NCBI RefSeq assembly: GCF_029626225.1
Contig: NZ_JARUBP010000001.1
Span: 4,154,001 to 4,218,000, forward strand
Reading direction: 5' to 3'
DNA: 64,000 bases
Origin: Asanoa sp. WMMD1127
Lineage (GTDB): Bacteria; Actinomycetota; Actinomycetes; Mycobacteriales; Micromonosporaceae
Both the position numbers and the translations under genes were made by a program. Each line of letters starts with the position of its first letter. Within the stretch, counting starts at the first letter, position 1. Shown here piece by piece: positions 1 through 64,000 of this stretch. Under the pieces are notes generated by a model. It saw only the letters and a list, made by a program, of their open reading frames with translations. It had not been told where the DNA came from and made no database searches.

Positions 1-16
1 CAAACAGCAGGGTACG

Positions 17-526
17 ATGCGAGGCGTGATCGGGCAAGAGACCGAGTTGGCGTTGCGGCACCCGCTGCGGGTGGCGCTGCTCGACCTCCTGGCCGCGGCC
101 GGCTCGGTCACCGCCAACGAGGCGGCCCGCCGGCTCGGCGAGAGCTCGGGCGCGTGCTCGTTCCACCTGCGACAGTTGGAGCGCTATGGCTACGTCGAGC
201 CGGTGGCCGGCGCGCACGGCCGGGCGCGGCCGTGGCGGCTGCGCCCGAGCGCTCAGCCGCGGCAGGACTTGGGCCCGCTGGCGCGGGAGCTGGAGGACGA
301 GGGCTACCACCGCTGGCTGGCCCGCCGCGACACGGCACCCGAGCACTGGCAGCGCGACGAGGCGTTCAGCGACGTCCTGCACCTGACGCCCGCGGAACTG
401 GCCACGGTGGCCGACGAGATCCGCGCGGTCCTGGCCCCCTACACCCGCCGCGAGCCACCACCCACCAGCGCCCCGGTCGGCGTCGTCGCCCGCCTCTTCC
501 CACTTATCCCGGAGGCCGACGCATGA
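17..526 (+). CDS. ArsR-type winged-helix transcriptional regulator
   Basis: A 169-residue DNA-binding protein. Residues 10-75 form a winged helix-turn-helix of the ArsR/HTH_20 type: LRHPLRVALLDLL, then a recognition-helix region around SSGACSFHLRQLERYGYV, then a short wing. The rest (80-169) is a charged helical tail with no metal-binding cysteines, so this is not a classical metal sensor. Its TGA overlaps the ATG of the acetyltransferase gene (ATGA), so the two are translationally coupled, and it may control that gene. The ATG at 17 is used. Because the window begins only 16 bases upstream, neither the promoter nor a longer start can be judged. Confidence 0.85.
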   Translation: MRGVIGQETELALRHPLRVALLDLLAAAGSVTANEAARRLGESSGACSFHLRQLERYGYVEPVAGAHGRARPWRLRPSAQPRQDLGPLARELEDEGYHRWLARRDTAPEHWQRDEAFSDVLHLTPAELATVADEIRAVLAPYTRREPPPTSAPVGVVARLFPLIPEADA

Positions 527-1050
527 TCGAGCTCGTGCACACGTCCGCGGCGGGTGCGACGGCACTGGGGGCTGCCTACCGGCTCTTGGAAGAGGTGTTC
601 GAGGGGGACTTCGGCGCCGAGGACTGGGAGCACTCGCTCGGTGGCATGCATGCCTTCGCGTGGGAGGGTGACGATCTCGTCGGGCACGGGAGCGTCGTGC
701 AGCGCCGCCTCGTCCACAACGGACGTGCGCTGCGCTGCGGCTACGTCGAGGGGGTCGGCGTCCGCGCGGATCAGCGCCGCCGCGGCCACGGCGCCGCGGT
801 GATGGGGGCGCTCGAGTCGGTGATCCGGGCGGCGTACGACCTGGGCGCGCTCGGCACCACCGACCTCGGCGAGCCGTTCTATCGCAGCCGTGGCTGGCTG
901 CGGTGGACCGGCCCGCTCGCCGCCCTCACCCCCGACGGCAGCAAGCCGACCCCCGAGGAGCAGGGCGCCGTCTACGTCTTCCCGGGCGTCATGCCGCTCG
1001 ACCTCTCGGCCCCGCTCACCTGCGACTGGCGCGACGGCGACGTCTGGTAG
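523..1050 (+). CDS. Aminoglycoside 2'-N-acetyltransferase, AAC(2')-I family
   Basis: A 175-residue GNAT enzyme closely resembling the chromosomal AAC(2')-I enzymes of mycobacteria. Visible family blocks are DWEHSLGGMHA near residue 36, ALRCGYVEGVGVRADQRRRG near 65-85 (the acetyl-CoA binding region), FYRSRGWLRWTGP near 115, and a C-terminal CDWRDGDVW that is nearly invariant in the family. The family acetylates the 2'-amino group of aminoglycosides such as gentamicin and tobramycin; other physiological amines are possible. The ATG overlaps the stop of the ArsR gene. The 3' end overlaps the convergent NUDIX gene by 79 bp, yet the family-typical C-terminus shows this stop is right. Confidence 0.9.
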   Translation: MIELVHTSAAGATALGAAYRLLEEVFEGDFGAEDWEHSLGGMHAFAWEGDDLVGHGSVVQRRLVHNGRALRCGYVEGVGVRADQRRRGHGAAVMGALESVIRAAYDLGALGTTDLGEPFYRSRGWLRWTGPLAALTPDGSKPTPEEQGAVYVFPGVMPLDLSAPLTCDWRDGDVW

Positions 1051-1505
1051 CCGGCCTCCAGATAGACGTCGCCACCGGACAGCGCCGCCCGCACCCGGCG
1101 GGCCAGCCGCGGGCGCAGATGCGCGTCGAGCGCCGCCGGCGCCACGAAGGCGAACGCCGACAGCTCGGCGGCCGGCAGCACGATTTGCGCCACGTCGGCG
1201 GTTGTCAGGACGCCGCCGTCGAACAGGAACATCAGGCCGGCGTCCCACGGCGGCTCGGCCGCGAGCCAGTCGACCACCCGCAGCGGCCCGACCGGGAAGT
1301 CGGCGCCCAGCTCCTCGCGCACCTCGCGGCGCGCCCCGGCGAGCGGCGACTCGTCGGCCTCGACCGCGCCGCCGGGCACCTCCCAGCCGGTCTTGTAGGT
1401 CGGCCGGACCAGCAGCACCCGCCCGGCGCCGTCCTCGAACACCACGCCCGCCGCGACCCGCACCCGGGCCAGGCCGGCGATGTGCGCGGCCAGGTCGAAA
1501 GTCAT
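972..1505 (-). CDS. NUDIX hydrolase
   Basis: A 177-residue NUDIX-fold hydrolase of nucleoside diphosphate-linked substrates. The NUDIX box (GX5EX7REUXEEXGU) is complete at about residues 46-68, beginning GGAVEADE and ending REVREELGA, so the metal-binding glutamates are present. Before it, VVFEDGAGRVLLVRPTYKTGW is the usual first strand pair. The last 25 or so residues run antisense inside the acetyltransferase gene and look like a non-conserved tail. The substrate cannot be told from sequence. The gene is convergent with the acetyltransferase and divergent from the SMP-30 gene, with about 56 bp between starts. Confidence 0.85.
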   Translation of the reverse strand: MTFDLAAHIAGLARVRVAAGVVFEDGAGRVLLVRPTYKTGWEVPGGAVEADESPLAGARREVREELGADFPVGPLRVVDWLAAEPPWDAGLMFLFDGGVLTTADVAQIVLPAAELSAFAFVAPAALDAHLRPRLARRVRAALSGGDVYLEAGYQTSPSRQSQVSGAERSSGMTPGKT

Positions 1506-1561
1506 GCCGGAAATTCTTCCGGGCCATGTCGAGAATCCGGCGCCGGCCGCTACGTATCAGC

Positions 1562-2365
1562 ATGAGGAGAACAGAAACGCTTCGTACGCTGGTGTCCGGG
1601 ATCGCGATGGGCGAGTCGCCGCGGTGGCGGGAGGGGCGCCTGTGGTTCTGTGACTGGGGCCGGGGGCAGGTCGTCCGGGTGGAACCCGACGGCACGCCGA
1701 CCACCGTGGCCGAGATCGCCGACCTGCCGATCTGCATCGACTGGTTGCCCGACGGGCGGCTGCTGGCCGTGTCGGGCCAGCAGGGGCTGCTGCTGCGGGT
1801 CGGCGCCGACGGCGCGCTCGAGCGGCACGCCGTTCTCGGCGACGGCCGCTGGAACGAGATCGCGGTCGACCGGCGCGGCAACATCTTCGTCAACGACATC
1901 GGCTTCGACTTCCCGGGCGGCGAGTTCCGGCCGGGCCGGGTCTGCGTGCTCACGCCCGGCGCCGACACGCCGCGGGAGGTGGCCGGCGGGCTCGCGTTCC
2001 CCAACGGGATGGCGGTGCGGGGCGACACCCTGATCGTCGCCGAGTCGTACGCCGGTCGGCTCACCGCCTTCGACATCGCGCCCGACGGCGGTCTCGGCGC
2101 CGGTCGGGAGTTCGCCGCGGTCGAGGGCTCGGCCCCGGACGGCATCGCCGTCGACGCCGACGGCTCGGTGTGGTTCGCCGACGTGCCCAACCAGCGGTGC
2201 GTCCGCGTGGCCGAGGGCGGCGCGATCCTCGACACCGTCGACGCCGACCGGGGCTGCTTCTCCTGCGCGCTCGGCGGCGAGACGGGCCGCACGCTGTTCA
2301 TCACCGCCAACGAGTGGGGCGAGCAGGGCGCGGGCGAGGGCGTGGTCTACGCGACCGAGGTCTGA
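1562..2365 (+). CDS. SMP-30/gluconolactonase-family protein
   Basis: A 267-residue six-bladed propeller of the SMP-30/regucalcin family, usually a divalent-metal lactonase hydrolysing aldonolactones. The opening MGESPRWREGRLWFCDW supplies the conserved metal-binding Glu. FPNGMAV near 145 supplies the family Asn, and APDGIAVDADGSVWFADV near 190 supplies the catalytic Asp. The ATG at 1562 starts just ahead of the first blade; an in-frame ATG at 1526 would add 12 basic residues and neither has a clear ribosome site. The last 19 bp overlap the convergent MocR gene. It could serve a sugar-lactone step for the oxidation locus 9 kb away, but adjacency does not show this. Confidence 0.85.
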   Translation: MRRTETLRTLVSGIAMGESPRWREGRLWFCDWGRGQVVRVEPDGTPTTVAEIADLPICIDWLPDGRLLAVSGQQGLLLRVGADGALERHAVLGDGRWNEIAVDRRGNIFVNDIGFDFPGGEFRPGRVCVLTPGADTPREVAGGLAFPNGMAVRGDTLIVAESYAGRLTAFDIAPDGGLGAGREFAAVEGSAPDGIAVDADGSVWFADVPNQRCVRVAEGGAILDTVDADRGCFSCALGGETGRTLFITANEWGEQGAGEGVVYATEV

Positions 2366-3708
2366 GCGCGCAGCACCCGGGCCAGCACGTCGAGCGCGGC
2401 CGGATAGCGCGCCTCGCCCGGCGTGCCGTACCCGACGATGATCCCTTGTGGATGACCGCCGGGAGCGTGCCAGTGGCTGCCGAGGTCGCCCAGCGCGAGT
2501 CCGCGCCGGGCGGCCTCGGCCAGCACGTCCGCCTCGCGCGGACCGCCGGGCGGCAGCTCGACCAGCGCGTGCAGGCCGGCGGCGACACCACCGACGCGGG
2601 CGCCGCGCAGCCGGGCCAGCAACAGGTCGCGCCGGGCCCGGTAGCGGGCACGGGCGGCGCGCACGTGCCGGTCGTACGCGTGACTGGTGATCATCTCCGC
2701 CAGGGTGAGCTGGCCGACCACCTCGGTGTGGTAGTCCGTGTGCCGCTTCGCCGCGACCACCGGCTCGACGAGCCGCTCCGGCAGCACCATCCAGCCAAGC
2801 CGCAGCGCGGGCCCGAGCGTCTTGGCCGCGGTGCCGACATACGCCACCCGCTCGGGCGCCACGCCCTGCACCGCGCCCACCGGCTGCCGGTCGTAGCGGA
2901 ACTCGCCGTCGTAGTCGTCCTCCACCACCAGCGCGCCGCAGTCCGCGAAGGCCCGCCGCCGCGCCGGCGCGAGGGTGACCCCGGTCGGGTACTGGTGGGC
3001 CGGCGTCAACACCACCATGTCCACATCGGACGCCGACGGAAGCCGGGCGCCGGACTCGTCCACGGCCAGCGGAACGACCCGGGCGCCGGCCCGCCGCACG
3101 ACCGCGCGGTGGAAGGCCAGCCCCGGGTCTTCCATCGCCACCACCCGGTGGAGCCCGGCCAGCAACGCGAGCGCCTGCACGTAGCCGGAGGTGACGACGA
3201 TCCGGTCGGGGTGGGCGAGCACGCCGCGGGCGCGGCCCAGGTACTCGGCCAGGGCCGAGCGCAGCGCGACATGGCCGCGCGGGTCGCCGTAGTCGAACGT
3301 GGCCGCGGGCACGCGCGCCAGCGCCCGACGGCTGGCCCGCAGCCAGGCCGTCGTCGGGAACGCGCTGACGTCCGGCGCGCCGGGTCGCAGGTCGAACCGC
3401 GGCGGCGCGGGCGTGGTGGCGGCCGGCGTGAACGCCACGGGAGGCGGCACCGGCGCCACCGTCGTCCCGGAACCGGTCCGCGCGGTCAGGTAGCCCTCCG
3501 CGACCAGTTGGTCGTAGGCGGCGGCCACGGTGCCCCGGGCCACCCCGGTCTCGGCGGCCAGTGCCCGGGTGGCCGGCAGCCGACTGCCGGGTGCCAACCG
3601 CCCCGCCCGGATCGCCGCCCGCAGGGCCCGCTCCAGCCCGGCCCGCCGGCCGCCGGCGGGCAGGTCCAGGTGGAGATCAACACCGAAAGCGGCCCAATCG
3701 AACGCCAC
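2347..3708 (-). CDS. MocR/PdxR-type regulator (GntR HTH fused to aminotransferase)
   Basis: A 453-residue MocR-subfamily regulator. Residues 12-80 form a GntR winged helix (LERALRAAIRAGRLAPGSRL, then VARGTVAAAYDQLVAEGYL). Residues 110-450 form a fold-type-I aminotransferase domain that binds pyridoxal phosphate as an effector in this family. The likely PLP lysine is in VGTAAKTLGPALRLGWMV, with the upstream Asp/Tyr in VVEDDYDGEFRY. The start is a GTG. It is transcribed away from the decarboxylase gene across only 46 bp containing an inverted repeat, the standard MocR arrangement, so it probably controls the divergent pair and itself. It could equally be called a PdxR homologue, but no pdxST genes are nearby. 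Confidence 0.9.
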   Translation of the reverse strand: MAFDWAAFGVDLHLDLPAGGRRAGLERALRAAIRAGRLAPGSRLPATRALAAETGVARGTVAAAYDQLVAEGYLTARTGSGTTVAPVPPPVAFTPAATTPAPPRFDLRPGAPDVSAFPTTAWLRASRRALARVPAATFDYGDPRGHVALRSALAEYLGRARGVLAHPDRIVVTSGYVQALALLAGLHRVVAMEDPGLAFHRAVVRRAGARVVPLAVDESGARLPSASDVDMVVLTPAHQYPTGVTLAPARRRAFADCGALVVEDDYDGEFRYDRQPVGAVQGVAPERVAYVGTAAKTLGPALRLGWMVLPERLVEPVVAAKRHTDYHTEVVGQLTLAEMITSHAYDRHVRAARARYRARRDLLLARLRGARVGGVAAGLHALVELPPGGPREADVLAEAARRGLALGDLGSHWHAPGGHPQGIIVGYGTPGEARYPAALDVLARVLRAQTSVA

Positions 3709-3713
3709 GATAT

Positions 3714-3733
3714 TGGACCTTAGCGCGGGTCCA
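3714..3733. promoter_or_regulatory. Candidate MocR operator in the divergent promoter
   Basis: The inverted repeat TGGACC-N8-GGTCCA sits in the 46-bp gap between the divergent MocR-type regulator and the decarboxylase gene. Repeats built on ATTGGACC/GGTCCA are typical of MocR-controlled promoters. The arms are perfect over 6 bp, and both genes start within 25 bp, so binding would affect both. Confidence 0.55.
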
Positions 3734-3754
3734 TTCGCCGCCTAGCGTGGAGCC

Positions 3755-4204
3755 ATGACTACGACGACGATCCGCCTGGCGGCTGACAAGCTCGCGCCGC
3801 ACATGAACCGGGCGATGAACGCCTTCGACGCCGCCTCCCGCCAGACCTCGCTCGAGGCGCCGCTGCTGGAACTGGTCCGGGCCCGGGCCTCGCAGCTCAA
3901 CGGCTGCGCCTACTGCGTCGACACCCACAACGCCGACGCCCGCGCCGGCGGCGAGACCGAGCGCCGGCTCTACGCCCTGCCGGTCTGGTCGCAGACGCCG
4001 TTCTTCTCGCCCCGTGAGCGGGCCGCCCTCGCCCTCACCGAGGCGATGACCCGGCTCACCGACGGACCCGTGCCGGACGAGGTGTTCGCCGGCGCCCAGG
4101 CGGAGTTCACCGAGATCGAGCTCGCCGAGCTCGTCTGGTCGATCACCGTGATCAACGCCTGGAACCGGGTCGCCGTCACCACCCACGCGTGGCCGCTGTC
4201 GTGA
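3755..4204 (+). CDS. Carboxymuconolactone decarboxylase/AhpD-like protein
   Basis: A 149-residue all-helical protein of the CMD/AhpD superfamily. The redox and proton-relay motif is intact near residues 47-58 (LNGCAYCVDTHN: CxxC followed by the family His), as in AhpD-like alkylhydroperoxidases. The later ELVWSITVINAWNRVA helix is also family-typical. Such proteins usually act as peroxidase adaptors or decarboxylases; the substrate is unknown. It is the first gene of a two-gene unit, overlapping the next gene at GTGA, and faces the MocR regulator across a shared promoter, so expression is probably pyridoxal- or stress-responsive (inference). Confidence 0.87.
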   Translation: MTTTTIRLAADKLAPHMNRAMNAFDAASRQTSLEAPLLELVRARASQLNGCAYCVDTHNADARAGGETERRLYALPVWSQTPFFSPRERAALALTEAMTRLTDGPVPDEVFAGAQAEFTEIELAELVWSITVINAWNRVAVTTHAWPLS

Positions 4205-4938
4205 CCGGGGCCGACACGCTGCGCGCGCTGCACCGCCCGGGCGACCCCGTCGTGCTGGCCAACGCCTGGGACGCCGCCTCGGCCCGCGCGGTCCAGGCCG
4301 CCGGCTTCCCGGCCGTCGCGACGAGCAGCGCGGCGGTCGCCCTCAGCCTCGGCTACGCCGACGGCGAGGCCACCCCGGTCGACGAGATGCTCGACGCGGT
4401 CGCCCGGATCGTCCGCGCGGTCGACGTGCCGGTCACCGCCGACCTCGAACGGGGGTACGGGCTCCCGCCGGCCCAGTTCGTCGAGCGCGTGCTCGCCACC
4501 GGCGCGGTGGGGTGCAACCTGGAGGACTCGGACCCGCGTACGAAGCGACTGGTCGATGTGGACAGACAGGCCGACTTCCTGGCCGCCGTGCGGGCCGCGG
4601 CCGGCCCCGACCTCGTCGTCAACGCGCGGGTCGACGCTTACCTCCGCGGCGTGGCCGACCCGCTGGCGACGGCACGCGACCGTGCCCGCCGGTTCCGGGC
4701 GGCCGGCGCCGACTGCGCCTACCCGATCCTGGCCACCGCCGAGCCGGACATCGCCGTGCTGGCGGCCGACGGCCCGGTCAACGTCCTGTTTATTCCGGCC
4801 ACGCCCGCGCTGCCGGCGCTGGCCGCGCTCGGGGTGGCCCGGGTCAGCTTCGGCGACGGCATCCACGAGGCGCTGGCCGCCGACCACGCCCGGATGCTCG
4901 CCGCGATCGTGGCAGGGGCGTCGCCGTACGGGGGATGA
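4201..4938 (+). CDS. Isocitrate lyase/PEP mutase-family protein
   Basis: A 245-residue (beta/alpha)8 barrel of the isocitrate lyase/phosphoenolpyruvate mutase superfamily. Conserved segments are LANAWDAASARAVQAAGF (residues 19-36), TSSAAVALSLGYADG, VTADLERGYG (Mg-binding acidic loop) and NLEDSD. The usual KKCGH-type cysteine loop of isocitrate lyase is absent, so it is more likely a PEP mutase-like lyase such as an oxaloacetate or 2-methylisocitrate-type enzyme. I use the GTG at 4201 because it forms a GTGA overlap with the preceding stop; a GTG at 4189 would add four residues. It is co-transcribed with the decarboxylase under the divergent MocR promoter. Confidence 0.85.
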   Translation: MTGADTLRALHRPGDPVVLANAWDAASARAVQAAGFPAVATSSAAVALSLGYADGEATPVDEMLDAVARIVRAVDVPVTADLERGYGLPPAQFVERVLATGAVGCNLEDSDPRTKRLVDVDRQADFLAAVRAAAGPDLVVNARVDAYLRGVADPLATARDRARRFRAAGADCAYPILATAEPDIAVLAADGPVNVLFIPATPALPALAALGVARVSFGDGIHEALAADHARMLAAIVAGASPYGG

Positions 4939-4954
4939 GCGTTACGGTTGGACG

Positions 4955-5467
4955 GTGACCGACGTGCGCGAGCCCCGGCATGACCTGGCCGACCCGAAGA
5001 TCCTGCTGCTGGACTTCCTCGACCACTACCGGGCCGTCGTCGCGCGCAAGATGGCCGGTCTGGGCCCGGAGGAGCTGCGTGGCAGCCGGCTGCCGTCCGG
5101 GTGGAGCCCGCTGGAGCTGCTCAAGCACCTGGTCTACATGGAGGAGCGCTGGATCCGCTGGGGCTTCGCCGCGGAGCCGGTGCCCCATCCGTGGGGCGAC
5201 CAGGACGACGAGGGCCGCTGGCAGGTCCGTCCGGAGGAGACGGTCGACGCGCTGCTCGCGGCGATGGACCTGGCCGGCGCCCGCACCAGGGAGATCGCCG
5301 AGCGGGCGCGCTTCGACGACCGGGCGGCGGTCGGCGGCCGCTTCGCCACCGCCGCCGACGCGCCGACGCTGGGCTGGATCCTGACGCACGTGCTCCAGGA
5401 ATATGCCCGCCACGCCGGCCATCTCGACATCGCCCGCGAGCTGATCGACGGCGCGGTCGGCGAATAG
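4955..5467 (+). CDS. DinB-like/DUF664 family protein
   Basis: A 170-residue four-helix-bundle protein of the DinB/DUF664 group, whose actinobacterial members are often mycothiol-dependent transferases or detoxification enzymes. The three metal-binding histidines can be placed: LLKHLVYMEERW near residue 53, and LTHVLQEYARHAGHLDIARE near 145-160 (two His spaced HxxxH-like). The conserved SGWSPLELLKHL opening is also present. The GTG at 4955 begins 16 bp after the previous stop with no strong ribosome site. No partner gene identifies a substrate. Confidence 0.8.
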   Translation: MTDVREPRHDLADPKILLLDFLDHYRAVVARKMAGLGPEELRGSRLPSGWSPLELLKHLVYMEERWIRWGFAAEPVPHPWGDQDDEGRWQVRPEETVDALLAAMDLAGARTREIAERARFDDRAAVGGRFATAADAPTLGWILTHVLQEYARHAGHLDIARELIDGAVGE

Positions 5468-5535
5468 GACCACTTTCGGGCCCGGCGTCGGGCGGGCGAC
5501 ACCACGGCGCGGGCGGCGTCCGTACCGTGCGGTTC

Positions 5536-6726
5536 GTGACCCTCCGGCTGGCGACGTTCAACGTCGAGAACCTGTTCGCGCGCGCCAAGGCGCTCGACAC
5601 CGAGGAGCGCGAGGAGGGGCAGCCCGCCCTGACCGCGTTCGAGACCTTCAACCGCATCGCGGCCAAGCCGGTCTACTCCGACCAGGACAAGGCCGAGATG
5701 CTCGCCGCGCTGACCACCCTGCGCGTGCTCGTCGAGACCGACCAGGGGCTGCGCCTCAACCCGAACCAGTTCGACACCGCCTGGGCGCTGCTGCGCGAGA
5801 ACCGCGGCGACTTCCTGGCCGCCCCGACCAACGCGCCGCCCCGGATCGTGGCCAACGGGCGCGGTGACTGGCTCGGCTGGGTCGAGCTGACCGTCGAGCC
5901 CGTCGACGAGACCTCGACCCGGATGACCGCCCGCGTGATCGAGGACCTGGCGCCCGACATGCTCTGCGTGGTCGAGGCGGAGAACCGCCCGGCGCTGGCC
6001 CGGTTCAACGAGGAACTGCTCGGCGGCCGGTTCGCGCACTGCATGCTGGTCGACGGCAACGACCCGCGCGGCATCGACGTCGGGCTGTTCTGCACCGACA
6101 AGGTCAAGGTGCGCTGGGTGCGCAGCAACGTCGACGTGCCCGACCCCAAGCGCAAGGGCAAGCGGCTGTTCAGCCGGGACTGCCCGGTCTACCAGCTCAG
6201 GCTGCCCGGCGGCGAAGACCTCTTCCTGCTGCTCAACCACCTCAAGAGCCAGTCGTTCAGCAGCGGCGACCCGGACCCGCTGCGGACCCGGCAGGCGCAG
6301 GAGGTACGCGCGATCTACGACGGGCTGCGGGCGGAGGGCGCCGGTTTCGTGGCGGTGCTCGGCGACCTCAACAAGGGCCCGGTGGGCGACCGGCACCCGA
6401 CGCTCGAGGCGCTGATCGGCCCCGACTCGCCGCTGGTCGACGCCTACGGGCTGCCCGCCTTCGGCCAGCTCTGGGGCGACAAGGACGACGACCACGAGCG
6501 GCCGGGCAGCTTCCAGTCGTGCTCGCTGAAGAACCGGCTGGACTACATCCTGCTCTCGCCGGACCTGGCCGAGCGGGTGGTCGACGGCGGAGTGTTCCGC
6601 AAGGGGCTGTGGGGCACGCCGAGCAACGTCAACCCGCCCAAGCTCTGGACGGTATACCCGGAGATCACCAAGGGCCGGCACGGCGCCTCCGACCACGGCG
6701 CGGTCTGGGTCGACCTCGACCTCTAG
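5536..6726 (+). CDS. Endonuclease/exonuclease/phosphatase-family protein
   Basis: A 396-residue protein of the EEP (DNase I-like) superfamily. The motifs are in order: LATFNVENLF at the N-terminus (metal-binding Asn), VVEAEN near 140 (catalytic Glu), LLNHLKSQS near 235 (His), VLGDLNKGP near 275 (Asp and Asn), LDYILLSPDL near 335 and SDHGAVWVDLDL at the very end (Asp-His pair). There is no signal peptide, so it acts in the cytosol on a phosphodiester of unknown nature. A GTG at 5527 is also possible and would add three residues. Its stop overlaps the convergent TauE gene by 4 bp. Confidence 0.87.
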   Translation: MTLRLATFNVENLFARAKALDTEEREEGQPALTAFETFNRIAAKPVYSDQDKAEMLAALTTLRVLVETDQGLRLNPNQFDTAWALLRENRGDFLAAPTNAPPRIVANGRGDWLGWVELTVEPVDETSTRMTARVIEDLAPDMLCVVEAENRPALARFNEELLGGRFAHCMLVDGNDPRGIDVGLFCTDKVKVRWVRSNVDVPDPKRKGKRLFSRDCPVYQLRLPGGEDLFLLLNHLKSQSFSSGDPDPLRTRQAQEVRAIYDGLRAEGAGFVAVLGDLNKGPVGDRHPTLEALIGPDSPLVDAYGLPAFGQLWGDKDDDHERPGSFQSCSLKNRLDYILLSPDLAERVVDGGVFRKGLWGTPSNVNPPKLWTVYPEITKGRHGASDHGAVWVDLDL

Positions 6727-7658
6727 ACGCGGGCCGGCTCTGGCTCCGGCGAAGCGCCGGAGGTGGCGGTGGCGGCGGCGGTCGCGGCCGCGCGGCGGTC
6801 GGCCAGGTGGGCCCGCACCGACCAGGCCACCGCCGCCGCCCAGACGGCGTAGATCACCGCGTAGACCGCGTAGCGCACCCCGTCCGGGGCGTCGATCCAG
6901 TCGCTGCGCAGCAGCGTGCGGGTGTTGGTCAGGATGATCACGCCGCCGACGGCCGACCCCAGCACCCGCGGCGGCACGAGCCGGACCAGCCAGGCGGCGA
7001 TGGGAGCGGCGATGATCCCGCCGGCCAGCAGCGCGACGACCCAGCCGACGTTGATCTGCTCGGAGCCGATGCCGACGAAGAAGCCGATGCTGGCGGCGAT
7101 CGCGACCAGGAACTCGCTGGTGTCGATCGAGCCGATCGTCTTGCGGGGCTCGAGCCGGCCGCTGGCCAGGATCGCGGGCGTGCCGACCGGGCCCCAACCA
7201 CCGCCGCCCGTCGCGTCGACGAAGCCGCCGACCAGGCCGAGCGGGGTCAGGAACCGCTTGCGCAGGGGCTTGCCGAGCTGCGCCTTGGGCAGGCCCGCGA
7301 CGGTGAACCGGCTGAGGATGTAGAGGCCGAGGGCGAGCAGGATCAGCGACATCACCGGCGCGGCGGTCTCGGTCGACAGGCTGGACAGGAACGTCGCGCC
7401 GGCGAAGGCGCCGATCGCGCCCGGTATGCCGATGCGGAGGACGACTTTCCAGTCGACGTTGCCGAAGCGCCAGTGCGCGGCGCCCGAGACCAGTGTCGTG
7501 CCGATCTCGGCGAGGTGCACGGTGGCCGACGCGGCCGCCGGGTTGGTGCCGATCGCCAGGAGCAGGGTCGTCGACGTGACGCCGTAGGCCATGCCCAGGC
7601 TGCCGTCGACGAGCTGGGCGCCGAGTCCGACCAGCGCCAGGAGCACCAGCTTGCGCAC
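6723..7658 (-). CDS. TauE/SafE-family membrane permease
   Basis: A 311-residue integral membrane protein with about eight hydrophobic segments and the TauE/SafE (DUF81) pattern: GLGAQLVDGSLGMAYG near the start and GGFVDATGGGGWGPVGTP after the midpoint. This is the duplicated Gly-rich signature of sulfite/sulfoacetate exporters. It begins at a GTG at 7658 and reads away from propionyl-CoA synthetase. The C-terminal 30 residues are Ala/Pro-rich and likely cytosolic. The family moves sulfonates or sulfite across the membrane; no sulfur genes lie beside it here, so its substrate is open. Confidence 0.88.
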   Translation of the reverse strand: MRKLVLLALVGLGAQLVDGSLGMAYGVTSTTLLLAIGTNPAAASATVHLAEIGTTLVSGAAHWRFGNVDWKVVLRIGIPGAIGAFAGATFLSSLSTETAAPVMSLILLALGLYILSRFTVAGLPKAQLGKPLRKRFLTPLGLVGGFVDATGGGGWGPVGTPAILASGRLEPRKTIGSIDTSEFLVAIAASIGFFVGIGSEQINVGWVVALLAGGIIAAPIAAWLVRLVPPRVLGSAVGGVIILTNTRTLLRSDWIDAPDGVRYAVYAVIYAVWAAAVAWSVRAHLADRRAAATAAATATSGASPEPEPARV

Positions 7659-7764
7659 TCGCGATCACCACCCTTCCCTAGTTTGTCGGTAGAGAATATG
7701 TGTCCGGTCGGTGAAGGGGCAAGGGTGGGGCGACGAAACGCCGCGAAGGGTCGATGATGGGCTG

Positions 7765-9633
7765 ATGGGTGCCTATGCCGACGCGTACCGGACGAGCCTG
7801 AGCGACCCGGAAGCCTTCTGGAGCGCCGCCGCCCGCGAGATCGAGTGGTTCCGCCCGCCGACCACCGTGCTCGACGACAGCGCGCCGCCGTTCTACCGCT
7901 GGTTCCCCGACGGCACGCTCAACACCTGCTTCAACGCGGTCGACCGGCACGTCCGGGCCGGCCGCGGCGACCAGGCCGCCATCGACTACGACAGCCCGGT
8001 CACCGACAGCCGGCGCACCCTCACCTACGCCGAGCTCCAGGACCAGGTGGCCCGGTTCGCCGGCGTGCTGCGCCACCTCGGCGTCGACCGCGGCGACCGC
8101 GTGGTGATCTACATGCCGATGGTCCCCGAGGCGGTCGTGGCCATGCTGGCCTGCGCCCGGCTCGGCGCCGTGCACTCGGTGGTGTTCGGCGGCTTCGCGC
8201 CGCGCGAGCTGGCCGCGCGGATCGACCACGCCCGCCCCAAGGTGCTCGTCACCGCCTCCTGCGGCATCGAGGTCAAGCGGATCGTCGAATACCTGCCGAT
8301 CGTCGACCAGGCCCTCGACCTGGCCGCTTACCGACCCGGCAGCGTCGTGCTGCTGCAGCGGCCGCAGTCCCCGGCGACCCCGCGGGCCGGGCGCGACCTC
8401 GACTGGCACGCCGCGCTCGGCGAGGCCGAGCCCGTCGACTGCGTGCCGGTCGCCGCCACCGACCCGCTCTACATCCTCTACACCTCGGGCACCACCGCCC
8501 GGCCGAAGGGCGTCGTGCGCGACAACGGCGGCCACGCCGTGGCGCTGCGGTGGAGCATGCGCAACGTCTACGACACCCATCCGGGCGAGACCATGTGGAC
8601 CGCCTCAGACATCGGATGGGTGGTCGGCCACTCCTACATCATCTACGGGCCGCTGCTCACCGGGTGCACGTCGGTGCTCTACGAGGGCAAGCCGGTCGGC
8701 ACGCCCGACGCCGGCGCGTTCTGGCGGGTCGCCGCCGAGCACTCCGTCAAGACGATGTTCACCGCGCCGACCGCGTTCCGGGCGATCCGCCGTGACGACC
8801 CCGACGGCGCCCACCTCGACCGCTACGACCTGCGCAAGCTGCGTTACCTGTTCCTGGCGGGGGAGCGGCTCGACCCCGAGACCTACAACTGGGCCCGCGA
8901 GCGGCTGCGCATCCCGGTGATCGACCACTGGTGGCAGACCGAGACCGGCTGGCCCGTGGCCGCCAACCCGATGGGCCTGGAGCCGCACCCGCCGCGACCC
9001 GGCTCGGCCACGGTCCCGATGCCGGGCTACGACGTCCAGGTGCTCGACGACGCCGGCCGACCCGCGCGGGAGGGGCAGATCGTGATCAAGCTGCCGCTGC
9101 CGCCCGGCACGCTGCCGACCCTCTGGCAGGACGACGACCGTTACCAGGCCTCGTATCTCAGCGCGCACCCCGGCTACTACCTCACCGGCGACGGCGGCTA
9201 CGTCGACGACGACGGCTACCTGTTCGTCATGGGCCGCACCGACGACGTGATCAACGTGGCCGGCCACCGGCTCTCCACCGGGGCGATCGAGCAGGCGGTC
9301 GCCGGCCACCCGGCCGTTGCCGAGTGCGCCGTCATCGGGGTGACCGACGAGCTCAAGGGTCAGGTGCCGCGGGCCCTGGTGGTGCTCAAGGCGGGCGCCT
9401 CGGTCGACGGCGAGACGCTCGCCGACGAGGTGAAGGCGCTGGTCCGCGAGCGGATCGGCGGCATCGCCGCGCTGCGCCGGGTCGACGTCGTGGCGGCCCT
9501 GCCCAAGACCCGCTCGGGCAAGATCCTCCGCAAGACGATGCGCGGGCTGGCGGCCGGCCGCGACGAGCCCGTGCCCTCGACCATCGAGGACCCGGGTGTG
9601 CTCGACGCCCTGCGCCCGGTGCTCCGGGACTGA
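7765..9633 (+). CDS. prpE: Propionyl-CoA synthetase (propionate-CoA ligase)
   Basis: A 622-residue ANL-superfamily enzyme that activates propionate (probably also acetate) to its acyl-CoA through an acyl-adenylate. The length matches PrpE (about 628), and the N-terminal block YADAYRTSLSDPEAFW matches the acetyl/propionyl-CoA synthetase leader. Motif A3 is LYTSGTTARPKGVV near 250. The WWQTETGWP block (A5) near 395, GRTDDVINVAGHRLS (A8) near 490, and the catalytic lysine in LPKTRSGKILRK (A10) near 585 are all present. That lysine is the usual site of acetylation control. ATG 7765 is chosen because the family N-terminus begins there. It has no operon partner. Confidence 0.92.
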   Translation: MGAYADAYRTSLSDPEAFWSAAAREIEWFRPPTTVLDDSAPPFYRWFPDGTLNTCFNAVDRHVRAGRGDQAAIDYDSPVTDSRRTLTYAELQDQVARFAGVLRHLGVDRGDRVVIYMPMVPEAVVAMLACARLGAVHSVVFGGFAPRELAARIDHARPKVLVTASCGIEVKRIVEYLPIVDQALDLAAYRPGSVVLLQRPQSPATPRAGRDLDWHAALGEAEPVDCVPVAATDPLYILYTSGTTARPKGVVRDNGGHAVALRWSMRNVYDTHPGETMWTASDIGWVVGHSYIIYGPLLTGCTSVLYEGKPVGTPDAGAFWRVAAEHSVKTMFTAPTAFRAIRRDDPDGAHLDRYDLRKLRYLFLAGERLDPETYNWARERLRIPVIDHWWQTETGWPVAANPMGLEPHPPRPGSATVPMPGYDVQVLDDAGRPAREGQIVIKLPLPPGTLPTLWQDDDRYQASYLSAHPGYYLTGDGGYVDDDGYLFVMGRTDDVINVAGHRLSTGAIEQAVAGHPAVAECAVIGVTDELKGQVPRALVVLKAGASVDGETLADEVKALVRERIGGIAALRRVDVVAALPKTRSGKILRKTMRGLAAGRDEPVPSTIEDPGVLDALRPVLRD

Positions 9634-9637
9634 GCGG

Positions 9638-10954
9638 TCAACTGCTCCGGGCCGGGGCCGGCGGGCGGACCGGGAGCTCGGGCGCCGCGTTGTCGAGCGG
9701 CACCTCCGGGCCCCGGATCAGGCCCAGCTGCACGGCGTGGCGGGGGAGGAAGGCGTGCAGCAGCCAGTCGCCGACGACCCGGATCCGGTTGCCCGGCAGC
9801 GACAGCAGGTGATAGCCGCGGGTCGCCACCATGGCCGGCAGGCCCGCGAGCACCACGCCGAACGGGTTGGCCGTGGCCGCCAGCCCGCCCAGGTCGACCA
9901 CGAAACCCAGGTCCTTGTGGCGGTACGGCTTGGCCTTGCCCGTGCCGTACTCGGCGGCGATGTTGTGCGCGGCCTGCTTTCCGTGCCGCACCGCGTGCTG
10001 GGCGGTCATCGGGGTCGGCCGGCCAGGATTCTCCGGGTCGGGCACGGCGGCGGCGTCGCCGATCGCATAGACCCGGGGATGGCCGGGCACCCGCAGGTAT
10101 TCGTCGACCACTATGCGACCGCGGTCCGTCGGCAGGCCCAGGTTGTCGACCACCGGGTCGGGCCGCACGCCGACGCACCAGACCAGCGAGCGGGTCGGGA
10201 TGTAGCGGCCGTCCGTCAGGCGTACGCCGTCGAACAGCGCCTCCTGCACCGAGGTCCCCATCAGCACCTCGACCCCGCGCTCGCGGAGCACCCGGTCGGC
10301 CTCCTTGGACATCCGCGGGTCGAGCTCGGGCAGCACCCGGTCGGCCAGGTCCAGCAGGATCCAGGTGGGCTTGATGGGCGTCTTCTTCTGCTTGGCCAGC
10401 AGGTCGGTGAACTGCACGCCGTGCGCCGCCACCTCGGTGCCCGTGTAGCCCGCGCCCACCACGACGAACGTGCAGCGGGCCAGGCACTCGCCCGGGTCGG
10501 GCTCGTTCTGGGCCATCTCGAGCTGGCGGACGATGTGGTCGTGCAAGAAGAGGGCCTCGGGCACGCCCCGGAAGCCGTGGGCGTGGTCGGCCACGCCGGG
10601 GATCGGCAGCAGCTTGTTGACACTGCCCAGGGCGATCACGAGCCGGTCGTACGGGATGTGCCGGCTGCCGCCTTCCGCGTCGGTGTAGTGCACCTCGTTG
10701 GCCTCGAGGTCGAGCGCGTTGGCCTCACCCAGGGCGAGCTTGACCCCGGGCAGCGCGGAGGTCAGCGAGACCGCGATCTGCCGCGGCTCGAGCACCCCGA
10801 CCGCGACCTCCGGCAGCAGCGGGACGTAGAGGAGATAGTCCGTCGGGTTGATCAGCGTGATGTCGGCCCGGCCGCGGGCCAGGCGGGTCAGTTTGTGCGC
10901 TGCGTGGAACCCGGCGAAGCCGCCGCCGACGATGACCACCCTCGGACGTGCCAT
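9638..10954 (-). CDS. Type II NADH dehydrogenase-like FAD oxidoreductase
   Basis: A 438-residue NAD(P)/FAD pyridine nucleotide-disulfide oxidoreductase of the NDH-2 type, which passes electrons from NADH to quinone at the inner face of the membrane without pumping. The FAD Rossmann motif VVIVGGGFAGFHAAHKL is at residue 5. The NADH motif TFVVVGAGYTGTEVAAH is near 165. RVYAIGDAAAVPD near 305 binds the FAD ribityl chain, and AQHAVRHGKQAAHNI follows. The C-terminal region (HLLSLPGNRIRVVGDWLLHAF) is the amphipathic membrane anchor. The start at 10954 sits directly before the first Rossmann strand; a longer reading to 11101 adds 49 non-homologous residues. It is convergent with prpE (4 bp gap). Confidence 0.88.
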   Translation of the reverse strand: MARPRVVIVGGGFAGFHAAHKLTRLARGRADITLINPTDYLLYVPLLPEVAVGVLEPRQIAVSLTSALPGVKLALGEANALDLEANEVHYTDAEGGSRHIPYDRLVIALGSVNKLLPIPGVADHAHGFRGVPEALFLHDHIVRQLEMAQNEPDPGECLARCTFVVVGAGYTGTEVAAHGVQFTDLLAKQKKTPIKPTWILLDLADRVLPELDPRMSKEADRVLRERGVEVLMGTSVQEALFDGVRLTDGRYIPTRSLVWCVGVRPDPVVDNLGLPTDRGRIVVDEYLRVPGHPRVYAIGDAAAVPDPENPGRPTPMTAQHAVRHGKQAAHNIAAEYGTGKAKPYRHKDLGFVVDLGGLAATANPFGVVLAGLPAMVATRGYHLLSLPGNRIRVVGDWLLHAFLPRHAVQLGLIRGPEVPLDNAAPELPVRPPAPARSS

Positions 10955-11080
10955 GCCACCCACGTTAGTGGCCCCTGAGTGGTCCGGCACGCTAAGTGCC
11001 AAATCGTCCGGCCAGCATACCTCCGATGTCTCGCCACGTGCGGTGACAGAACCATCGGGACAGACATCGAAGTTCGGGGA

Positions 11081-11109
11081 TTGACGCGCCGAGACATCCA
11101 ATGTTAACT
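11081..11109 (+). promoter_or_regulatory. Candidate promoter of the secreted-enzyme cluster
   Basis: TTGACG (11081-11086) is followed after 17 bp by TTAACT, a plausible but weak -35/-10 pair about 75 bp ahead of the GH95-like gene. A 9-bp inverted repeat, GATGTCTCG at 11025-11033 and CGAGACATC at 11090-11098, places one arm inside the spacer, so it could be an operator. This is assigned by eye only. Confidence 0.35.
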
Positions 11110-11185
11110 ACACGTCACAGACAAGGGTCGATGCTCATTTCGGCGGATGAGCACCGGACGAACGATCTAGAAGGGATCGTGTCGG

Positions 11186-14100
11186 ATGAAGGTGCGTTCG
11201 CCGATCGTCGCCAGCGTGCTGTTGCTTCTGGTGACCGGTGGGCTCGTCGCGACCGGGCCCGGCCCGGCGGCCGCGGCGCCCACGGATGCCGCCTACAACG
11301 CGGGCACCGGCGCTCTCAACGTCGACTACGCGAGTTACCTGTCGAAGCACGACATCGTCTACAACCGGCCGAACACCAACCCGCTGCACGGGCTGACGGT
11401 CGGCAACGGCCGCACGGGCGGCATGTTCTGGAACCAGAACGGGCTCACCGGCCAGGTGTCCGGTGTGGACCTGAGCCAACAGTCCACCTACGCGGCCGGC
11501 AACATCAACCTGTTCACCTCGCCGCAGATCGACAGCGGCTACAGCACCTTCCAGCAGCGGCTGTCGCTCTACGACGGCACCCTCACCACGAAGTACGACA
11601 ACAACCGCACGGTGACCGTGCTCGGCGCGCCCAACTCCGAGGTCATGGGCATCCACGTCGAGGACTCGCGGCCGGGCGTGTCCAGCATCGGGCTGGACCT
11701 GTCGCTGTGGGACATGAACACCGTGCAGAACATCGCCGACGTGCCCAACCTGACGACCTGGCGCACGGTCAGCACGTTCGCGGACTCGACCGGTGTGGGC
11801 CTCTCCCGCGGCCAGGCCGACCCCAACAACTTCGGCTACACGTTCGCGGCGACGGTCGAGGGCGCCAACTACACCGCGCAGACCGTCAACGGCACGCGGG
11901 TGCGGCTCAACATCACGCCCACGTCGAGCTACACGATCTGGTTCACCGCGGCCAGCCGCGTCAACTCACCGGGCCTCAACTCGGTGCAGCAGGCCCGCAA
12001 CCAGCTCGCCGCCGTGAAGTCCGCCGGCTACGCCAGCACGCTCAACGCGTACCGGAACTGGTGGCATGCCTTCTGGGCCAAGTCGTTCGTGCAGTACGGC
12101 GGCAGCGCCGACAACGACTACCTGGAGAACGCCTACTACCTGTTCACCTACATGATCGCGGCCGGCGGCTACGGCAACTACCCGCTGCACTTCATCAACG
12201 GCAACTTCCGGGCCACGCAGGACAACTCGAAGTGGTCCAACGGCTACTGGTACTGGAACCAGCGCGACGTCTACAACTCGTTCTACGGCTCGAACCATCC
12301 CGAGCTGATGAGGTCGTTCAACAACCTCTACGCCCGCAACTACAACGCGCTGAAGTCCTACACGCAGACGCGCTACGGCACCGACTCGCTCTGGGTGCCC
12401 GAGACGATGGGCTGGGACGGCAACGCCCGCGGCACCGTCAACAGCGACTACGTCAACGACATCTACTCGACGGGCACCGAGGCCGCCTACAACATGTACC
12501 TCTACTACCGGTACACCAACGACACGGCCTATCTGCGTGACGTCGCCTATCCGTTCATGCGCGAGTCGGTGCGGTTCTACCAGAACCGCTTGTCCCGCAA
12601 CGGCGCGCAATATTACATGGCCAGCTCCAACGCGCACGAGACCTACTGGGACGTGCGCAACGCGCTCACCGACCTGGCCGCGGTGCGGCTGCTGTTCCCG
12701 CTGACGATCCAGGTGTCCACCCAGCTCGGTGTCGACAGTGGACTGCGGGCCGGCTGGCAGGACGTCGTCAACAACTTGGCGCCCTACCAGATCTCCAACG
12801 GCGCGTACCTGCCGCACGACCCGCCGACGGCGCAGACCCGCAACGGCGAGAACGTGGCGTTGGAGCTGGTCTGGCCCTACGACCAGACGGGCATCGGCTA
12901 TCCCGACACGCAGACCGCCATCAACACCTGGAACGTGCGCCCGCACCCCTACGGCAACGTGTGGGCCAACGACCACGTGCACGCCGCGCGGCTCGGCCTC
13001 GGCCCGCAGACTCAGGCCGGCATGAAGACCATGCTGCAGAAGTACCAGAACTACCCCAACGGCATGACCAACAACACCAACGGTGTGTACGAGTACATCG
13101 GCATCCACCTCGCCGCGATGAACGAGGCGCTGATGCAGTCCTACAACGACAAGATCCGGGTGTTCCCCGCGATCCCGTCGGAGTCGAACTTCGTCGGCAA
13201 GTTCACGCTGCTGGCCAAGGACGGCTTCCTGGTCAGCTCCGAGCGGGAGGCGCAGGAGACGAAATATGTCGGTGTCCGCAGCCTGCACGGCAAGCAGGCG
13301 CGGGTGGTCAACCCGTGGGGCACGCAGCAGATCCGGGTCCGCCGCACGAGCGACAACGCCATCATCACCACCGTCTCGGCGGCCGAGGTGACGTGGGCGA
13401 CCGCGGCCAACACCAGCTACGTGGTCGAGCGGGTGAGCAAACCGCTGACGTCGTACGCGTCGACGACGCTGACCGGCACGGCCAACCAGGGCGCGAAGTC
13501 GCTGTCCGGCACGGCGTCGACGTTCGGCCTCGGCCCGGCCGGCCAGGGTGGCCTGGTCAACGACACCGACCTGACCTACGGCGCCAACTGGTACCACACC
13601 ACGGCCCGGGGCTACGGCGACTACAACGACGACACCCACCACAGCAACACCGTCGGCGCCGAGGCGTCCTACACGTTCACCGGCACGGGCGTGGAATACC
13701 TCTCGGAACGCTTCAGCGACATGGGCAACGTCGACGTCTACATCGACAACGTGTTCCAGGCCAACGTCAACCTCAACGTCAGCGGCGCCCGGCAGGCGCA
13801 GCAGGTGGTCTACAGCAGGACGGGGTTGGCCAACGGGCAGCACACGATCCGCATCGTCAACAAGACGACCTCGGTGGGCATGGTCGACGCCTTGCGGATC
13901 CTGACGGGCGGCACGACGCCGACCGGCGGCACGGCGCTGCGGGCCTCGGCCAACAACCTCTACGTGACCGCCGCGGGCACCACCCCACTGATCGCCAGCA
14001 GCGCCACGATCGGCGGCTCGCAACGCTTCGACGTGGTCGACCTCGGCGGCGGCAACGTGGCGTTGCGATCGCGGGCCAACAACCAGTTCGTGTGCGCGGA

Positions 14101-14311
14101 GGGCGCCGGCGCGCAGGCGCTGGTCGCCAACCGCGCGTCGGCGGGGTCCTGGGAGACGTTCGCCCGGGTCAACAACTCCGACGGCACGATCAGCCTGCGG
14201 GCCACCGTCAACAACAAGTACGTCGTCGCGGAGAACGGCGGTGCGGGCAACCTCATCGCCAACCGCGACGCGATCGGACCGTGGGAGAAGTTCACGCTGG
14301 TCGCGGGCTGA
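11186..14311 (+). CDS. Secreted GH95-like glycoside hydrolase (putative alpha-L-fucosidase) with fascin-type module
   Basis: A 1041-residue exported protein. Residues 1-31 are a Sec signal peptide ending in AAAAP. Residues 40-690 resemble the (alpha/alpha)6-barrel GH95 glycosidases (alpha-L-fucosidase/alpha-L-galactosidase): an N-terminal beta region with GLTVGNGRTGGMFW, then STGTEAAYNMYLYYRYTND, AYPFMRESVRFYQ and VFPAIP blocks. Residues about 757-905 look like a jelly-roll binding module. Residues 915-1041 form a fascin/beta-trefoil module (ALRSRANNQFVCAE, then WEKFTLV). The active-site residues differ enough from canonical GH95 that exact assignment needs alignment. The L-fuconate dehydratase gene 9 kb downstream supports a fucosyl substrate. 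It is the first gene of the secreted cluster. Confidence 0.68.
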   Translation: MKVRSPIVASVLLLLVTGGLVATGPGPAAAAPTDAAYNAGTGALNVDYASYLSKHDIVYNRPNTNPLHGLTVGNGRTGGMFWNQNGLTGQVSGVDLSQQSTYAAGNINLFTSPQIDSGYSTFQQRLSLYDGTLTTKYDNNRTVTVLGAPNSEVMGIHVEDSRPGVSSIGLDLSLWDMNTVQNIADVPNLTTWRTVSTFADSTGVGLSRGQADPNNFGYTFAATVEGANYTAQTVNGTRVRLNITPTSSYTIWFTAASRVNSPGLNSVQQARNQLAAVKSAGYASTLNAYRNWWHAFWAKSFVQYGGSADNDYLENAYYLFTYMIAAGGYGNYPLHFINGNFRATQDNSKWSNGYWYWNQRDVYNSFYGSNHPELMRSFNNLYARNYNALKSYTQTRYGTDSLWVPETMGWDGNARGTVNSDYVNDIYSTGTEAAYNMYLYYRYTNDTAYLRDVAYPFMRESVRFYQNRLSRNGAQYYMASSNAHETYWDVRNALTDLAAVRLLFPLTIQVSTQLGVDSGLRAGWQDVVNNLAPYQISNGAYLPHDPPTAQTRNGENVALELVWPYDQTGIGYPDTQTAINTWNVRPHPYGNVWANDHVHAARLGLGPQTQAGMKTMLQKYQNYPNGMTNNTNGVYEYIGIHLAAMNEALMQSYNDKIRVFPAIPSESNFVGKFTLLAKDGFLVSSEREAQETKYVGVRSLHGKQARVVNPWGTQQIRVRRTSDNAIITTVSAAEVTWATAANTSYVVERVSKPLTSYASTTLTGTANQGAKSLSGTASTFGLGPAGQGGLVNDTDLTYGANWYHTTARGYGDYNDDTHHSNTVGAEASYTFTGTGVEYLSERFSDMGNVDVYIDNVFQANVNLNVSGARQAQQVVYSRTGLANGQHTIRIVNKTTSVGMVDALRILTGGTTPTGGTALRASANNLYVTAAGTTPLIASSATIGGSQRFDVVDLGGGNVALRSRANNQFVCAEGAGAQALVANRASAGSWETFARVNNSDGTISLRATVNNKYVVAENGGAGNLIANRDAIGPWEKFTLVAG

Positions 14312-14323
14312 CCCCCGGTCAAC

Positions 14324-14353
14324 GGGGCCAGGGGAATGGCACACCCTGGCCCC
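14324..14353 (+). terminator. Intercistronic hairpin after the GH95-like gene
   Basis: A perfect 10-bp stem, GGGGCCAGGG paired with CCCTGGCCCC around a 10-nt loop, lies 12 bases after the stop codon. There is no U-tract, so it may be a GC-rich actinomycete terminator, an attenuator, or an mRNA 3'-end stabiliser. Confidence 0.6.
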
Positions 14354-14422
14354 GGGCTCCACCCAGTCGTCCAAGCCGAGCGCGGCGGCCCGGCTCCGAG
14401 TCACCCCCATCGGAGGAGCGCA

Positions 14423-15586
14423 GTGTTGAGACGTTTGGTGGCGGCCCTCGCCGGGCTCGCCGTGGTGCTGGTCGCCGCGTTGTACGCGGCACCCGCCTCG
14501 GCGGCGCCGGTGACCCGTGTCCTCGTGTTCTCCAAGACGGCCGGATTCCGGCACTCGTCCATCCCCAACGGCATCGCGGCCATCCAACAACTCGGGTCGC
14601 AGAACGGCTTCACGGTGACGGCCACCGAGGACGCCAACCAGTTCACCACCGCCAACCTGGCGCAGTACCAGGTCGTGGTCTTCCTCTCCACGACCGGCGA
14701 CGTGCTCAACGCCACCCAGCAGACCGCGTTCCAGTCCTACATCGCCAGCGGCAAGGGCTACGTGGGCATCCACGCCGCCGCGGACACCGAGTACGACTGG
14801 GCCTGGTACGGCGGCCTGGTCGGCGCGTACTTCTCGTCGCACCCGGCCATCCAGCAGGCCAACGTGCTGCGCCAGGAGACGGGCCACCCGCTGACCTCGT
14901 TCCTGCCGGCCACCTGGACCCGCACCGACGAGTGGTACAGCTACCGGACCAACCCGGAGCCCAACGTGCGCGTGCTGCTCAAACTCGACGAGAGCAGCTA
15001 CTCGGGCGGGACCATGGGCGGCAACCACCCGATCACCTGGTGCCAGAACTACGGCGGCGGTCGTGCGTTCTACACCGGGCTCGGGCACACCGAGGCGTCC
15101 TACACCGAGGCCAACTTCACCCGGCTGCTGCTCGGCGGCATCCAGTGGGCCGGCGGTGCGACCACCGCCGACTGCACACCGCGGTCGGCGCCGCCGGTGA
15201 GCGGCACGGCGATCCGGGCCGGGGCCAACAACCTGTTCGTCACCGCCGGCTCCGGCAACCTGATCGCCAACGCGTCCGCCGCGTCCACCACCGCGCAGCG
15301 CTTCGACGTGGTCGACCTCGGCGGCGGCAACGTCGCACTGAAGTCGCGCGCCAACGGCATGTACGTCTGCGCGGAGAACGCGGGCGCCAACCCGCTGATC
15401 GCCAACCGTGCCGCCGTCGGCGGCTGGGAGACTTTCGCGCGGGTCAACAACCCCGACGGCACGGTCAGCTTCCGAGCCCAGGCGAACGGCCGCTACGTGG
15501 TGGCCGAGAACGCCGGAGCCGCGGCTCTGATCGCCAACCGCACCGCCATCGGTGCGTGGGAGAAGTTCACCCTCACCACCAGCTGA
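14423..15586 (+). CDS. Secreted ThuA-domain protein with fascin-type module
   Basis: A 387-residue exported protein. The GTG at 14423 follows GGAGGA by 5 bp and opens a signal peptide (LRRLVAALAGLAVVLVAALY, cleavage after ASA near 27). Residues 30-245 are a ThuA domain (class I glutamine amidotransferase-like fold): VLVFSKTAGFRHSSIPNG, then GYVGIHAAADTEYDWAWY, then ITWCQNYGGGRAFYTGLGH. ThuA proteins act on 3-keto-glycosides such as 3-ketotrehalose. Residues 262-387 are a fascin/beta-trefoil module almost identical in pattern to that of the preceding gene. The ThuA domain is very close to that of the protein starting at 18621, indicating duplication. Confidence 0.85.
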   Translation: MLRRLVAALAGLAVVLVAALYAAPASAAPVTRVLVFSKTAGFRHSSIPNGIAAIQQLGSQNGFTVTATEDANQFTTANLAQYQVVVFLSTTGDVLNATQQTAFQSYIASGKGYVGIHAAADTEYDWAWYGGLVGAYFSSHPAIQQANVLRQETGHPLTSFLPATWTRTDEWYSYRTNPEPNVRVLLKLDESSYSGGTMGGNHPITWCQNYGGGRAFYTGLGHTEASYTEANFTRLLLGGIQWAGGATTADCTPRSAPPVSGTAIRAGANNLFVTAGSGNLIANASAASTTAQRFDVVDLGGGNVALKSRANGMYVCAENAGANPLIANRAAVGGWETFARVNNPDGTVSFRAQANGRYVVAENAGAAALIANRTAIGAWEKFTLTTS

Positions 15587-15604
15587 CGAAATCCTCACGC
15601 GGTT

Positions 15605-15627
15605 CCGCACGGCCAGGTGCCGTGCGG
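15605..15627 (+). terminator. Intercistronic hairpin after the first ThuA gene
   Basis: A perfect 9-bp stem, CCGCACGGC paired with GCCGTGCGG around the loop CAGGT, lies 18 bp after the ThuA stop and 43 bp before the dehydrogenase start. No U-tract follows. It occupies the same relative position as the hairpins in the neighbouring gaps. Confidence 0.55.
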
Positions 15628-15670
15628 TCCGCCGCTGCTCCGCACCCCTACCCACCACAGGAGCATCCAC

Positions 15671-18544
15671 ATGCGACGTACGTCCCTGCGCCGCAGACCG
15701 CGCTTGCTGAGCGCGCTCGGCGCCGCCCTGCTCACGGCGGCCAGCCTCACGGCCCTGACCGTCACGCCCACCCCGGCCGCCGCCGCGCCGCCGGCCACCA
15801 ACCTGTTCGAGAAGGTCAAGCTCGACGGCGGCACCTCGATGGGCGAGCCCATCGAGCTCGCCGTCGCGCCCGACCACAAAGTCTTCTACATCAACCGCGG
15901 CACGTCGTCCGGCGGTGGCCAGGTCCGGCTCTACAACCCCGCCACGAAGGCCACCACGGTGGCGCTGACGCTGGCCCTGGACGCCCGGTTCGAGGACGGC
16001 CTCATCGGCATCACGCTCGACCCGGGCTTCGCCACGAACCGGTGGCTCTATCTCTTCTATTCGCCGGCCCAGAGCACGCTGGTCAACCGGATCTCCCGGT
16101 TCACCTTCAACGCCGGCACCAACGTGATCGACCCGGCGTCCGAAGACATGATCATCGAGTGGCCCACCGAGCGGCGGCTGTGCTGTCACAGCGCCGGCTC
16201 GATGACCTGGGACACGGCCGGCAACCTCTATTTCGCGGTCGGCGACAACACCAACTCCGGTGGCGACTCGGCCGGCATGGCGCCGATCGACGAGCGCACG
16301 TCGCGCGACGCGCAGTACGACGCGCAGCGCACGTCGGGCAACACCAACGACCTGCGCGGCAAGATCAACCGGATCAAGCCCCAGGCCAACGGCACCTACA
16401 CGATCCCGAGCGGCAACCTGTTCGCCCAGGGCACGGCGGGCACCAGGCCCGAGATCTACGTGATGGGCGTCCGCAACCCGTACCGCATCTGGGTCGACAA
16501 GAAGGCCAACAACACCCTCTACTGGGGCGAGGTCGGTCCGGACGCGGGCGCGACGATCGCCAACCGCGGCCCGGCCGCCTACGACGAGTTCAACCGGGCC
16601 ACCGCGCCCGGCAACTACGGCTGGCCCTACTGCGGCGGCCCCAACGTCGCCTACAACGACTGGGACTTCGCGGCCAACGCGCCGCGCGGCTGGTTCCCGT
16701 GCGGCGGCACGACCGGGCCGGTCAACAACTCGCCCCGCAACACCGGCCTGCAGCAGCTGCCACCGACCAAGCCCGCGCTCGTCTGGGAACAGCACGGCGG
16801 CAGCAAGGAGTGGCCCGCCCTGGACAACCCCGGCGGTTGCGGCTCGCCGAACCACACCGAGGTCTACCACTACGACCCCAACCTGGTCTCGGACGTGAAG
16901 TGGCCGCAGTACTACGACAACAAGTGGCTCATCTCCGAGTACTGCCGCAACTGGATCAAGGAGGTCCAGTTCAACAACGGCAACCCGTCGACCGGTACGC
17001 CGACGGTGATCGAGCCCGTGCTGGCCGGGATGCAGCTCGTGCACCCGATCGACATGGAGTTCGGCCCGGACGGCTCGCTCTACCTGCTCGAGTACGGCAA
17101 CGGCTACTTCTCGGGCGACGTGGCGGCCGGGCTCTACAAGATCAACTATGTGGCCGGCGGGCGGGCCCCGATCGCGGTGGCCTCGGCCAACCGGGACAAC
17201 GGCCTGGCCCCGCTGCAGGTCACCTTCTCCAGCGCGGGCAGCACCGACCCCGACGGCAACCCGCTGACCTACCAGTGGGACTTCGACAACAACGGGACCG
17301 TCGACTCCACGGCGGCCAACCCGACCTACACCTACACGACGGTCGGCGACAAGCGGGCGCGGCTGACCGTCAACGACGGCACCGGGCGCAGCGGCACGAC
17401 GCTGCTGCCGATCGTGGTCGGCAACAACCGGCCCACGGTCACGCTGAACGGCGTACCGGCCGGCGGCATGATCTCGTGGGACGAGAACGTCACGAGCACC
17501 GCGACGGCGACCGACCCGCAGGACGGCACGATCCCGTGCGCCAACGTGGTCATCCGGGCCGCGCTGGGTCACCAGGAGCACGCGCACGAGGAGGGCCAGG
17601 GCACCGGTTGCGGGTTCACCGTCAACACCGGTCCCGTGCACGCCGGCCCCGACTCGACGCTGTTCTTCGTGCTGCGATCCAGCTACACCGACCGGGGCGC
17701 GACCGGCACCGTCCCGCTGACCGGGGAGAAGGAGATCACTCTCTGGCCCAAGCAGTGGCAGGCGGAGCACTACGTGACCCTCAACGGCCCGCAGGTGATC
17801 AACGCGGCCGGCGCCGAGGGCGGCAAGCGGCTCGGTGACATCCAGAACGGTGAGTACGTGCGGCACCACGGTGTCAGCCTGAAGGGCATCAACCAGCTCC
17901 GGGCCCGGGTCTCCTCGGGTGGCGCCGGCGGCACGATCTCGTTCCGCTACGACTCGACCACCGGCCCCGAGGTCGCCCGGGTCGCGGTGCCGAGCACCGG
18001 CAGCTGGGACACCTACACCGACATCACCGTGCCGGTGAACAAGCCCGACGACAACACGCACGACCTCTACATCGTGTTCACCGGCGGCAGCGGCGCGTTC
18101 CTCGACCTCGACAGCTACACGTTCGTGGGTCCGGGCGTCTCGACACCGGGCGGCGGCGGCGGCCCGCGGACCGGCGCCGTCAAGGCGCTCGGCAAGTGCG
18201 CCGACGTCAACGCCAGCGGCACGGCCGACGGCACGAAGATCCAGATCTGGGACTGCAACGGCGCGCCGAACCAGACCTGGACGGTCGGCACCGACGGGAC
18301 GATCCGCTCGCTCGGCAAGTGCATGGACGTCCAGTCCAGCGGCACGGCGAACGGCACGAAGATCCACCTCTGGACCTGCAACGGCACCGGCGCCCAGCAG
18401 TGGGTCACCGGCGTCAGCGGCAGCCTGCGCAACCCGCAGGCCAACAAGTGCCTCGACATCCCGGGCTCCAACACCACCAACGGAACCCAGCTGCAGATCT
18501 ACGACTGCAACGGCACCGGCGCCCAGAACTGGACGCTGCCCTAA
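15671..18544 (+). CDS. Secreted PQQ-dependent sugar dehydrogenase with PKD, CBM6-like and ricin-B modules
   Basis: A 957-residue exported enzyme. AGGAG precedes the ATG. Residues 1-39 are a signal peptide. Residues 42-490 form a six-bladed GSDH (glucose/sorbosone dehydrogenase, AA12-like) propeller: FEDGLIGITLDPGFATN, then CCHSAGSMTWDTAGNLYFAVGD with the His that corresponds to the catalytic base of soluble glucose dehydrogenase, then VMGVRNPYRI, whose GxRNP arginine contacts PQQ in that enzyme. Residues 497-585 are a PKD domain. About 590-690 is an Ig/cadherin-like domain, 695-825 is CBM6-like, and 835-957 is a ricin-B trefoil with three QxW repeats (QTW, QQW, QNW). It should oxidise a sugar outside the cell. 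No PQQ synthesis genes are in the window. Confidence 0.87.
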   Translation: MRRTSLRRRPRLLSALGAALLTAASLTALTVTPTPAAAAPPATNLFEKVKLDGGTSMGEPIELAVAPDHKVFYINRGTSSGGGQVRLYNPATKATTVALTLALDARFEDGLIGITLDPGFATNRWLYLFYSPAQSTLVNRISRFTFNAGTNVIDPASEDMIIEWPTERRLCCHSAGSMTWDTAGNLYFAVGDNTNSGGDSAGMAPIDERTSRDAQYDAQRTSGNTNDLRGKINRIKPQANGTYTIPSGNLFAQGTAGTRPEIYVMGVRNPYRIWVDKKANNTLYWGEVGPDAGATIANRGPAAYDEFNRATAPGNYGWPYCGGPNVAYNDWDFAANAPRGWFPCGGTTGPVNNSPRNTGLQQLPPTKPALVWEQHGGSKEWPALDNPGGCGSPNHTEVYHYDPNLVSDVKWPQYYDNKWLISEYCRNWIKEVQFNNGNPSTGTPTVIEPVLAGMQLVHPIDMEFGPDGSLYLLEYGNGYFSGDVAAGLYKINYVAGGRAPIAVASANRDNGLAPLQVTFSSAGSTDPDGNPLTYQWDFDNNGTVDSTAANPTYTYTTVGDKRARLTVNDGTGRSGTTLLPIVVGNNRPTVTLNGVPAGGMISWDENVTSTATATDPQDGTIPCANVVIRAALGHQEHAHEEGQGTGCGFTVNTGPVHAGPDSTLFFVLRSSYTDRGATGTVPLTGEKEITLWPKQWQAEHYVTLNGPQVINAAGAEGGKRLGDIQNGEYVRHHGVSLKGINQLRARVSSGGAGGTISFRYDSTTGPEVARVAVPSTGSWDTYTDITVPVNKPDDNTHDLYIVFTGGSGAFLDLDSYTFVGPGVSTPGGGGGPRTGAVKALGKCADVNASGTADGTKIQIWDCNGAPNQTWTVGTDGTIRSLGKCMDVQSSGTANGTKIHLWTCNGTGAQQWVTGVSGSLRNPQANKCLDIPGSNTTNGTQLQIYDCNGTGAQNWTLP

Positions 18545-18562
18545 CGGCCGGAGCGCAAAGCC

Positions 18563-18600
18563 GCGTGGGGCCCGGTCGCGCCGACGTCCGGGCCCCACGC
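18563..18600 (+). terminator. Intercistronic hairpin after the first dehydrogenase gene
   Basis: A perfect 13-bp stem, GCGTGGGGCCCGG paired with CCGGGCCCCACGC around a 12-nt loop, lies 18 bp after the stop. It is the strongest of the three hairpins in this cluster and may end or stabilise the upstream transcript. Confidence 0.65.
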
Positions 18601-18620
18601 CCGAATCCTCAGGAGCTCCC

Positions 18621-20738
18621 ATGCGCATCCGCGCCATCGCCGCGGCCGCGGCGCTCGCCCTCGTGGCGGGCCTCGCGGTCGCACCGCCGGCGGCCACGGC
18701 CGCCCCGCTCACCAAGGTCCTCGTCTTCTCCAAGACGGCCGGCTTCCGGCACTCGTCGATCCCCAACGGCATCGCGGCGATCCAGCAGCTCGGCTCGCAG
18801 AACGGCTTCTCGGTCACCGCGACCGAGGACGCCAACCAGTTCACCACCGCCAACCTCGCGCAGTACCAGGCGGTGGTGTTCCTCTCCACGACCGGCGACG
18901 TGCTCAACGCGAGCCAGCAGACCGCCTTCCAGACCTACGTGACGGGCGGCGGCGGGTTCGTCGGTGTGCACGCGGCGGCCGACACCGAGTACGACTGGCC
19001 GTTCTACGGCGAGCTCGTCGGCGCGTGGTTCCAGTCGCATCCGGCCAACCAGACCGCCACGATCCGGGTCGAGGACCGGGGCAACGCCTCGACCGCGCAC
19101 CTGCCGGCCACCTGGTCGCGGCTCGACGAGTGGTACAACTACCGCACCAACCCCCGCTCCACCGCCAAGGTGCTGGCCAGCCTCGACGAGTCGTCGTACT
19201 CCGGTGGCTCGATGAGTGGCGACCACCCGATCACCTGGTGCAAGAACGTCGGCAGTGGACGGTCGTGGTACACCGGGCTCGGACACGTCGAAGAGGCGTA
19301 CACCGACGCGAACTTCACCCGGATGCTGCTCGGCGGCATCCAGATCGCGGCCAACAACCGGCCCGCCGACTGCCGGCCGGAAACCGGCTACACCGCGCTG
19401 TTCGACGGCACCCAGGCCAGCCTCAACAACTGGCGGCAGATCGGCGCCGGCAGCTTCACCCTGGCCAACGGCACACTCAGCTCGGTCGGCGGGATGGGTC
19501 TGCTCTGGTATCCGGTGCGGACGTTCAGCAACTACTCGCTGAAGGTCGACTGGATGATGCCGGGCGACGACAACGGCGGCGTGTTCATCGGCTTCCCCGA
19601 CCCGGCGGGCGACCCGTGGAACCCCGTCAACCAGGGTCACGAGATCCAGGTCGACGCGACCGACGCCGACCCGACCCGCACCACGGGCAGCGTCTACAGC
19701 TTCCAGGGGCCGAACTACGCGCTGCGCGACGCGGCCCTGAACCCGCCGGGCTCGTGGAACACCTACGAGATCGGCGTGCACGGGCAGCGCGTCGAGATCT
19801 GGCTCAACGGCGTCAAGATCAACGACTACCAGAGCCCGCGGGCCATCGCCAACGGCTACATCGGCGTGCAGAACGACGGCGCCGGGTTGGACATCAACTA
19901 CCGCAACATCCGCATCAAGGCCGAGGGCGGCAACCCGCCGGCGACCGACATCGCCCAGGGCAAGCCGGTTTCGGCATCCAGTGTGGAGGGCGGGAACCTC
20001 GCCGCGTACGCCACCGACGGCAACCCGGCGACCCGGTGGGGGAGCCTCTACAGCGACCCGCAGTCGATCACGGTTGACCTCGGGCAGTCCTACAACCTGT
20101 CCCGGGTGCGGCTCAACTGGGAGACCGCGTTCGGGCGGGCCTACCAGATCCAGACGTCACAGAACAACTCCACCTGGACGACCGTCCACTCGACCACCAC
20201 CGGCGACGGCGGGGTCGACGACATCGCCCTGTCCGGCACCGGTCGCTACGTGCGGATGAACGGCACGCAGCGCGGGACGCAGTGGGGCTACTCGCTGTGG
20301 GACTTCAACGTCTACGGCACGCCCGGCGGCGGCACCGGGCCGACCCTGCTGTCGCGCAACCAGCCGGTGACGGTGTCCAGTGTGGAGCCCGGTTCCGCGC
20401 ACGCGGGCGCCAACGCCGTCGACGGCAACACCGGCACCCGCTGGGGATCCGCCTACAGCGACCCGCAGTGGATCACCGTCGACCTGGGGTCGGCGCGGAC
20501 CGTCAACCGCGTCCGGCTCCAGTGGGAGGCCGCCTTCGCGCGGGCCTACCAGATCCAGACCTCGACCAACGGCTCGACCTGGACCACCGCCTACGCCACC
20601 ACGACCGGTGACGGCGCCGTCGACGACGTCACCCTCACCACCCCACCCACCGCACGCTACGTCCGCGTCAACGGCACGCAGCGGGCCCTCACCCAGTACG
20701 GCTACTCCCTCTGGGAGCTCGAGGTCTACGGATCGTGA
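18621..20738 (+). CDS. Secreted ThuA-DUF1080 fusion with two F5/8 type C domains
   Basis: A 705-residue exported protein. CAGGAG precedes the ATG. Residues 1-28 are a signal peptide. Residues 31-250 form a ThuA domain about 75% identical by eye to the one at 14423. Residues 253-435 form a DUF1080 (3-keto-disaccharide hydrolase) concanavalin-like fold: TALFDGTQASLNNW, GLLWYPVRTFSNYSLKVDW, DDNGGVFIGFPDP, and NGYIGVQNDGAGLDINYRNI. Residues 440-570 and 575-705 are two discoidin/F5-8C carbohydrate-binding domains with similar DGNxxTRWGSxYSDPQ cores. Joining ThuA to a keto-glycoside hydrolase domain on one secreted chain strongly suggests action on oxidised, C3-keto sugars made by the adjacent dehydrogenases. 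Confidence 0.88.
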   Translation: MRIRAIAAAAALALVAGLAVAPPAATAAPLTKVLVFSKTAGFRHSSIPNGIAAIQQLGSQNGFSVTATEDANQFTTANLAQYQAVVFLSTTGDVLNASQQTAFQTYVTGGGGFVGVHAAADTEYDWPFYGELVGAWFQSHPANQTATIRVEDRGNASTAHLPATWSRLDEWYNYRTNPRSTAKVLASLDESSYSGGSMSGDHPITWCKNVGSGRSWYTGLGHVEEAYTDANFTRMLLGGIQIAANNRPADCRPETGYTALFDGTQASLNNWRQIGAGSFTLANGTLSSVGGMGLLWYPVRTFSNYSLKVDWMMPGDDNGGVFIGFPDPAGDPWNPVNQGHEIQVDATDADPTRTTGSVYSFQGPNYALRDAALNPPGSWNTYEIGVHGQRVEIWLNGVKINDYQSPRAIANGYIGVQNDGAGLDINYRNIRIKAEGGNPPATDIAQGKPVSASSVEGGNLAAYATDGNPATRWGSLYSDPQSITVDLGQSYNLSRVRLNWETAFGRAYQIQTSQNNSTWTTVHSTTTGDGGVDDIALSGTGRYVRMNGTQRGTQWGYSLWDFNVYGTPGGGTGPTLLSRNQPVTVSSVEPGSAHAGANAVDGNTGTRWGSAYSDPQWITVDLGSARTVNRVRLQWEAAFARAYQIQTSTNGSTWTTAYATTTGDGAVDDVTLTTPPTARYVRVNGTQRALTQYGYSLWELEVYGS

Positions 20739-20749
20739 AAGGACAAGGT

Positions 20750-23578
20750 ATGCGCCCATCCCCTCGGCGCTGGTCACGGCTGCTCGCCGTCGGCCTGCTC
20801 GGCGCCGCCAGCTCCACGCTGGCGGTGACCACCGCCGCGGCGCCCGCCGCCGCGGCGCCCGTCCCGGCCTCCGACTACCAGGCCGTCCAACTGGCGGTCG
20901 GCTCGGCCGAGATCGGCGAGGCGATGTCCCTCGCCGTGCTGCCGGACCGCACGGTCATCCACACCGCCCGCAACGGCACGGTGCGGGTGACCGACCCCAG
21001 CGGCAACACCAAGGTGGCCGGCACCATCCCCGTCTACACCCACGACGAGGAGGGCCTGCAGGGCGTCGCGGTCGACCCGGGATTCGCCTCGAACCGCCAC
21101 GTCTGGCTCTACTACTCGCCACCGCTGTCGACGCCGGGCGGTGACGCGCCGACGACCGGCACCGCGGCGGACTTCAACGCGTGGAAGGGTCAGCTCAACC
21201 TGTCGCGGTTCACCCTCAACGCCGACAACACGCTCAACATGGGCAGCCAGGTCGTCGTGCTGACCGTGGCCAACGACCGCGGCCAGTGCTGCCACGTCGG
21301 TGGCGACATCGACTTCGACGCGGCCGGCAACCTCTACCTGACCACCGGCGACGACACGAACCCGTTCGAGAGCAACGCGTACACCCCGATCGACGAGCGG
21401 ACCAACCGGAACCCGCAGTTCGACGCGCAGCGCTCCTCGGCCAACACCAACGACCTGCGCGGCAAGGTCCTGCGGATCAAGCCGCAGGCCAACGGGACCT
21501 ACACGATCCCGGCCGGCAACATGTTCGCGCCGGGGACCGCGAACACCCGGCCGGAGATCTACGCGATGGGCTTCCGGAACCCGTTCCGGATGAGCGTCGA
21601 CAAGCCGACCGGCATCGTCTACCTCGGTGACTACGGGCCCGACGCGGGCGCGGCCGACCCCAACCGCGGTCCCGGCGGCCAGGTCGAGTTCAACCGGATC
21701 ACCGGGCCGGGCTTCTACGGCTGGCCCTACTGCACCGGCAACAACTCGACGACCGAGACCTACAACGAGTACACGTTCCCGACCGGTCCGTCGCAGGCCA
21801 AGTACAACTGCGCCGGCGGGCCGACCAACAACTCGTTCCGCAACACCGGCCAGCAGACGCTGCCGGCGGCCAAGCCGGCCTGGATCCGGTACGGCTTCGA
21901 CTCGACGCCGCCGGAGTTCGGTGGCGGATCCGAGTCGCCGATGGGCGGCCCGGTCTACCGCTACAACGCATCCCTCAACTCGGCAGTGAAGTTCCCGCAG
22001 TCGCTCGACGGGCGCTACTTCGCAGGCGAGTACGGCCGTCAGTGGATCAAGGCGATCGCCGTGAACGCGAACGGCGGCTACGGCGAGATCTCGGACTTCC
22101 CGTGGGACGGCACGCAGGTCATGGACATGGCCTTCGGGCCGGACGGCGCCCTCTACGTGCTCGACTACGGCACGGGCTCCAACAACCAGGCGCTCTATCG
22201 CATCGAGTACATCGGCGGCGGCAACCGCAGCCCGGTGGCGGTCGCGTCGGCCAACCGGACCTCCGGCCCGGCCCCGCTGAGCATCACGTTCTCGTCGGCG
22301 GGCTCGTCGGACCCGGAGGGCGGGGCGCTCTCCTATCTCTGGACGTTCGGCGACGGCACCACGTCGACGGCGGCGAACCCGACGAAGACCTACAACACCA
22401 ACGGCACCTACACGCCGACGTTGCGGGTCACCGACCCGACCGGACTGTCCGGCACGGCCAGCCTCGTCGTCACGGTCGGCAACTCGGCGCCGACGGTCAA
22501 CCTCAGCGCCCCGGCCGACGGGACGCTGTTCAACTTCGGCGACACCATCCCGTACACCGTGAGCGTCTCGGATCCTGAGGACGGCACCATCAACTGCTCG
22601 CGGGTGTCGGTGACCTATTTCCTCGGCCACGACAACCACTCGCACCAGATCACGTCGAAGACGGGCTGCTCCGGCACGCTCACCGTGCCCACCGACGGCG
22701 AGCACGACGCGGCGGCCAACATCTTCGGCATCTTCGTGGCCTCCTACACCGACAACGGTGGGCTGACCACGACCAACCAGAAGGTCCTGCAGCCGCGGCA
22801 CCGCCAGGGTGAGCACTTCGCGGCCCAGTCCGGCGGGGTGCAGGTCGCCAACCACGGCCCGGCCGAGGGTGGCGCGACGGCCGGCTACATCGACAACAAC
22901 GACTGGATCTCGTTCCGGCCCTACAACCTGTCCAACGCCAGCAGCATCACCGCGCGCGTCGCGTCGGGCACGGTCGGCGGCACCATCGAGGTGCGCAGCG
23001 GCTCGCAGACCGGCCCGCTGCACGGCACGCTGACGGTCAGCCCGACGGGCGGTTGGGAGACGTACGCCAACGTCACCGCCAACCTCACCGGCGTGCCGTC
23101 CGGCCCGACGCAGCTGTTCTTCGTCTTCAAGGGCGGCGCGGGCAACCTGTTCGACCTGGACGCGTTCACCATCAACTCCGGTGGCACGTCGACCGGTGGC
23201 TCGACGCTCAGGGCGCTCGTCAACAACCAGTTCGTCAGCGCCGCCAACAGCACGACGCCGCTGATCGCCAACAAGGCGACGGCGGGCGCCACCGAGCGGT
23301 TCGACGTGGTCGAACTCGGCGGTGGCAACGTCGCGCTGCGCTCACGGGCCAACAACATGTACGTGTGCGCGGAGAACGCCGGCGCGAACCCGCTCGTCGC
23401 CAACCGGGCGGCGGTCGGGCCGTGGGAGACGTTCGCCCTCGTCCGCAACGCCGACGGCAGTGAGAGCCTGCGGGCGACCGTCAACAACATGTACGTGGTC
23501 GCGGAGAACAGCGGCACCCAGCCGTTGGTCGCCAACCGCGCGGCGATCGGCGCGTGGGAGAAGTTCGACCTGGTCTGA
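20750..23578 (+). CDS. Secreted PQQ-dependent sugar dehydrogenase with PKD, CBM6-like and fascin-type modules
   Basis: A 942-residue exported enzyme, paralogous to the one at 15671. It begins 11 bp after the ThuA-DUF1080 stop, with AAAGGA six bases before the ATG; a GTG at 20735 is less likely. Residues 1-36 are a signal peptide. The GSDH propeller (40-485) keeps CCHVGGDIDFDAAGNLYLTTGD and AMGFRNPFRM. A PKD domain (490-575), an Ig-like domain, a CBM6-like module (683-812) and a fascin-type trefoil (816-942) follow. Relative to the first copy, the ricin module is replaced by a fascin module. It oxidises an unknown sugar extracellularly and is coupled to the ThuA-DUF1080 gene. A strong terminator follows. 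Confidence 0.88.
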   Translation: MRPSPRRWSRLLAVGLLGAASSTLAVTTAAAPAAAAPVPASDYQAVQLAVGSAEIGEAMSLAVLPDRTVIHTARNGTVRVTDPSGNTKVAGTIPVYTHDEEGLQGVAVDPGFASNRHVWLYYSPPLSTPGGDAPTTGTAADFNAWKGQLNLSRFTLNADNTLNMGSQVVVLTVANDRGQCCHVGGDIDFDAAGNLYLTTGDDTNPFESNAYTPIDERTNRNPQFDAQRSSANTNDLRGKVLRIKPQANGTYTIPAGNMFAPGTANTRPEIYAMGFRNPFRMSVDKPTGIVYLGDYGPDAGAADPNRGPGGQVEFNRITGPGFYGWPYCTGNNSTTETYNEYTFPTGPSQAKYNCAGGPTNNSFRNTGQQTLPAAKPAWIRYGFDSTPPEFGGGSESPMGGPVYRYNASLNSAVKFPQSLDGRYFAGEYGRQWIKAIAVNANGGYGEISDFPWDGTQVMDMAFGPDGALYVLDYGTGSNNQALYRIEYIGGGNRSPVAVASANRTSGPAPLSITFSSAGSSDPEGGALSYLWTFGDGTTSTAANPTKTYNTNGTYTPTLRVTDPTGLSGTASLVVTVGNSAPTVNLSAPADGTLFNFGDTIPYTVSVSDPEDGTINCSRVSVTYFLGHDNHSHQITSKTGCSGTLTVPTDGEHDAAANIFGIFVASYTDNGGLTTTNQKVLQPRHRQGEHFAAQSGGVQVANHGPAEGGATAGYIDNNDWISFRPYNLSNASSITARVASGTVGGTIEVRSGSQTGPLHGTLTVSPTGGWETYANVTANLTGVPSGPTQLFFVFKGGAGNLFDLDAFTINSGGTSTGGSTLRALVNNQFVSAANSTTPLIANKATAGATERFDVVELGGGNVALRSRANNMYVCAENAGANPLVANRAAVGPWETFALVRNADGSESLRATVNNMYVVAENSGTQPLVANRAAIGAWEKFDLV

Positions 23579-23596
23579 TCCCGGCTAGTCATTGGA

Positions 23597-23624
23597 CGAA
23601 TCGCCCCGGCAACGGGGCGATTCG
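23597..23624 (+). terminator. Rho-independent-type terminator after the secreted cluster
   Basis: A perfect 12-bp stem (CGAATCGCCCCG paired with CGGGGCGATTCG) closed by a GCAA tetraloop and followed by TTCGTTCG lies 18 bp after the second dehydrogenase gene. It separates the secreted cluster from the intracellular catabolic operon. Confidence 0.8.
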
Positions 23625-23645
23625 TTCGTCGATCCTCGCAAACTC

Positions 23646-23679
23646 TTGTCACACATCCGATCACCTGGTAAACATCGGA
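23646..23679 (+). promoter_or_regulatory. Candidate promoter and operator of the fuconate dehydratase/ABC operon
   Basis: TTGTCA (23646-23651) is followed after 17 bp by TAAACA, a plausible -35/-10 pair ending 32 bp before the dehydratase start. The inverted repeat TCCGAT-N12-ATCGGA (23656-23661 and 23674-23679) spans the spacer and -10, where a repressor such as the FadR-type protein at 28693 would block transcription. Assigned by eye. Confidence 0.45.
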
Positions 23680-23705
23680 CCTATGAATGCGCGTGAGGAT
23701 CATCG

Positions 23706-25013
23706 ATGACCGCCCGCTTCGTGTCGCTGGACACCTACGACGTGCGGTTCCCGACCTCGCGCGAGTTGGACGGCTCCGACGCGATGAACCCGGACCCGGA
23801 CTACTCGGCGGCCTACGTGGTGCTGCGGACCGACGAGGTCGATGGGCACGAAGGCCATGGGTTCGCCTTCACGATCGGCCGGGGCAACGAGGTGCAGACG
23901 GCGGCGATCGCCGCGCTGCGGCCCTACCTCGCCGGCCGGCTCGTGAAGAGCGTCCTGGACGACCTGGGCGCGTTCTGGCGCGAGCTGGTGCACGACTCGC
24001 AGCTGCGCTGGCTGGGCCCTGAGAAGGGCGTCATGCACATGGCCATCTCCGCCGTGGTCAACGCCCTCTGGGACCTCAAGGCCAAGCAGGCCGGTCTGCC
24101 GCTCTGGCAGCTGCTGGCCTCGATGCCGCCGGAGGAGCTCGTCTCGCTGGTCGACTTCCGCTACCTGACCGACGCGCTCACCCCGCAGGAGGCGCTCGCG
24201 CTGCTCCAGCCGGGCGCCGTCGGCCGCGAGGAGCGCGTCGCCGAGCTCCTCGCCAACGGCTACCCGGCCTACACGACGTCGCCCGGCTGGCTCGGCTACG
24301 ACGACGAGAAGCTGCGCCGGCTGTGCCGCGAGGCGCTCGACGCCGGCTTCCGGCAGATCAAGCTCAAGGTGGGCGCCGACCTCGACGACGACCTGCGCCG
24401 GCTGCGGATCGCCCGCGAGGTGTGCGGGCCGGACATCCGGATCGCCGTCGACGCCAACCAGCGCTGGGACGTCCAGGACGCCATCGACTGGGTCGGCGCG
24501 CTCGCGCCGTACGACGTGTGGTGGGTCGAGGAGCCGACCAGCCCCGACGACGTGGTCGGCCACGCCGCCATCGCCCGCGGCATCGCGCCCGTGCCGGTGG
24601 CCACCGGCGAGCACGTGCAGAACCGTGTGGTCTTCAAGCAGCTGCTCCAGCTGGGCGCGGTGTCCTATGTGCAGCTCGACGCCGCGCGGGTCGCCGGCGT
24701 CAACGAGAACGTCGCGATCCTGTTGCTGGCGGCCAAGTTCGGCGTGCCGGTCTGCCCGCACGCCGGCGGTGTCGGCCTCTGCGAGCTGGTGCAGCACCTC
24801 TCGCTGTTCGACTACGTCGCGGTGTCCCGGTCGATGGACAACCGGGTCATCGAGTACGTCGACCATCTCCACGAGCACTTCCGCGATCCCGTGCAGATCC
24901 GCGCCGGTCGTTACCTGGCACCCCAGGCGCCCGGCTTCAGCTCGACCATGCGTCCCGAAAGCCGGGCCCGGTTCGCCTTCCCCGACGGACCGGCCTGGTC
25001 CCGCACCGTCTGA
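23706..25013 (+). CDS. L-fuconate dehydratase (enolase superfamily)
   Basis: A 435-residue enzyme that dehydrates L-fuconate to 2-keto-3-deoxy-L-fuconate in the non-phosphorylating fucose pathway. It matches the FucD/ENOSF1 family end to end: [20 protein letters not shown] at the start, [20 protein letters not shown] near 100, [16 protein letters not shown] near 190, [12 protein letters not shown] (catalytic lysine of the KxK motif) near 220, [10 protein letters not shown] and [10 protein letters not shown] (metal Asp and Glu), ATGEHVQNR (metal Glu), and [16 protein letters not shown] (catalytic His) near 350. The family also accepts L-galactonate and related acids. It starts an operon with the sugar ABC genes and the FadR regulator. 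Confidence 0.93.
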
Positions 25014-25052
25014 CCCACCCCTACCCATCCCTGCCCACCACAGAGGACTGCG

Positions 25053-26120
25053 ATGACTCTTCACAGACGCGCCGTCGTCAGCGTGGCGGTCGTCGCCGCG
25101 TTGGCCGCGGTGACCGCCGGTTGCAACTCGTCCGACTCGGGCTCCAGCGGAGGCAGCGGCACCGGCAGTGGCGGCACCGCCAACCCGCCGATCGCCGTCG
25201 ACCTGCCCCGGGCGGACAGCGACTTCTGGAACTCGTACGCGAAGTACATCCCGCAGTACGCGCAGGAGAGCGGCATCAACCTGATGACGCCGACCAACTC
25301 GCAGAACGACATCGCCAAGCTGGTCGCCAACGCGCAGGCGCTGACCGCCCAGGGCGCCAAGGCGATCGTGATGGCGCCCCAGGACACCGGCGCCATCGCC
25401 AGCACGCTCACCCAGCTCGAGGGCAAGAAGATCCCTGTCGTCTCCGTCGACACCCGGCCCGACAAGGGCAAGGTCTTCATGGTGGTGCGGGCCGACAACC
25501 GCGCCTACGGCCAGAAGGCGTGCGAGTTCCTCGACGAGAAGCTGGGCGGCAAGGGCAAGGTCATCGAGTTCCAGGGCTCGCTGTCGTCCGTCAACGGCCG
25601 CGACCGGTCCGAGGCCTTCGCCGAGTGCATGAAGACGAAGTTCCCCGACATCACCATCTTCGAGGAGCCGACCGAGTGGGAGGGCGCCAAGGCGTCCGCC
25701 GCGCTGCAGACCCGGCTCGCCCAGCACCCCGACATCAAGGGCATCTACATGCAGGCCGGCGGCGTGTTCCTGGCGCCCACCCTGCAGCTGCTGAAGTCCA
25801 AGAACCTGCTGGTGCCGCCGACCGACCCCAAGCACATCTTCATCGTCTCCAACGACGGCATCCCGCAGGAGTTCGAGGCGATCCGCAAGGGCGAGATCGA
25901 TGCCACCGTCTCGCAGCCGGCGGACCTCTACGCCAAGTACGCGCTGTTCTACGCCAAGGCCGCGGTCGAGGGAAAGACGTTCACCCCTGGACCGACCGAC
26001 CATGACAGCACCATCATCGACGTCGGCAACGGCGTGCTCGAAGACCAGCTGCCGGCGCCGCTCGTGACGAAGGACAACGTCGACGACGCGTCGTTGTGGG
26101 GCAACCAGATCGGGAAGTGA
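25053..26120 (+). CDS. Sugar ABC transporter substrate-binding lipoprotein (RbsB-like)
   Basis: A 355-residue periplasmic-binding-protein-like lipoprotein. The lipobox is AVTAGC with the acylated Cys near residue 24, followed by a Ser/Gly-rich linker. The mature domain is the two-lobed type I fold of ribose/galactose binders: AVDLPRADSDFWNSY, ALTAQGAKAIVMAPQD, VVSVDTRPDKG and HIFIVSNDGIPQEFEAIRKG. It overlaps the ATPase start by one base. In this context it probably binds L-fuconate, L-fucose or an oligosaccharide released by the secreted enzymes (inference from neighbours only). Confidence 0.9.
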   Translation: MTLHRRAVVSVAVVAALAAVTAGCNSSDSGSSGGSGTGSGGTANPPIAVDLPRADSDFWNSYAKYIPQYAQESGINLMTPTNSQNDIAKLVANAQALTAQGAKAIVMAPQDTGAIASTLTQLEGKKIPVVSVDTRPDKGKVFMVVRADNRAYGQKACEFLDEKLGGKGKVIEFQGSLSSVNGRDRSEAFAECMKTKFPDITIFEEPTEWEGAKASAALQTRLAQHPDIKGIYMQAGGVFLAPTLQLLKSKNLLVPPTDPKHIFIVSNDGIPQEFEAIRKGEIDATVSQPADLYAKYALFYAKAAVEGKTFTPGPTDHDSTIIDVGNGVLEDQLPAPLVTKDNVDDASLWGNQIGK

Positions 26121-27658
26121 TGACCGCACTGCTGTCCGACGCGGCCGGGAGTGGGGCTGCCGCCCCGCCCCCGGCCGTCTCGGCCGAAGAGGTGACCAAG
26201 CGCTTCGGCGCGACGACCGCGCTGGCCGGGGTGAGCGTGGCGATCCGGCCCGGCGAGACCCACGCGCTCGTGGGCCGCAACGGCGCCGGCAAGTCCACCC
26301 TGGTCTCGGTGCTCACCGGCCTGCAACGGGCCGACGAGGGCCGGGTGTCGTTCGGCGGCGAGCCGGCGCCGGCACCGTCCGATCGCGACGGTTGGCGCCG
26401 CCGGGTGGCGTGCGTCTACCAACGGTCGACCATCATCCCGACGCTGTCGGTGGCGGAGAACCTGTTCCTCAACCGGCAGGCGTCGCACGGCCCGATCCGG
26501 TGGGGCGCGTTGCGGCGGCGGGCCGGCGCCCTGCTGGACGAGTACGGCGTCGCCGTCGACCCGGCGGCGCTCGCCGGCGACCTCAACGTCGAGCAGCGGC
26601 AGCTGGTCGAGATCGCCCGCGCGCTCTCGATCGGCACCCGGTTCATCATCCTCGACGAGCCGACCGCCCGCCTCGACGCGACCGCGATCGAGCGGCTGTT
26701 CGAGCGGATGCGGTCGCTGTCGGCGTCCGGCGTGACGATGCTGTTCATCTCGCACCACCTCCGCGAGGTCTACGAGGTCTGCGACACCGTGACCGTGCTC
26801 CGCGACGCCCGCTGGGTGCTCACCGAGCCCGTGTCGGCGGTGGGCCACGACGCGCTGGTGGCGGCGATGACGGGGGAGGCGGTCGGGCTGACCGACGTCG
26901 CGCCCCGCACCGTGCCCGACTCGGCGCCGGTGCTGTCGCTGCGTGACCTGACCTTGGCGGGGGCTTACGACGGGATCGACCTCGAGCTGCGGGCCGGCGA
27001 GATCGTCGGTGTCACCGGCTCGGGCAGCAGCGGCAAGGTGTCGCTCGCCGAGACCGTCGGCGGGCTGCGGCGGGCCGACCGCGGGACGGTGTCGGTCGGA
27101 TCTTCGCCGGTAGGCGCCGGAGTTCCGGCCGCTCTCAAGGCCGGGATCGGGTTGGTGCCGGAGGATAGGCACCGCGAGGGGCTGGTGCCCCTGTTGTCGG
27201 TGGCCGAGAACGCTACCCTGCCGATCGCCGACCGGCTCGGGCCCGCGGGCGTCGTCGTGCCGCGGCGGCGGTCTTCGGTGGCGGCGGACATGGTGCGGCG
27301 CTACGACATCCGCACCGAGAGCCCGCTGGCGCCCGTGTCCAGCCTCTCCGGCGGCAACGCGCAGAAGGTCGTGCTGGCCCGCGCGCTGTCGACCGACCCG
27401 CGGGTGCTGGTGCTGATCAACCCGACCGCCGGCGTCGACGTGCGGTCCAAGGAGTCGCTGCTCGGTGCGGTGCGGGCGGCGGCCGACGGCGGGACCGGCG
27501 TGCTGATGGTCTCCGACGAGCTCGACGACCTGCGCCACTGCGACCGGGTGCTGGTCATGTTCCACGGCCGCGTGACGGCCGAACTCGCCCACGGCTGGGA
27601 GGACGCGCAGGTGGTCGCGGTCGTCGAAGGTGTTTCTGCAGAAGGAGCGGAGTCATGA
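26120..27658 (+). CDS. Sugar ABC transporter ATPase (RbsA-like, two nucleotide-binding domains)
   Basis: A 512-residue cytosolic ATPase with tandem ABC domains. The first (20-250) has the Walker A GRNGAGKST, Walker B FIILDEPTA and H-loop LFISHHL. The second (270-500) has a degenerate Walker A (TGSGSSGKVS), the signature LSGGNAQK and Walker B LVLINPTAGVDV, with Asn replacing the usual Asp/Glu position. Asymmetric sites of this kind are normal in RbsA/MglA-type proteins. The ATG overlaps the preceding TGA, and the gene overlaps the permease at ATGA, so all three importer parts are translationally coupled. It energises uptake of the sugar or sugar acid. Confidence 0.92.
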   Translation: MTALLSDAAGSGAAAPPPAVSAEEVTKRFGATTALAGVSVAIRPGETHALVGRNGAGKSTLVSVLTGLQRADEGRVSFGGEPAPAPSDRDGWRRRVACVYQRSTIIPTLSVAENLFLNRQASHGPIRWGALRRRAGALLDEYGVAVDPAALAGDLNVEQRQLVEIARALSIGTRFIILDEPTARLDATAIERLFERMRSLSASGVTMLFISHHLREVYEVCDTVTVLRDARWVLTEPVSAVGHDALVAAMTGEAVGLTDVAPRTVPDSAPVLSLRDLTLAGAYDGIDLELRAGEIVGVTGSGSSGKVSLAETVGGLRRADRGTVSVGSSPVGAGVPAALKAGIGLVPEDRHREGLVPLLSVAENATLPIADRLGPAGVVVPRRRSSVAADMVRRYDIRTESPLAPVSSLSGGNAQKVVLARALSTDPRVLVLINPTAGVDVRSKESLLGAVRAAADGGTGVLMVSDELDDLRHCDRVLVMFHGRVTAELAHGWEDAQVVAVVEGVSAEGAES

Positions 27659-28680
27659 GCGGCACTGCCACCGCGCCACCGGCTGTCGACGTGCCTGGCG
27701 CGCGCCGGCGGTTGCGGGGGCCCGCGCTGGCGCGGATGCGGGACCTGGCGCTCGTACCCGCGATCATCGTCCTGGTTCTCGTGGGTGCGCTCATCGACCC
27801 GGTGTTCCTGAGCAGCGCCAACATCGTCAACGTGCTGCAGCAGCAGACCGAGCTGTCGTTGCTGGTGCTGGCCGAGGCGATCATCCTGATCGGCGGGCGG
27901 TTCGACCTGTCGCTGGAGTCCACTGTGGGCCTCGCGCCGGCGCTGGCCGTCGCGCTGGTCATCCCGGCGGCCAGCAACGGCCTGGGCACCGAGTGGTCCA
28001 CCGCGCTGGCCATCCCGATCTGCCTGCTGGTCGGCGTCCTCATCGGAGCGTTCAACGGGATGCTGATCCTGCGGTTCGGGCTGTCGGCGTTCATCGTGAC
28101 GCTCGGCATGCTGATCGTGCTGCGTGGTCTGCAGATCGGCATCACCGGTGGGCAGAACCTGTTCGAGCTGCCGTCGTCGGTCCTCTACCTCGGCAATGCG
28201 GTCTGGCTCGGCCTGCCAGCCTCGATCTGGATCTGCGCGGTGCTGTTCGCGATCGGCATCGCGGTGCTCGGCTGGTTCCGCCACGGGCGCGCGGTGTACG
28301 CCATCGGTGGCAACCGTGACGCGGCGCGCGCGGCCGGCATCCGGGCCGACCGGGTGATCTTCGTGGTCTTCGTCGTCGGTGGCCTCCTGGCGGCGCTGGC
28401 CGGTCTGCTGATGACCGGTCGACTCGGCTCGGTCGCGTCGGCGCAGGGCTCCGGCATGATCTTCACGGTGTTCGCCGCGGCCGTCATCGGCGGGGTGAGC
28501 ATGGAGGGCGGCAAGGGCACGCTGTTCGGCGCGCTCTGTGGCGTGATCGTGCTCGGCCTGATCAACAACATCCTCACGCTCGCCGGCGTCTCGGCACAGT
28601 GGATCCAGGCCATCTACGGCCTGATCATCCTGGTGGCGCTGATGCTGGCCCGGGTGACGACGGGCAAGGCCCAGGACTGA
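27655..28680 (+). CDS. Sugar ABC transporter permease (RbsC-like)
   Basis: A 341-residue membrane protein with eight to ten hydrophobic helices of the BPD_transp_2 family. Family marks include GGRFDLSLESTVGLA near residue 80 and AIGGNRDAARAAGIRADRV near 220, which is the cytosolic coupling loop that docks on the ATPase. The sequence GGVSMEGGKGTLFGALCGV near 285 is also typical. It forms a homodimeric channel with the RbsA-like ATPase. Its ATG overlaps the ATPase stop and it ends 12 bp before the FadR-type regulator, so the operon continues. Confidence 0.92.
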   Translation: MSGTATAPPAVDVPGARRRLRGPALARMRDLALVPAIIVLVLVGALIDPVFLSSANIVNVLQQQTELSLLVLAEAIILIGGRFDLSLESTVGLAPALAVALVIPAASNGLGTEWSTALAIPICLLVGVLIGAFNGMLILRFGLSAFIVTLGMLIVLRGLQIGITGGQNLFELPSSVLYLGNAVWLGLPASIWICAVLFAIGIAVLGWFRHGRAVYAIGGNRDAARAAGIRADRVIFVVFVVGGLLAALAGLLMTGRLGSVASAQGSGMIFTVFAAAVIGGVSMEGGKGTLFGALCGVIVLGLINNILTLAGVSAQWIQAIYGLIILVALMLARVTTGKAQD

Positions 28681-28692
28681 GGTGGCGACGCC

Positions 28693-29364
28693 GTGGCGTT
28701 GACCGACGCAGCGATCGACAAGATCAAGGAGATGATCGTCTCCGGGGCCCTCGGCCCCGGGGACCGCCTCCCCAAGGAGGCCGACCTCGCCGAGCGGCTG
28801 GGGCTGTCCCGCAACTCGTTGCGCGAGGCGGTCAAGGCGCTGTCCATCATCAAGGTGCTCGACGTGCGGCAGGGCGACGGCACCTACGTCACCAGCCTCT
28901 CGCCGGACCTCCTGCTGGAGTCGCTCAGCTTCGTGGTCGACTTCCACCGCGACGACACCGTGCTCCAGTTCCTCGAGGTGCGGCGGATCCTGGAGCCCGC
29001 CGCGACGGCGCTCGCGTCGCGGCGGATGAGCGACCCCGAGATCGCCAAGCTGCAGCGGGTGCTCGACGAGCTCGGCCCGTCGCCGTCGGTCGAGGCGCTG
29101 GTCGCCAACGACCTCGAGTTCCACCGGGCGATCGCGGCCGGCTCGGGCAACGCGGCGCTCTGCTCGCTGATCGACGGGCTGTCCGGGCCGACCACCCGGG
29201 CCCGGATCTGGCGCGGGCTGACCCAGGAGGGCGCGGTCGAGCGGACCCGCGAGCAGCACCAGGCGATCGTCGACGCGATCACAGCGCGGGAGCCGGACCT
29301 GGCCCGGTCGTGGGCGACGGTACACATCGCGGGCGTCGAGGAGTGGCTGCGGCAAGCGCTCTGA
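28693..29364 (+). CDS. FadR-subfamily GntR transcriptional regulator
   Basis: A 223-residue regulator. Residues 5-70 are the GntR winged helix (IKEMIVSGALGPGDRLPKE, then LAERLGLSRNSLREAVKALS, then the wing VRQGDGTYV). Residues 85-220 are an all-helical FCD effector domain with ligand/metal-site residues in FLEVRRILEP, DLEFHRAIAAGSGN and REQHQAIVDAI. FCD regulators typically sense sugar acids or other carboxylates, so 2-keto-3-deoxy-L-fuconate or L-fuconate is a reasonable effector (inference). The start is GTG, 12 bp after the permease. It is the last gene of the fuconate operon and probably autoregulates it. Confidence 0.9.
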   Translation: MALTDAAIDKIKEMIVSGALGPGDRLPKEADLAERLGLSRNSLREAVKALSIIKVLDVRQGDGTYVTSLSPDLLLESLSFVVDFHRDDTVLQFLEVRRILEPAATALASRRMSDPEIAKLQRVLDELGPSPSVEALVANDLEFHRAIAAGSGNAALCSLIDGLSGPTTRARIWRGLTQEGAVERTREQHQAIVDAITAREPDLARSWATVHIAGVEEWLRQAL

Positions 29365-29418
29365 TACGTCGCACGACGTACTGTCGGATACTCCCTGCCG
29401 AGTACGAAACCGTCGTAC
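29365..29418. promoter_or_regulatory. Two inverted repeats ahead of the membrane protein/multicopper oxidase pair
   Basis: Directly after the regulator stop, TACGTCG-CA-CGACGTA (29365-29380) is a perfect palindrome with 7-bp arms. GTACGA-N5-TCGTAC (29402-29418) follows 21 bp later. They share the TACG/CGTA core and precede the next gene by 56 bp, so they may be operators for that unit or part of a terminator region. Confidence 0.45.
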
Positions 29419-29473
29419 CTCTTTCATAGAGTCATCGCGTCCCACACAGACTTACTTCGGACGGGGTTGTGCG

Positions 29474-29926
29474 ATGCGGTCGCTCTACATCTGGCTGTCC
29501 CGGTTGATCGCGCTCGGCGTGGTGGTGCAGGTGCTGGTCATCGCCTGGAGCGCGTTCGACATCATCAACAAGGCGGGTGACGGGGTCCCGTTCACCGAGG
29601 ACACCGACGCCAACGCCGGCGCGGCCATCCACTCGGTGGTCGGCATGATGGTGATCCCGGTGCTGGCGCTGCTGTTCGGCATCGTGGCGTTCTTCGCCAA
29701 GGTGCGCGGCGGCGTGGCCATGGCCTGGGGCGTCGTCGGCCTGGTCGTCCTGCAGATCGCGCTGGCGTTCGTGTCGTTCAGCGCGCCGGTCGTCGGCATC
29801 CTGCACGCCCTCAACGCGTTCGCCATCGCCGGTCTGGCCGGGATGGCCGGTGGTCGGGCGACCCGCTCCGAGGCCCCGGTCGCCCCCGCGCGGGTCGGTG
29901 ACCCCGGGGTTCCCGCGGGCGCATGA
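29474..29926 (+). CDS. Small integral membrane protein (DUF6220-like)
   Basis: A 150-residue protein with four predicted membrane helices (residues 8-30, 55-75, 80-102, 108-128) and a short Ala/Pro-rich tail. It resembles small four-helix membrane proteins of unknown function (DUF6220-like). The pattern FTEDTDANAGAAIHSVVGMM contains a His that could bind metal or haem at the membrane face, though that is speculation. Its TGA overlaps the ATG of the multicopper oxidase gene (ATGA), so the two are made together and may work together at the membrane. Confidence 0.75.
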   Translation: MRSLYIWLSRLIALGVVVQVLVIAWSAFDIINKAGDGVPFTEDTDANAGAAIHSVVGMMVIPVLALLFGIVAFFAKVRGGVAMAWGVVGLVVLQIALAFVSFSAPVVGILHALNAFAIAGLAGMAGGRATRSEAPVAPARVGDPGVPAGA

Positions 29927-31494
29927 CCACACCAGTCGACCCGGCCGAGACTGCCACCACCTCGGCCGGGCAGGACAGTCATGCCTCGTCTCCCTCCCCG
30001 ACCGGCGGTGCGGAGGCCGCCGGGCGGCGGGGATGGGTGGGGCAGCTGCTGCGGTGGGGCGCGATCGGGTTGTCGGTGGTGCTGCTCGGGACGCTCGGTT
30101 ACCTCTGGTGGGACAGCCGCCTGCCGTCGTCCTATTCGGTGATGGACATGGGCTATGCCGACTACGGCGGTGGCGCGGTGCCCGTGGGCGGGCACCAGCA
30201 TGCCGGCGGCACGTCGGTGGCGTCGCTGACCGGGCCGGCCGGGCCGGCTGCGGTCACGGTGTCACTCACCGCGCGCAAGGAGGCGTTCACACTGGCGAGC
30301 GGGGAGCGGGTCGACGGCTTCACGCTCAACCACTCGTCGCCGGGCCCGGAGATCACGGCCACCGTGGGCGACATCGTGCAGGTCGAGCTCGTCAACGAGT
30401 CCGTGCCCGACGGGGTGGCCCTGCACTGGCACGGCGTGCGGGTGCCCAACGCCGAGGACGGCGTCGCCGGGGTGACCCAGGACGCGGTGCCGGTGGGCGG
30501 GCGGCACACCTACCGGTTCCGGGTCTCGGACGCGGGGACCTTCTGGTACCACTCCCACCAGGTGTCGCACGAACAGGTGAAGGAGGGTCTGTTCGGCGCG
30601 CTGGTGGTGCTGCCGTCGCGGGATTCGGTCCCGGGTGTGGTCGCTCAGGTGCACACCTATGACGGTCGGCGGACGGTGCAGGGTGCGACGGGGTCGCGGC
30701 ACGTGTCGGCGCCCTCCGGAGTCCCGACGCGGGTGCGGGTGGTCAACACCGACAGCGGGCCGCTGCGGGTGGCCGTGGCCGGGGCGCCCTACCGGGTGCT
30801 GGCCGTCGACGGGCACGACCTGCACGAGCCTGGCGAGGTGTCCAGCCGGGTCGTGGTGGTCGCCGCCGGTGGGCGGGTCGATCTGTCGGTCACGCCGCCG
30901 CCGGCCGGCGCGGGTGCGGTGCGGGTCGACCTGGGCGCGGGGTTGTCGCTGGTGGTCGGGCCGCCCGGGGCGGAGGCGCCGACCGCGGACACGGCGGCGG
31001 CGCCGCTGGACCTGCTGGCCTACGGGACGCCGGCGCCGGTCGACCTCGACACGTCGCACGTCGACCGCGACTTCACGCTGACGATCGACCGGTGGCCGGG
31101 GTTCGTCGACGGTCGTCCGGGCCTGTTCTGGACGATGAACGGCCACCTTTATCCCGATGTGCCCATGTTCATGGTCCGCCAGGGCGACGTGGTGCGGATG
31201 ACGATCACCAACGACTCGGGCGAGGTGCACCCGATGCACCTGCACGGCCACGTCGCGCTGGTGCTGTCGCGCGACGGGGTGGCGGCGAGCGGCAGTCCGT
31301 GGTGGACGGACTCGCTCGACGTCGACGAGGGGGAGACCTTCGTGGTGGCGTTCCGAGCCGACAATCCGGGCATTTGGATGGACCACTGCCACAACCTGCC
31401 GCATGCGGCGGACGGCATGGTCGCGCACCTGGCCTACGAGGGCTATTCGACGCCGTACGTGATCGGGGGTCAGGCCGACAACGAGCCGGAGTGA
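29923..31494 (+). CDS. Membrane-anchored multicopper oxidase
   Basis: A 523-residue cupredoxin-type oxidase. Residues 1-40 are cytosolic, 42-64 form a membrane anchor, and the rest is external. All four copper-binding motifs are present: HWHG near 168, WYHSH near 208, HPMHLHGH near 435 and HCHNLPHAADGM near 488. The His-Cys-His element joins the type 1 and type 3 sites. The axial type 1 ligand is probably the final Met. Between 60 and 90 lies a Met/His-rich stretch (VMDMGYADY, GGHQHAGG) that may load copper. It oxidises an unknown substrate with O2; laccase, cuprous oxidase and metal oxidase roles are all open. Confidence 0.9.
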   Translation: MTTPVDPAETATTSAGQDSHASSPSPTGGAEAAGRRGWVGQLLRWGAIGLSVVLLGTLGYLWWDSRLPSSYSVMDMGYADYGGGAVPVGGHQHAGGTSVASLTGPAGPAAVTVSLTARKEAFTLASGERVDGFTLNHSSPGPEITATVGDIVQVELVNESVPDGVALHWHGVRVPNAEDGVAGVTQDAVPVGGRHTYRFRVSDAGTFWYHSHQVSHEQVKEGLFGALVVLPSRDSVPGVVAQVHTYDGRRTVQGATGSRHVSAPSGVPTRVRVVNTDSGPLRVAVAGAPYRVLAVDGHDLHEPGEVSSRVVVVAAGGRVDLSVTPPPAGAGAVRVDLGAGLSLVVGPPGAEAPTADTAAAPLDLLAYGTPAPVDLDTSHVDRDFTLTIDRWPGFVDGRPGLFWTMNGHLYPDVPMFMVRQGDVVRMTITNDSGEVHPMHLHGHVALVLSRDGVAASGSPWWTDSLDVDEGETFVVAFRADNPGIWMDHCHNLPHAADGMVAHLAYEGYSTPYVIGGQADNEPE

Positions 31495-31596
31495 CCAGGA
31501 CGTCCGGAGTGACGAAGACAATATGAATGACCTTGCACGTTTTCCGCCCTGCCGGGTAGCTTCGGTGGTTGACCTGGTGATCGAGAGCGGGCGGTT

Positions 31597-32142
31597 ATGC
31601 ACGTCGATGTCGAGAAGGTCCTGACCGGCGCGCGACGCGAGGAGGCCTGGCAGCTCTACCAGACGGCGTTCGAGGAGCTACGCTACGCGGCCGTTCAGCG
31701 CCACCTGATGCACCGAGCGGAGTTCGACGAGGTGATGTCGGACGACCGCGTCGAGAAGTACGTCGCGGTCGCGGAAGACGGCACGCTGGCGGGTCTGTCC
31801 ACGTTCACCAACGACTTGGACGCGATGCCGCTGATCTCCCCGGACTACTTCGCGCACCGCTGGCCGGGCCACTACGCCGAACGCCGCATCTGGTACCTGG
31901 GCTTCTTCGCCATCGCCGACCCCCACCGCCGCTCCGGCGTCTTCGAAGCGGTCATCGAGATGATGTGGCGCCACGTCCGGGCCAACGCGGGAATCGCGGC
32001 CCTGGACATCTGCGCGAGCAACGAGGCCCGCCACCTCAACGACGCGATCACCCGGACCCTGACCGCCCTGACCCCGGATGTGGTCGCCACCCGCCTGGAC
32101 ACCCAGGCCTTCTGGTCGTGGGAGCTCCCGGTCGCCTCCTGA
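31597..32142 (+). CDS. GNAT-like acetyltransferase of unknown substrate
   Basis: A 181-residue protein with a GNAT-like pattern: strand pair VEKYVAVAEDGTLAGLSTFT near residue 50, then RIWYLGFFAIADPHRRSGVFEAVIEMMWRH near 96-126, which aligns with motif A (acetyl-CoA loop) although the usual RxxGxG/A is degenerate (HRRSGV). The C-terminal half (AALDICASNEARHLNDAI) fits motif B. It stands alone between a multicopper oxidase and a non-coding stretch, so context gives no substrate. The final stop lies in the first unit of a 36-bp tandem duplication. Confidence 0.65.
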   Translation: MHVDVEKVLTGARREEAWQLYQTAFEELRYAAVQRHLMHRAEFDEVMSDDRVEKYVAVAEDGTLAGLSTFTNDLDAMPLISPDYFAHRWPGHYAERRIWYLGFFAIADPHRRSGVFEAVIEMMWRHVRANAGIAALDICASNEARHLNDAITRTLTALTPDVVATRLDTQAFWSWELPVAS

Positions 32143-32204
32143 CCGCCGGCGCTCGGCTTCACGGCCGCCGCCTCATGACCGCCGGCGCCCGGCTTCACGG
32201 CCGG
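32133..32204. repeat. Two-copy 36-bp tandem duplication over the GNAT stop codon
   Basis: Two adjacent units begin CGCCTC[C/A]TGACCGCCGGC and continue with CGGCTTCACGGCCG, offset by 36 bp with about three mismatches. The first unit contains the TGA of the acetyltransferase gene, so the second is a downstream copy of the gene's 3' end. Confidence 0.75.
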
Positions 32205-32694
32205 CCGCTCCCCGCCATCGTCGACCGAGACCGGTGGCGGCTTTTCTGCGCCAAGGGCAGGGTGTCGTCGGGGCGCACATGCCGCGAGGCGTGGGTACAT
32301 GCGAAAGCATGTCGGCTCCAGGAGCATCCTCAGCCTGCTCCGCGCGGCCATCGCTTCGCAGGCTCCGAGCGCTGACTCCGAGACGGGAGAGCGGCGCCGG
32401 ACGTCGGCCGAGCGGTAGGGCGCCGACACCTTGCCCGGCCCGGAGACGCCGCGCCGCCCGCGTTCTCTGCCCATCGGCGTGAGCCCGAACCGCCGACCGG
32501 TCGCTCGGCGCGGGTGACCGGGAGCCGGCTCCGTCGAAGCTTCACCTGACGCAGCGTCGGCCCGCCCTTGATCCGGTTGGTCCGCCAGCGACACCGGGCG
32601 TGACGGCACCGATATCCGCCTGTCCGCCTTGGTCATGGTGCTGACGTCGACACGGGGAGACCCTGGGGCCTCGCTGGGTCGTCGTGGCGCCGGG
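32143..32694. other. Non-coding gap with repeats
   Basis: These 552 bp between the convergent acetyltransferase and GGDEF-EAL genes show no convincing reading frame. They hold the second unit of the 36-bp duplication and one copy of the dispersed palindromic element. I saw nothing else recognisable. Confidence 0.6.
32274..32322 (-). repeat. Dispersed palindromic element, copy 1
   Basis: The core 32297-32312 is ACATGC-GAAA-GCATGT, a perfect 6-bp stem with a GNRA-type loop, and it sits between two further CATG boxes. On the minus strand, AGCCGACATGCTT and GCATGTAC match copy 2 at 59416-59438, with two mismatches in the 23-base core. Confidence 0.6.
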
Positions 32695-35600
32695 TCAGGG
32701 TTCGTCGCGGTCGAGCCGTGGCTGGGTCGCGCCGGCGTCGAGCCGTGGGTCGACGGCTCCCTCGACCGGCGCACCCGCCGAGCGGCGCGCCACCTCGACG
32801 ATGTCAGCGGAGGGCTGGGGCAGTCTGCTCTCCTCCGCCGCGCGGCGGCTGTTCTTGGCGGGGATGCGCGGCGCCGGGTGTGTCGTGTCCGGCGGCTCGT
32901 TGCCCGCGGGGTCGCGCCCGAGCGCATCGGCGGTCGGGGCCAGCGTCGGATCGGCGACGCTGCCGTTGGCAGTCGACCGTCCGTTCACGGCGTCATCCGG
33001 GGGTTCGGCGACCGTGGAGCGTGCCGCCTCCGCGGCGTCGGGCCGATCCGGCCCGCCCCAGGGAAGATAGGCCGCCTTCTCGGCAAGTGTCCAGTGCGGA
33101 CGGTCAGCGTCCGGCGCCCCCGACTCGACGAGACCCGCCCGCTCCGCGCCGTTGCCCCGGCCGCCGGCCAGCGTCGGCCGCCGAACCTGCCGGGCCGCCG
33201 TCGCGGCGACCGACTCATCGTCCGTCGCGGTGCCCGCCCGCTCCGCTTCGCGCTCCGCGGGTCCGTTCAGGGCGGCCGCCGGCGGTGCGGGAGCGTTGCC
33301 GTTGACGGCGCGTGAATCGGGGGCGGTTGCCCGCTCGATGGTGGCGCCGCTGCCGACGGCCGTGCGGTCCGCTTCCGGTTCGTGATCGCCGCCGGCGGAC
33401 CCCGGCTTGTCCGCGGTGCGGCCGTTGCCGTTCGGGCGCGCGGCGCTCGCCACGGCGGCCGGCTCGCCCGGGATCGGGTCGAGGAGGCGGCGTTCGGCCT
33501 CCGTCGTGTTCGTGGGGTCCGGTGGCGGCCCCAACCTCGGGAAGCCGCTCACCTTCGTCTCCTGCTTGGGTTGCGCCGGCTCCGGTCGCGCCTCGCGCGC
33601 CAGCGCCCCACCGCGGCCGATCGCGGCCGGCTGACGCAGACGGGCGAACGTTTCGGGATCCTGCGGCCGACCCCACAGCCAGCCCTGCCCGTAGACGACC
33701 CCGAGCGCCTGCAGGACGTCGCGCTGCGCCTGGGTCTGGACGCCCTCGGCGACCACCGTCAGGCCGAGCGCCGAGCTCATCGCGACCACGGCCCGGACGA
33801 TCTCCTCGTCCTCCGGGTTGGTGCCCAGCCCGCCGACGAAGGAGCGGTCGATCTTGACGCCGGTGACCGGGTGGCGGCGGAGGTAGCCCAGCGCGGAGAA
33901 GCCCGTGCCGAAGTCGTCGACGACCAGGCGCACGCCCAGCCCGCGCAGCTCGGCCATCACCTGGTCGGTCACCTGCGACCCGTCGACCATGACCGACTCG
34001 GTGATCTCCAGCATCACCGACGCGCCGTCGAGGCCGTGTTCGACGAGGGCCTCGTTGAGCTCGCCGGGGAGGCGCGGGTCGCGCAGCTGGCGTGGCGAGA
34101 CGTTGATCGACAGCCAGAAGTCCTCGTTGACCACGTCGTCCTTGCGCCACTCGGCGAGCTGGCGCAGCGCCTCGCGCATCACCCACCGGCCCAGGTCGGT
34201 GATCAGCCCGGTCTCCTCGGCGACCGGGATGAACTTCGTAGGCGCGATCGTGCCCTTCGTCGGGTGCTCCCAGCGGATCAACGCCTCGACGCCGGTCAGC
34301 CGGGCGCCACCAAGACGCACGATCGGCTGGTACGCGAGACGGAGCTGATCATGCGCGAGCGCGTGCCGGAGGGCGAGCTCGATGTCGATCCGGTCGCGTA
34401 CCCGGTCGTGCATCGTCGAGTCGAACAGCACCCAGCGGCCGCGCCCTTCGGCCTTCGCCTGGTACATCGCCGTGTCGGCGTCGCGCAGCAACCCTTCGGC
34501 CGTGACCAGCGCGGAACCCGCGGCGTGCGGATCGCGTACACCCTCGTCGTCGGTCTTCGGCAGCGCCGCGGTGACCGAGCCGGCGATGCCGATGGAGCCG
34601 GACACCACCACGTCGGAGGCGGTCGCCTTGAGGGGAAGGGTGAGGCTGGCGAGGATCCGCTCGGCGAGCGCGATGGCGTCGTCGCGGCTGCTCACATGGG
34701 CGATCACGAACTCGTCGCCGCCGACTCGGGCCACCGCGGCGCCGGCCGGCACGGTGCGGCGCAGGCGCCGGGCCACCTCGACGATCACTCGGTCGCCGGC
34801 ATAGTGGCCCCACGAGTCGTTGACCAGCTTGAACCCGTCGAGGTCGAGGAAGAACAACCACAGCGGGCGGTCCGGGTCGCGCGGCTTGGCCAGCGTCTGG
34901 CCGACGTGGTCGACGAGCAGCGCCCGGTTGGGCAGCGCGGTGAGGTGGTCGTGGGTGGCCTGGTACTCGTACTCGCGCTGCGCGGCCGCGTACGCCTGCA
35001 CCGCCGACACCGCCCGCAGCAGCAGCAACGCCACCATCAGCGCGCCGCCGACGGCGAGGACGATCCGGTCGAGCAGGCTCTGGTCGGGGATCGCGGCGAG
35101 CAGGACGAACGGCACCGCCATCGCCGGGATGATCAGTGCGAGCCGGCGCCAGGACCAGGCCTGCACGGGCAGGGGGGTACGGCGGCCGATGTCGCGCATC
35201 GACGGGTGCAGCGCGCACGCGCCGATCAGCACGAAGCCGAACACGAACGGCAGGTCGAACAGCCGGTTGCCGGCCACGGTGCCGTTGACGCCGATGATCG
35301 CGTAGCCGATGTCGCCGGCCAGCAGCAGCACCATCGAGCCGATGAGCATGAGGTAGCTGGGGCCACGGATCGAGGTGGTGAAGGCGACGTTGGCGACCAG
35401 CAGAACCAGCACCAGGTCGAAGATCGGGTAGAGCCCCGCCACGGTCGACACGGCAGCCGACCGGTCGTCTATGCCCGCGGCCGGCACGGAGAACAGCAGC
35501 GCGAATATCAGGCCCGCGCCGAGTCCGATCAGCATCCCGTCGATGACGGCGTGCCGCTTGGGCCCGTGCTTGACGGTGAGGAAGCCGACCAGCGCCGCGA

Positions 35601-35940
35601 ACATCAGCACGTAGCCGGGCACGGTGAAGCCGTCGGCGGTCAGTTGGGCGGCGCCGGGCTGCTCGCTCGACCAGGGCCGCATGATGGCGCCGACGACGAA
35701 GAGCGCGGAGGCGGCCGCGAGCAGCAGCCAGGGCCAGCGCGGTCGGGCGTTGTGGCGACCCGAACCCACGACGAGGGCCCCGGCCGCGCCGGCGCCGACC
35801 ACGGCGAAGATCACGCCGCTCACGGCGGCGCTGTCGAAAATGATGTACGTGATGGCGGCTGCTAACCCGGCCAGGACGAAGACCCAGGCCGGAGATGCGG
35901 AGGCCAGCGTCTTCCGACCGGCCGAGACCGCACGTGGCAT
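32695..35940 (-). CDS. Membrane GGDEF-EAL cyclic-di-GMP signalling protein
   Basis: A 1081-residue protein. The ATG at 35940 follows AGGGGGCGA. Residues 15-325 contain about ten membrane helices. A GGDEF domain lies at about 345-500 with FFLDLDGFKLVND and the intact motif ARVGGDEF near 405; the RxxD inhibitory site upstream is missing. An EAL domain lies at about 520-770 with EALIRWEHP, LSINVSPRQL, LEITESVM, VVDDFGTGFSALGY, VKIDRSFV and VVAEGVQ. All metal and catalytic residues appear present, so phosphodiesterase activity is likely. Residues 780-1081 are a low-complexity, probably disordered Ala/Pro/Glu-rich tail. Which activity dominates cannot be told. Confidence 0.9.
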   Translation of the reverse strand: MPRAVSAGRKTLASASPAWVFVLAGLAAAITYIIFDSAAVSGVIFAVVGAGAAGALVVGSGRHNARPRWPWLLLAAASALFVVGAIMRPWSSEQPGAAQLTADGFTVPGYVLMFAALVGFLTVKHGPKRHAVIDGMLIGLGAGLIFALLFSVPAAGIDDRSAAVSTVAGLYPIFDLVLVLLVANVAFTTSIRGPSYLMLIGSMVLLLAGDIGYAIIGVNGTVAGNRLFDLPFVFGFVLIGACALHPSMRDIGRRTPLPVQAWSWRRLALIIPAMAVPFVLLAAIPDQSLLDRIVLAVGGALMVALLLLRAVSAVQAYAAAQREYEYQATHDHLTALPNRALLVDHVGQTLAKPRDPDRPLWLFFLDLDGFKLVNDSWGHYAGDRVIVEVARRLRRTVPAGAAVARVGGDEFVIAHVSSRDDAIALAERILASLTLPLKATASDVVVSGSIGIAGSVTAALPKTDDEGVRDPHAAGSALVTAEGLLRDADTAMYQAKAEGRGRWVLFDSTMHDRVRDRIDIELALRHALAHDQLRLAYQPIVRLGGARLTGVEALIRWEHPTKGTIAPTKFIPVAEETGLITDLGRWVMREALRQLAEWRKDDVVNEDFWLSINVSPRQLRDPRLPGELNEALVEHGLDGASVMLEITESVMVDGSQVTDQVMAELRGLGVRLVVDDFGTGFSALGYLRRHPVTGVKIDRSFVGGLGTNPEDEEIVRAVVAMSSALGLTVVAEGVQTQAQRDVLQALGVVYGQGWLWGRPQDPETFARLRQPAAIGRGGALAREARPEPAQPKQETKVSGFPRLGPPPDPTNTTEAERRLLDPIPGEPAAVASAARPNGNGRTADKPGSAGGDHEPEADRTAVGSGATIERATAPDSRAVNGNAPAPPAAALNGPAEREAERAGTATDDESVAATAARQVRRPTLAGGRGNGAERAGLVESGAPDADRPHWTLAEKAAYLPWGGPDRPDAAEAARSTVAEPPDDAVNGRSTANGSVADPTLAPTADALGRDPAGNEPPDTTHPAPRIPAKNSRRAAEESRLPQPSADIVEVARRSAGAPVEGAVDPRLDAGATQPRLDRDEP

Positions 35941-36371
35941 TTCATCGCCCCCTGCGCGGCTTCCGGCGACGTTTCCCAGCGAACCACGACTGTAGCAGGA
36001 TCGATCGGCGTTAAGTGACTGTTCTTCGCGTTTGTCAGACGGATTGACATTGCCGCGTCGAATTGACTGGAACGAAAGCCTGATCGGTCCCATCAGGAGG
36101 ACCCAAACAGGACGGTAGACGAGCGTAGTTGCGTACTGGGCAAGGCCGGGATCATGGTTCCCGCTGTGGTTCGGGTGGTCGCCGTTCAGGCTGTTGGCGC
36201 GCGTGGTTGAGGCAATCCAACTGGCCACTGATCCCACGTGGACTGTGTTCACGCACCGTAAGCAAAGGCAGGTAGCTCCTCGGTATGCCCGCTAAGTTAA
36301 TCGGCAGTAACCTCGGCCGACTGATACCGGACGTTTGTTGTTGCCACACTGCGGCGATTGCGGGCCCGAGC
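35941..36371. other. Non-coding gap upstream of the GGDEF-EAL gene
   Basis: These 431 bp are noticeably less GC-rich than the surroundings and show no coding frame. They include the 5' leader of the GGDEF-EAL gene, with TACAGT about 55 bp ahead of its start as a possible -10. No riboswitch could be folded with confidence. Confidence 0.5.
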
Positions 36372-37004
36372 TCAGATCGGGTGCGCGGCGGCAGCCGGGT
36401 CGTCGTCCGTCCTCACTGGATGCCTGACCAGGTCCGCGATGGCCGAGGTGCTAGGCGCCGCGTCCAACGCCTCCAAGGTCCCGCCGGTGTTGAGCCAGCG
36501 TTGCGCGGCGCGGGCGTCGCCGCCCGCGGGCAGCGTCCCGGCGATCAGCATCGGCAGGAACGCGGCATAGCGCGGCACCATGTGCGCCGGGAACCGATGC
36601 GGTATCCGGGCGACCGCGGTCGCCACGCGGATCGCGTGCTCGTTGCCCGGCGGCACGCCCGGCCGGTCCGTCTCGGCGGCGAGCCAGCGCCAGTCGTGCG
36701 CGGCCGTGCAGTCGAGGCAGCTCTCCGGCCCGGCGCCCAACCCGCCGGCCGCGCCGCAGCTCAGGCACGGGGAGAGGCCGAGCGCGGCGTCGTAGACCCG
36801 CCAGTCCACGCCCCGCGGATCCGCGACCACCGTCGCCGCGAACGCCGGCACGTCAGCGTCGGCGACGCCGTATTCACGTCGGGCGGCGCGCCACGCGACC
36901 CGCAGGTCGTCGTCGAGCCAGCGCAGGCAGGTGGCGCACGACGGCGCCCGCGCCGGGCGGCGCCAGCCGCACTCCGCGCAGCGGGGCAGCTGGCGGAGGT
37001 CCAT
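36372..37004 (-). CDS. Protein with four CxxC zinc-ribbon half-sites, unknown function
   Basis: A 210-residue protein I do not recognise. Four CxxC pairs are visible: CAEC and CATC near residues 9-26, and CLSC and CLDC near 80-99, consistent with two zinc ribbons. Between them is a helical segment (RWLDDDLRVAWRAARREYG). After residue 105 a helical region follows (NEHAIRVATAVARIPHRF, then RYAAFLPMLIAGTLPAGG). There is no signal peptide, so it is probably cytosolic and may bind nucleic acid or protein. It is divergent from the small SDR gene with 65 bp between starts. Confidence 0.7.
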   Translation of the reverse strand: MDLRQLPRCAECGWRRPARAPSCATCLRWLDDDLRVAWRAARREYGVADADVPAFAATVVADPRGVDWRVYDAALGLSPCLSCGAAGGLGAGPESCLDCTAAHDWRWLAAETDRPGVPPGNEHAIRVATAVARIPHRFPAHMVPRYAAFLPMLIAGTLPAGGDARAAQRWLNTGGTLEALDAAPSTSAIADLVRHPVRTDDDPAAAAHPI

Positions 37005-37069
37005 GCGGCGATGATGGCAGAGTCGGCGGGGGCCGGTTCAACTGGTTTTCCCTCGGGGAGGAGGCGGAC

Positions 37070-37678
37070 GTGAAGGTGATCCTGGTCGGCGGTGGGGACG
37101 TCGGCGCTGGGGTGCGGCAGACGTTGGAGCAGCACGGCTACGAGGTGGTGACCGTCGGCCGCACGTCCGGCGGGCATCAGGCCGACCTCACCGACAAGGC
37201 GAGCCTGGACGCGTTGTTCGCCCGGCTGACGCCGTTCGACGCCGTCGCGAGCGCGGCCGGTCAGGTGTTCGGCGGGCCGCTCGGCGAGGCCAGTGACGAG
37301 CAGTGGGCCAAGTCGATCGCGAGCAAGGGCATGGGCCAGATCAACCTGGTACGCGCGGCGTTGCCCCACATCAACGACCGCGGCTCGTTCACGCTGATCT
37401 CGGGGGTGCTGGCCGACGAGTACACGGCCAACAGCACGCTCGGCAGCACCGTCAACCACATGGTCGAAGGCTTCGTGCGGGCCGCGGCCAACGAGTTGCC
37501 CCGCGGCCTGCGGATCAACTGCGTGAGCCCCACGGTGCTGACCGAGTCGGCGCACTACCACGCGTCGTTCCCAGGCTTCGCCACCGTGCCGGCGGCAGAG
37601 GTCGGCCTCGCCTATCTCCGCGCGATCGCCAACCCGATCACCGGCCGCATCCTCAAACTCCACAAAACCAACTCGTAA
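37070..37678 (+). CDS. Short-chain dehydrogenase/reductase
   Basis: A 202-residue classical-type SDR, shorter than the usual 250. The nucleotide-binding start is VILVGGGDVGAG (a variant of TGxxxGxG). VASAAGQVFGG near 63 corresponds to NNAG. The catalytic region has LISGVLADEYTANSTLGSTV, where the usual YxxxK is not intact (Ser and a possible Tyr remain, but Lys is missing), then LRINCVSPTVLTES. The degenerate active site suggests altered activity or a binding role. GGGGAGGAGG precedes the GTG start. It is divergent from the zinc-ribbon gene and has no operon partner. Confidence 0.8.
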   Translation: MKVILVGGGDVGAGVRQTLEQHGYEVVTVGRTSGGHQADLTDKASLDALFARLTPFDAVASAAGQVFGGPLGEASDEQWAKSIASKGMGQINLVRAALPHINDRGSFTLISGVLADEYTANSTLGSTVNHMVEGFVRAAANELPRGLRINCVSPTVLTESAHYHASFPGFATVPAAEVGLAYLRAIANPITGRILKLHKTNS

Positions 37679-37794
37679 GCCGGCCGCTCAGAGCTGCGGT
37701 GCCGACCAAAGCGGCCCACGACCGCCACCGGACGGCGGGTCTGCCCGAATACGGCAGCGGTATGCGGCCCGAGACCGGCGGCTGTCCGGCTACG

Positions 37795-38112
37795 ACGGAC
37801 GGTCCCCGCCCGGCAGCGGGGCTGGCCAGCTATGACGGCGGTATCCGGGACGGTCCCGCCCGGCCGCTGCTGTCCGGCGACGACGGACGGTCCCCGCCCG
37901 GCAGCGGGACTGGCCAGCTACAACGCCGGTATCCGGGACGGTCCCGCCCGGCCGCTGCTGTCCGGCCAGGACGGACGGTCCCCGCCCGGCAGCGGGGCTG
38001 GCCAGATACGGCGCCGGTATCCGGGACGGTCCCACCCGGCCGCTGCTGTCCGGCCAGGACGGACGGTCCCCGCCTGGCAGCGGGACTGGCCAGCTGCGAC
38101 GCCGGTATCCGG
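37795..38112. repeat. About 88-bp tandem repeat, four copies
   Basis: CGGTCCCCGCC recurs at 37801, 37889, 37976 and 38064, giving a period of 87-88 bp; the last copy is incomplete. Each unit contains two short inverted repeats, CCCCG...CGGGG and GGGAC-G-GTCCC, and the copies differ by only a few bases. The array fills the gap between the SDR gene and ligA; no coding function is apparent. Confidence 0.85.
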
Positions 38113-38161
38113 ACGCCACCAGACGACAGACCGGACTCCGTCTTGGCGCCGCGGGGCGCCC

Positions 38162-40348
<2,187 letters not shown>

Positions 40349-41113
40349 TCAGGCGGTGTCGCGGCGCACGGCGCACGCCCGCAGGGCCCGCAAGAAGTCG
40401 ATCTTGCGGAAGCCGGGCCAGTAGACGTCGCAGAAATAGAGCTCCGAGAACGCCGACTGCCACAGCAGGAAGCCCGACATCCGCCGCTCGCCGCTCGTCC
40501 GGATGACCAGGTCGGGGTTCGGCAGCCCGCTGGTGTAGAGGTGCAGGTCGATGTCCTCGGGGGAGAACGTGGTCGCCAGCGCCGATGCCGACGCCCCGGA
40601 CGCCGCCGCGGCGACCAGCCGCCGCCGCACCGCCTCGACCACCTCACCGCGGCCGTCGTAGCCGATCGCCACCGTCAGCGTCCACGGCCGGTCCGCGGTC
40701 GCCGCCTCGGCCTCCTTGAGCGCCAGCCGGGTCGAGTCCGGCAGCACGTCGACCCGCCCGGCCACCCGCACCCGCCACGGGCTCGACGGCCGGGCCAACC
40801 GCTCCCGGCACGCGTCCTCGATCAGCCGCAACAGCCCGTCGACCTCGCCGGCGCCGCGCTTGCGCAGGTTGTCGACGGACGCGGCGTACACCGTCACGCA
40901 CTCGATGCCCAGCTCACCGCACCAGCCCAGGACGCGGTCGAGGTGCTCGGCGCCGTGCCGGTGGCCGGTGCTGGCGTCCGCGTACCCCATCTGGCGGGCC
41001 CATCGCCGGTTGCCGTCCGTGACGATCGCGACGTGTCGGGGCACCGAGGTCAGCGACCGTCGAAGCCGGTGCGCGTAGACGCGCTCCAGGACCCGGCGCA
41101 GCGACATGATCAT
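40349..41113 (-). CDS. cis-Prenyltransferase (undecaprenyl diphosphate synthase family)
   Basis: A 254-residue UppS-family enzyme that condenses isopentenyl diphosphate onto an allylic primer to make a Z-polyprenyl diphosphate. The diphosphate loop VAIVTDGNRRWA (catalytic Asp) is near 30, TGHRHGAEHL near 49 and the VYAASVDNLRKR loop near 75. The C-terminal signature is RTSGERRMSGFLLWQSAFSE near 195-215, with FCDVYWPGF following. The usual SNFxxRP positions are altered to VDNLRKR, so chain length may differ from C55. It sits alone, divergent from the NAD(P)-binding gene. Confidence 0.88.
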   Translation of the reverse strand: MIMSLRRVLERVYAHRLRRSLTSVPRHVAIVTDGNRRWARQMGYADASTGHRHGAEHLDRVLGWCGELGIECVTVYAASVDNLRKRGAGEVDGLLRLIEDACRERLARPSSPWRVRVAGRVDVLPDSTRLALKEAEAATADRPWTLTVAIGYDGRGEVVEAVRRRLVAAAASGASASALATTFSPEDIDLHLYTSGLPNPDLVIRTSGERRMSGFLLWQSAFSELYFCDVYWPGFRKIDFLRALRACAVRRDTA

Positions 41114-41188
41114 GCCCGATCAAACCACGAACCCGCCGGCAGCGCGGCTCCGACCGGCAAAATGAGGACAACGGACGGGGGTACGCGC

Positions 41189-41938
41189 ATGCGAGTGGCA
41201 GTCATCGGCGGGACCGGACTGGTCGGGCGGCACGTGGTGGACGTGCTGCGGGCCACGGGGCACGACCCGGTCGCGGTGTCCCGCGGGTCGGGCGTCGACG
41301 TGAGCACCGGCGCCGGGCTCGACGACGCGCTCGCCGGGGCCGCCGCCGTGGTCGACGCGGTCAGCTTCGAGGCCGCCGACCGCGCCGCGGCCGAACGCTT
41401 CTTCTCCGCGGCGACCGAGAACCTGCTGGCGGCCGAGCAGCGGGCCGGCGTCGGCCACCACGTGCTGCTGTCGATCGTCGGCCTCGACCGGGTCGAGGGC
41501 AACCCGCACTACGCGGGCAAACGGATCCAGGAGGCCCTGGTCAGCGACGGCGCGATCCCGTGGACGATCGTCGCGGCTACCCAGTTCTTCGACTTCGGCG
41601 CCCAGCTCGCGGGCTGGACGAGGACCGGCGACGCCGCGGTGGTGCCGCCGCTGCTCGTGCGGCCGGTCGCGGTCGCCGACGTGGCCGGCCTGCTGGCCGA
41701 GGTGGCGGTGGGCAAGCCGCTGGGCCGCACGGTCCAGATCGCCGGCCCCGAGACGCACGACCTGGTCGACATGGCCCGGCGCACGCTCGACGCCCGCGGC
41801 GAGGCGGTCCGGCTGATCGCGAGCTGGGACGACAGCCCGCTCGGCGTGGAGATGGCGGGCAACGTGCTGCTGCCCGACGACGGCGCCCGGATCGCGCCGA
41901 CGACGTTCGAGACCTGGCTGGCCGCGCAGCGGGGCTGA
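41189..41938 (+). CDS. NAD(P)-binding atypical SDR (NmrA-like)
   Basis: A 249-residue Rossmann protein. The N-terminal motif VAVIGGTGLVGRHVVDVL is the GGTGxxG form of atypical SDR/NmrA-like proteins. HVLLSIVGLDRV near 91 and HYAGKRIQEALV near 107 correspond to the active-site strand and the YxxxK region (Tyr-Ala-Gly-Lys). Such proteins are often NAD(P)H sensors, epimerase-like enzymes or quinone reductases; the substrate is unknown. GGGGG lies about seven bases before the ATG. It is followed after 32 bp by the acyltransferase-3 gene on the same strand. Confidence 0.85.
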   Translation: MRVAVIGGTGLVGRHVVDVLRATGHDPVAVSRGSGVDVSTGAGLDDALAGAAAVVDAVSFEAADRAAAERFFSAATENLLAAEQRAGVGHHVLLSIVGLDRVEGNPHYAGKRIQEALVSDGAIPWTIVAATQFFDFGAQLAGWTRTGDAAVVPPLLVRPVAVADVAGLLAEVAVGKPLGRTVQIAGPETHDLVDMARRTLDARGEAVRLIASWDDSPLGVEMAGNVLLPDDGARIAPTTFETWLAAQRG

Positions 41939-41970
41939 CGCCGTGCCGGCCCGGCTGCCATCCTGGACCG

Positions 41971-43152
41971 GTGACGCCGGACACCGCACCGAAGCCCACA
42001 ATAGACAGACGGCCCGAGCTCGACGCGATCCGCACGTTCGTCGTGGTCGGGCTGATCTTCTTCCACGCCGGGCTGGTCTTCGACGAGTCCGACGACTTCT
42101 ACGTCAAGAACGCCGACACCACCAGCGTCACGACCGTCATCGCCGGTTTCGCGGTGGTCTGGGCGATGCCGGCCCTGTTCCTGATCGCCGGCTTCGGGTC
42201 GTGGCACTCGATGCGCCGCCGCGGCCCGGGTGGCTTCGCCCGCGAGCGGCTCCAGCGCCTCGGCGTGCCGCTGCTCGTCGCGATCCTGACCTTTCTGCCG
42301 GTGCCGGTCTGGCTGCGGCTCAAGGCGGCCGACGCCGGCTACGACGAGAGCTATCTCCACTTCCTGCCCAAGTTCTACGACGTGCGCCTCGACCTGGCCG
42401 ACTTCCCGTTCGTGGTGGGCGGCGAATACTTCGAGACCGGGCACCTCTGGTTCGTCGTCCTGCTGCTGGCCTTCTCGTTGCTGCTGGCCGCGTTCATCCG
42501 GTGGGCGCCGGGCCACGAGCCGCTGGCGCGGGCGGTCGGCCACCGCGGGGTCGTGCTGCTGCCGGCCGCCGCGACCTCGGCCATCTGCGCGTTCGTCGGC
42601 ATGGAGGAGTCGTTCGCCGGCTGGAGCCGCTGGGCGTACCTGCTGTTCTTCGTGTCCGGGTTCCTGCTCGCCTCGGACGAGCGGTTCCGGCTGGCGATGC
42701 GGCGCGACGCCGTGCTGGCGGCGGTGGTCGGCGGGGTGGTCTTCGCCGTCACGGGCCCGGTGCTGCTGACCGCCGGCGACGACCCGTTCACCGCGATGAC
42801 CGCCCACGCGATCGTGGCCCGGGCCCTCTTCGGCCTCGCCGGTTGGTGCCTGGTGGTCGCGATCCTCGGCCTGCTCGACCGCCGCAATGCCGGCCGCCAC
42901 AACGCCGGCAAAGCCCCGACGACGAAGGACCGGCGCGTCTACTACTACCTCGCGCTCGGCGCCCTGCCGATCTATGTGCTGCACCAGCCGATCGTCGTGG
43001 CCGTCGCCTACGGCGTGGTGCGGTGGGACGCGCCGATCCTCGTCAAATACGTGGCGATCGTCGCCGCGTCCCTCGCGCTGACCCTGGCGGCCTACGAGTT
43101 CCTCGTCCGCCGCACCAGGCTGACGCGCTACCTCTTCGGCATGCGCGACTGA
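41971..43152 (+). CDS. Acyltransferase-3 family membrane protein
   Basis: A 393-residue integral membrane protein with ten or so helices, of the acyltransferase-3/OpgC-like family that transfers acyl groups onto extracellular sugars or polymers. The family N-terminus RRPELDAIRTFVVVGLIFFH near residues 11-30 includes the catalytic-type Arg and His. FLIAGFGSWHSMRRRGPGGF near 74 is the conserved first cytosolic loop, and YVLHQPIVVAVAY near 335 is the usual late-helix motif. The GTG at 41971 is used. It is convergent with the ABC permease gene, with a 3-bp gap. The acceptor is unknown. Confidence 0.85.
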   Translation: MTPDTAPKPTIDRRPELDAIRTFVVVGLIFFHAGLVFDESDDFYVKNADTTSVTTVIAGFAVVWAMPALFLIAGFGSWHSMRRRGPGGFARERLQRLGVPLLVAILTFLPVPVWLRLKAADAGYDESYLHFLPKFYDVRLDLADFPFVVGGEYFETGHLWFVVLLLAFSLLLAAFIRWAPGHEPLARAVGHRGVVLLPAAATSAICAFVGMEESFAGWSRWAYLLFFVSGFLLASDERFRLAMRRDAVLAAVVGGVVFAVTGPVLLTAGDDPFTAMTAHAIVARALFGLAGWCLVVAILGLLDRRNAGRHNAGKAPTTKDRRVYYYLALGALPIYVLHQPIVVAVAYGVVRWDAPILVKYVAIVAASLALTLAAYEFLVRRTRLTRYLFGMRD

Positions 43153-43155
43153 AAA

Positions 43156-44118
43156 CTAGCCCTTCAGGCCCGTCATCGAGATGCCCTGGATGAACCGGCG
43201 TTGGAAGATCAGGAAGATCACGATCATCGGCAGCGTGGCCACCACCGAGCCGGCCATCAGCAGGTTCCACGACGTGCGGTTCTTGACCACGAACAGGGCG
43301 AGCCCGAGCGGCGCGGTGTAGTGGTCGCTTGACGACACCACGATCAACGGCCAGAGGAAGTCCTCCCAGGCGTACGTGAAGGTGAAGATCGCAGTCGCGG
43401 CCAGTGCCGGTCCGCACAGCGGCAGCACCACCTTCCAGAACACCTTGAACTCACCGGCGCCATCGATCCGGGCCGCGTCCAGCAGCTCGTCCGGGATCGC
43501 CATCATGTACTGCCGGAGCAGGAAGATGCCGAACGCGCTCACCGCGCCGGGCAGGATCAGCCCCCAGTACGAGTCGAGGAAGCCGTGCCCGCCCTGGCCC
43601 ATGAAGTCGTTGCCGCCGAAGAACGGCACGTGCTTGAGCACCAGGTAGTTGGGGATGAGCGTGACCTGCGGCGGCACCATCATCGTGGCCAGGAAGACCA
43701 TGAAGATGATGTTGCGGCCCGGGAACTTGCGCTTCGCGAACGTGTAGGCGGCCAGCGAGTTGAAGAACAGCTGCAGCGTGGTCACCGACCCGGCCACGAA
43801 CGCGCTGTTGACGAACCACCGCCACGCGCCCTCGCTGCCCTCCGCCAGCTCGCCCGCCTTGCCGATGCCGAAGAAGCCCTTGTAGCCGTCGAGCGTCGGG
43901 TTCTTGGGGATCCACTGTGGAGGCCAGGAGAAGATGTCGCCGACGTGCTGGAACGAGGCCGAGACGAGCCAGGCGAACGGGGCCACGAACAGGATCGCGC
44001 CGGGCACCAGCAGCAGGTAGCAGAACCCGAGCCAGAGCCGGCGGCGCCAGACCGGTCCGCGGGGCTTCTCCGCCGGCGCCGGCGCGGTGGTGGCGGGACG
44101 GTCGACGACGGCGGTCAC
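43156..44118 (-). CDS. Carbohydrate ABC transporter permease (MalG-like)
   Basis: A 320-residue membrane protein with six helices, of the BPD_transp_1 (CUT1) family. The EAA coupling loop is ELLDAARIDGAGEFKVFWKV near residues 212-231, which contacts the ATPase. The N-terminus is Pro/Ala-rich and cytosolic. Its GTG overlaps the MalF-like stop (GTGA), so it is the last gene of an SBP-MalF-MalG operon read leftward. No ATPase gene accompanies it; CUT1 systems in actinomycetes commonly share one MsiK-type ATPase encoded elsewhere. Confidence 0.92.
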   Translation of the reverse strand: MTAVVDRPATTAPAPAEKPRGPVWRRRLWLGFCYLLLVPGAILFVAPFAWLVSASFQHVGDIFSWPPQWIPKNPTLDGYKGFFGIGKAGELAEGSEGAWRWFVNSAFVAGSVTTLQLFFNSLAAYTFAKRKFPGRNIIFMVFLATMMVPPQVTLIPNYLVLKHVPFFGGNDFMGQGGHGFLDSYWGLILPGAVSAFGIFLLRQYMMAIPDELLDAARIDGAGEFKVFWKVVLPLCGPALAATAIFTFTYAWEDFLWPLIVVSSSDHYTAPLGLALFVVKNRTSWNLLMAGSVVATLPMIVIFLIFQRRFIQGISMTGLKG

Positions 44119-45026
44119 AGGTCAGCCTTCCGGTAGAGGCGCAGCTGGAGCGCGGTGAACACCAACAGCAGCAGGAACAGCGCGTACGCCAGCGTGCTCG
44201 CGTAGCCCATCTCGTAGAACTTGAACGCCGCCTCGTAGATGTAGTAGACCATCGTCGTCGTGCGGTTGAGCGGTCCGCCGTTGGTCATGATGTAGATCTG
44301 GGTGAACACCTGGAACGAGCCGATGATGCCCATCACCATGAGGAACAGCGTGGACGGCGCCAGCATCGGCAGGGTCACGTAGCGCAGCCGGGCCCACGCT
44401 CCGGCGCCGTCGATCCGGGCGGCTTCGTAGAGGTCGTTCGGGATCGCCTGCAGCGCCGCCAGATAGACCACCATCGAGAAGCCGACGCTGGCCCACACGC
44501 TCATCAGCACCACGGCCGGCATCGCCAGGTTCTTGTCGGAGAGCCAGGTCAGCGGCTGCGTGATGAGGTGCGTCTTCAGCAGGTAGAAGTTGAAGAGGCC
44601 GAAGTCGCCGTTGTAGAGCCACTTCCAGATGATCGCGGCGACCACGAACGGCGTGATGTTGGGCAGGAAGTAGAGCGTGCGCAGGATGCCCCGGCCGCGG
44701 ATCGGCTGGTTGAGCAGCAGCGCCACGGCCAGCCCGATGGCCATGCCGAGCGGCACGGAGGCGCCGGTGAAGTACGCCGTGTTGATGATCGAGCGCCGGA
44801 AGTCCTCGTCCTGCACCATGTCCTGGTAGTTCTGCAGCCCGACGAACGGCTTCTCCGGCTCCAGGATGTTCCACTCGCGGAACGTCAGGTAGAACGCGAA
44901 CCCCAGCGCGAAGACCGTGAAGATCGAGAACAGGATGAGGCCGGGGGCGAGGAACCCGTACGCGGACCGCTCCCGCCACATTCTGTGCAGGACGCCCCGC
45001 TTGGCGCCCCGCCCCCGCCCGCTCAC
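44115..45026 (-). CDS. Carbohydrate ABC transporter permease (MalF-like)
   Basis: A 303-residue membrane protein with six helices. The EAA loop is DLYEAARIDGAGAWARLRYV near residues 205-225, followed by LPMLAPSTLFL. FLAPGLILFSIFTVFALGFA forms the first helix, and FREWN is the typical periplasmic start. I choose the GTG at 45026 because it overlaps the stop of the binding-protein gene (GTGA); the ATG at 44981 would remove 15 basic residues and is possible. It pairs with the MalG-like permease as a heterodimeric channel. Confidence 0.9.
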   Translation of the reverse strand: MSGRGRGAKRGVLHRMWRERSAYGFLAPGLILFSIFTVFALGFAFYLTFREWNILEPEKPFVGLQNYQDMVQDEDFRRSIINTAYFTGASVPLGMAIGLAVALLLNQPIRGRGILRTLYFLPNITPFVVAAIIWKWLYNGDFGLFNFYLLKTHLITQPLTWLSDKNLAMPAVVLMSVWASVGFSMVVYLAALQAIPNDLYEAARIDGAGAWARLRYVTLPMLAPSTLFLMVMGIIGSFQVFTQIYIMTNGGPLNRTTTMVYYIYEAAFKFYEMGYASTLAYALFLLLLVFTALQLRLYRKADL

Positions 45027-46342
45027 CTGATGATCTTCTCTGCTTCGGCCGCGGCGTTGTCGAGCGCCTGGGCCGCGGTCTGCTCGCCGTAGATGGCCTT
45101 GGCCAGCTCGGCGTTGAGCGCCTCCTCGATCTTCGGCCAGTCCGGGTTGGCGACCACGTTGCTCACGCCGCACGGCATCGCCTCGGCGAAGCCCTTCAGG
45201 ATCGGCTTGGTGGCGACCAGGTCGGGCGACTCGAGCAGGCTGGTGATCGGGGGAAGGGTGGTGCCGGCCTTGGACTTGTAGGTCCACTGCGCGACGTTCT
45301 CGGGCTTGCTCAGGAACTCGACGAACTTCCACGCGGCGTCGGTGTTCTTGCCCTGGCTGAACAGGACGAGTGCGTCACCGGCGATCGTCGTGCCGCAGCC
45401 GGCCGAGCCCTTGGGCAGCGGGGCCACCGACCACTTGCCGTCGATCTGCGGGAACTCGTCGCCCAGCGTGCCGGCGAACCAGGAGCCCGCGACGTACATG
45501 CCGACCTGGCCGTTGGCGAAGGCCTGGCGACCGTCGTACGAGTTGGAGTTCAGGTAGTCCTTCGGGGCGTACTGGGCCATCTTGACGTAGAACTCGGCGG
45601 CGCTCTTGGCCTCGGCCGAGTTGAAGAGCACCTCCTTGCCGTCGTCGGAGAGCAGCTTGCCGCCGGCCTGCCAGAGCCACGGATACCAGTAGTACGCGGC
45701 CTCGGGCGAGCTCGCGAACATCGCGTTGCCGTAGGTGCGCTTGGCGGCGTTGGTCAGCTTCTGGGCCGCCTGCTCGTACTCGGGCCAGGTGGTCGGCGGC
45801 GCCGTGATGCCGGCGGCCTGGAACATGTCGGTGCGGTAGAACAGCGCGGTCGACTCACCGTCGAACGGCAGGCCGTACATGCTGTTCTCGTAGGTCACGA
45901 AGGTCTTGAACGCCGGCACGTAGTTGTCGGCCTTCACGACGTCGGAGCGCCCGATGTAGTTGTCGAGGTTGACCAGCGCCTTGCGGGCGGCGAACTGGGC
46001 CGTGGTGCTCGCGTCGATGAACGCCACGTCCGGGGGATTGCCGCCGGCCACCTGCGCGGTCAGCTTCTCGTTGGCCTCCTCGGCCGGCACGTTCTGCAGC
46101 TCGACCTTGATGTTCGGGTGCTCTTTCTGGAACTTGTCGACCAGGGTTTTCATGTCGGGCTCCGCGCCGACCCAGGACGCGAAGGAGATGGTCACGGGGG
46201 AGGTGGGCTCCGGTACCGGCCCTTCGCCGGCGCCCTTGTCGGTCGACGAGCCGCCACTGGTCGAGCAGGCGGCCAGCGCGAGCGCCGCGGTCGTCGTCGC
46301 CACCACCGTTGCCAGGGACCTACGGGACAGGCGATGCGTCAT
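45023..46342 (-). CDS. Carbohydrate ABC transporter substrate-binding lipoprotein (CUT1)
   Basis: A 439-residue lipoprotein of SBP family 1. The lipobox LALAAC puts the acylated Cys near residue 26, and a Ser/Gly-rich linker follows. The mature protein has VTISFASWVGAEPDMKTLVD, FQKEHPNIKVELQNVP, GNPPDVAFIDAST, GLPFDGESTALFYRTDMF and the late YWYPWLWQAGGKLL, all usual in oligosaccharide binders. It is the first gene of the importer operon and starts 49 bp downstream of a LacI-box-like palindrome. The linked GH10 gene suggests xylo-oligosaccharides, but the ligand is not shown by sequence. Confidence 0.92.
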   Translation of the reverse strand: MTHRLSRRSLATVVATTTAALALAACSTSGGSSTDKGAGEGPVPEPTSPVTISFASWVGAEPDMKTLVDKFQKEHPNIKVELQNVPAEEANEKLTAQVAGGNPPDVAFIDASTTAQFAARKALVNLDNYIGRSDVVKADNYVPAFKTFVTYENSMYGLPFDGESTALFYRTDMFQAAGITAPPTTWPEYEQAAQKLTNAAKRTYGNAMFASSPEAAYYWYPWLWQAGGKLLSDDGKEVLFNSAEAKSAAEFYVKMAQYAPKDYLNSNSYDGRQAFANGQVGMYVAGSWFAGTLGDEFPQIDGKWSVAPLPKGSAGCGTTIAGDALVLFSQGKNTDAAWKFVEFLSKPENVAQWTYKSKAGTTLPPITSLLESPDLVATKPILKGFAEAMPCGVSNVVANPDWPKIEEALNAELAKAIYGEQTAAQALDNAAAEAEKIIR

Positions 46343-46390
46343 CGGATCAGCTCCCTAAGTCTTTATCGACGAATCACAGGCGTAACCCGC

Positions 46391-46408
46391 ATGCAAATCG
46401 TTTGGCAT
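46391..46408. promoter_or_regulatory. LacI-type operator upstream of the importer operon (imperfect)
   Basis: ATGCAAATCGTTTGGCAT is an imperfect palindrome centred on TCG, resembling the CAAAACGTTTTG boxes found at the other LacI-linked promoters in this window. It lies 49 bp ahead of the binding-protein gene in the divergent lacI region. Confidence 0.6.
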
Positions 46409-46486
46409 ACTGCGGCTAGGGTCATCGTCCGATCAGGCGTTGTCAAGAGATCCGGCCTAACGATCCGATCGTCGGGCCGCTCGAAG

Positions 46487-46500
46487 GGAAAACGTTTTGC
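46487..46500. promoter_or_regulatory. LacI-type operator upstream of the lacI gene
   Basis: GGAAAACGTTTTGC holds the palindrome AAAACGTTTT (46489-46498), with its right half identical to the operators at 53255 and 53342. It ends 14 bp before the lacI ATG, a position suited to autorepression. Confidence 0.75.
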
Positions 46501-46514
46501 TACCGTCTGGAGCC

Positions 46515-47549
46515 ATGCCTCCGCCAGCGGGCTCAGCCGAGCCAGTGCGCTCGGCCGACGACGCCCGTGTGACGCTGGTGCAGGTCGCCAAGCTGGCCGG
46601 CGTCAGTCCCACGACGGTGTCCCATGTGCTGTCCGGCAAGCGCTGGGTCGCCGAGTCGACGCAGGAGACCGTGCGCGAGGCCATCCGCCAGCTCGGCTAC
46701 CGGCCCAACAACGTGGCCCGCAGCCTGCGCACGCGGCGGTCCAAGATGGTCGCCGTCGTCGTACCGGACATCACCAACACGTTCTACGCCGTGCTCACGC
46801 GCGGCCTGGCCGACGCGGTCGACGGCGCCGGCTACGGCACCTACGTCTGCAACACCGACGGCCTACCCGAGCGCGAGAACAGCTTCCTGGCCGACGTGCT
46901 CGACCGCGGCGTCGACGGCGTCGTCATGGCGGCCGGCGAGGTCACCGGTGGCGTCGGACCGGGCGGGCTCGGCGTGCCGGCCGTCCGCATCGGCGGCGAT
47001 CCCGACGACGACCCGCGCGTCGACCTCGTCGCCCCCGACGACCAGTTCGGCTCGCACGCCGCCGTGCGCCACCTGGTCGAGCGGGGCGCCCGCCGCATCG
47101 CCATCATCGAGGGCCCGCACGCGTCTGGCTCCGGCCGCGACGAAGGCTACCGCCAGGCGCTCGAGGAAAGCGGACTGGCCGTCGACCCCGAGCTGATGGT
47201 CCGCGGCGACTGGACCCGCCCCGGCGGGCGCAAGGCGATGCACGCGCTGATGGCGCTGCCGGCGCGCCCCGACGCGGTCTTCTGCGCCAACGACCTGAGC
47301 GCGATCGGCGCGATCGACGCCGCCCACGAGCTCGGCCTGGACGTGCCCGGTGACGTGGCCGTGGTGGGCTTCGACGACGTCGACGCCGCGACCATCGTCA
47401 ACCCTCCACTCACGACGGTGCGCAACCCCGCCTACGAGACCGGGTACGCCGCCGGCGAGCTGTTGCTGAGCCGGATCACGGGCAGCTACACGGGCGAGGG
47501 CCGCACCGTCGTGCTGCCGTGCACCCTGGTCGTCCGCGCCTCCGCCTGA
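46515..47549 (+). CDS. LacI-family transcriptional repressor
   Basis: A 344-residue LacI/GalR-type repressor. Residues 18-40 are the helix-turn-helix (VTLVQVAKLAGVSPTTVSHV), followed by the hinge RPNNVARSLRTRR near 65. Residues 75-340 form the sugar-binding core: VAVVVPDITNTFYAVLTRGL, GVDGVVMAAG, RRIAIIEGPHASGSGRDEGY, and PDAVFCANDLSAIGAIDAAH, ending GFDDVDAATIVNPPLTTVR. The box in its own promoter and the identical boxes 7 kb away suggest that it controls the importer, the five-gene operon and the GH10/ThuA pair. The GTG at 46569 is a less likely start. Confidence 0.93.
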   Translation: MPPPAGSAEPVRSADDARVTLVQVAKLAGVSPTTVSHVLSGKRWVAESTQETVREAIRQLGYRPNNVARSLRTRRSKMVAVVVPDITNTFYAVLTRGLADAVDGAGYGTYVCNTDGLPERENSFLADVLDRGVDGVVMAAGEVTGGVGPGGLGVPAVRIGGDPDDDPRVDLVAPDDQFGSHAAVRHLVERGARRIAIIEGPHASGSGRDEGYRQALEESGLAVDPELMVRGDWTRPGGRKAMHALMALPARPDAVFCANDLSAIGAIDAAHELGLDVPGDVAVVGFDDVDAATIVNPPLTTVRNPAYETGYAAGELLLSRITGSYTGEGRTVVLPCTLVVRASA

Positions 47550-47555
47550 GGGCGC

Positions 47556-48497
47556 TCACATCGTCACCACCGCCTTCACGAAGCCCTCCGGCTTGGCCCG
47601 GGCGGTCTCGAACGCCTCGTTGACCCGGTCCAGCGGGAAGCGGTGCGAGACCAGCGGCGCCAGCGACAGCCGACCCGCCGTCAGCAGCCGCATCCCGACC
47701 GACATCCCGCGCATGATGGCGTCGACGTCCCGGTAGTGGGCGTTGACGATGCCGAACGCCATCCAGTTCCAGTGGGCCAGGTTGATCCGCCGCGCCGCGC
47801 CCTGGTGGAAGCCGACCAGCACCAGCTTCCCGCTCATCCGGGTCGTCTCGCCGACCACGTCCAGGGCGCCCTGGCTGCCGGTGGCCTCGAACGTGACGTC
47901 GGCGCCCCGCCCGCCGGTCTCCTCCGCCACCACCGCCGCCAGCGACTCCGACCGCACGTCGACCACCCGGGTGGCGCCCAGCGTCGCCGCCCGGGCCAGC
48001 GCGTCGGGCCGGGTGTCGGCGACGATGAGCTGCCGCGGCCCGCGCAGGCCGACCAGCGCCTGCACCAGGTTGCCCATGAAGCCCGCGCCGATCAGCACCA
48101 CGTCGTCACCGAGCCGCACGTCGGTCTCCTCGACGGCGTTGACCGCGCACGCCAGGGGCTCGGCCAGCGCCTCGTCGAGCGGGACCCCGCCGGCCGGGAA
48201 GCACCAGGCCGCCTTGACCGTGACGAACTCGGCGTACCCGTGTGAGGTGACCCAGCAGCCGACCGGGTCGCCGGGCCCGAGCGTCGTCACCTCCGGGCCG
48301 GCCTCGACCACCGTGCCGCTGACCTCGTGGCCGATGAACCGGGGATAGTCACCCGCGTCGCCGGCGAAGCCTGCCAGCTCCGACGAGCAGACCCCGCACG
48401 CGGCCACCCGGACCAGCACCTCGTCGGGCGCCGGCGCGGGCCGGGCCACCTCCTCGATCTCGAACCGGCCGGGACCGGTCAGCACGGCGCGCCTCAT
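47556..48497 (-). CDS. Zinc-dependent alcohol dehydrogenase-family oxidoreductase
   Basis: A 313-residue medium-chain dehydrogenase, slightly short for the family. The catalytic zinc site has CGVCSSE near residue 35 and GHEVSG near 58. The structural four-Cys zinc loop is absent, accounting for the shorter length. The NAD(P) motif is VVLIGAGFMGNLVQALVG near 147, followed by FEATGSQGALD. Related enzymes oxidise polyols or sugar alcohols such as threonine- or sorbitol-type substrates. Its ATG overlaps the preceding glycosidase stop (ATGA), making it the last gene of the LacI-linked five-gene operon, and it is convergent with lacI. Confidence 0.88.
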   Translation of the reverse strand: MRRAVLTGPGRFEIEEVARPAPAPDEVLVRVAACGVCSSELAGFAGDAGDYPRFIGHEVSGTVVEAGPEVTTLGPGDPVGCWVTSHGYAEFVTVKAAWCFPAGGVPLDEALAEPLACAVNAVEETDVRLGDDVVLIGAGFMGNLVQALVGLRGPRQLIVADTRPDALARAATLGATRVVDVRSESLAAVVAEETGGRGADVTFEATGSQGALDVVGETTRMSGKLVLVGFHQGAARRINLAHWNWMAFGIVNAHYRDVDAIMRGMSVGMRLLTAGRLSLAPLVSHRFPLDRVNEAFETARAKPEGFVKAVVTM

Positions 48498-50506
48498 GCG
48501 AACACCACGATGGTGTACGGCCCGAGCCCGTCCAGCGCCACCCGATGCCGCCCGTCGGCCGCCGTGACCGCCAGCGGGGTGACCGAGCCGTCGCTGCCGT
48601 ACGCCGTCGCCGTCCCGAGCGACCCGGGCAGCCGGACGTCGAGCGACACCTCGCCCGTCGGCCGCACCCCGTCGGTGTCGGCGTCGTAGCCGTAGTTGAC
48701 CACGTGCACCGCCACGGCGCCGCCGGCCAGGGCCGCCGTGTTGACCGCGAGCGCCTCGACACCGGTGCCGGCCAGCTCGACCTGCCGTTCGCCGGGCAGC
48801 ACCGACTCCAGCCCGGTGAACGTGTCGAACCGCACGACCGTGCCGCCACCGTCCGCATAGGACGCCAGCGCTGCCTGCTGGGCCTCGGTGAGGTAGGTGC
48901 AATGGGGCAGCAGCACGGTGCGATAGGGCGCCAGGGTCTCGCCGGTGACCCGGTCCGGGGCCGTCCGGTCGTCCGGGAAGATCACCACGTCGAACGGGAC
49001 GCCGGCGCCGGCCAGCGCCTCGGTCACCTGGCGGTAGGGCACCACGACCGAGTCGTCGCGGGCGTTGACCAGGTTGTCGCTCACGTCGGCCTTGGCGATC
49101 AGCTCGCGGTTGCTCTCGACGCTGTAGACGACGGCGACCTCGTTGGCGCTGCGGCGGGCGAAGAAGCGCTCGTGCTCGGCCAGGAAGCGCTGGGCGTCGG
49201 CGGCCACCTCGTGCGGGGCGTAGAACGCGTCCTCGATGGTGGCGCCCATCCACGACCCGTAGGGCACGGACATGTTGATCCCGAACGCCGCCGCCTCGAA
49301 GAGCGAGAGCCGGAACAGGTCGTAGCCCCGCCCCTCCTTCAGCGAGTCCACGAGCGCCGGGACGACTCCGCCGTACGGGTTCTCGACGACGATGACGTCC
49401 TTTTCGCCGGCGAAGCCGGCGACGTAACGGAACCACTCGGGCTGCCGGTGGGTCGTGTTGCGCATCTCGGTGACGATCAGGTCCACGTCGTCGACCAGGC
49501 CCAGGTACTGCGGGTCCATGTTGAAGAAGTTCCCGGAGACCAGCACCTCCCGGCCCACCGAGCGGCCGTACTCCCGCGCGTAGGCGGCCAGCTCCCCGAA
49601 GTGGGCCCGGATCGCGCCGAGCTGGTAGCGGTAGTACTCCGCGTAGAGCGGCGTCTCGTCGAGGCGGGTCTTGAAGTCGAAGCCCCGCTCCAGCAGCCAC
49701 TGCCCATAGTGGAACGTGTCGAGGTCGACGCCCTCGGGCAGCACGGGCAGGGTGGCCAGGTGGTCGCGGAAGCCGGCCATGCAGTCGCGACAGAAGCAGC
49801 CGCCGTACTGCAGGGAGCCCAGCGGCAGCTCGGTCTCGTCGAGCTGCACCCCGTCGACGCCGGCGTCGATCTGGATCTTGATGATCGCCTTGAGATAGTT
49901 CCGCCAGACTGGGTTGTTGCGGTCCATGTAGAAGCACTGGTGCTCGCGGTCCGGGCACTCGACCCAGCGGGCGTGCAACGCGGTCTGGTGGATGTCGCGG
50001 GCGCAGCACTCCTCGATCAGGTCGGTGACCGGCTCGCCGGCGCTGTTCACCAGGCCGTCGGGGAAGTACGCCTCGACCGGCTTCCACAGCTTCGGATAGC
50101 GGTTCTGCGCGAACTCCCGCAGCCCTATCCAGTCGCGCTTGCCGACGCCGCGCAGCTCGTTGACGGCCAGCACCTCGTCCTCGGCCTCCGTCAGCTCGAC
50201 CGGGAACTCCCAGCCCTGCGCCTCGAAGACGATGCCGAACACCTTGATGCCCCGGGCCTGCGCGGCCGCGATGAACTCGCTGTCGTTGACGAAACCGTAG
50301 AACCGCGAGCGGGCGTCGACCGGGCCGAACGCCTCCTGCTCCAGCCAGGGCAGGGAGATCGAGCCGCCGCCGAGCGAGGCCCAGACCAGCGTGGTGGCCC
50401 GGTAGTCGACCAGGTCGTCGATCATCCGCAGCCGGCGCGGCGGGAGGCTCGGGTGGTAGCAGTGCTGGCGGGGGAACCAGGCGTCGAAGTACACGCCACG
50501 TTGCAT
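48494..50506 (-). CDS. Putative glycoside hydrolase of unassigned family (TIM barrel plus GATase-like domain)
   Basis: A 670-residue cytosolic protein without a signal peptide. Residues 1-390 look like a (beta/alpha)8 barrel related to GH42/GH-A-like or alpha-amylase-like hydrolases: GVYFDAWFPRQHCY, ATTLVWASLGGGSISLPW, GVDGVQLDETELPLG (candidate Asp/Glu pair near 218), and LIVTEMRNTTHRQPEWF near 325. A CFCRDCMAGF motif near 235 resembles the zinc-binding cluster of GH42 proteins. Residues 450-580 resemble the GATase-like trimerisation domain of GH42, and 590-670 a beta domain. I cannot place it in a named family. It lies second to last in the operon and overlaps the dehydrogenase gene. Confidence 0.7.
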   Translation of the reverse strand: MQRGVYFDAWFPRQHCYHPSLPPRRLRMIDDLVDYRATTLVWASLGGGSISLPWLEQEAFGPVDARSRFYGFVNDSEFIAAAQARGIKVFGIVFEAQGWEFPVELTEAEDEVLAVNELRGVGKRDWIGLREFAQNRYPKLWKPVEAYFPDGLVNSAGEPVTDLIEECCARDIHQTALHARWVECPDREHQCFYMDRNNPVWRNYLKAIIKIQIDAGVDGVQLDETELPLGSLQYGGCFCRDCMAGFRDHLATLPVLPEGVDLDTFHYGQWLLERGFDFKTRLDETPLYAEYYRYQLGAIRAHFGELAAYAREYGRSVGREVLVSGNFFNMDPQYLGLVDDVDLIVTEMRNTTHRQPEWFRYVAGFAGEKDVIVVENPYGGVVPALVDSLKEGRGYDLFRLSLFEAAAFGINMSVPYGSWMGATIEDAFYAPHEVAADAQRFLAEHERFFARRSANEVAVVYSVESNRELIAKADVSDNLVNARDDSVVVPYRQVTEALAGAGVPFDVVIFPDDRTAPDRVTGETLAPYRTVLLPHCTYLTEAQQAALASYADGGGTVVRFDTFTGLESVLPGERQVELAGTGVEALAVNTAALAGGAVAVHVVNYGYDADTDGVRPTGEVSLDVRLPGSLGTATAYGSDGSVTPLAVTAADGRHRVALDGLGPYTIVVFA

Positions 50507-50525
50507 GCTTTGTTGCTCCCGTCTC

Positions 50526-51416
50526 TCAGACGATCAGCGGTGCGAGGGTGCGGTGGGCGATCTCGAGCCCTTGGCGGACCCGCTCGGGCGTACCCGACCA
50601 GACCGGGTCCTCGTGCTCGACCGAGACGTAGCCGTCGTAGCCGCCCTCGTGGAGCACGTCGAGCAGGCGCGACCAGTCGACCTCGCCGCGGCCGGGCACC
50701 CGGTAGCGCCACCAGCCGCTGGTCCACGGCGACGGCTTGTCGATCAGCTGGCCGAAGACCCCGAAGCGGTTGCGGGCGGCCGGGTCGACCTGCACGTCCT
50801 TGGCCTGCACGTGCTTGACCAGACCGAGGTTCCCGGCGAGGGCCGCGACCGGGTCGATGCCGAGCCAGACCAGGTGCGACGGGTCGAAGTTGAGGAAGAA
50901 ACCCAGCTTGGCCAGCCAGTCCCAGAGCTCGGGGGAGTAGGCGAGGTTGGCCGGATAGCCGTCCGGGTGCCAGCCCTCCATCGGGCAGTTCTCCACCACG
51001 AACACCACACCCCGCTCCCGGGCGTACGCGACCAGCGGCGGCAGCAGGTCCTCGGCGAGCCGCAGGTTGTCGGCGACCGGGCGGGTGACGTCGCGGCCGA
51101 TGAACGTGCCCACCAGGGGGCAGCCCAGCACCGCGGCCTCGTCGACGCAGCGCTTCAGGTGGTCGTGGATCCGGGCCCGCGCGGCGGTGTCGTGGTGCAG
51201 CAGGTTCTCGTAGTAGGCGACGGCCGAGATGTCCAGCCCGTGCCGGCTGAGGATCTCGCCGGTGTCAGGGCCGAGGTGGCTGGCCTCCCACGGCCGGCCG
51301 GGGTCGGCCGGCCACGCGGCCACCTCGAGGGCTGAGTAACCGTGGGCCGTGGCCCACCCGGCGATCCCGTCGAGGGGTTCGCCGGGCAGGCACGCGGTCA
51401 GGAAACCCAGCTTCAT
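50526..51416 (-). CDS. Sugar phosphate isomerase/epimerase-like TIM-barrel protein
   Basis: A 296-residue AP-endonuclease-2/xylose-isomerase-like barrel. Metal ligands are visible in VVENCPMEGW (Glu near 143), FFLNFDPSHLVW (Asp and His near 175), VKHVQAKDVQ (His and Asp near 205) and GYVSVEHEDP (Glu near 265). The N-terminal KLGFLTACLPGEPLDGIAGW is the usual first strand. The family includes sugar epimerases and, in some pathways, enzymes acting on 3-keto-sugars. Its ATG overlaps the PhyH-family stop (ATGA). Association with Gfo/Idh/MocA and ThuA proteins suggests a role in keto-sugar handling (inference). Confidence 0.88.
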   Translation of the reverse strand: MKLGFLTACLPGEPLDGIAGWATAHGYSALEVAAWPADPGRPWEASHLGPDTGEILSRHGLDISAVAYYENLLHHDTAARARIHDHLKRCVDEAAVLGCPLVGTFIGRDVTRPVADNLRLAEDLLPPLVAYARERGVVFVVENCPMEGWHPDGYPANLAYSPELWDWLAKLGFFLNFDPSHLVWLGIDPVAALAGNLGLVKHVQAKDVQVDPAARNRFGVFGQLIDKPSPWTSGWWRYRVPGRGEVDWSRLLDVLHEGGYDGYVSVEHEDPVWSGTPERVRQGLEIAHRTLAPLIV

Positions 51417-52147
51417 CGAGGGTCAGGCTGGTACGTGTTGCCGGCACTGTCCTTGCCCCGGGCCAGCCAGATCTGCCAGCCCGCGTTGTCCGGCACGTCG
51501 AGCACCTTCACCGAGGCGGGGAAGTAGCGCATCGTGTAGCCGGTGCGCCGGATGTCACTGGTGTTCGGCTTGGCGCCGTGGATGATCCGTCCATCGTGGA
51601 GCGAGCACTCGCCGCGCTCCAGCTCGAAGTAGACGGCCTTGTCCTCGTCGACGTCCGGGATCTCGGCGTGGAACGTCTGCACCGTCTTGTCCGTCGGCAC
51701 GTAGTCGGAGAAGCCGTTGTGGTGCGTGCCGGGGATGACCCGCATGCAGCCGTTCTCCTGGTTGCTCGGGCCGAGCGCCAGCCAGACCGTGACGATCCGG
51801 TCGTACTCGGAGAGCCGGCCCTTCCAGTAGGCGCTGTCCTCGTGCCACGGCGTGGCCCGGCCGACCTTCGGGTCCTTGGAGATGAAGTGGCTGGTCCAGA
51901 GCGCGATGTCCGGACCGACCAACGGCTCCACCAGGTCGAGCACGTCGTCGGAGAGCAGGAAGTCGAGCAGCCGCGGGTCCCGGAAATGCGGGGTGTCCAG
52001 CTCGTCGGAGAGCTTGTCGCCCTTGTCGGCGAGGTGCTCGTTGAAGATGCCCTCGAGGCGGTCCAGCTTCTCCGGCGCGAACAGCTGCCGCTTGTTGAGG
52101 TAGTAGCCGTTCTCGCGGAAGAAGGCGACGTCTTGTTGGTCCAGCAT
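51413..52147 (-). CDS. Phytanoyl-CoA dioxygenase (PhyH)-family protein
   Basis: A 244-residue Fe(II)/2-oxoglutarate-dependent oxygenase fold. The iron site fits ATPWHEDSAYW (HxD near 107) and the distal His in RIIHGAKPNTSD near 195. The following SDIRRTGYTMRY holds the 2-oxoglutarate Arg. The jelly-roll segment NGCMRVIPGTHH is characteristic of the family. The ATG at 52147 is preceded by GGAGGT; a GTG at 52156 is less good. It overlaps the epimerase gene. PhyH-like proteins occur in sugar operons without a known reaction, and hydroxylation of a sugar or related ligand is only a guess. Confidence 0.88.
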   Translation of the reverse strand: MLDQQDVAFFRENGYYLNKRQLFAPEKLDRLEGIFNEHLADKGDKLSDELDTPHFRDPRLLDFLLSDDVLDLVEPLVGPDIALWTSHFISKDPKVGRATPWHEDSAYWKGRLSEYDRIVTVWLALGPSNQENGCMRVIPGTHHNGFSDYVPTDKTVQTFHAEIPDVDEDKAVYFELERGECSLHDGRIIHGAKPNTSDIRRTGYTMRYFPASVKVLDVPDNAGWQIWLARGKDSAGNTYQPDPR

Positions 52148-52168
52148 GGTGTGCACCTCCGATGCGGG

Positions 52169-53239
52169 TTAGGCGGCCATCTTGCGGATCAGCTCGGCGA
52201 ACAGGTCGAGGTCCTCGACGAAGTCCTCCGGGCCCGTCTTCGGCTGGCCGCCGGTGGTGACGATCGTGTGGAAGTACTCGAGCTCGTGGGTGTACGGGTC
52301 CTTGAGGTGCGGCCGGCTGACCGTGCGGTGCAGCCCGTCGCCCCGGCTCTCCTCCGTGACCAGCAGCGTCGGGAAATGCCGCACGTACGGCGTGTCGTAC
52401 TGGATCCGCATCGTGGCCAGGTCGCCGTACACCTCGATGTGCGCGTCGAACCGGAGCTGCTGGTCCACGCCGGTCTCGTAGGTGAGCAGGTAGTCGTCGT
52501 ACTCGAGCAGCGCCGCGATGAACTGCCCGTCGCGCCACTGCCGGGCCGCCACGACGCCACGGGGGCGGCCGAGCAGCTCGCGCATGGCCGACAGGTCGTG
52601 GCTGCCGAGACCGCAGAGCAGCCGGTAGGTGCCGGCGAGCACGTCGGGTACGTCGCCGAGCGCGTCCGTGACGAGGGCGCGCCCCTTGGCCCAGCGCTCC
52701 TCCATCTTCGAGCGCGGCACGTCGTCGGGCCGGTCCACGAAGACGGTCTGGTCGATGATCAGCTGGTTGCGCCCGATCACGTCGTGGATCCGCGCGTAGT
52801 TGATCCGGCCCAGGTTGCGGATCTGCTCGGTCGCCTCGACGAACGCCGGCGCGAACCGGCGCATGTAGCCGACCATCACGGTGGCGCCGGAGCGGTCCCG
52901 GGCGGCGATGATCTGCTCCGCCTCCCGGGGGCTCAGGCACATCGGCTTCTCCACGAGCACGTGCACGCCCCGGTCGAGCGCCGCGATGACGGCCTCGGCG
53001 TGGTACTCGTCGCTGTTCAGCACGAGCACGCAGTCCAGGCGCTCGCGGTCCAGCATCTCGCCGACGTCGGTGTACCGGTTGGCCACCCCGTACTGCCCGC
53101 CGATCCGCTCGACCAGCCCCGGGGAGATGTCGCAGACGGCGGTTACCTCGAAGAGCTCGGGCAGAGAGCGGAGCACCGGCAGGTGTACGACCTGCGCGAC
53201 CTCGCCGAGACCGATGACGCCCATGGACAGCCGACTCAC
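52169..53239 (-). CDS. Gfo/Idh/MocA-family NAD(P)-dependent oxidoreductase
   Basis: A 356-residue sugar-type oxidoreductase. The Rossmann start is MGVIGLGEVAQVVHLPVL near residue 6, and the signature VHVLVEKPMCLS near 90 supplies the catalytic Lys of the EKP motif. The substrate domain holds GYMRRFAPAFVEATE near 123 and a late GSHDLSAMRELLGRP near 205 (Asp/His pair). Such enzymes oxidise cyclitols or sugars, in several cases at C3. The GTG at 53239 follows AGGGGGT; the ATG at 53224 would trim the protein by five. It is the first gene of the five-gene operon, and the LacI box ends 16 bp upstream. Confidence 0.92.
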   Translation of the reverse strand: MSRLSMGVIGLGEVAQVVHLPVLRSLPELFEVTAVCDISPGLVERIGGQYGVANRYTDVGEMLDRERLDCVLVLNSDEYHAEAVIAALDRGVHVLVEKPMCLSPREAEQIIAARDRSGATVMVGYMRRFAPAFVEATEQIRNLGRINYARIHDVIGRNQLIIDQTVFVDRPDDVPRSKMEERWAKGRALVTDALGDVPDVLAGTYRLLCGLGSHDLSAMRELLGRPRGVVAARQWRDGQFIAALLEYDDYLLTYETGVDQQLRFDAHIEVYGDLATMRIQYDTPYVRHFPTLLVTEESRGDGLHRTVSRPHLKDPYTHELEYFHTIVTTGGQPKTGPEDFVEDLDLFAELIRKMAA

Positions 53240-53254
53240 AGGTGACCCCCTGAT

Positions 53255-53268
53255 GCAAAACGTTTTGC
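53255..53268. promoter_or_regulatory. LacI-type operator, perfect palindrome, leftward operon
   Basis: GCAAAACGTTTTGC is a perfect 14-bp palindrome. It shares the wider context TTGGCAAAACGTTTTGCA (read on the minus strand) with the site at 53342. It lies 16 bp ahead of the Gfo/Idh/MocA start, an expected repressor position. Confidence 0.85.
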
Positions 53269-53341
53269 CAATCGGTGGCCGCAGCCTATGGGTCTTGTGA
53301 GCCGCTAGTCAACGGCCGTAAAGTTCGCTCCACGCAAGTTG

Positions 53342-53355
53342 GCAAAACGTTTTGC
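53342..53355. promoter_or_regulatory. LacI-type operator, perfect palindrome, GH10 side
   Basis: A second perfect GCAAAACGTTTTGC, 87 bp from the first and 25 bp ahead of the GH10 start. Its flanks (TTGG and A) match the first box when that box is inverted, so the two point outward to the two divergent operons. Confidence 0.85.
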
Positions 53356-53380
53356 ACTCCCATCCCCAGGAGGCACCAAC

Positions 53381-54541
53381 ATGCGCCACCCGTTGTCCCG
53401 CAGATCCGTCCTGCTCGGCGCGGCCGGCCTGGCCGGCGCCGGCGTCATCGGCCTGCCCGCCGTCCCGGCCGGCGCCGCCACCCGCACACCGCTCTGGAAG
53501 ATCGCCAAGCAGCGCGGCATCGTCTTCGGCTCCTCGACCGCGACCTGGCAGATCTCCGACCCCGACTACGCCGCCCTGTTCGCCCGCGAGGCGAAGCTGC
53601 TCTTCACCGAGGACGACCTCCTCTGGTACCGGCTCAAGCCCACCCCCGACTCACCGCTCGACTTCACCTACGCCGACGAGATCATCGCGTTCGCCGAGGC
53701 CCACCGGATGCGCGTCTTCGGCGCCCACCTGGTCTGGGACGAGGGCTTCGGCGAGGGCTGGACCGAGGACGACATCTGGGGCATGACCGAGGCCCAGGCT
53801 CGCGACGTGCTGTTCGGCACCGCCGACGCGGTCGTCCGCCGCTACCGCGGCCGGGTCGAGGCGTGGAGCGTCGCCAACGAGGTGACCAGCCCCGAGGGCG
53901 AGCGCGGCTACCGCACCGACGTGCCCTGGTGGGAGCCGCTCGGCAAGGGCTACGTGGAGGAGGCCTTCCACGTCGCGCACGCCGCCGACCCCGGCGCGCT
54001 GCTGGTCATCAACGAGTTCGGCTTCGAGACCGTCAACGAGTGGGGCGACGAGCCCGAGCCGCGCCGGCGCGCCACGCTGCGGGTCATCGACGACCTGCTG
54101 CGGCGCGGCGCTCCCGTGCACGCCCTCGGCGTGCAGGCCCACCTGCTGGCCGACCAGTTCAAGGACCGGTTCGACGCGCGTGGCTACACGCGCTGGCTGG
54201 GCGAGGTGGCCGACCGGGGCCTGGAGATCCTGATCACCGAGCTCGACGTGACCGACGACGGCCTGCCGGCCGACGTGGCGGTACGCGACGCCGGCGTGCG
54301 CGACGTCTACCGCCGCTACCTCGACGTCGCGCTCTCCTGCCGCGACGTGCGCGCGGTGATGGCGTTCGGCCTTTCCGACCGCTACACCTGGCTCGAGGAG
54401 GACTACCCGCGGGAGGACGGCGCCCCACGCCGCCCGCTCGCCTACGATGACGAGCTGGCGCCCAAGCCGGCCCGCACGGCGATCGCCAACCAGCTCGGCG
54501 ACGCGCCGCACCGCCCTCTACTGTGGAGTGTTCCGGAATGA
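53381..54541 (+). CDS. Tat-exported glycoside hydrolase family 10 enzyme (endo-beta-1,4-xylanase type)
   Basis: A 386-residue enzyme. AGGAGG lies seven bases ahead of the ATG. Residues 1-33 are a twin-arginine signal peptide (SRRSVLLGAAGLAGAGVIG, cleavage after AGAA). Residues 40-370 are a GH10 (beta/alpha)8 barrel: RGIVFGSSTATWQISDPDYA, FGAHLVWDEGFG, AWSVANEVTS with the acid/base Glu near 167 and LITELDVTDD with the nucleophile Glu near 286, then the usual late WL motif. The family cuts xylan or xylo-oligosaccharides, although some members act on other glycans. It overlaps the ThuA gene (ATGA) and is fronted by a perfect LacI box. Confidence 0.92.
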   Translation: MRHPLSRRSVLLGAAGLAGAGVIGLPAVPAGAATRTPLWKIAKQRGIVFGSSTATWQISDPDYAALFAREAKLLFTEDDLLWYRLKPTPDSPLDFTYADEIIAFAEAHRMRVFGAHLVWDEGFGEGWTEDDIWGMTEAQARDVLFGTADAVVRRYRGRVEAWSVANEVTSPEGERGYRTDVPWWEPLGKGYVEEAFHVAHAADPGALLVINEFGFETVNEWGDEPEPRRRATLRVIDDLLRRGAPVHALGVQAHLLADQFKDRFDARGYTRWLGEVADRGLEILITELDVTDDGLPADVAVRDAGVRDVYRRYLDVALSCRDVRAVMAFGLSDRYTWLEEDYPREDGAPRRPLAYDDELAPKPARTAIANQLGDAPHRPLLWSVPE

Positions 54542-55206
54542 CCGACAACCGCCGGGCCCTCGTGGTCCGCGGCGGGTGGGACGGGCACGTGCCGGTCGAA
54601 GCGACCGACCGGTTCGTGCCGTTCCTCCGCGACAACGGCTTCGCCGTCGACATCAGCGAGACCCTCGACGTCTACGCCGACCCCGCCGCGCTCGCCGACC
54701 TCGACCTCATCGTCCAGTGCTGGACCATGGGCACCGCGACCGACGACCAGATCGACGGCCTCATCACGGCCGTGCGATCCGGCACCGGATTCGCGGGCTG
54801 GCACGGCGGCATCGTCGACGCGTTCCGCTCCAGTACGCGCTATCTGCAGATGACGGGCGGCCAGTTCGCCGAGCACCCGGACAACTTCGTCGACTACGAG
54901 GTCGACGTCGTGCCGGAGCGGGCCGACCACCCGATCGTGGCCGGGTTGCCGGCCAAGTGGTCGCTGCACACCGAACAATATTGGCTGCTCACCGACGAGC
55001 TCAGCGACGTGCTCGCGACCACCCGGTTCCGGGCGACCCCCGAGACGGCCTGGCGGGCGGACGTCGTGGTGCCGGCCGTCTACACCCGCCAGTGGGGCCA
55101 GGGGAAGATCTTCATCTCCACCGTGGGCCACAAGCTGGACGACCTCGACCACCCCGACGTCCGCACGCTCACCGAGCGCGGCCTCCTCTGGGCCAGCCGG
55201 AGCTAG
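54538..55206 (+). CDS. Cytosolic ThuA-domain protein
   Basis: A 222-residue protein of the ThuA family with no signal peptide, unlike the two secreted copies at 14423 and 18621. Motifs are ALVVRGGWDGHVPVEATDRF (GxxxHxP-like), LIVQCWTMGTATDDQIDGL, SGTGFAGWHGGIVDAF near 84, and the His-containing SLHTEQYWLLTD near 147. It is coupled to the GH10 gene by an ATGA overlap. Working with the Gfo/Idh/MocA enzyme and the epimerase-like barrel of the divergent operon, it would fit an intracellular 3-keto-glycoside step (inference). Confidence 0.87.
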   Translation: MTDNRRALVVRGGWDGHVPVEATDRFVPFLRDNGFAVDISETLDVYADPAALADLDLIVQCWTMGTATDDQIDGLITAVRSGTGFAGWHGGIVDAFRSSTRYLQMTGGQFAEHPDNFVDYEVDVVPERADHPIVAGLPAKWSLHTEQYWLLTDELSDVLATTRFRATPETAWRADVVVPAVYTRQWGQGKIFISTVGHKLDDLDHPDVRTLTERGLLWASRS

Positions 55207-55538
55207 GGGCAGTCCGGCGCCTTGCACCCCCGGCGGGCCTTCGCGTGCAGGTCGAAGTCGTGCGCGCTGATCCGCGCCAGCCTCAGCCGGGGGCGCATGG
55301 GCCCGCGGGCCCAGAACGATGCCACCCGGTCGAGCTCGCGTGCCGCTGCGGTCTCGTCGGACCGGGGACAGCCGAACTCGTGGTCACCGGCGGGCCAGTC
55401 GAGGCGGACGACCCAGAGCGGTTCGGTCGATGACCTGGTGCGGGTGGTGTCGCGCAACGAACCGCCACCGGCGCCGCGGCCGAGGTTGGCGTCAAAGGTC
55501 CTTCGGATCCACACACTCTTCCCCTTCGATGTCTCCAC
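55203..55538 (-). CDS. Small hypothetical protein
   Basis: A 111-residue protein of unknown function, convergent with the ThuA gene (4-bp overlap at CTAG). The middle part reads as a real, conserved-looking domain: LWVVRLDWPAGDHEFGCPR, then a helix with SFWARGPMRPRLRLARIS, then FDLHAKARRGCKAPDCP. Three cysteines near the C-terminus (CKAPDC plus an earlier CPR) might bind metal. The first 40 residues are low complexity and the true start may be internal, for example near the GTG that begins VVRLDW. Confidence 0.55.
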   Translation of the reverse strand: METSKGKSVWIRRTFDANLGRGAGGGSLRDTTRTRSSTEPLWVVRLDWPAGDHEFGCPRSDETAAARELDRVASFWARGPMRPRLRLARISAHDFDLHAKARRGCKAPDCP

Positions 55539-55589
55539 TGTGCCTGGCCGGCCAGAGGGGGAAGACGCCGGCGTCCTAGATTTTACCCG

Positions 55590-56453
55590 TTATGGCGTCC
55601 CGGTAACTGTCGTGAAGTAATGCCGGAGGAACCCGTCCGGGTCGACGGTCTCGGCGATCTCGTGCGGACCGTCGGCCCGCGGCCGCCACCGGGTGCCGCC
55701 GTCCGCGGTGTCGACGGTGACCTCGCCGCGGGCGAATCCGCACAGCTCAGGCTGGAAGATCGTGGCCGCGGCGAGCGGGTCGTGGAAGGTCACCTCGGGC
55801 CGCTCGGCGAACCAAGACGCGGCCATGTCCGCCACCGGATGCAGCAACGGGTGGTCGCAGCGGGCCAGGAAATCGTCGGCGTTCATCCGCACCTTGGTGG
55901 TGACGTCGAGTCCCACGGACCGGTGAACGCGGGCCGACGCCGCATAGACCCGGGCCGCGGCGTACGGGTCGTTGTGGATGTTCCACTCGGCCTCGCTCGG
56001 CTCGAGGAACGCGCCGCCCATCAGCACCAGCCGCTTGAGCAGCGAGGGGACGGCCGGGTCGACGGCGAACAGCAGGGCCAGGTTGGTCAGCGGGCCGATG
56101 GCGAGCAGGGTGACCTCACCCGGGTGGGCGTGGATCGTGCGGCGCATGAACTCGACCGCCTCGCCGACGGGGAAGACCTCGTCGTGGGGCCAGCGGGCGA
56201 GCGCGGCGGCCTGCGGCGGCGGGGCCTGCACGGGCGGGCCCACCAGCGGGACCCCGGCGCCCGGCCGGATCGGCACGTCCCGCCCGGCGATCCGGCACAG
56301 CACGCTGGCCAGCGACGCCCGGTCGACCGGGGCCGCGGTGACCGTGGTGATCCCGAGCAGCTCGCAGTCGGGCTGCGCGAGCAGATAGGCCAGGCAGACC
56401 GCGTCGTCGATGTCGTTGCCGATGTCGGTGTCCAGCAGCACTAGCTCGGCCAT
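55590..56453 (-). CDS. Inosine/uridine-preferring nucleoside hydrolase
   Basis: A 287-residue calcium-dependent N-ribohydrolase that splits nucleosides into ribose and base. The calcium site is the N-terminal [26 protein letters not shown] near 37, [13 protein letters not shown] near 116, LVLMGGAF near 142, [14 protein letters not shown] near 155 and [13 protein letters not shown] near 222 are all family signatures, with the last supplying the catalytic His-Asp. It is cytosolic. It stands between the small protein and the GH15 gene and shares no clear operon with them. Confidence 0.93.
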
Positions 56454-56471
56454 GCCGTGATCATCTCAAGC

Positions 56472-58422
56472 TCAGGACACCTCGGCCAAGCGCTCGGCGA
56501 GCACGATTCGCGACGCGGCCTGGATCAGCGCGAGGTGCGAGAAGGCCTGGGGGAAGTTGCCCAGGTGCCGACCGGTCTTCACCTCGAACTCCTCCGCGAA
56601 CAGCCCCAGCGGCGAGCCGACCTTGAGCAGCCGTTCCATGAGCTCGATGCCCCGCTCGACCTCGCCGGTCGCGGTCAGCGCCGACACGAGCCAGAACGAG
56701 CAGATCAGGAACGACCCCTCCTTGCCGGACAGGCCGTCGTCGGTCTCGTCGGTCCGGTAGCGCAGGACGAAGCCGTCCTCGGTCAGGTCCTTGGCGATCG
56801 CCTCGACGGTCTTGCGCATCCGCTCGTCGCTGGGCGGCAGGAAGTTGTAGAGAACCGCGAGCAGCGTCGACGCGTCCAGGGCGTCGGTGTCGTAGTGCTG
56901 CCGCAGCACACCGTCGTCGCGTACCCCGTGGGTCAGGATGTCGTCGTGCACGTCCTTGGCGGCCTGGGCCCACCGCTTCGCGGAGTCCGGGTGGCCGCGG
57001 ATCTCGGCGAGCCGGGACGCGCGGTCCATGGCGAGCCAGCACATCAGCTTCGACGACACATAGTGCTGCGGCTCGCCCCGCGCCTCCCAGATGCCCTGGT
57101 CAGGGTTGCGCCAGACCTTCTCGGCCGCGTCGGCCTGGCTGGTCACGATCGGCCAGAGCCGCTTCGGCATGCGCTGGCTGCGCCGGGTGTGCAGCAGGAC
57201 CGAGTCGAGCACGGCGCCGAACACGTCGTTCTGCTTCTGCGAGTACGCGCTGTTGCCCACCCGCACCGGCCGCGCCCCGCCATAGCCGGACAGCTCGTCG
57301 CGCGTCTTCTCGGTGAGGTCGCGCCGCCCGTCGATGCCGTACATGATCTGCAAAGTGCCGTCATGGTTGGGCTCGATGTCGGCGACGAACTGCATGAACT
57401 CGTCGGCTTCCCAGTCGAGGTTGAGGTAGTGCAGCGCCTGCATGGTGAACGAGCTGTCCCGCATCCACGTGAAGCGGTAGTCCCAGTTGCGCTCCCCGCC
57501 CGGCGTCTCGGGCAGCGAGGTGGTCAGCGCGGCCACGGTCGCGCCGGTCGGCATGTAGGTCAGCCCCTTCACCGCGATCGCGGACCGCTGCAGGGCGTCG
57601 CGCCATCGGTGGTCCGGGATCCGCGCGCTGGCCAACCAGTTGCGCCAGTAGGACGTCGTGTGGTCGATGCACTCCCGCGCCTCGTCGTAGCTGCCCGGTG
57701 TGGCCAGCTGGTCGGCCCAGGAGAGCACGCAGTAGACGCCGTGCCCGCTCTTGAGCCGCCGCCGGCCGCGGATCCGGTTGCCTTCGATGCCCATCGCCAT
57801 GTCGGAGCGCAGGCGCACGGTCATGCCGGCGCCGGTCCCGTCGGCCACGTGCTGCCGATCGTCCACGAAGGACCAACTCGCCGGCGTCCGCCCGTAGTCG
57901 AACGCCGGCTCGCAGATCAGCTCGACGTCGACGTGCCCTTCCAGACATTCGACAGTACGCACGAAGAAGTGGTCGGCGTCGTCGTCGTACGGCGGGCGGC
58001 TGTGCGGGGTGACCGGGTCCGGCCCGTTGGCCGGGCCGATGGTCAGCGCGTCCCGCACGAGGACCCAACCGGTCACGGTGCGCCAGGTGGTGACCAGCAC
58101 GTTGGTGCCGGGCTCGTAGTCGCGCGCGGGTCGGGTGGTTGATGCCGTAGGGACCGAGGCGGAACATGCCGGCCTCACGGTCGAGCAGGCTGCCGAAGAC
58201 GCTGGGCGAGTCGAAACGCGGCACGCACAGCCAGTCGACGGAGCCGTCGGGTGCGACCAGCGCCCCGGTGTGGCAGTTCGACAGGAAGGCGTAGTCCTCG
58301 ATCGGCGGGAACGGCGAGCGCACCGGGGTCTGCTTGACCCAGCCGCTCGCCGCCCGTCCATCCAGCCCGCCAGCGCCGGAGATCGCGGCGGCGGCCTCGG
58401 CGCTGGTGGGGTTCGTCGTCAT
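56472..58422 (-). pseudogene. GH15-family glucoamylase/trehalase-like gene with a frameshift
   Basis: The N-terminal GH15 sequence ([40 protein letters not shown]) lies in one frame from 58422. The rest continues in another frame from [14 protein letters not shown] to the stop at 56472, including [15 protein letters not shown] (catalytic region), DGRRDLTEKTRDELSGYGG and GNSAYSQKQNDVFGAV. The change occurs at the CGCGCGCG run at 58121-58128, consistent with gain or loss of one base. Repaired, the protein would be about 650 residues, normal for cytosolic GH15 enzymes acting on trehalose or maltooligosaccharides. It may be a true frameshift or a sequencing error at a dinucleotide run. Confidence 0.85.
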
Positions 58423-58435
58423 GGCAGCTGTCCTG

Positions 58436-58891
58436 TCACCGCATCGGCGCGGTGCGCGGGAGATCCCCAGTGTCGTCGCGCATGGCGTGCGTGCCGGCCG
58501 CGCGCGGTCGCCAGACGGCCAGCGACCAGATCACGAAGACCGCCATCGCGATCTCCAGCAGCGACCAGAACGGGTAGTAGGGAATGAAGAAGAAGTTCGC
58601 GGTCGCGGAGAGCACCGCGAAGAAGATGCCGACCCCTCGGGCCCAGGCAGCGCCGGTGAAAAGGGCCAGACCGGCCAACGCGGCGAGCGCGCCCAGGACG
58701 ATGTGCAGGATGCCCCAGCCGGTGGTGCTGAATGTGTAGAGGTAGTTCTGCGTAAGCACGAAGAACGAACCCCTGACGACCGCGACGATGCCCATCACGA
58801 GCTGCCAGAGACCCATCATCAGCAGAACCACCGCGGCGAAGATCGCACCGCTCGCCGCCCACAACTGCCTGCTAGACGTATCCCGCGTCAT
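58436..58891 (-). CDS. Four-helix membrane protein (DUF7144-like)
   Basis: A 151-residue membrane protein with four predicted helices. The repeated pattern [20 protein letters not shown], then [20 protein letters not shown], then [20 protein letters not shown] matches the actinobacterial DUF7144 group of unknown function. The ATG at 58891 is chosen because GGGGGG lies seven bases upstream; the longer ATG at 58924 has no ribosome site. It is followed after 13 bp by the frameshifted GH15 gene on the same strand, so they may be co-transcribed. Confidence 0.8.
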
Positions 58892-58963
58892 CGTGTCCCC
58901 CCGATGCTCGGACGTGCTGGCCATCTCATGGTGGCACGAGTTCCCGAATAGCGAGGTAAGTTC

Positions 58964-59284
58964 TCATTTTGCCCGGTCCTGCAACTCCGCGAGCAGTGCC
59001 GACAACCGATCCCGTCCGGCCGTGTCCGCCGGATCCTTGATCCGCGCCACCAACACGACCTCACCCCCGTCCAACGTGACGGTCAACGTGAGGAACCGCA
59101 GCAGCCCCTGCTCGGTAGCCAACCGCGCCACCTCCCCGACCACCCCGAACGAGGCGACCCACCGCACCTCGGCCGCGACCTCGTTCCGATGCACCAGCCG
59201 CCCACCCTTCGGCCGCACCCGAGCAGCAACGTCAGGCGCCTGCCACGGACTGGGCGGCGGCAACCGATGTGTGGGAATGCGCAT
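58964..59284 (-). CDS. Small hypothetical protein
   Basis: A 106-residue protein I do not recognise. Its latter part is a plausible folded domain: HRNEVAAEVRWVASFGVVG, VARLATEQGLLRFLTLTVTL and VLVARIKDPADTAGRDRLSA, a mixed beta/alpha pattern. The ATG at 59284 follows GGGAGGGGG, a good ribosome site. Upstream lies only repeat-rich DNA. The reading frame remains open far beyond the start because of those repeats, and that extension is rejected. Confidence 0.65.
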   Translation of the reverse strand: MRIPTHRLPPPSPWQAPDVAARVRPKGGRLVHRNEVAAEVRWVASFGVVGEVARLATEQGLLRFLTLTVTLDGGEVVLVARIKDPADTAGRDRLSALLAELQDRAK

Positions 59285-60334
59285 GCCAACCCCCTCCCAC
59301 TCACCCCCAACACTCGCAAGCCCACCGCACCCCCGGACCCGCTTTCCCGGACACCCACACCGCCGGCGTGTCCGCCCCTCGGGCGTGTCGGGGTGGGAGG
59401 AAGGGTGTCTCCAGAAGCCGACATGCTTCTGCATGTACGCACACGCCAAACCATGTCGACTCCCAGCACCACCCCAACCCGCCGCCCCGGGCCCGATCGC
59501 GAACACCGCCACAGCAAGGAACTCGCGCGCCGCCGCCGCGAGGCGCACGGCCAGGCCGCGCCTTGGCCGGCCATCGTCTCCGCGCAGAACCGCCGGCACT
59601 GCCATCCCGCGCTTCGCGCCGCGCCGAGCCGAACGCGTTCCACCCCAACCCCACGGCCTGATCTCGCACCGACCTGCGCTGGAGTGAAAGGCCAACCACC
59701 CGAACAACTGGCGCGGCTCGTCGCCCGTGCTACGGCACCGCGTCCAACCGCATCCGAATGGCGTCACGCGCATCTCGCGCCGTCCTGCGAACCCAGCCGG
59801 CCCACGACCCGGCCTGGGATCTCTGATCCGCAACTCCGTGCTGGTCCGCCACCCGCGTCGGTCCGCGGCCGCCCCGGTCAGCCGCCCGCGCCGGCCGGCG
59901 ACCCCGAGCGGCGCGCCGTCGCGGTACCTCCGCCTGCCTGCTCCTGCCTTCCCCCGCGCGCGCCTGTGCCGGCCCGTGGGTGTACGCGCCCGCCTGTGCC
60001 AGCGTGCGACCCGCCCGGCCGCTCTGGCCAGCCATCGGGCCGGTTGGCGATCCCGCGCTCCGCGCCGGCTGGTCGGCGTGCGTCCGCCGGGCCCGCCCTG
60101 GCCAGCGATCACGCCGGTTCGCGATCCCGCGCTGCGCGCGCCGGCACCGCGACCTCTGCCGGCCCGTGCCGGCCGCGACCGCGTTCGGCCCGATCCGATC
60201 CGGGATCGCGCCGCTTCTCGATCCCGAGCTCCGCGCGCGAGCGCCGCGACCTCTGCGGCCCGTGCTGGCCTGCGACCCGCGTTCCGCCCGATCTGAACCG
60301 GATCACGCCGCTTCGCGACCTGGCGCGCCGCGGT
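59285..60334. other. Non-coding gap with decayed GC-rich repeats
   Basis: About 1 kb without a credible gene. It contains the second dispersed palindromic element. From about 59,700 onward there are degenerate relatives of the minisatellite unit (for example CGATCCCGCGCTCCGCGC near 60,050 and close variants near 60,123 and 60,219). Confidence 0.6.
59412..59460 (+). repeat. Dispersed palindromic element, copy 2
   Basis: The core 59421-59436 is ACATGC-TTCT-GCATGT. AGCCGACATGCTT and GCATGTAC are identical to copy 1 (32295-32317 on the minus strand), and a third CATG box follows at about 59452. Both copies lie in gaps between genes. Confidence 0.6.
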
Positions 60335-61040
60335 CGCCCGTGCCGGTCCGCGACCCGCGTCCGGCTCGGTCTGATCCGCAATCGCGCCGGTCCGCGACCC
60401 GCGCCGGTCCGCGACCCGCGCCGGTCCGCGACCCGCGCCGGTCCGCGACCCGCGCCGGCCCGCGACCAGCGACCCGCGGCGGCCCGCGACCAGGGGCCCG
60501 GACCGCGTGCCCCCGGCCGGGCCGCGCCAGTCCGCGTCGCGCGGGTCCGACTCGCGCCGGTCCGCGACCCGTGCCGGTCCGCGACCCGTGCCGGTCCGCG
60601 ACCCGTGCCGGTCCGCGACCCGTGCCGGTCCGCGACCCGTGCCGGTCCGCGACCCGTGCCGGTCCGCGACCCGCGCCGGTCCGCGACCCGCGCCGGTCCG
60701 CGACCGGCGCCGGCCCGCGACCAGGGGCCCGGACCGCGTGCCCCCCGGCCGGGCCGCGCCAGTCCGCGTCGCGCGGGTCCGACCCGCGCCGGTCCGCGAC
60801 CCGTGCCGGTCCGCGACCCGTGCCGGTCCGCGACCCGTGCCGGTCCGCGACCCGCGCCGGTCCGCGACCCGCGCCGGTCCGCGATCCGCGCCGGCCCGCG
60901 ACCAGGGGCCCGGACCGCGTGCCCCCCGGCCGGGCCGCGCCAGTCCGCGTCGCGCGGGTCCGACCCGCGCCGGTCCGCGACTCGCTCCGGCCCGCGACTC
61001 GCTCCGGCCCGCGACCAAGGGCCCGGACCGCGTGCCCCCG
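60335..61040. repeat. Nested GC-rich minisatellite: 17-bp units with 70-bp cassettes
   Basis: The 17-bp unit GCCGGTCCGCGACCCGT (or with CGC at the end) occurs about 20 times in three sub-arrays. These are separated by four copies of a longer cassette beginning GACCAGGGGCCCGGACCG near 60488, 60718, 60899 and 61012. Because 17 is not a multiple of three and the unit lacks stop codons, all frames stay open; this is not evidence of coding. Confidence 0.9.
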
Positions 61041-61470
61041 CCGGGCCGCGGCGCCGCGTCGTCCTACGGGTTTGCGGCGGTGGCGGGGTGCTGGGCCGGC
61101 TAGCGGGGTCGGGCTGCTTGTGGGGGGCGGTGGAGGGTGCGGGCGATTATGCGGGCTATTTGCGGGTTGTCGGCTTCGATGGCGGGGAGGGGGCGGACTC
61201 GGTGGGGGGTTTCGTTTACTACTACCTCTAGTGGGGCGGGGAGGGTGGGGAGTAGGCGTAGCCGGAGTTCGCACCACGGGGTCCAGTAGTGCAGGGCGCC
61301 GGGTTTGCGGGGGTCGCGGTCTATCGGGGCGTAGTCCTGCCACTGGTCGCTCCAGCGGCGGGTGTTGGGGAGGGTGGAGAGCCAGCGGGCTATTTCGTCC
61401 ACATCGGATTCGGCGAAGGCTAGTTCGGTGCGCTGGACCTTGATCGGGACGCCTTGCATCGCGGCGGCTA

Positions 61471-62392
61471 GGTCGCGTCTCTCGGATCATGGCCGGGTCC
61501 AGAGCAGGATTCCGGCCAAGGTAAGCGCGGCCTGGTAGTGCACGGCGAGTTTGTCGGTGCGCATGGCCAGGCCGCGCCATTGTTTAAGCCGGTTGATACA
61601 TCGCTCGGCCACGTTGCGTTGCCGGTACGCCTGCGGGTCGAAGGCCGGTGGGCGGCCGCCTCGGCTGCCCCGCCGCCGGCGGTGCGATTTTTGATCGTCC
61701 GGTTGCGGGATCGTCGCGGCGATGCCGCGCTGGCGCAGCCAGCCGCGGATGGCCCGTGACGAGTACGCCTTGTCGGCCAGCACCCGCATCGGGCGTTGGC
61801 GGGGTCGTCCAGGGCCCCGGCGGGGCACCGCGATGGCGTCCATGACGGCGGTGAACTGTGGTGCGTCACCGGCCTGCCCCGCGGTGACGAGCAGGCTCAT
61901 CGGCCGGCACCCGGAATCGGCGGCGAGGTGGACCTTCGTGCTCAGACCGCCACGCGAGCGGCCGAGGCCGTGGTCGTCGGGCTCACCGACGCGTGGGTGT
62001 CTTTTCCCGGCCGTAGCCCGGCCGCGTGCTGGTGCGCACGCACGACGGTCGAGTCCACCGCGGCGACGAGCCAGTCCATCTCCCCGGCGGCGTCCGCGTC
62101 GGCCTGCACCGCCGTCAGCAACCGTTGCCACGTGCCGTCGAGAGTCCAGCGGCGAAACCGCGAGTACGCGCCTTTCCACGACCCGAACTCGGTCGGCAGG
62201 TCCCGCCACGGTGACCCGGTGCGGTATTTCCACGCGATCGCCTCGATCACCTCACGGTGATCCGCCCACCGGCCACCGCGCTGCGGCGACCGGTCCGGCA
62301 GATACGGCTCCAACCGCGCCCACATGTCATCAGTGATCCATCGACGAACCGGCACCCTGGACCAACGAGTCAGTGATCCGAGAGACGCGCCC
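61471..62392 (-). mobile_element. IS5-family insertion sequence with CTAG target duplication
   Basis: The 22-base ends, CTAG included (61468-61489 and 62374-62395), are inverted repeats with one mismatch: CTAGG[T/G]CGCGTCTCTCGG then ATCA. CTAG at both edges is a 4-bp target duplication of the YTAR type used by IS5-family elements. The element is about 920 bp and carries two overlapping transposase frames, as in the IS427 subgroup. Near-perfect ends suggest recent insertion. Confidence 0.9.
61487..62355 (-). CDS. IS5-family transposase (two frames joined by -1 frameshift)
   Basis: The first frame (62355 to about 62003) holds RRWITDDMWARLEPYLPD, GGRWADHREVIEAIAWKYRT and the first catalytic Asp in VAAVDSTVVRAHQHAAG. 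The second frame (ending 61487) holds GLGRSRGGLSTKVHLAAD, VLADKAYSSRAIRGWLRQRG (second Asp) and NVAERCINRLKQWRGLAMR (Glu), completing the DDE triad. The slip site GGGAAAAGA at about 62000-62008 (minus strand) would give G-K-R-H-P-R-V by a -1 shift, producing a 289-residue protein typical of IS427-like elements. The frameshift appears programmed rather than decayed. Confidence 0.88.
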
Positions 62393-62810
62393 TAGTTGGC
62401 CGTCGAAGGCGTAGGGGAGGGTGGGCGGCAGGGTTCGCAGGAGTGGGCGGTTCAGTTGGAGCTCCGCTTCCACCTGGGATTCGTCCTGTTCGGCTGCGGC
62501 TATGCCGGCGTCCAGATCGGCGTCGCGTTGTTCGACCTGGACGGTCAGTTGCAGGTCGAGGGCGTCGAAGAGGCGGTCCAGCAACGCCGTGGTGGGGGAG
62601 AGGTGGCCCTGCTCCACTCGGGACAGGTGTTGCTGGGTCGTGCCCGCTCGTCTGGCCAGCTGCGCCTGGGTCAGGGCCGCCCGCTCGCGTTCCGTGCGGA
62701 GCAGCGGGCCGATCGCGGTGGCCAGGCCGAAGGTCATGGGATTGATGATGGTCGAGGGGTACGACAAGAAAGTTCGACCGCCGACCGGAAGTGACAGTAG
62801 TTTGGTGGCC

Positions 62811-63440
62811 ATGACGTCGATCTCCCGGGAGCTGCTCGGGGTCAGTCCGGTCATTCCTGTGGTGGTGGTCGACGGGGCGGCGGATGCGGTGCCCATCGCC
62901 GAGGCGCTGTTGCGTGGCGGGGTCGGCATCATCGAGATCACCCTGCGCACACCGGGCGCGCTCGCGGGGCTCGCGGCGGTCGCCAAGGCGCTGCCGGAGA
63001 TGCGGGTCGGCGCGGGCACCGTCGTCACCCCCGACCAGGTTGCCGCCGCCCAGGAGGCAGGCGCGACCTTTCTGGTCAGCCCGGGCGCCACCGACACGCT
63101 CATCGACGCCGCCATGAACACCGCACTCCCGTTCCTGCCCGGGGCCGGCACGGTCAGCGAGATGCTCGCGCTGCGGGAGCGCGGGCTCGACACGCTCAAG
63201 TTTTTCCCGGCGGAGGCGAGCGGCGGGCGCGCCTACCTGTCGTCGGTTGCCGGGCCGCTGCCTGACCTGGCCTTCTGCCCGACCGGTGGGGTCTCGGCCG
63301 AGACCGCGGCGGCCTGGTTGGCGTTGCCCAACGTGGGGTGCGTGGGCGGGTCCTGGCTGACCCCGAAGGACGCCGTACGCGCACAGGACTGGGACCGCAT
63401 CGCCCGGCTCGCTCAGGAAACGGTGACCTTGCGGGGGTAA
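62811..63440 (+). CDS. eda: 2-keto-3-deoxy-6-phosphogluconate (KDPG)-type aldolase
   Basis: A 209-residue class I aldolase, the usual Eda length. MRVGAGTVVTPDQVAAAQEA near 64 (catalytic Glu upstream in IIEITLRT), FLVSPGATDTLIDAA near 88 and TLKFFPAEASGG near 130, where Lys forms the Schiff base, are present, and AFCPTGGVSAETAAAWLALP near 158 follows. It cleaves KDPG to pyruvate and glyceraldehyde-3-phosphate, or KHG/KDPGal in relatives. The divergent XRE regulator is broken by an IS, so its control is probably altered. It could serve sugar-acid catabolism, but its link to the fuconate operon 38 kb away is unproved. Confidence 0.92.
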   Translation: MTSISRELLGVSPVIPVVVVDGAADAVPIAEALLRGGVGIIEITLRTPGALAGLAAVAKALPEMRVGAGTVVTPDQVAAAQEAGATFLVSPGATDTLIDAAMNTALPFLPGAGTVSEMLALRERGLDTLKFFPAEASGGRAYLSSVAGPLPDLAFCPTGGVSAETAAAWLALPNVGCVGGSWLTPKDAVRAQDWDRIARLAQETVTLRG

Positions 63441-63472
63441 AACCGGTCGCACGCATGGGGGAGAGTAGAAGC

Positions 63473-64000
63473 GTGCACGTGGGGATTCTCGGCCCGTTGG
63501 CGGTCACCGACGACGGGCGGGCGGTCGAGGTCGGCGGCGCTCGGTTGCGGGCGCTGCTGACGCGGCTCGCCCTCGACCCCGGGCGGCCCGTGGGCACCGA
63601 GGCGTTGGCCGACGCGGTCTGGGGCGACGCCCAGCCCGCCGACCTGGCCAACGCGCTGCAGTCGCTGGTGTCACGCCTGCGTCGCACGGTGCCGGGGATC
63701 CCGGTGTTGCTGGGGCCGGGCGGCTACCGGCTGGACCTGCCGACCGAGTCGGTCGACGCCGAGCGGTTCACCGCGCTCGCCCGCGACGGGCGTGACGCGC
63801 TGCACGGCGGCGACCCCGAGAAGGCGGCCGGGCTGTTGCGCGACGCGCTGGCGCTGTGGCGGGGGCCGGCGCTGGCCGACGTCGGCGATGCCGCGTTCGC
63901 GGTCGCGCCGGTGGCCCGGCTCGAGGAGTTGCGGCTGGCCGCCGTCGAGGACCGGATCGACGCGGACCTGCGGCTCGCCGGGGCGGCCCATCTGGTCGCC
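63473..64000 (+). CDS. SARP/AfsR-family regulator, N-terminal part (runs off the window)
   Basis: 176 codons of a protein that continues past the window end. Residues 1-90 are an OmpR-type winged helix (VHVGILGPLAVTDDGRAVEV, LRALLTRLALDPGRPVGTEA, ADLANALQSLVSRLRR, and GGYRLDL). From 95 the bacterial transcriptional activator (BTAD) helices begin (SVDAERFTALARDGRDALHG and AAGLLRDALALWRGPALADV). This is the layout of AfsR/DnrI-type activators, often of secondary metabolism. The GTG at 63473 has GGGGGAG eight bases upstream; ATG 63455 is an alternative. The full length is unknown, so an NB-ARC/TPR extension cannot be judged. Confidence 0.88.
   Translation, partial: MHVGILGPLAVTDDGRAVEVGGARLRALLTRLALDPGRPVGTEALADAVWGDAQPADLANALQSLVSRLRRTVPGIPVLLGPGGYRLDLPTESVDAERFTALARDGRDALHGGDPEKAAGLLRDALALWRGPALADVGDAAFAVAPVARLEELRLAAVEDRIDADLRLAGAAHLVA

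What the first reader, a model, noticed from the sequence alone, without database searches (positions are those of the whole stretch)
11186..29364. Candidate extracellular L-fucose oxidation system
Seen: a secreted GH95-like hydrolase, two secreted PQQ-type dehydrogenases with CBM/PKD modules, then an L-fuconate dehydratase, a ribose-type importer and an FCD-type regulator. No cytosolic fucose dehydrogenase or fuconolactonase gene is in this cluster. Established: L-fuconate dehydratase acts on the acid, and fungal AA12 pyranose dehydrogenase (a PQQ relative) oxidises L-fucose. Inference: fucose is freed and oxidised outside the cell and imported as fuconate or its lactone, so the sugar-dehydrogenation step lies outside the membrane. 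That routing has not, to my knowledge, been described in an actinomycete.
Basis: partly seen in the sequence, partly recalled or inferred. Interest (0 to 1): 0.75.

Follow-up and report, generated by a model that had tools for sequence, protein, structure and literature searches.

The report
Secreted arm of a fucose regulon
A soil actinomycete puts a secreted glycan-degrading gene set and an L-fucose uptake and breakdown pathway under what looks like one switch; the sugar is most likely oxidised inside the cell, by an enzyme encoded elsewhere on the chromosome, and not outside as first proposed.

Summary
The genes are there. The L-fuconate dehydratase is clear (best PDB match 1yey, residues 5-432).

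"No cytosolic fucose dehydrogenase" holds for this cluster only. At C1 ~1.252-1.256 Mb the genome has an SDR, a galactose/fucose-type aldo/keto reductase (AKR), a fuconolactonase-like protein and a second FCD regulator, 79% identical to the window's. One of the genome's two exact copies of a probable FCD operator, ACATC[C/G]GATGT, lies upstream. Near-copies precede the window's secreted operon and dehydratase; the operator also precedes the GH95-like gene in Actinoplanes and Herbidospora.

The three relatives whose secreted-set cluster lacks the AKR carry it elsewhere; Solirubrobacter and Prauserella keep both together. Binding proteins beside the secreted set are not one clade apart from those beside the AKR.

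Best reading: secreted enzymes free fucose, which is imported and oxidised inside. The role of the PQQ-type proteins is open; they resemble bacterial sGDH more than AA12. Extracellular oxidation as a side route is not excluded.

The parts
11019..11029 (.). probable FCD operator, ACCTCCGATGT (1 mismatch to ACATCSGATGT); lies in the 5' end of the longest reading of the minus-strand ORF 9638-11101
   Evidence: same sequence upstream of the gene in Asanoa iriomotensis (L185:4532), reverse complement in Herbidospora (L037:2822)
11094..11104 (.). probable FCD operator, ACATCCAATGT (1 mismatch)
   Evidence: identical site upstream of the GH95-like gene in Herbidospora (L037:2963) and A. iriomotensis (L185:4607)
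11186..14311 (+). secreted GH95-like hydrolase (distant, DUF5703-type) with C-terminal DUF7910 / CBM92-like trefoil; probably frees L-fucose or a like sugar
   Evidence: families; near fucose-type genes in other genomes
15617..18544 (+). secreted GSDH (sGDH-family) protein with PKD, CBM6 and ricin-B domains
20735..23578 (+). secreted GSDH (sGDH-fold) protein with PKD, CBM6 and DUF7910 domains
23596..23625 (+). strong inverted repeat after the secreted genes (possible terminator, no T run)
   Evidence: not among the terminator-like sites
23653..23663 (.). weak FCD operator match, ACATCCGATCA (2 mismatches)
   Evidence: kept in A. iriomotensis (L014:9948)
23672..23682 (.). weak FCD operator match, ACATCGGACCT (2 mismatches)
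   Evidence: kept in A. iriomotensis (L014:9967)
23706..25013 (+). L-fuconate dehydratase (enolase superfamily)
   Evidence: best PDB match 1yey, 660.8 bits, residues 5-432
25053..26120 (+). ribose-type (CUT2) binding lipoprotein, probably for L-fucose
26096..27658 (+). CUT2 importer ATPase
27655..28680 (+). CUT2 importer permease
28693..29364 (+). FCD/GntR regulator, 79% identical to the one beside the genome's AKR operon

Best explanation
This is the secreted and uptake half of a split L-fucose regulon. A GH95-like hydrolase, held on glycans by CBM modules, frees L-fucose (or another sugar of the L-galacto series) from a polysaccharide. ThuA, GSDH and 3-keto-hydrolase proteins act beside it on the glycan. 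The CUT2 importer takes up the free sugar. A cytosolic aldo/keto reductase, encoded with a lactonase and an SDR about 2.9 Mb away, oxidises it to lactone and acid. The window's dehydratase then makes 2-keto-3-deoxy-fuconate, which the SDR and an FAH hydrolase finish. Two similar FCD repressors acting at ACATCSGATGT sites tie the loci together. Shown: genes, families, neighbourhoods, operator-like sites. Inferred: activities, sugar identity, repressor binding, operon structure.
For: AKR + lactonase + SDR + FCD operon in the same genome; AKR's nearest solved relatives are L-galactose dehydrogenases, the lactonase's is 4dlf, titled amidohydrolase (a fuconolactonase by my recall). Operator: 36 exact and 101 with at most 1 mismatch in 80 loci against 0-1 and 17-18 in three simulations; 2 exact in 7.97 Mb of own genome, one upstream of the AKR operon; two 1-mismatch sites before the secreted operon (Poisson p 5e-7 at the genome's own density; motif chosen after looking at these promoters); the GH95-like promoter is marked too in A. 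iriomotensis, Actinoplanes and Herbidospora. AKR in 75 of 80 dehydratase loci; the 3 without it that carry the secreted set have it elsewhere (the other 2, L076 and L082, were not checked). In Actinoplanes, as here, the two loci complement each other: dehydratase, lactonase and importer in one, FAH, SDR and AKR in the other. GH95-like gene near fucose-type genes in 5 of 6 other genomes, four of them without window-like GSDH/ThuA matches in the stretch fetched. Herbidospora's set-linked binding protein groups with AKR-linked ones.
Against: No activity is tested. The window's dehydratase promoter has only 2-mismatch sites, and the genome as a whole is not enriched in 1-mismatch sites (39 sites in 7.97 Mb, fewer than the simulated density would give). 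The AKR-operon site lies ~900 bp before the SDR, just inside an unassigned ORF. The Actinoplanes AKR locus has no site with at most 1 mismatch and a different regulator (26-29% identical). AKR is absent from 3 of 5 set-linked loci. In A. iriomotensis and Herbidospora the set-linked dehydratase is a second copy beside a fuller cluster. The three Micromonosporaceae set-linked binding proteins do form a clade of their own (100/99). Two partial GH95-like paralogues looked at (L174, L175) have no fucose-enzyme neighbours, and four genomes with partial matches were not looked at. The GH95 base aspartate is not found at its usual motif.
Confidence: 0.72

Rival explanations
1. One reading: one or both GSDH proteins oxidise free L-fucose outside the cell, and lactone or acid is imported straight to the dehydratase.
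For: AKR missing from 3 of 5 secreted-set loci vs 2 of 75 others; Actinoplanes cluster keeps a lactonase but no AKR; extra dehydratase and importer beside the set in A. iriomotensis and Herbidospora; sGDH fold with His and Arg-Asn kept in 12 of 12 aligned domains.
Against: Close AKR in all six relatives examined, and downstream of an exact operator in the own genome; AKR and secreted GSDH together in Solirubrobacter and Prauserella; importer not set apart; pqqC not found in own genome; no cytochrome partner noticed (not searched for); residue matching sGDH Arg408 is not Arg in 12 of 12; the GSDHs carry glycan-binding modules.
Confidence: 0.12
2. The ThuA/GSDH/3-keto-hydrolase proteins are a general oxidative deglycosylation kit (3-keto-glycoside chemistry on the polymer), recruited here to help expose fucose.
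For: 10 of the 18 GSDH genes listed for the genome are ThuA-linked, 7 in one open frame (lists may stop at 20 rows); PF06439 domain at 131 bits; PF06439 proteins are known or proposed 3-ketoglycoside hydrolases (PMC9007349, passages); paralogous pair at C1 ~7.762-7.767 Mb with no fucose-pathway match in the 14 kb fetched.
Against: GSDH relatives are known to oxidise C1, not C3; a LacABC-type dehydrogenase was not looked for; this could be true together with the best explanation.
Confidence: 0.35
3. The true substrate is L-galactose or D-arabinose, not L-fucose.
For: AKR's nearest solved relatives are L-galactose dehydrogenases; L-fuconate dehydratase is recalled to accept L-galactonate and D-arabinonate.
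Against: Closest dehydratases with solved structure are named L-fuconate dehydratases; lactonase nearest 4dlf.
Confidence: 0.15
4. The secreted set lies beside the dehydratase by chance.
For: Only 5 of 80 dehydratase loci have any of it.
Against: Conserved order and operator-marked promoter in several genera; one minus-strand run lactonase - FCD - GH95-like - GSDH in Solirubrobacter.
Confidence: 0.04

Closest known systems
Oxidative (non-phosphorylated) L-fucose pathway of Xanthomonas (FucD 1yey; Yew et al. 2006, recalled, cited within PMC5507952)
   Same: Dehydratase closely similar; dehydrogenase, lactonase, SDR and FAH hydrolase candidates present in the genome
   Different: Split over distant loci, CUT2 importer, FCD regulators, secreted glycan-active set attached
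Actinobacterial fuconate-dehydratase clusters (80 loci)
   Same: Dehydratase; in many, CUT2-type importer, FCD regulator and operator-like sites
   Different: 75 of 80 hold the AKR in the locus; only 5 of 80 hold members of the secreted set
Bacterial soluble PQQ glucose/aldose dehydrogenases (1c9u, 2ism, 3das)
   Same: Fold; His and Arg-Asn positions
   Different: sGDH Arg408 position not Arg; ThuA partners; CBM/PKD modules; no pqqC found in own genome
Fungal AA12 pyranose dehydrogenases (6i1q, 6jt5)
   Same: Same broad propeller fold, Foldseek E about 1e-8
   Different: Far weaker than sGDH (E 4e-21); not among 14 profile hits
GH95 alpha-L-fucosidases and DUF5703 proteins (9hmb, 9hyq, 4ufc, 8zbv)
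   Same: Catalytic-domain homology, a Glu aligned with GH95
   Different: Profile scores DUF5703 proteins above GH95; GH95 Asp motif not found

Membership tests
L-fuconate dehydratase | Full-length similarity to characterised enzyme | tested here: met
   1yey, 660.8 bits, query 5-432 of 435
L-fuconate dehydratase | Turnover of L-fuconate | not testable with these tools
   needs enzyme assay
GH95 | Score over Pfam catalytic-domain cut-off | tested here: met
   PF22124 40.7 vs 27; 9 of 9 aligned members match at E<=0.001
GH95 | Acid/base residues of alpha-1,2-fucosidases (Glu; Asp in a DGNFG motif; residues recalled) | tested here: inconclusive
   Glu aligned, Asp motif not found; structure model too poor to use (pLDDT 41.8)
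PQQ sugar dehydrogenase (sGDH/Asd) | Fold and catalytic His, Arg-Asn | tested here: met
   1c9u E 4e-21 for the GSDH2 model; H143, R237, N238 invariant in 12 of 12
PQQ sugar dehydrogenase (sGDH/Asd) | PQQ-carboxylate arginines (sGDH Arg406/Arg408, recalled numbering) | tested here: not met
   Arg408 position Met/Ile in 12 of 12; Arg406 position Arg in 3 of 12, neither of the window's two (read by eye). Docking puts other residues around PQQ in an AA12 enzyme, so binding is not excluded
AA12 | Sequence or fold closer to AA12 than to bacterial GSDH | tested here: not met
3-keto-disaccharide hydrolase (PF06439) | Score over Pfam cut-off | tested here: met
   131.4 vs 26.8 bits
3-keto-disaccharide hydrolase (PF06439) | Hydrolysis of a 3-ketoglycoside | not testable with these tools
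   needs enzyme assay
Cytosolic oxidative fucose pathway | Candidates for dehydrogenase, lactonase, dehydratase, SDR, FAH hydrolase all in the genome | tested here: met

The most novel reading that the evidence does not exclude
A second, extracellular branch: the CBM-anchored GSDH proteins oxidise fucose (free or as the reducing end of released glycan) outside the cell, a dedicated importer and extra dehydratase copy take the acid or lactone, and the cytosolic AKR serves free fucose in parallel.
Probability: 0.12. Interest if true: 0.72.

Novelty: new variant of a known kind. Interest (0 to 1): 0.46.

Why it matters
It joins a poorly understood secreted ThuA/GSDH/3-keto-hydrolase set, whose ThuA-GSDH core occurs at least ten times in this genome, to one named sugar through a simple testable operator. 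That gives a substrate to try for proteins that lack one, and it points to a distant GH95-like hydrolase as a candidate fucose-releasing enzyme.

Tried and rejected
Structure of the GH95-like domain: model too poor (pLDDT 41.8), not searched. Dyad counting for the operator was swamped by G+C; reading promoters by eye found it, so the motif was chosen on some of the loci and promoters later counted. The 36 own-genome sites with at most 1 mismatch outside the window were looked at with fetched flanks: many lie inside predicted ORFs; apart from the AKR-operon site the rest precede genes with no evident fucose link, judged by eye (one lies at the start of another sugar-binding lipoprotein gene, L130, not followed). 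The exact site at C1:544808 lies inside a regulator ORF. pqqC first gave no control signal; over 197 genomes it rang in 4, 2 above cut-off, own genome negative; other pqq genes were not searched. Promoter/terminator scan of 10900-29600: no more than in shuffles. Literature: no paper in the open-access library with ThuA + PQQ + sugar dehydrogenase, ThuA + sorbosone dehydrogenase + secreted or DUF5703 + glycoside hydrolase; six with L-fucose + PQQ + pyranose dehydrogenase, by their titles on fungal enzymes or biosensors; four with L-fuconate dehydratase + Streptomyces, listing only. Most subscription journals are not in that library.

Papers: PMC6881810, PMC9007349, PMC5507952, PMC10481521, PMC11039641 seen as passages; others as search listings only.

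Full report
WHAT IS THERE. Five secreted proteins run 11186-23578: GH95-like, ThuA, GSDH, ThuA + 3-keto-disaccharide hydrolase, GSDH. The two ThuA proteins and the 3-keto-hydrolase domain were missed. Then come an L-fuconate dehydratase (best PDB match 1yey, 660.8 bits), a CUT2 importer and an FCD regulator. The DUF7910 tails of three secreted proteins match 7zoh/7zoi, which PMC11039641 gives as CBM92 modules; its abstract says CBM92 proteins prefer beta-1,6-glucans (passages).

THE MISSING STEPS ARE ELSEWHERE. By similarity to single representatives, 75 of 80 hold an aldo/keto reductase (AKR) within the fetched flanks, and 62 of 80 an amidohydrolase; SDR, FAH hydrolase, importer and FCD genes are frequent. 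The window lacks these four enzymes, but its genome (7.97 Mb, completeness 100) has AKR and lactonase side by side at C1:1252609-1254395 (57% and 46% identical to the queries), with an SDR and a second FCD gene. The two FCD proteins are 79% identical. The best FAH hydrolase match is at C1:296070 (61%). The AKR's nearest solved relatives are L-galactose dehydrogenases; L-fucose is 6-deoxy-L-galactose.

ONE SWITCH. Promoters of related clusters share ACATC[C/G]GATGT. In the 80 loci there are 36 exact sites and 101 with at most one mismatch; three first-order simulations gave 0-1 and 17-18. The motif was noticed in some of these loci, so this is partly circular. Of 15 loci with an FCD gene at least 65% identical, 13 have a site with at most one mismatch in the cluster (9 exact); of the other 65, 31 do (19 exact). 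The own genome has 2 exact sites: one inside an unrelated regulator ORF, one upstream of the AKR operon, about 900 bp before the SDR and just inside an unassigned ORF between. A. iriomotensis has an exact site at the start of its homologue of that ORF and two one-mismatch sites before the dehydratase that follows. Upstream of the window's GH95-like gene are two one-mismatch sites 75 bp apart; chance for two in 200 bp at the genome's own density is 5e-7. Before the window's dehydratase are two two-mismatch sites (p 8e-5). The genome as a whole is not enriched in one-mismatch sites. The same two sites precede the GH95-like gene in A. iriomotensis and Herbidospora; Actinoplanes sp. NBRC 103695 has an exact site about 100 bp before the predicted start, overlapping the end of the ORF before it. 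In Solirubrobacter the lactonase, FCD, GH95-like (26% identical) and GSDH genes run in one direction, divergent from the dehydratase, with a one-mismatch site between. Against this, the Actinoplanes AKR locus has no site with at most one mismatch and its regulator is only 26-29% identical.

SECRETED SET AND FUCOSE GENES. Members of the set lie near the dehydratase in 5 of 80 loci: Asanoa, Actinoplanes, Herbidospora, Solirubrobacter, Prauserella (in Prauserella no GH95-like match and GSDH only 35%). From the other side, the GH95-like protein was found in 11 of 296 genomes of the class, own included. Of the six other genomes with a near full-length match, five have fucose-type genes within about 10 kb (two with the dehydratase, three with a lactonase of 38-39% identity and importer genes); the sixth lies at a contig start. 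One of the five (G275) is very like L037 and may be the same species. The four other than G275 show no match to window GSDH or ThuA. Two partial paralogues (L174 own, L175 G275) have no fucose-enzyme match nearby, and four genomes with partial matches were not looked at.

AGAINST MY READING. In the five set-linked loci the AKR is missing from three; in the other 75 from two (Fisher p 0.0012). The three are not independent. A. iriomotensis and Herbidospora have a separate cluster with dehydratase, SDR, AKR and lactonase and with operator sites, so their set-linked dehydratase is extra. This is what a parallel extracellular route would look like, and is why I keep it at 0.12. In favour of uptake of the free sugar, the three AKR-less genomes have a close AKR elsewhere (54-85% identical); in Actinoplanes the two loci complement each other as in the window's genome. 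In a tree of 43 binding proteins (42 of the 80 loci, at least 50% identical over 280 residues or more, plus the window's) Herbidospora's set-linked protein groups with AKR-linked Nonomuraea ones (96/98), while the three Micromonosporaceae ones form their own clade (100/99). F58, W59, D133, R183, D268 and Q288, which I place in the pocket by recall of ribose-binding protein, are kept in at least 95% of the rows. Sugar-acid importers predicted in PMC5507952 were TRAP or TTT types, fucose importers ABC (passages); that is one set of genomes.

THE GSDH PROTEINS. The GSDH2 domain model (pLDDT 70.9, pTM 0.80) is closest to bacterial sGDH 1c9u (E 4e-21), then aldose dehydrogenases and, at rank 9, the hedgehog-interacting protein, to my knowledge no enzyme; AA12 appears from rank 37 at about 1e-8. 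The catalytic His and Arg-Asn positions are kept in 12 of 12 aligned domains; the position of sGDH Arg408 (recalled numbering) is Met or Ile in 12 of 12. pqqC was not found in this genome, so PQQ, if used, would probably be scavenged. Of 18 GSDH genes listed for the genome, 10 lie with ThuA, seven of them in one open frame. That pattern, the glycan-binding modules and the 3-keto-hydrolase partner suggest work on glycans generally. The chemistry is not established.

LOCAL SPLIT. In A. iriomotensis the second locus includes a dehydratase 81% identical to the window's; in the window's genome that copy is absent from the matching operon, so the window's dehydratase probably serves the cytosolic route. 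A further, 60% identical, dehydratase sits at C1:3925332 beside a gene that looks like uronate isomerase and near pectate-lyase-like genes (names by eye).

VERDICT. A real, probably co-regulated fucose acquisition system with an unusual secreted set. The specific claim that fucose is oxidised outside because no cytosolic dehydrogenase exists is not supported; outside oxidation in parallel remains possible.

Noticed in passing
G000:C1:3925332-3926606 (L010); L104:8415-11104: Second fuconate-dehydratase homologue (60%), open over 428 aa in L104, beside a gene that reads like uronate isomerase and near pectate-lyase-like genes; one search counted one TGA in its aligned stretch, probably the end stop.
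   Followed up: partly
G000:C1: Seven ThuA-GSDH proteins in single open frames of 1146-1963 aa: a fusion family of unknown substrate.
   Followed up: partly
window 54553-55194: A further ThuA gene (251 aa frame), not near the cluster.
   Followed up: no
window 29923-31494: Multicopper oxidase after the FCD gene, also in A. iriomotensis (80%); a possible electron sink, not linked here.
   Followed up: no
G000:C1 ~7762-7767 kb (L144): Paralogue of the ThuA/3-keto-hydrolase and GSDH2 pair (65% and 72%) with a gene that reads like a sugar-phosphate isomerase/epimerase about 3 kb away.
   Followed up: partly
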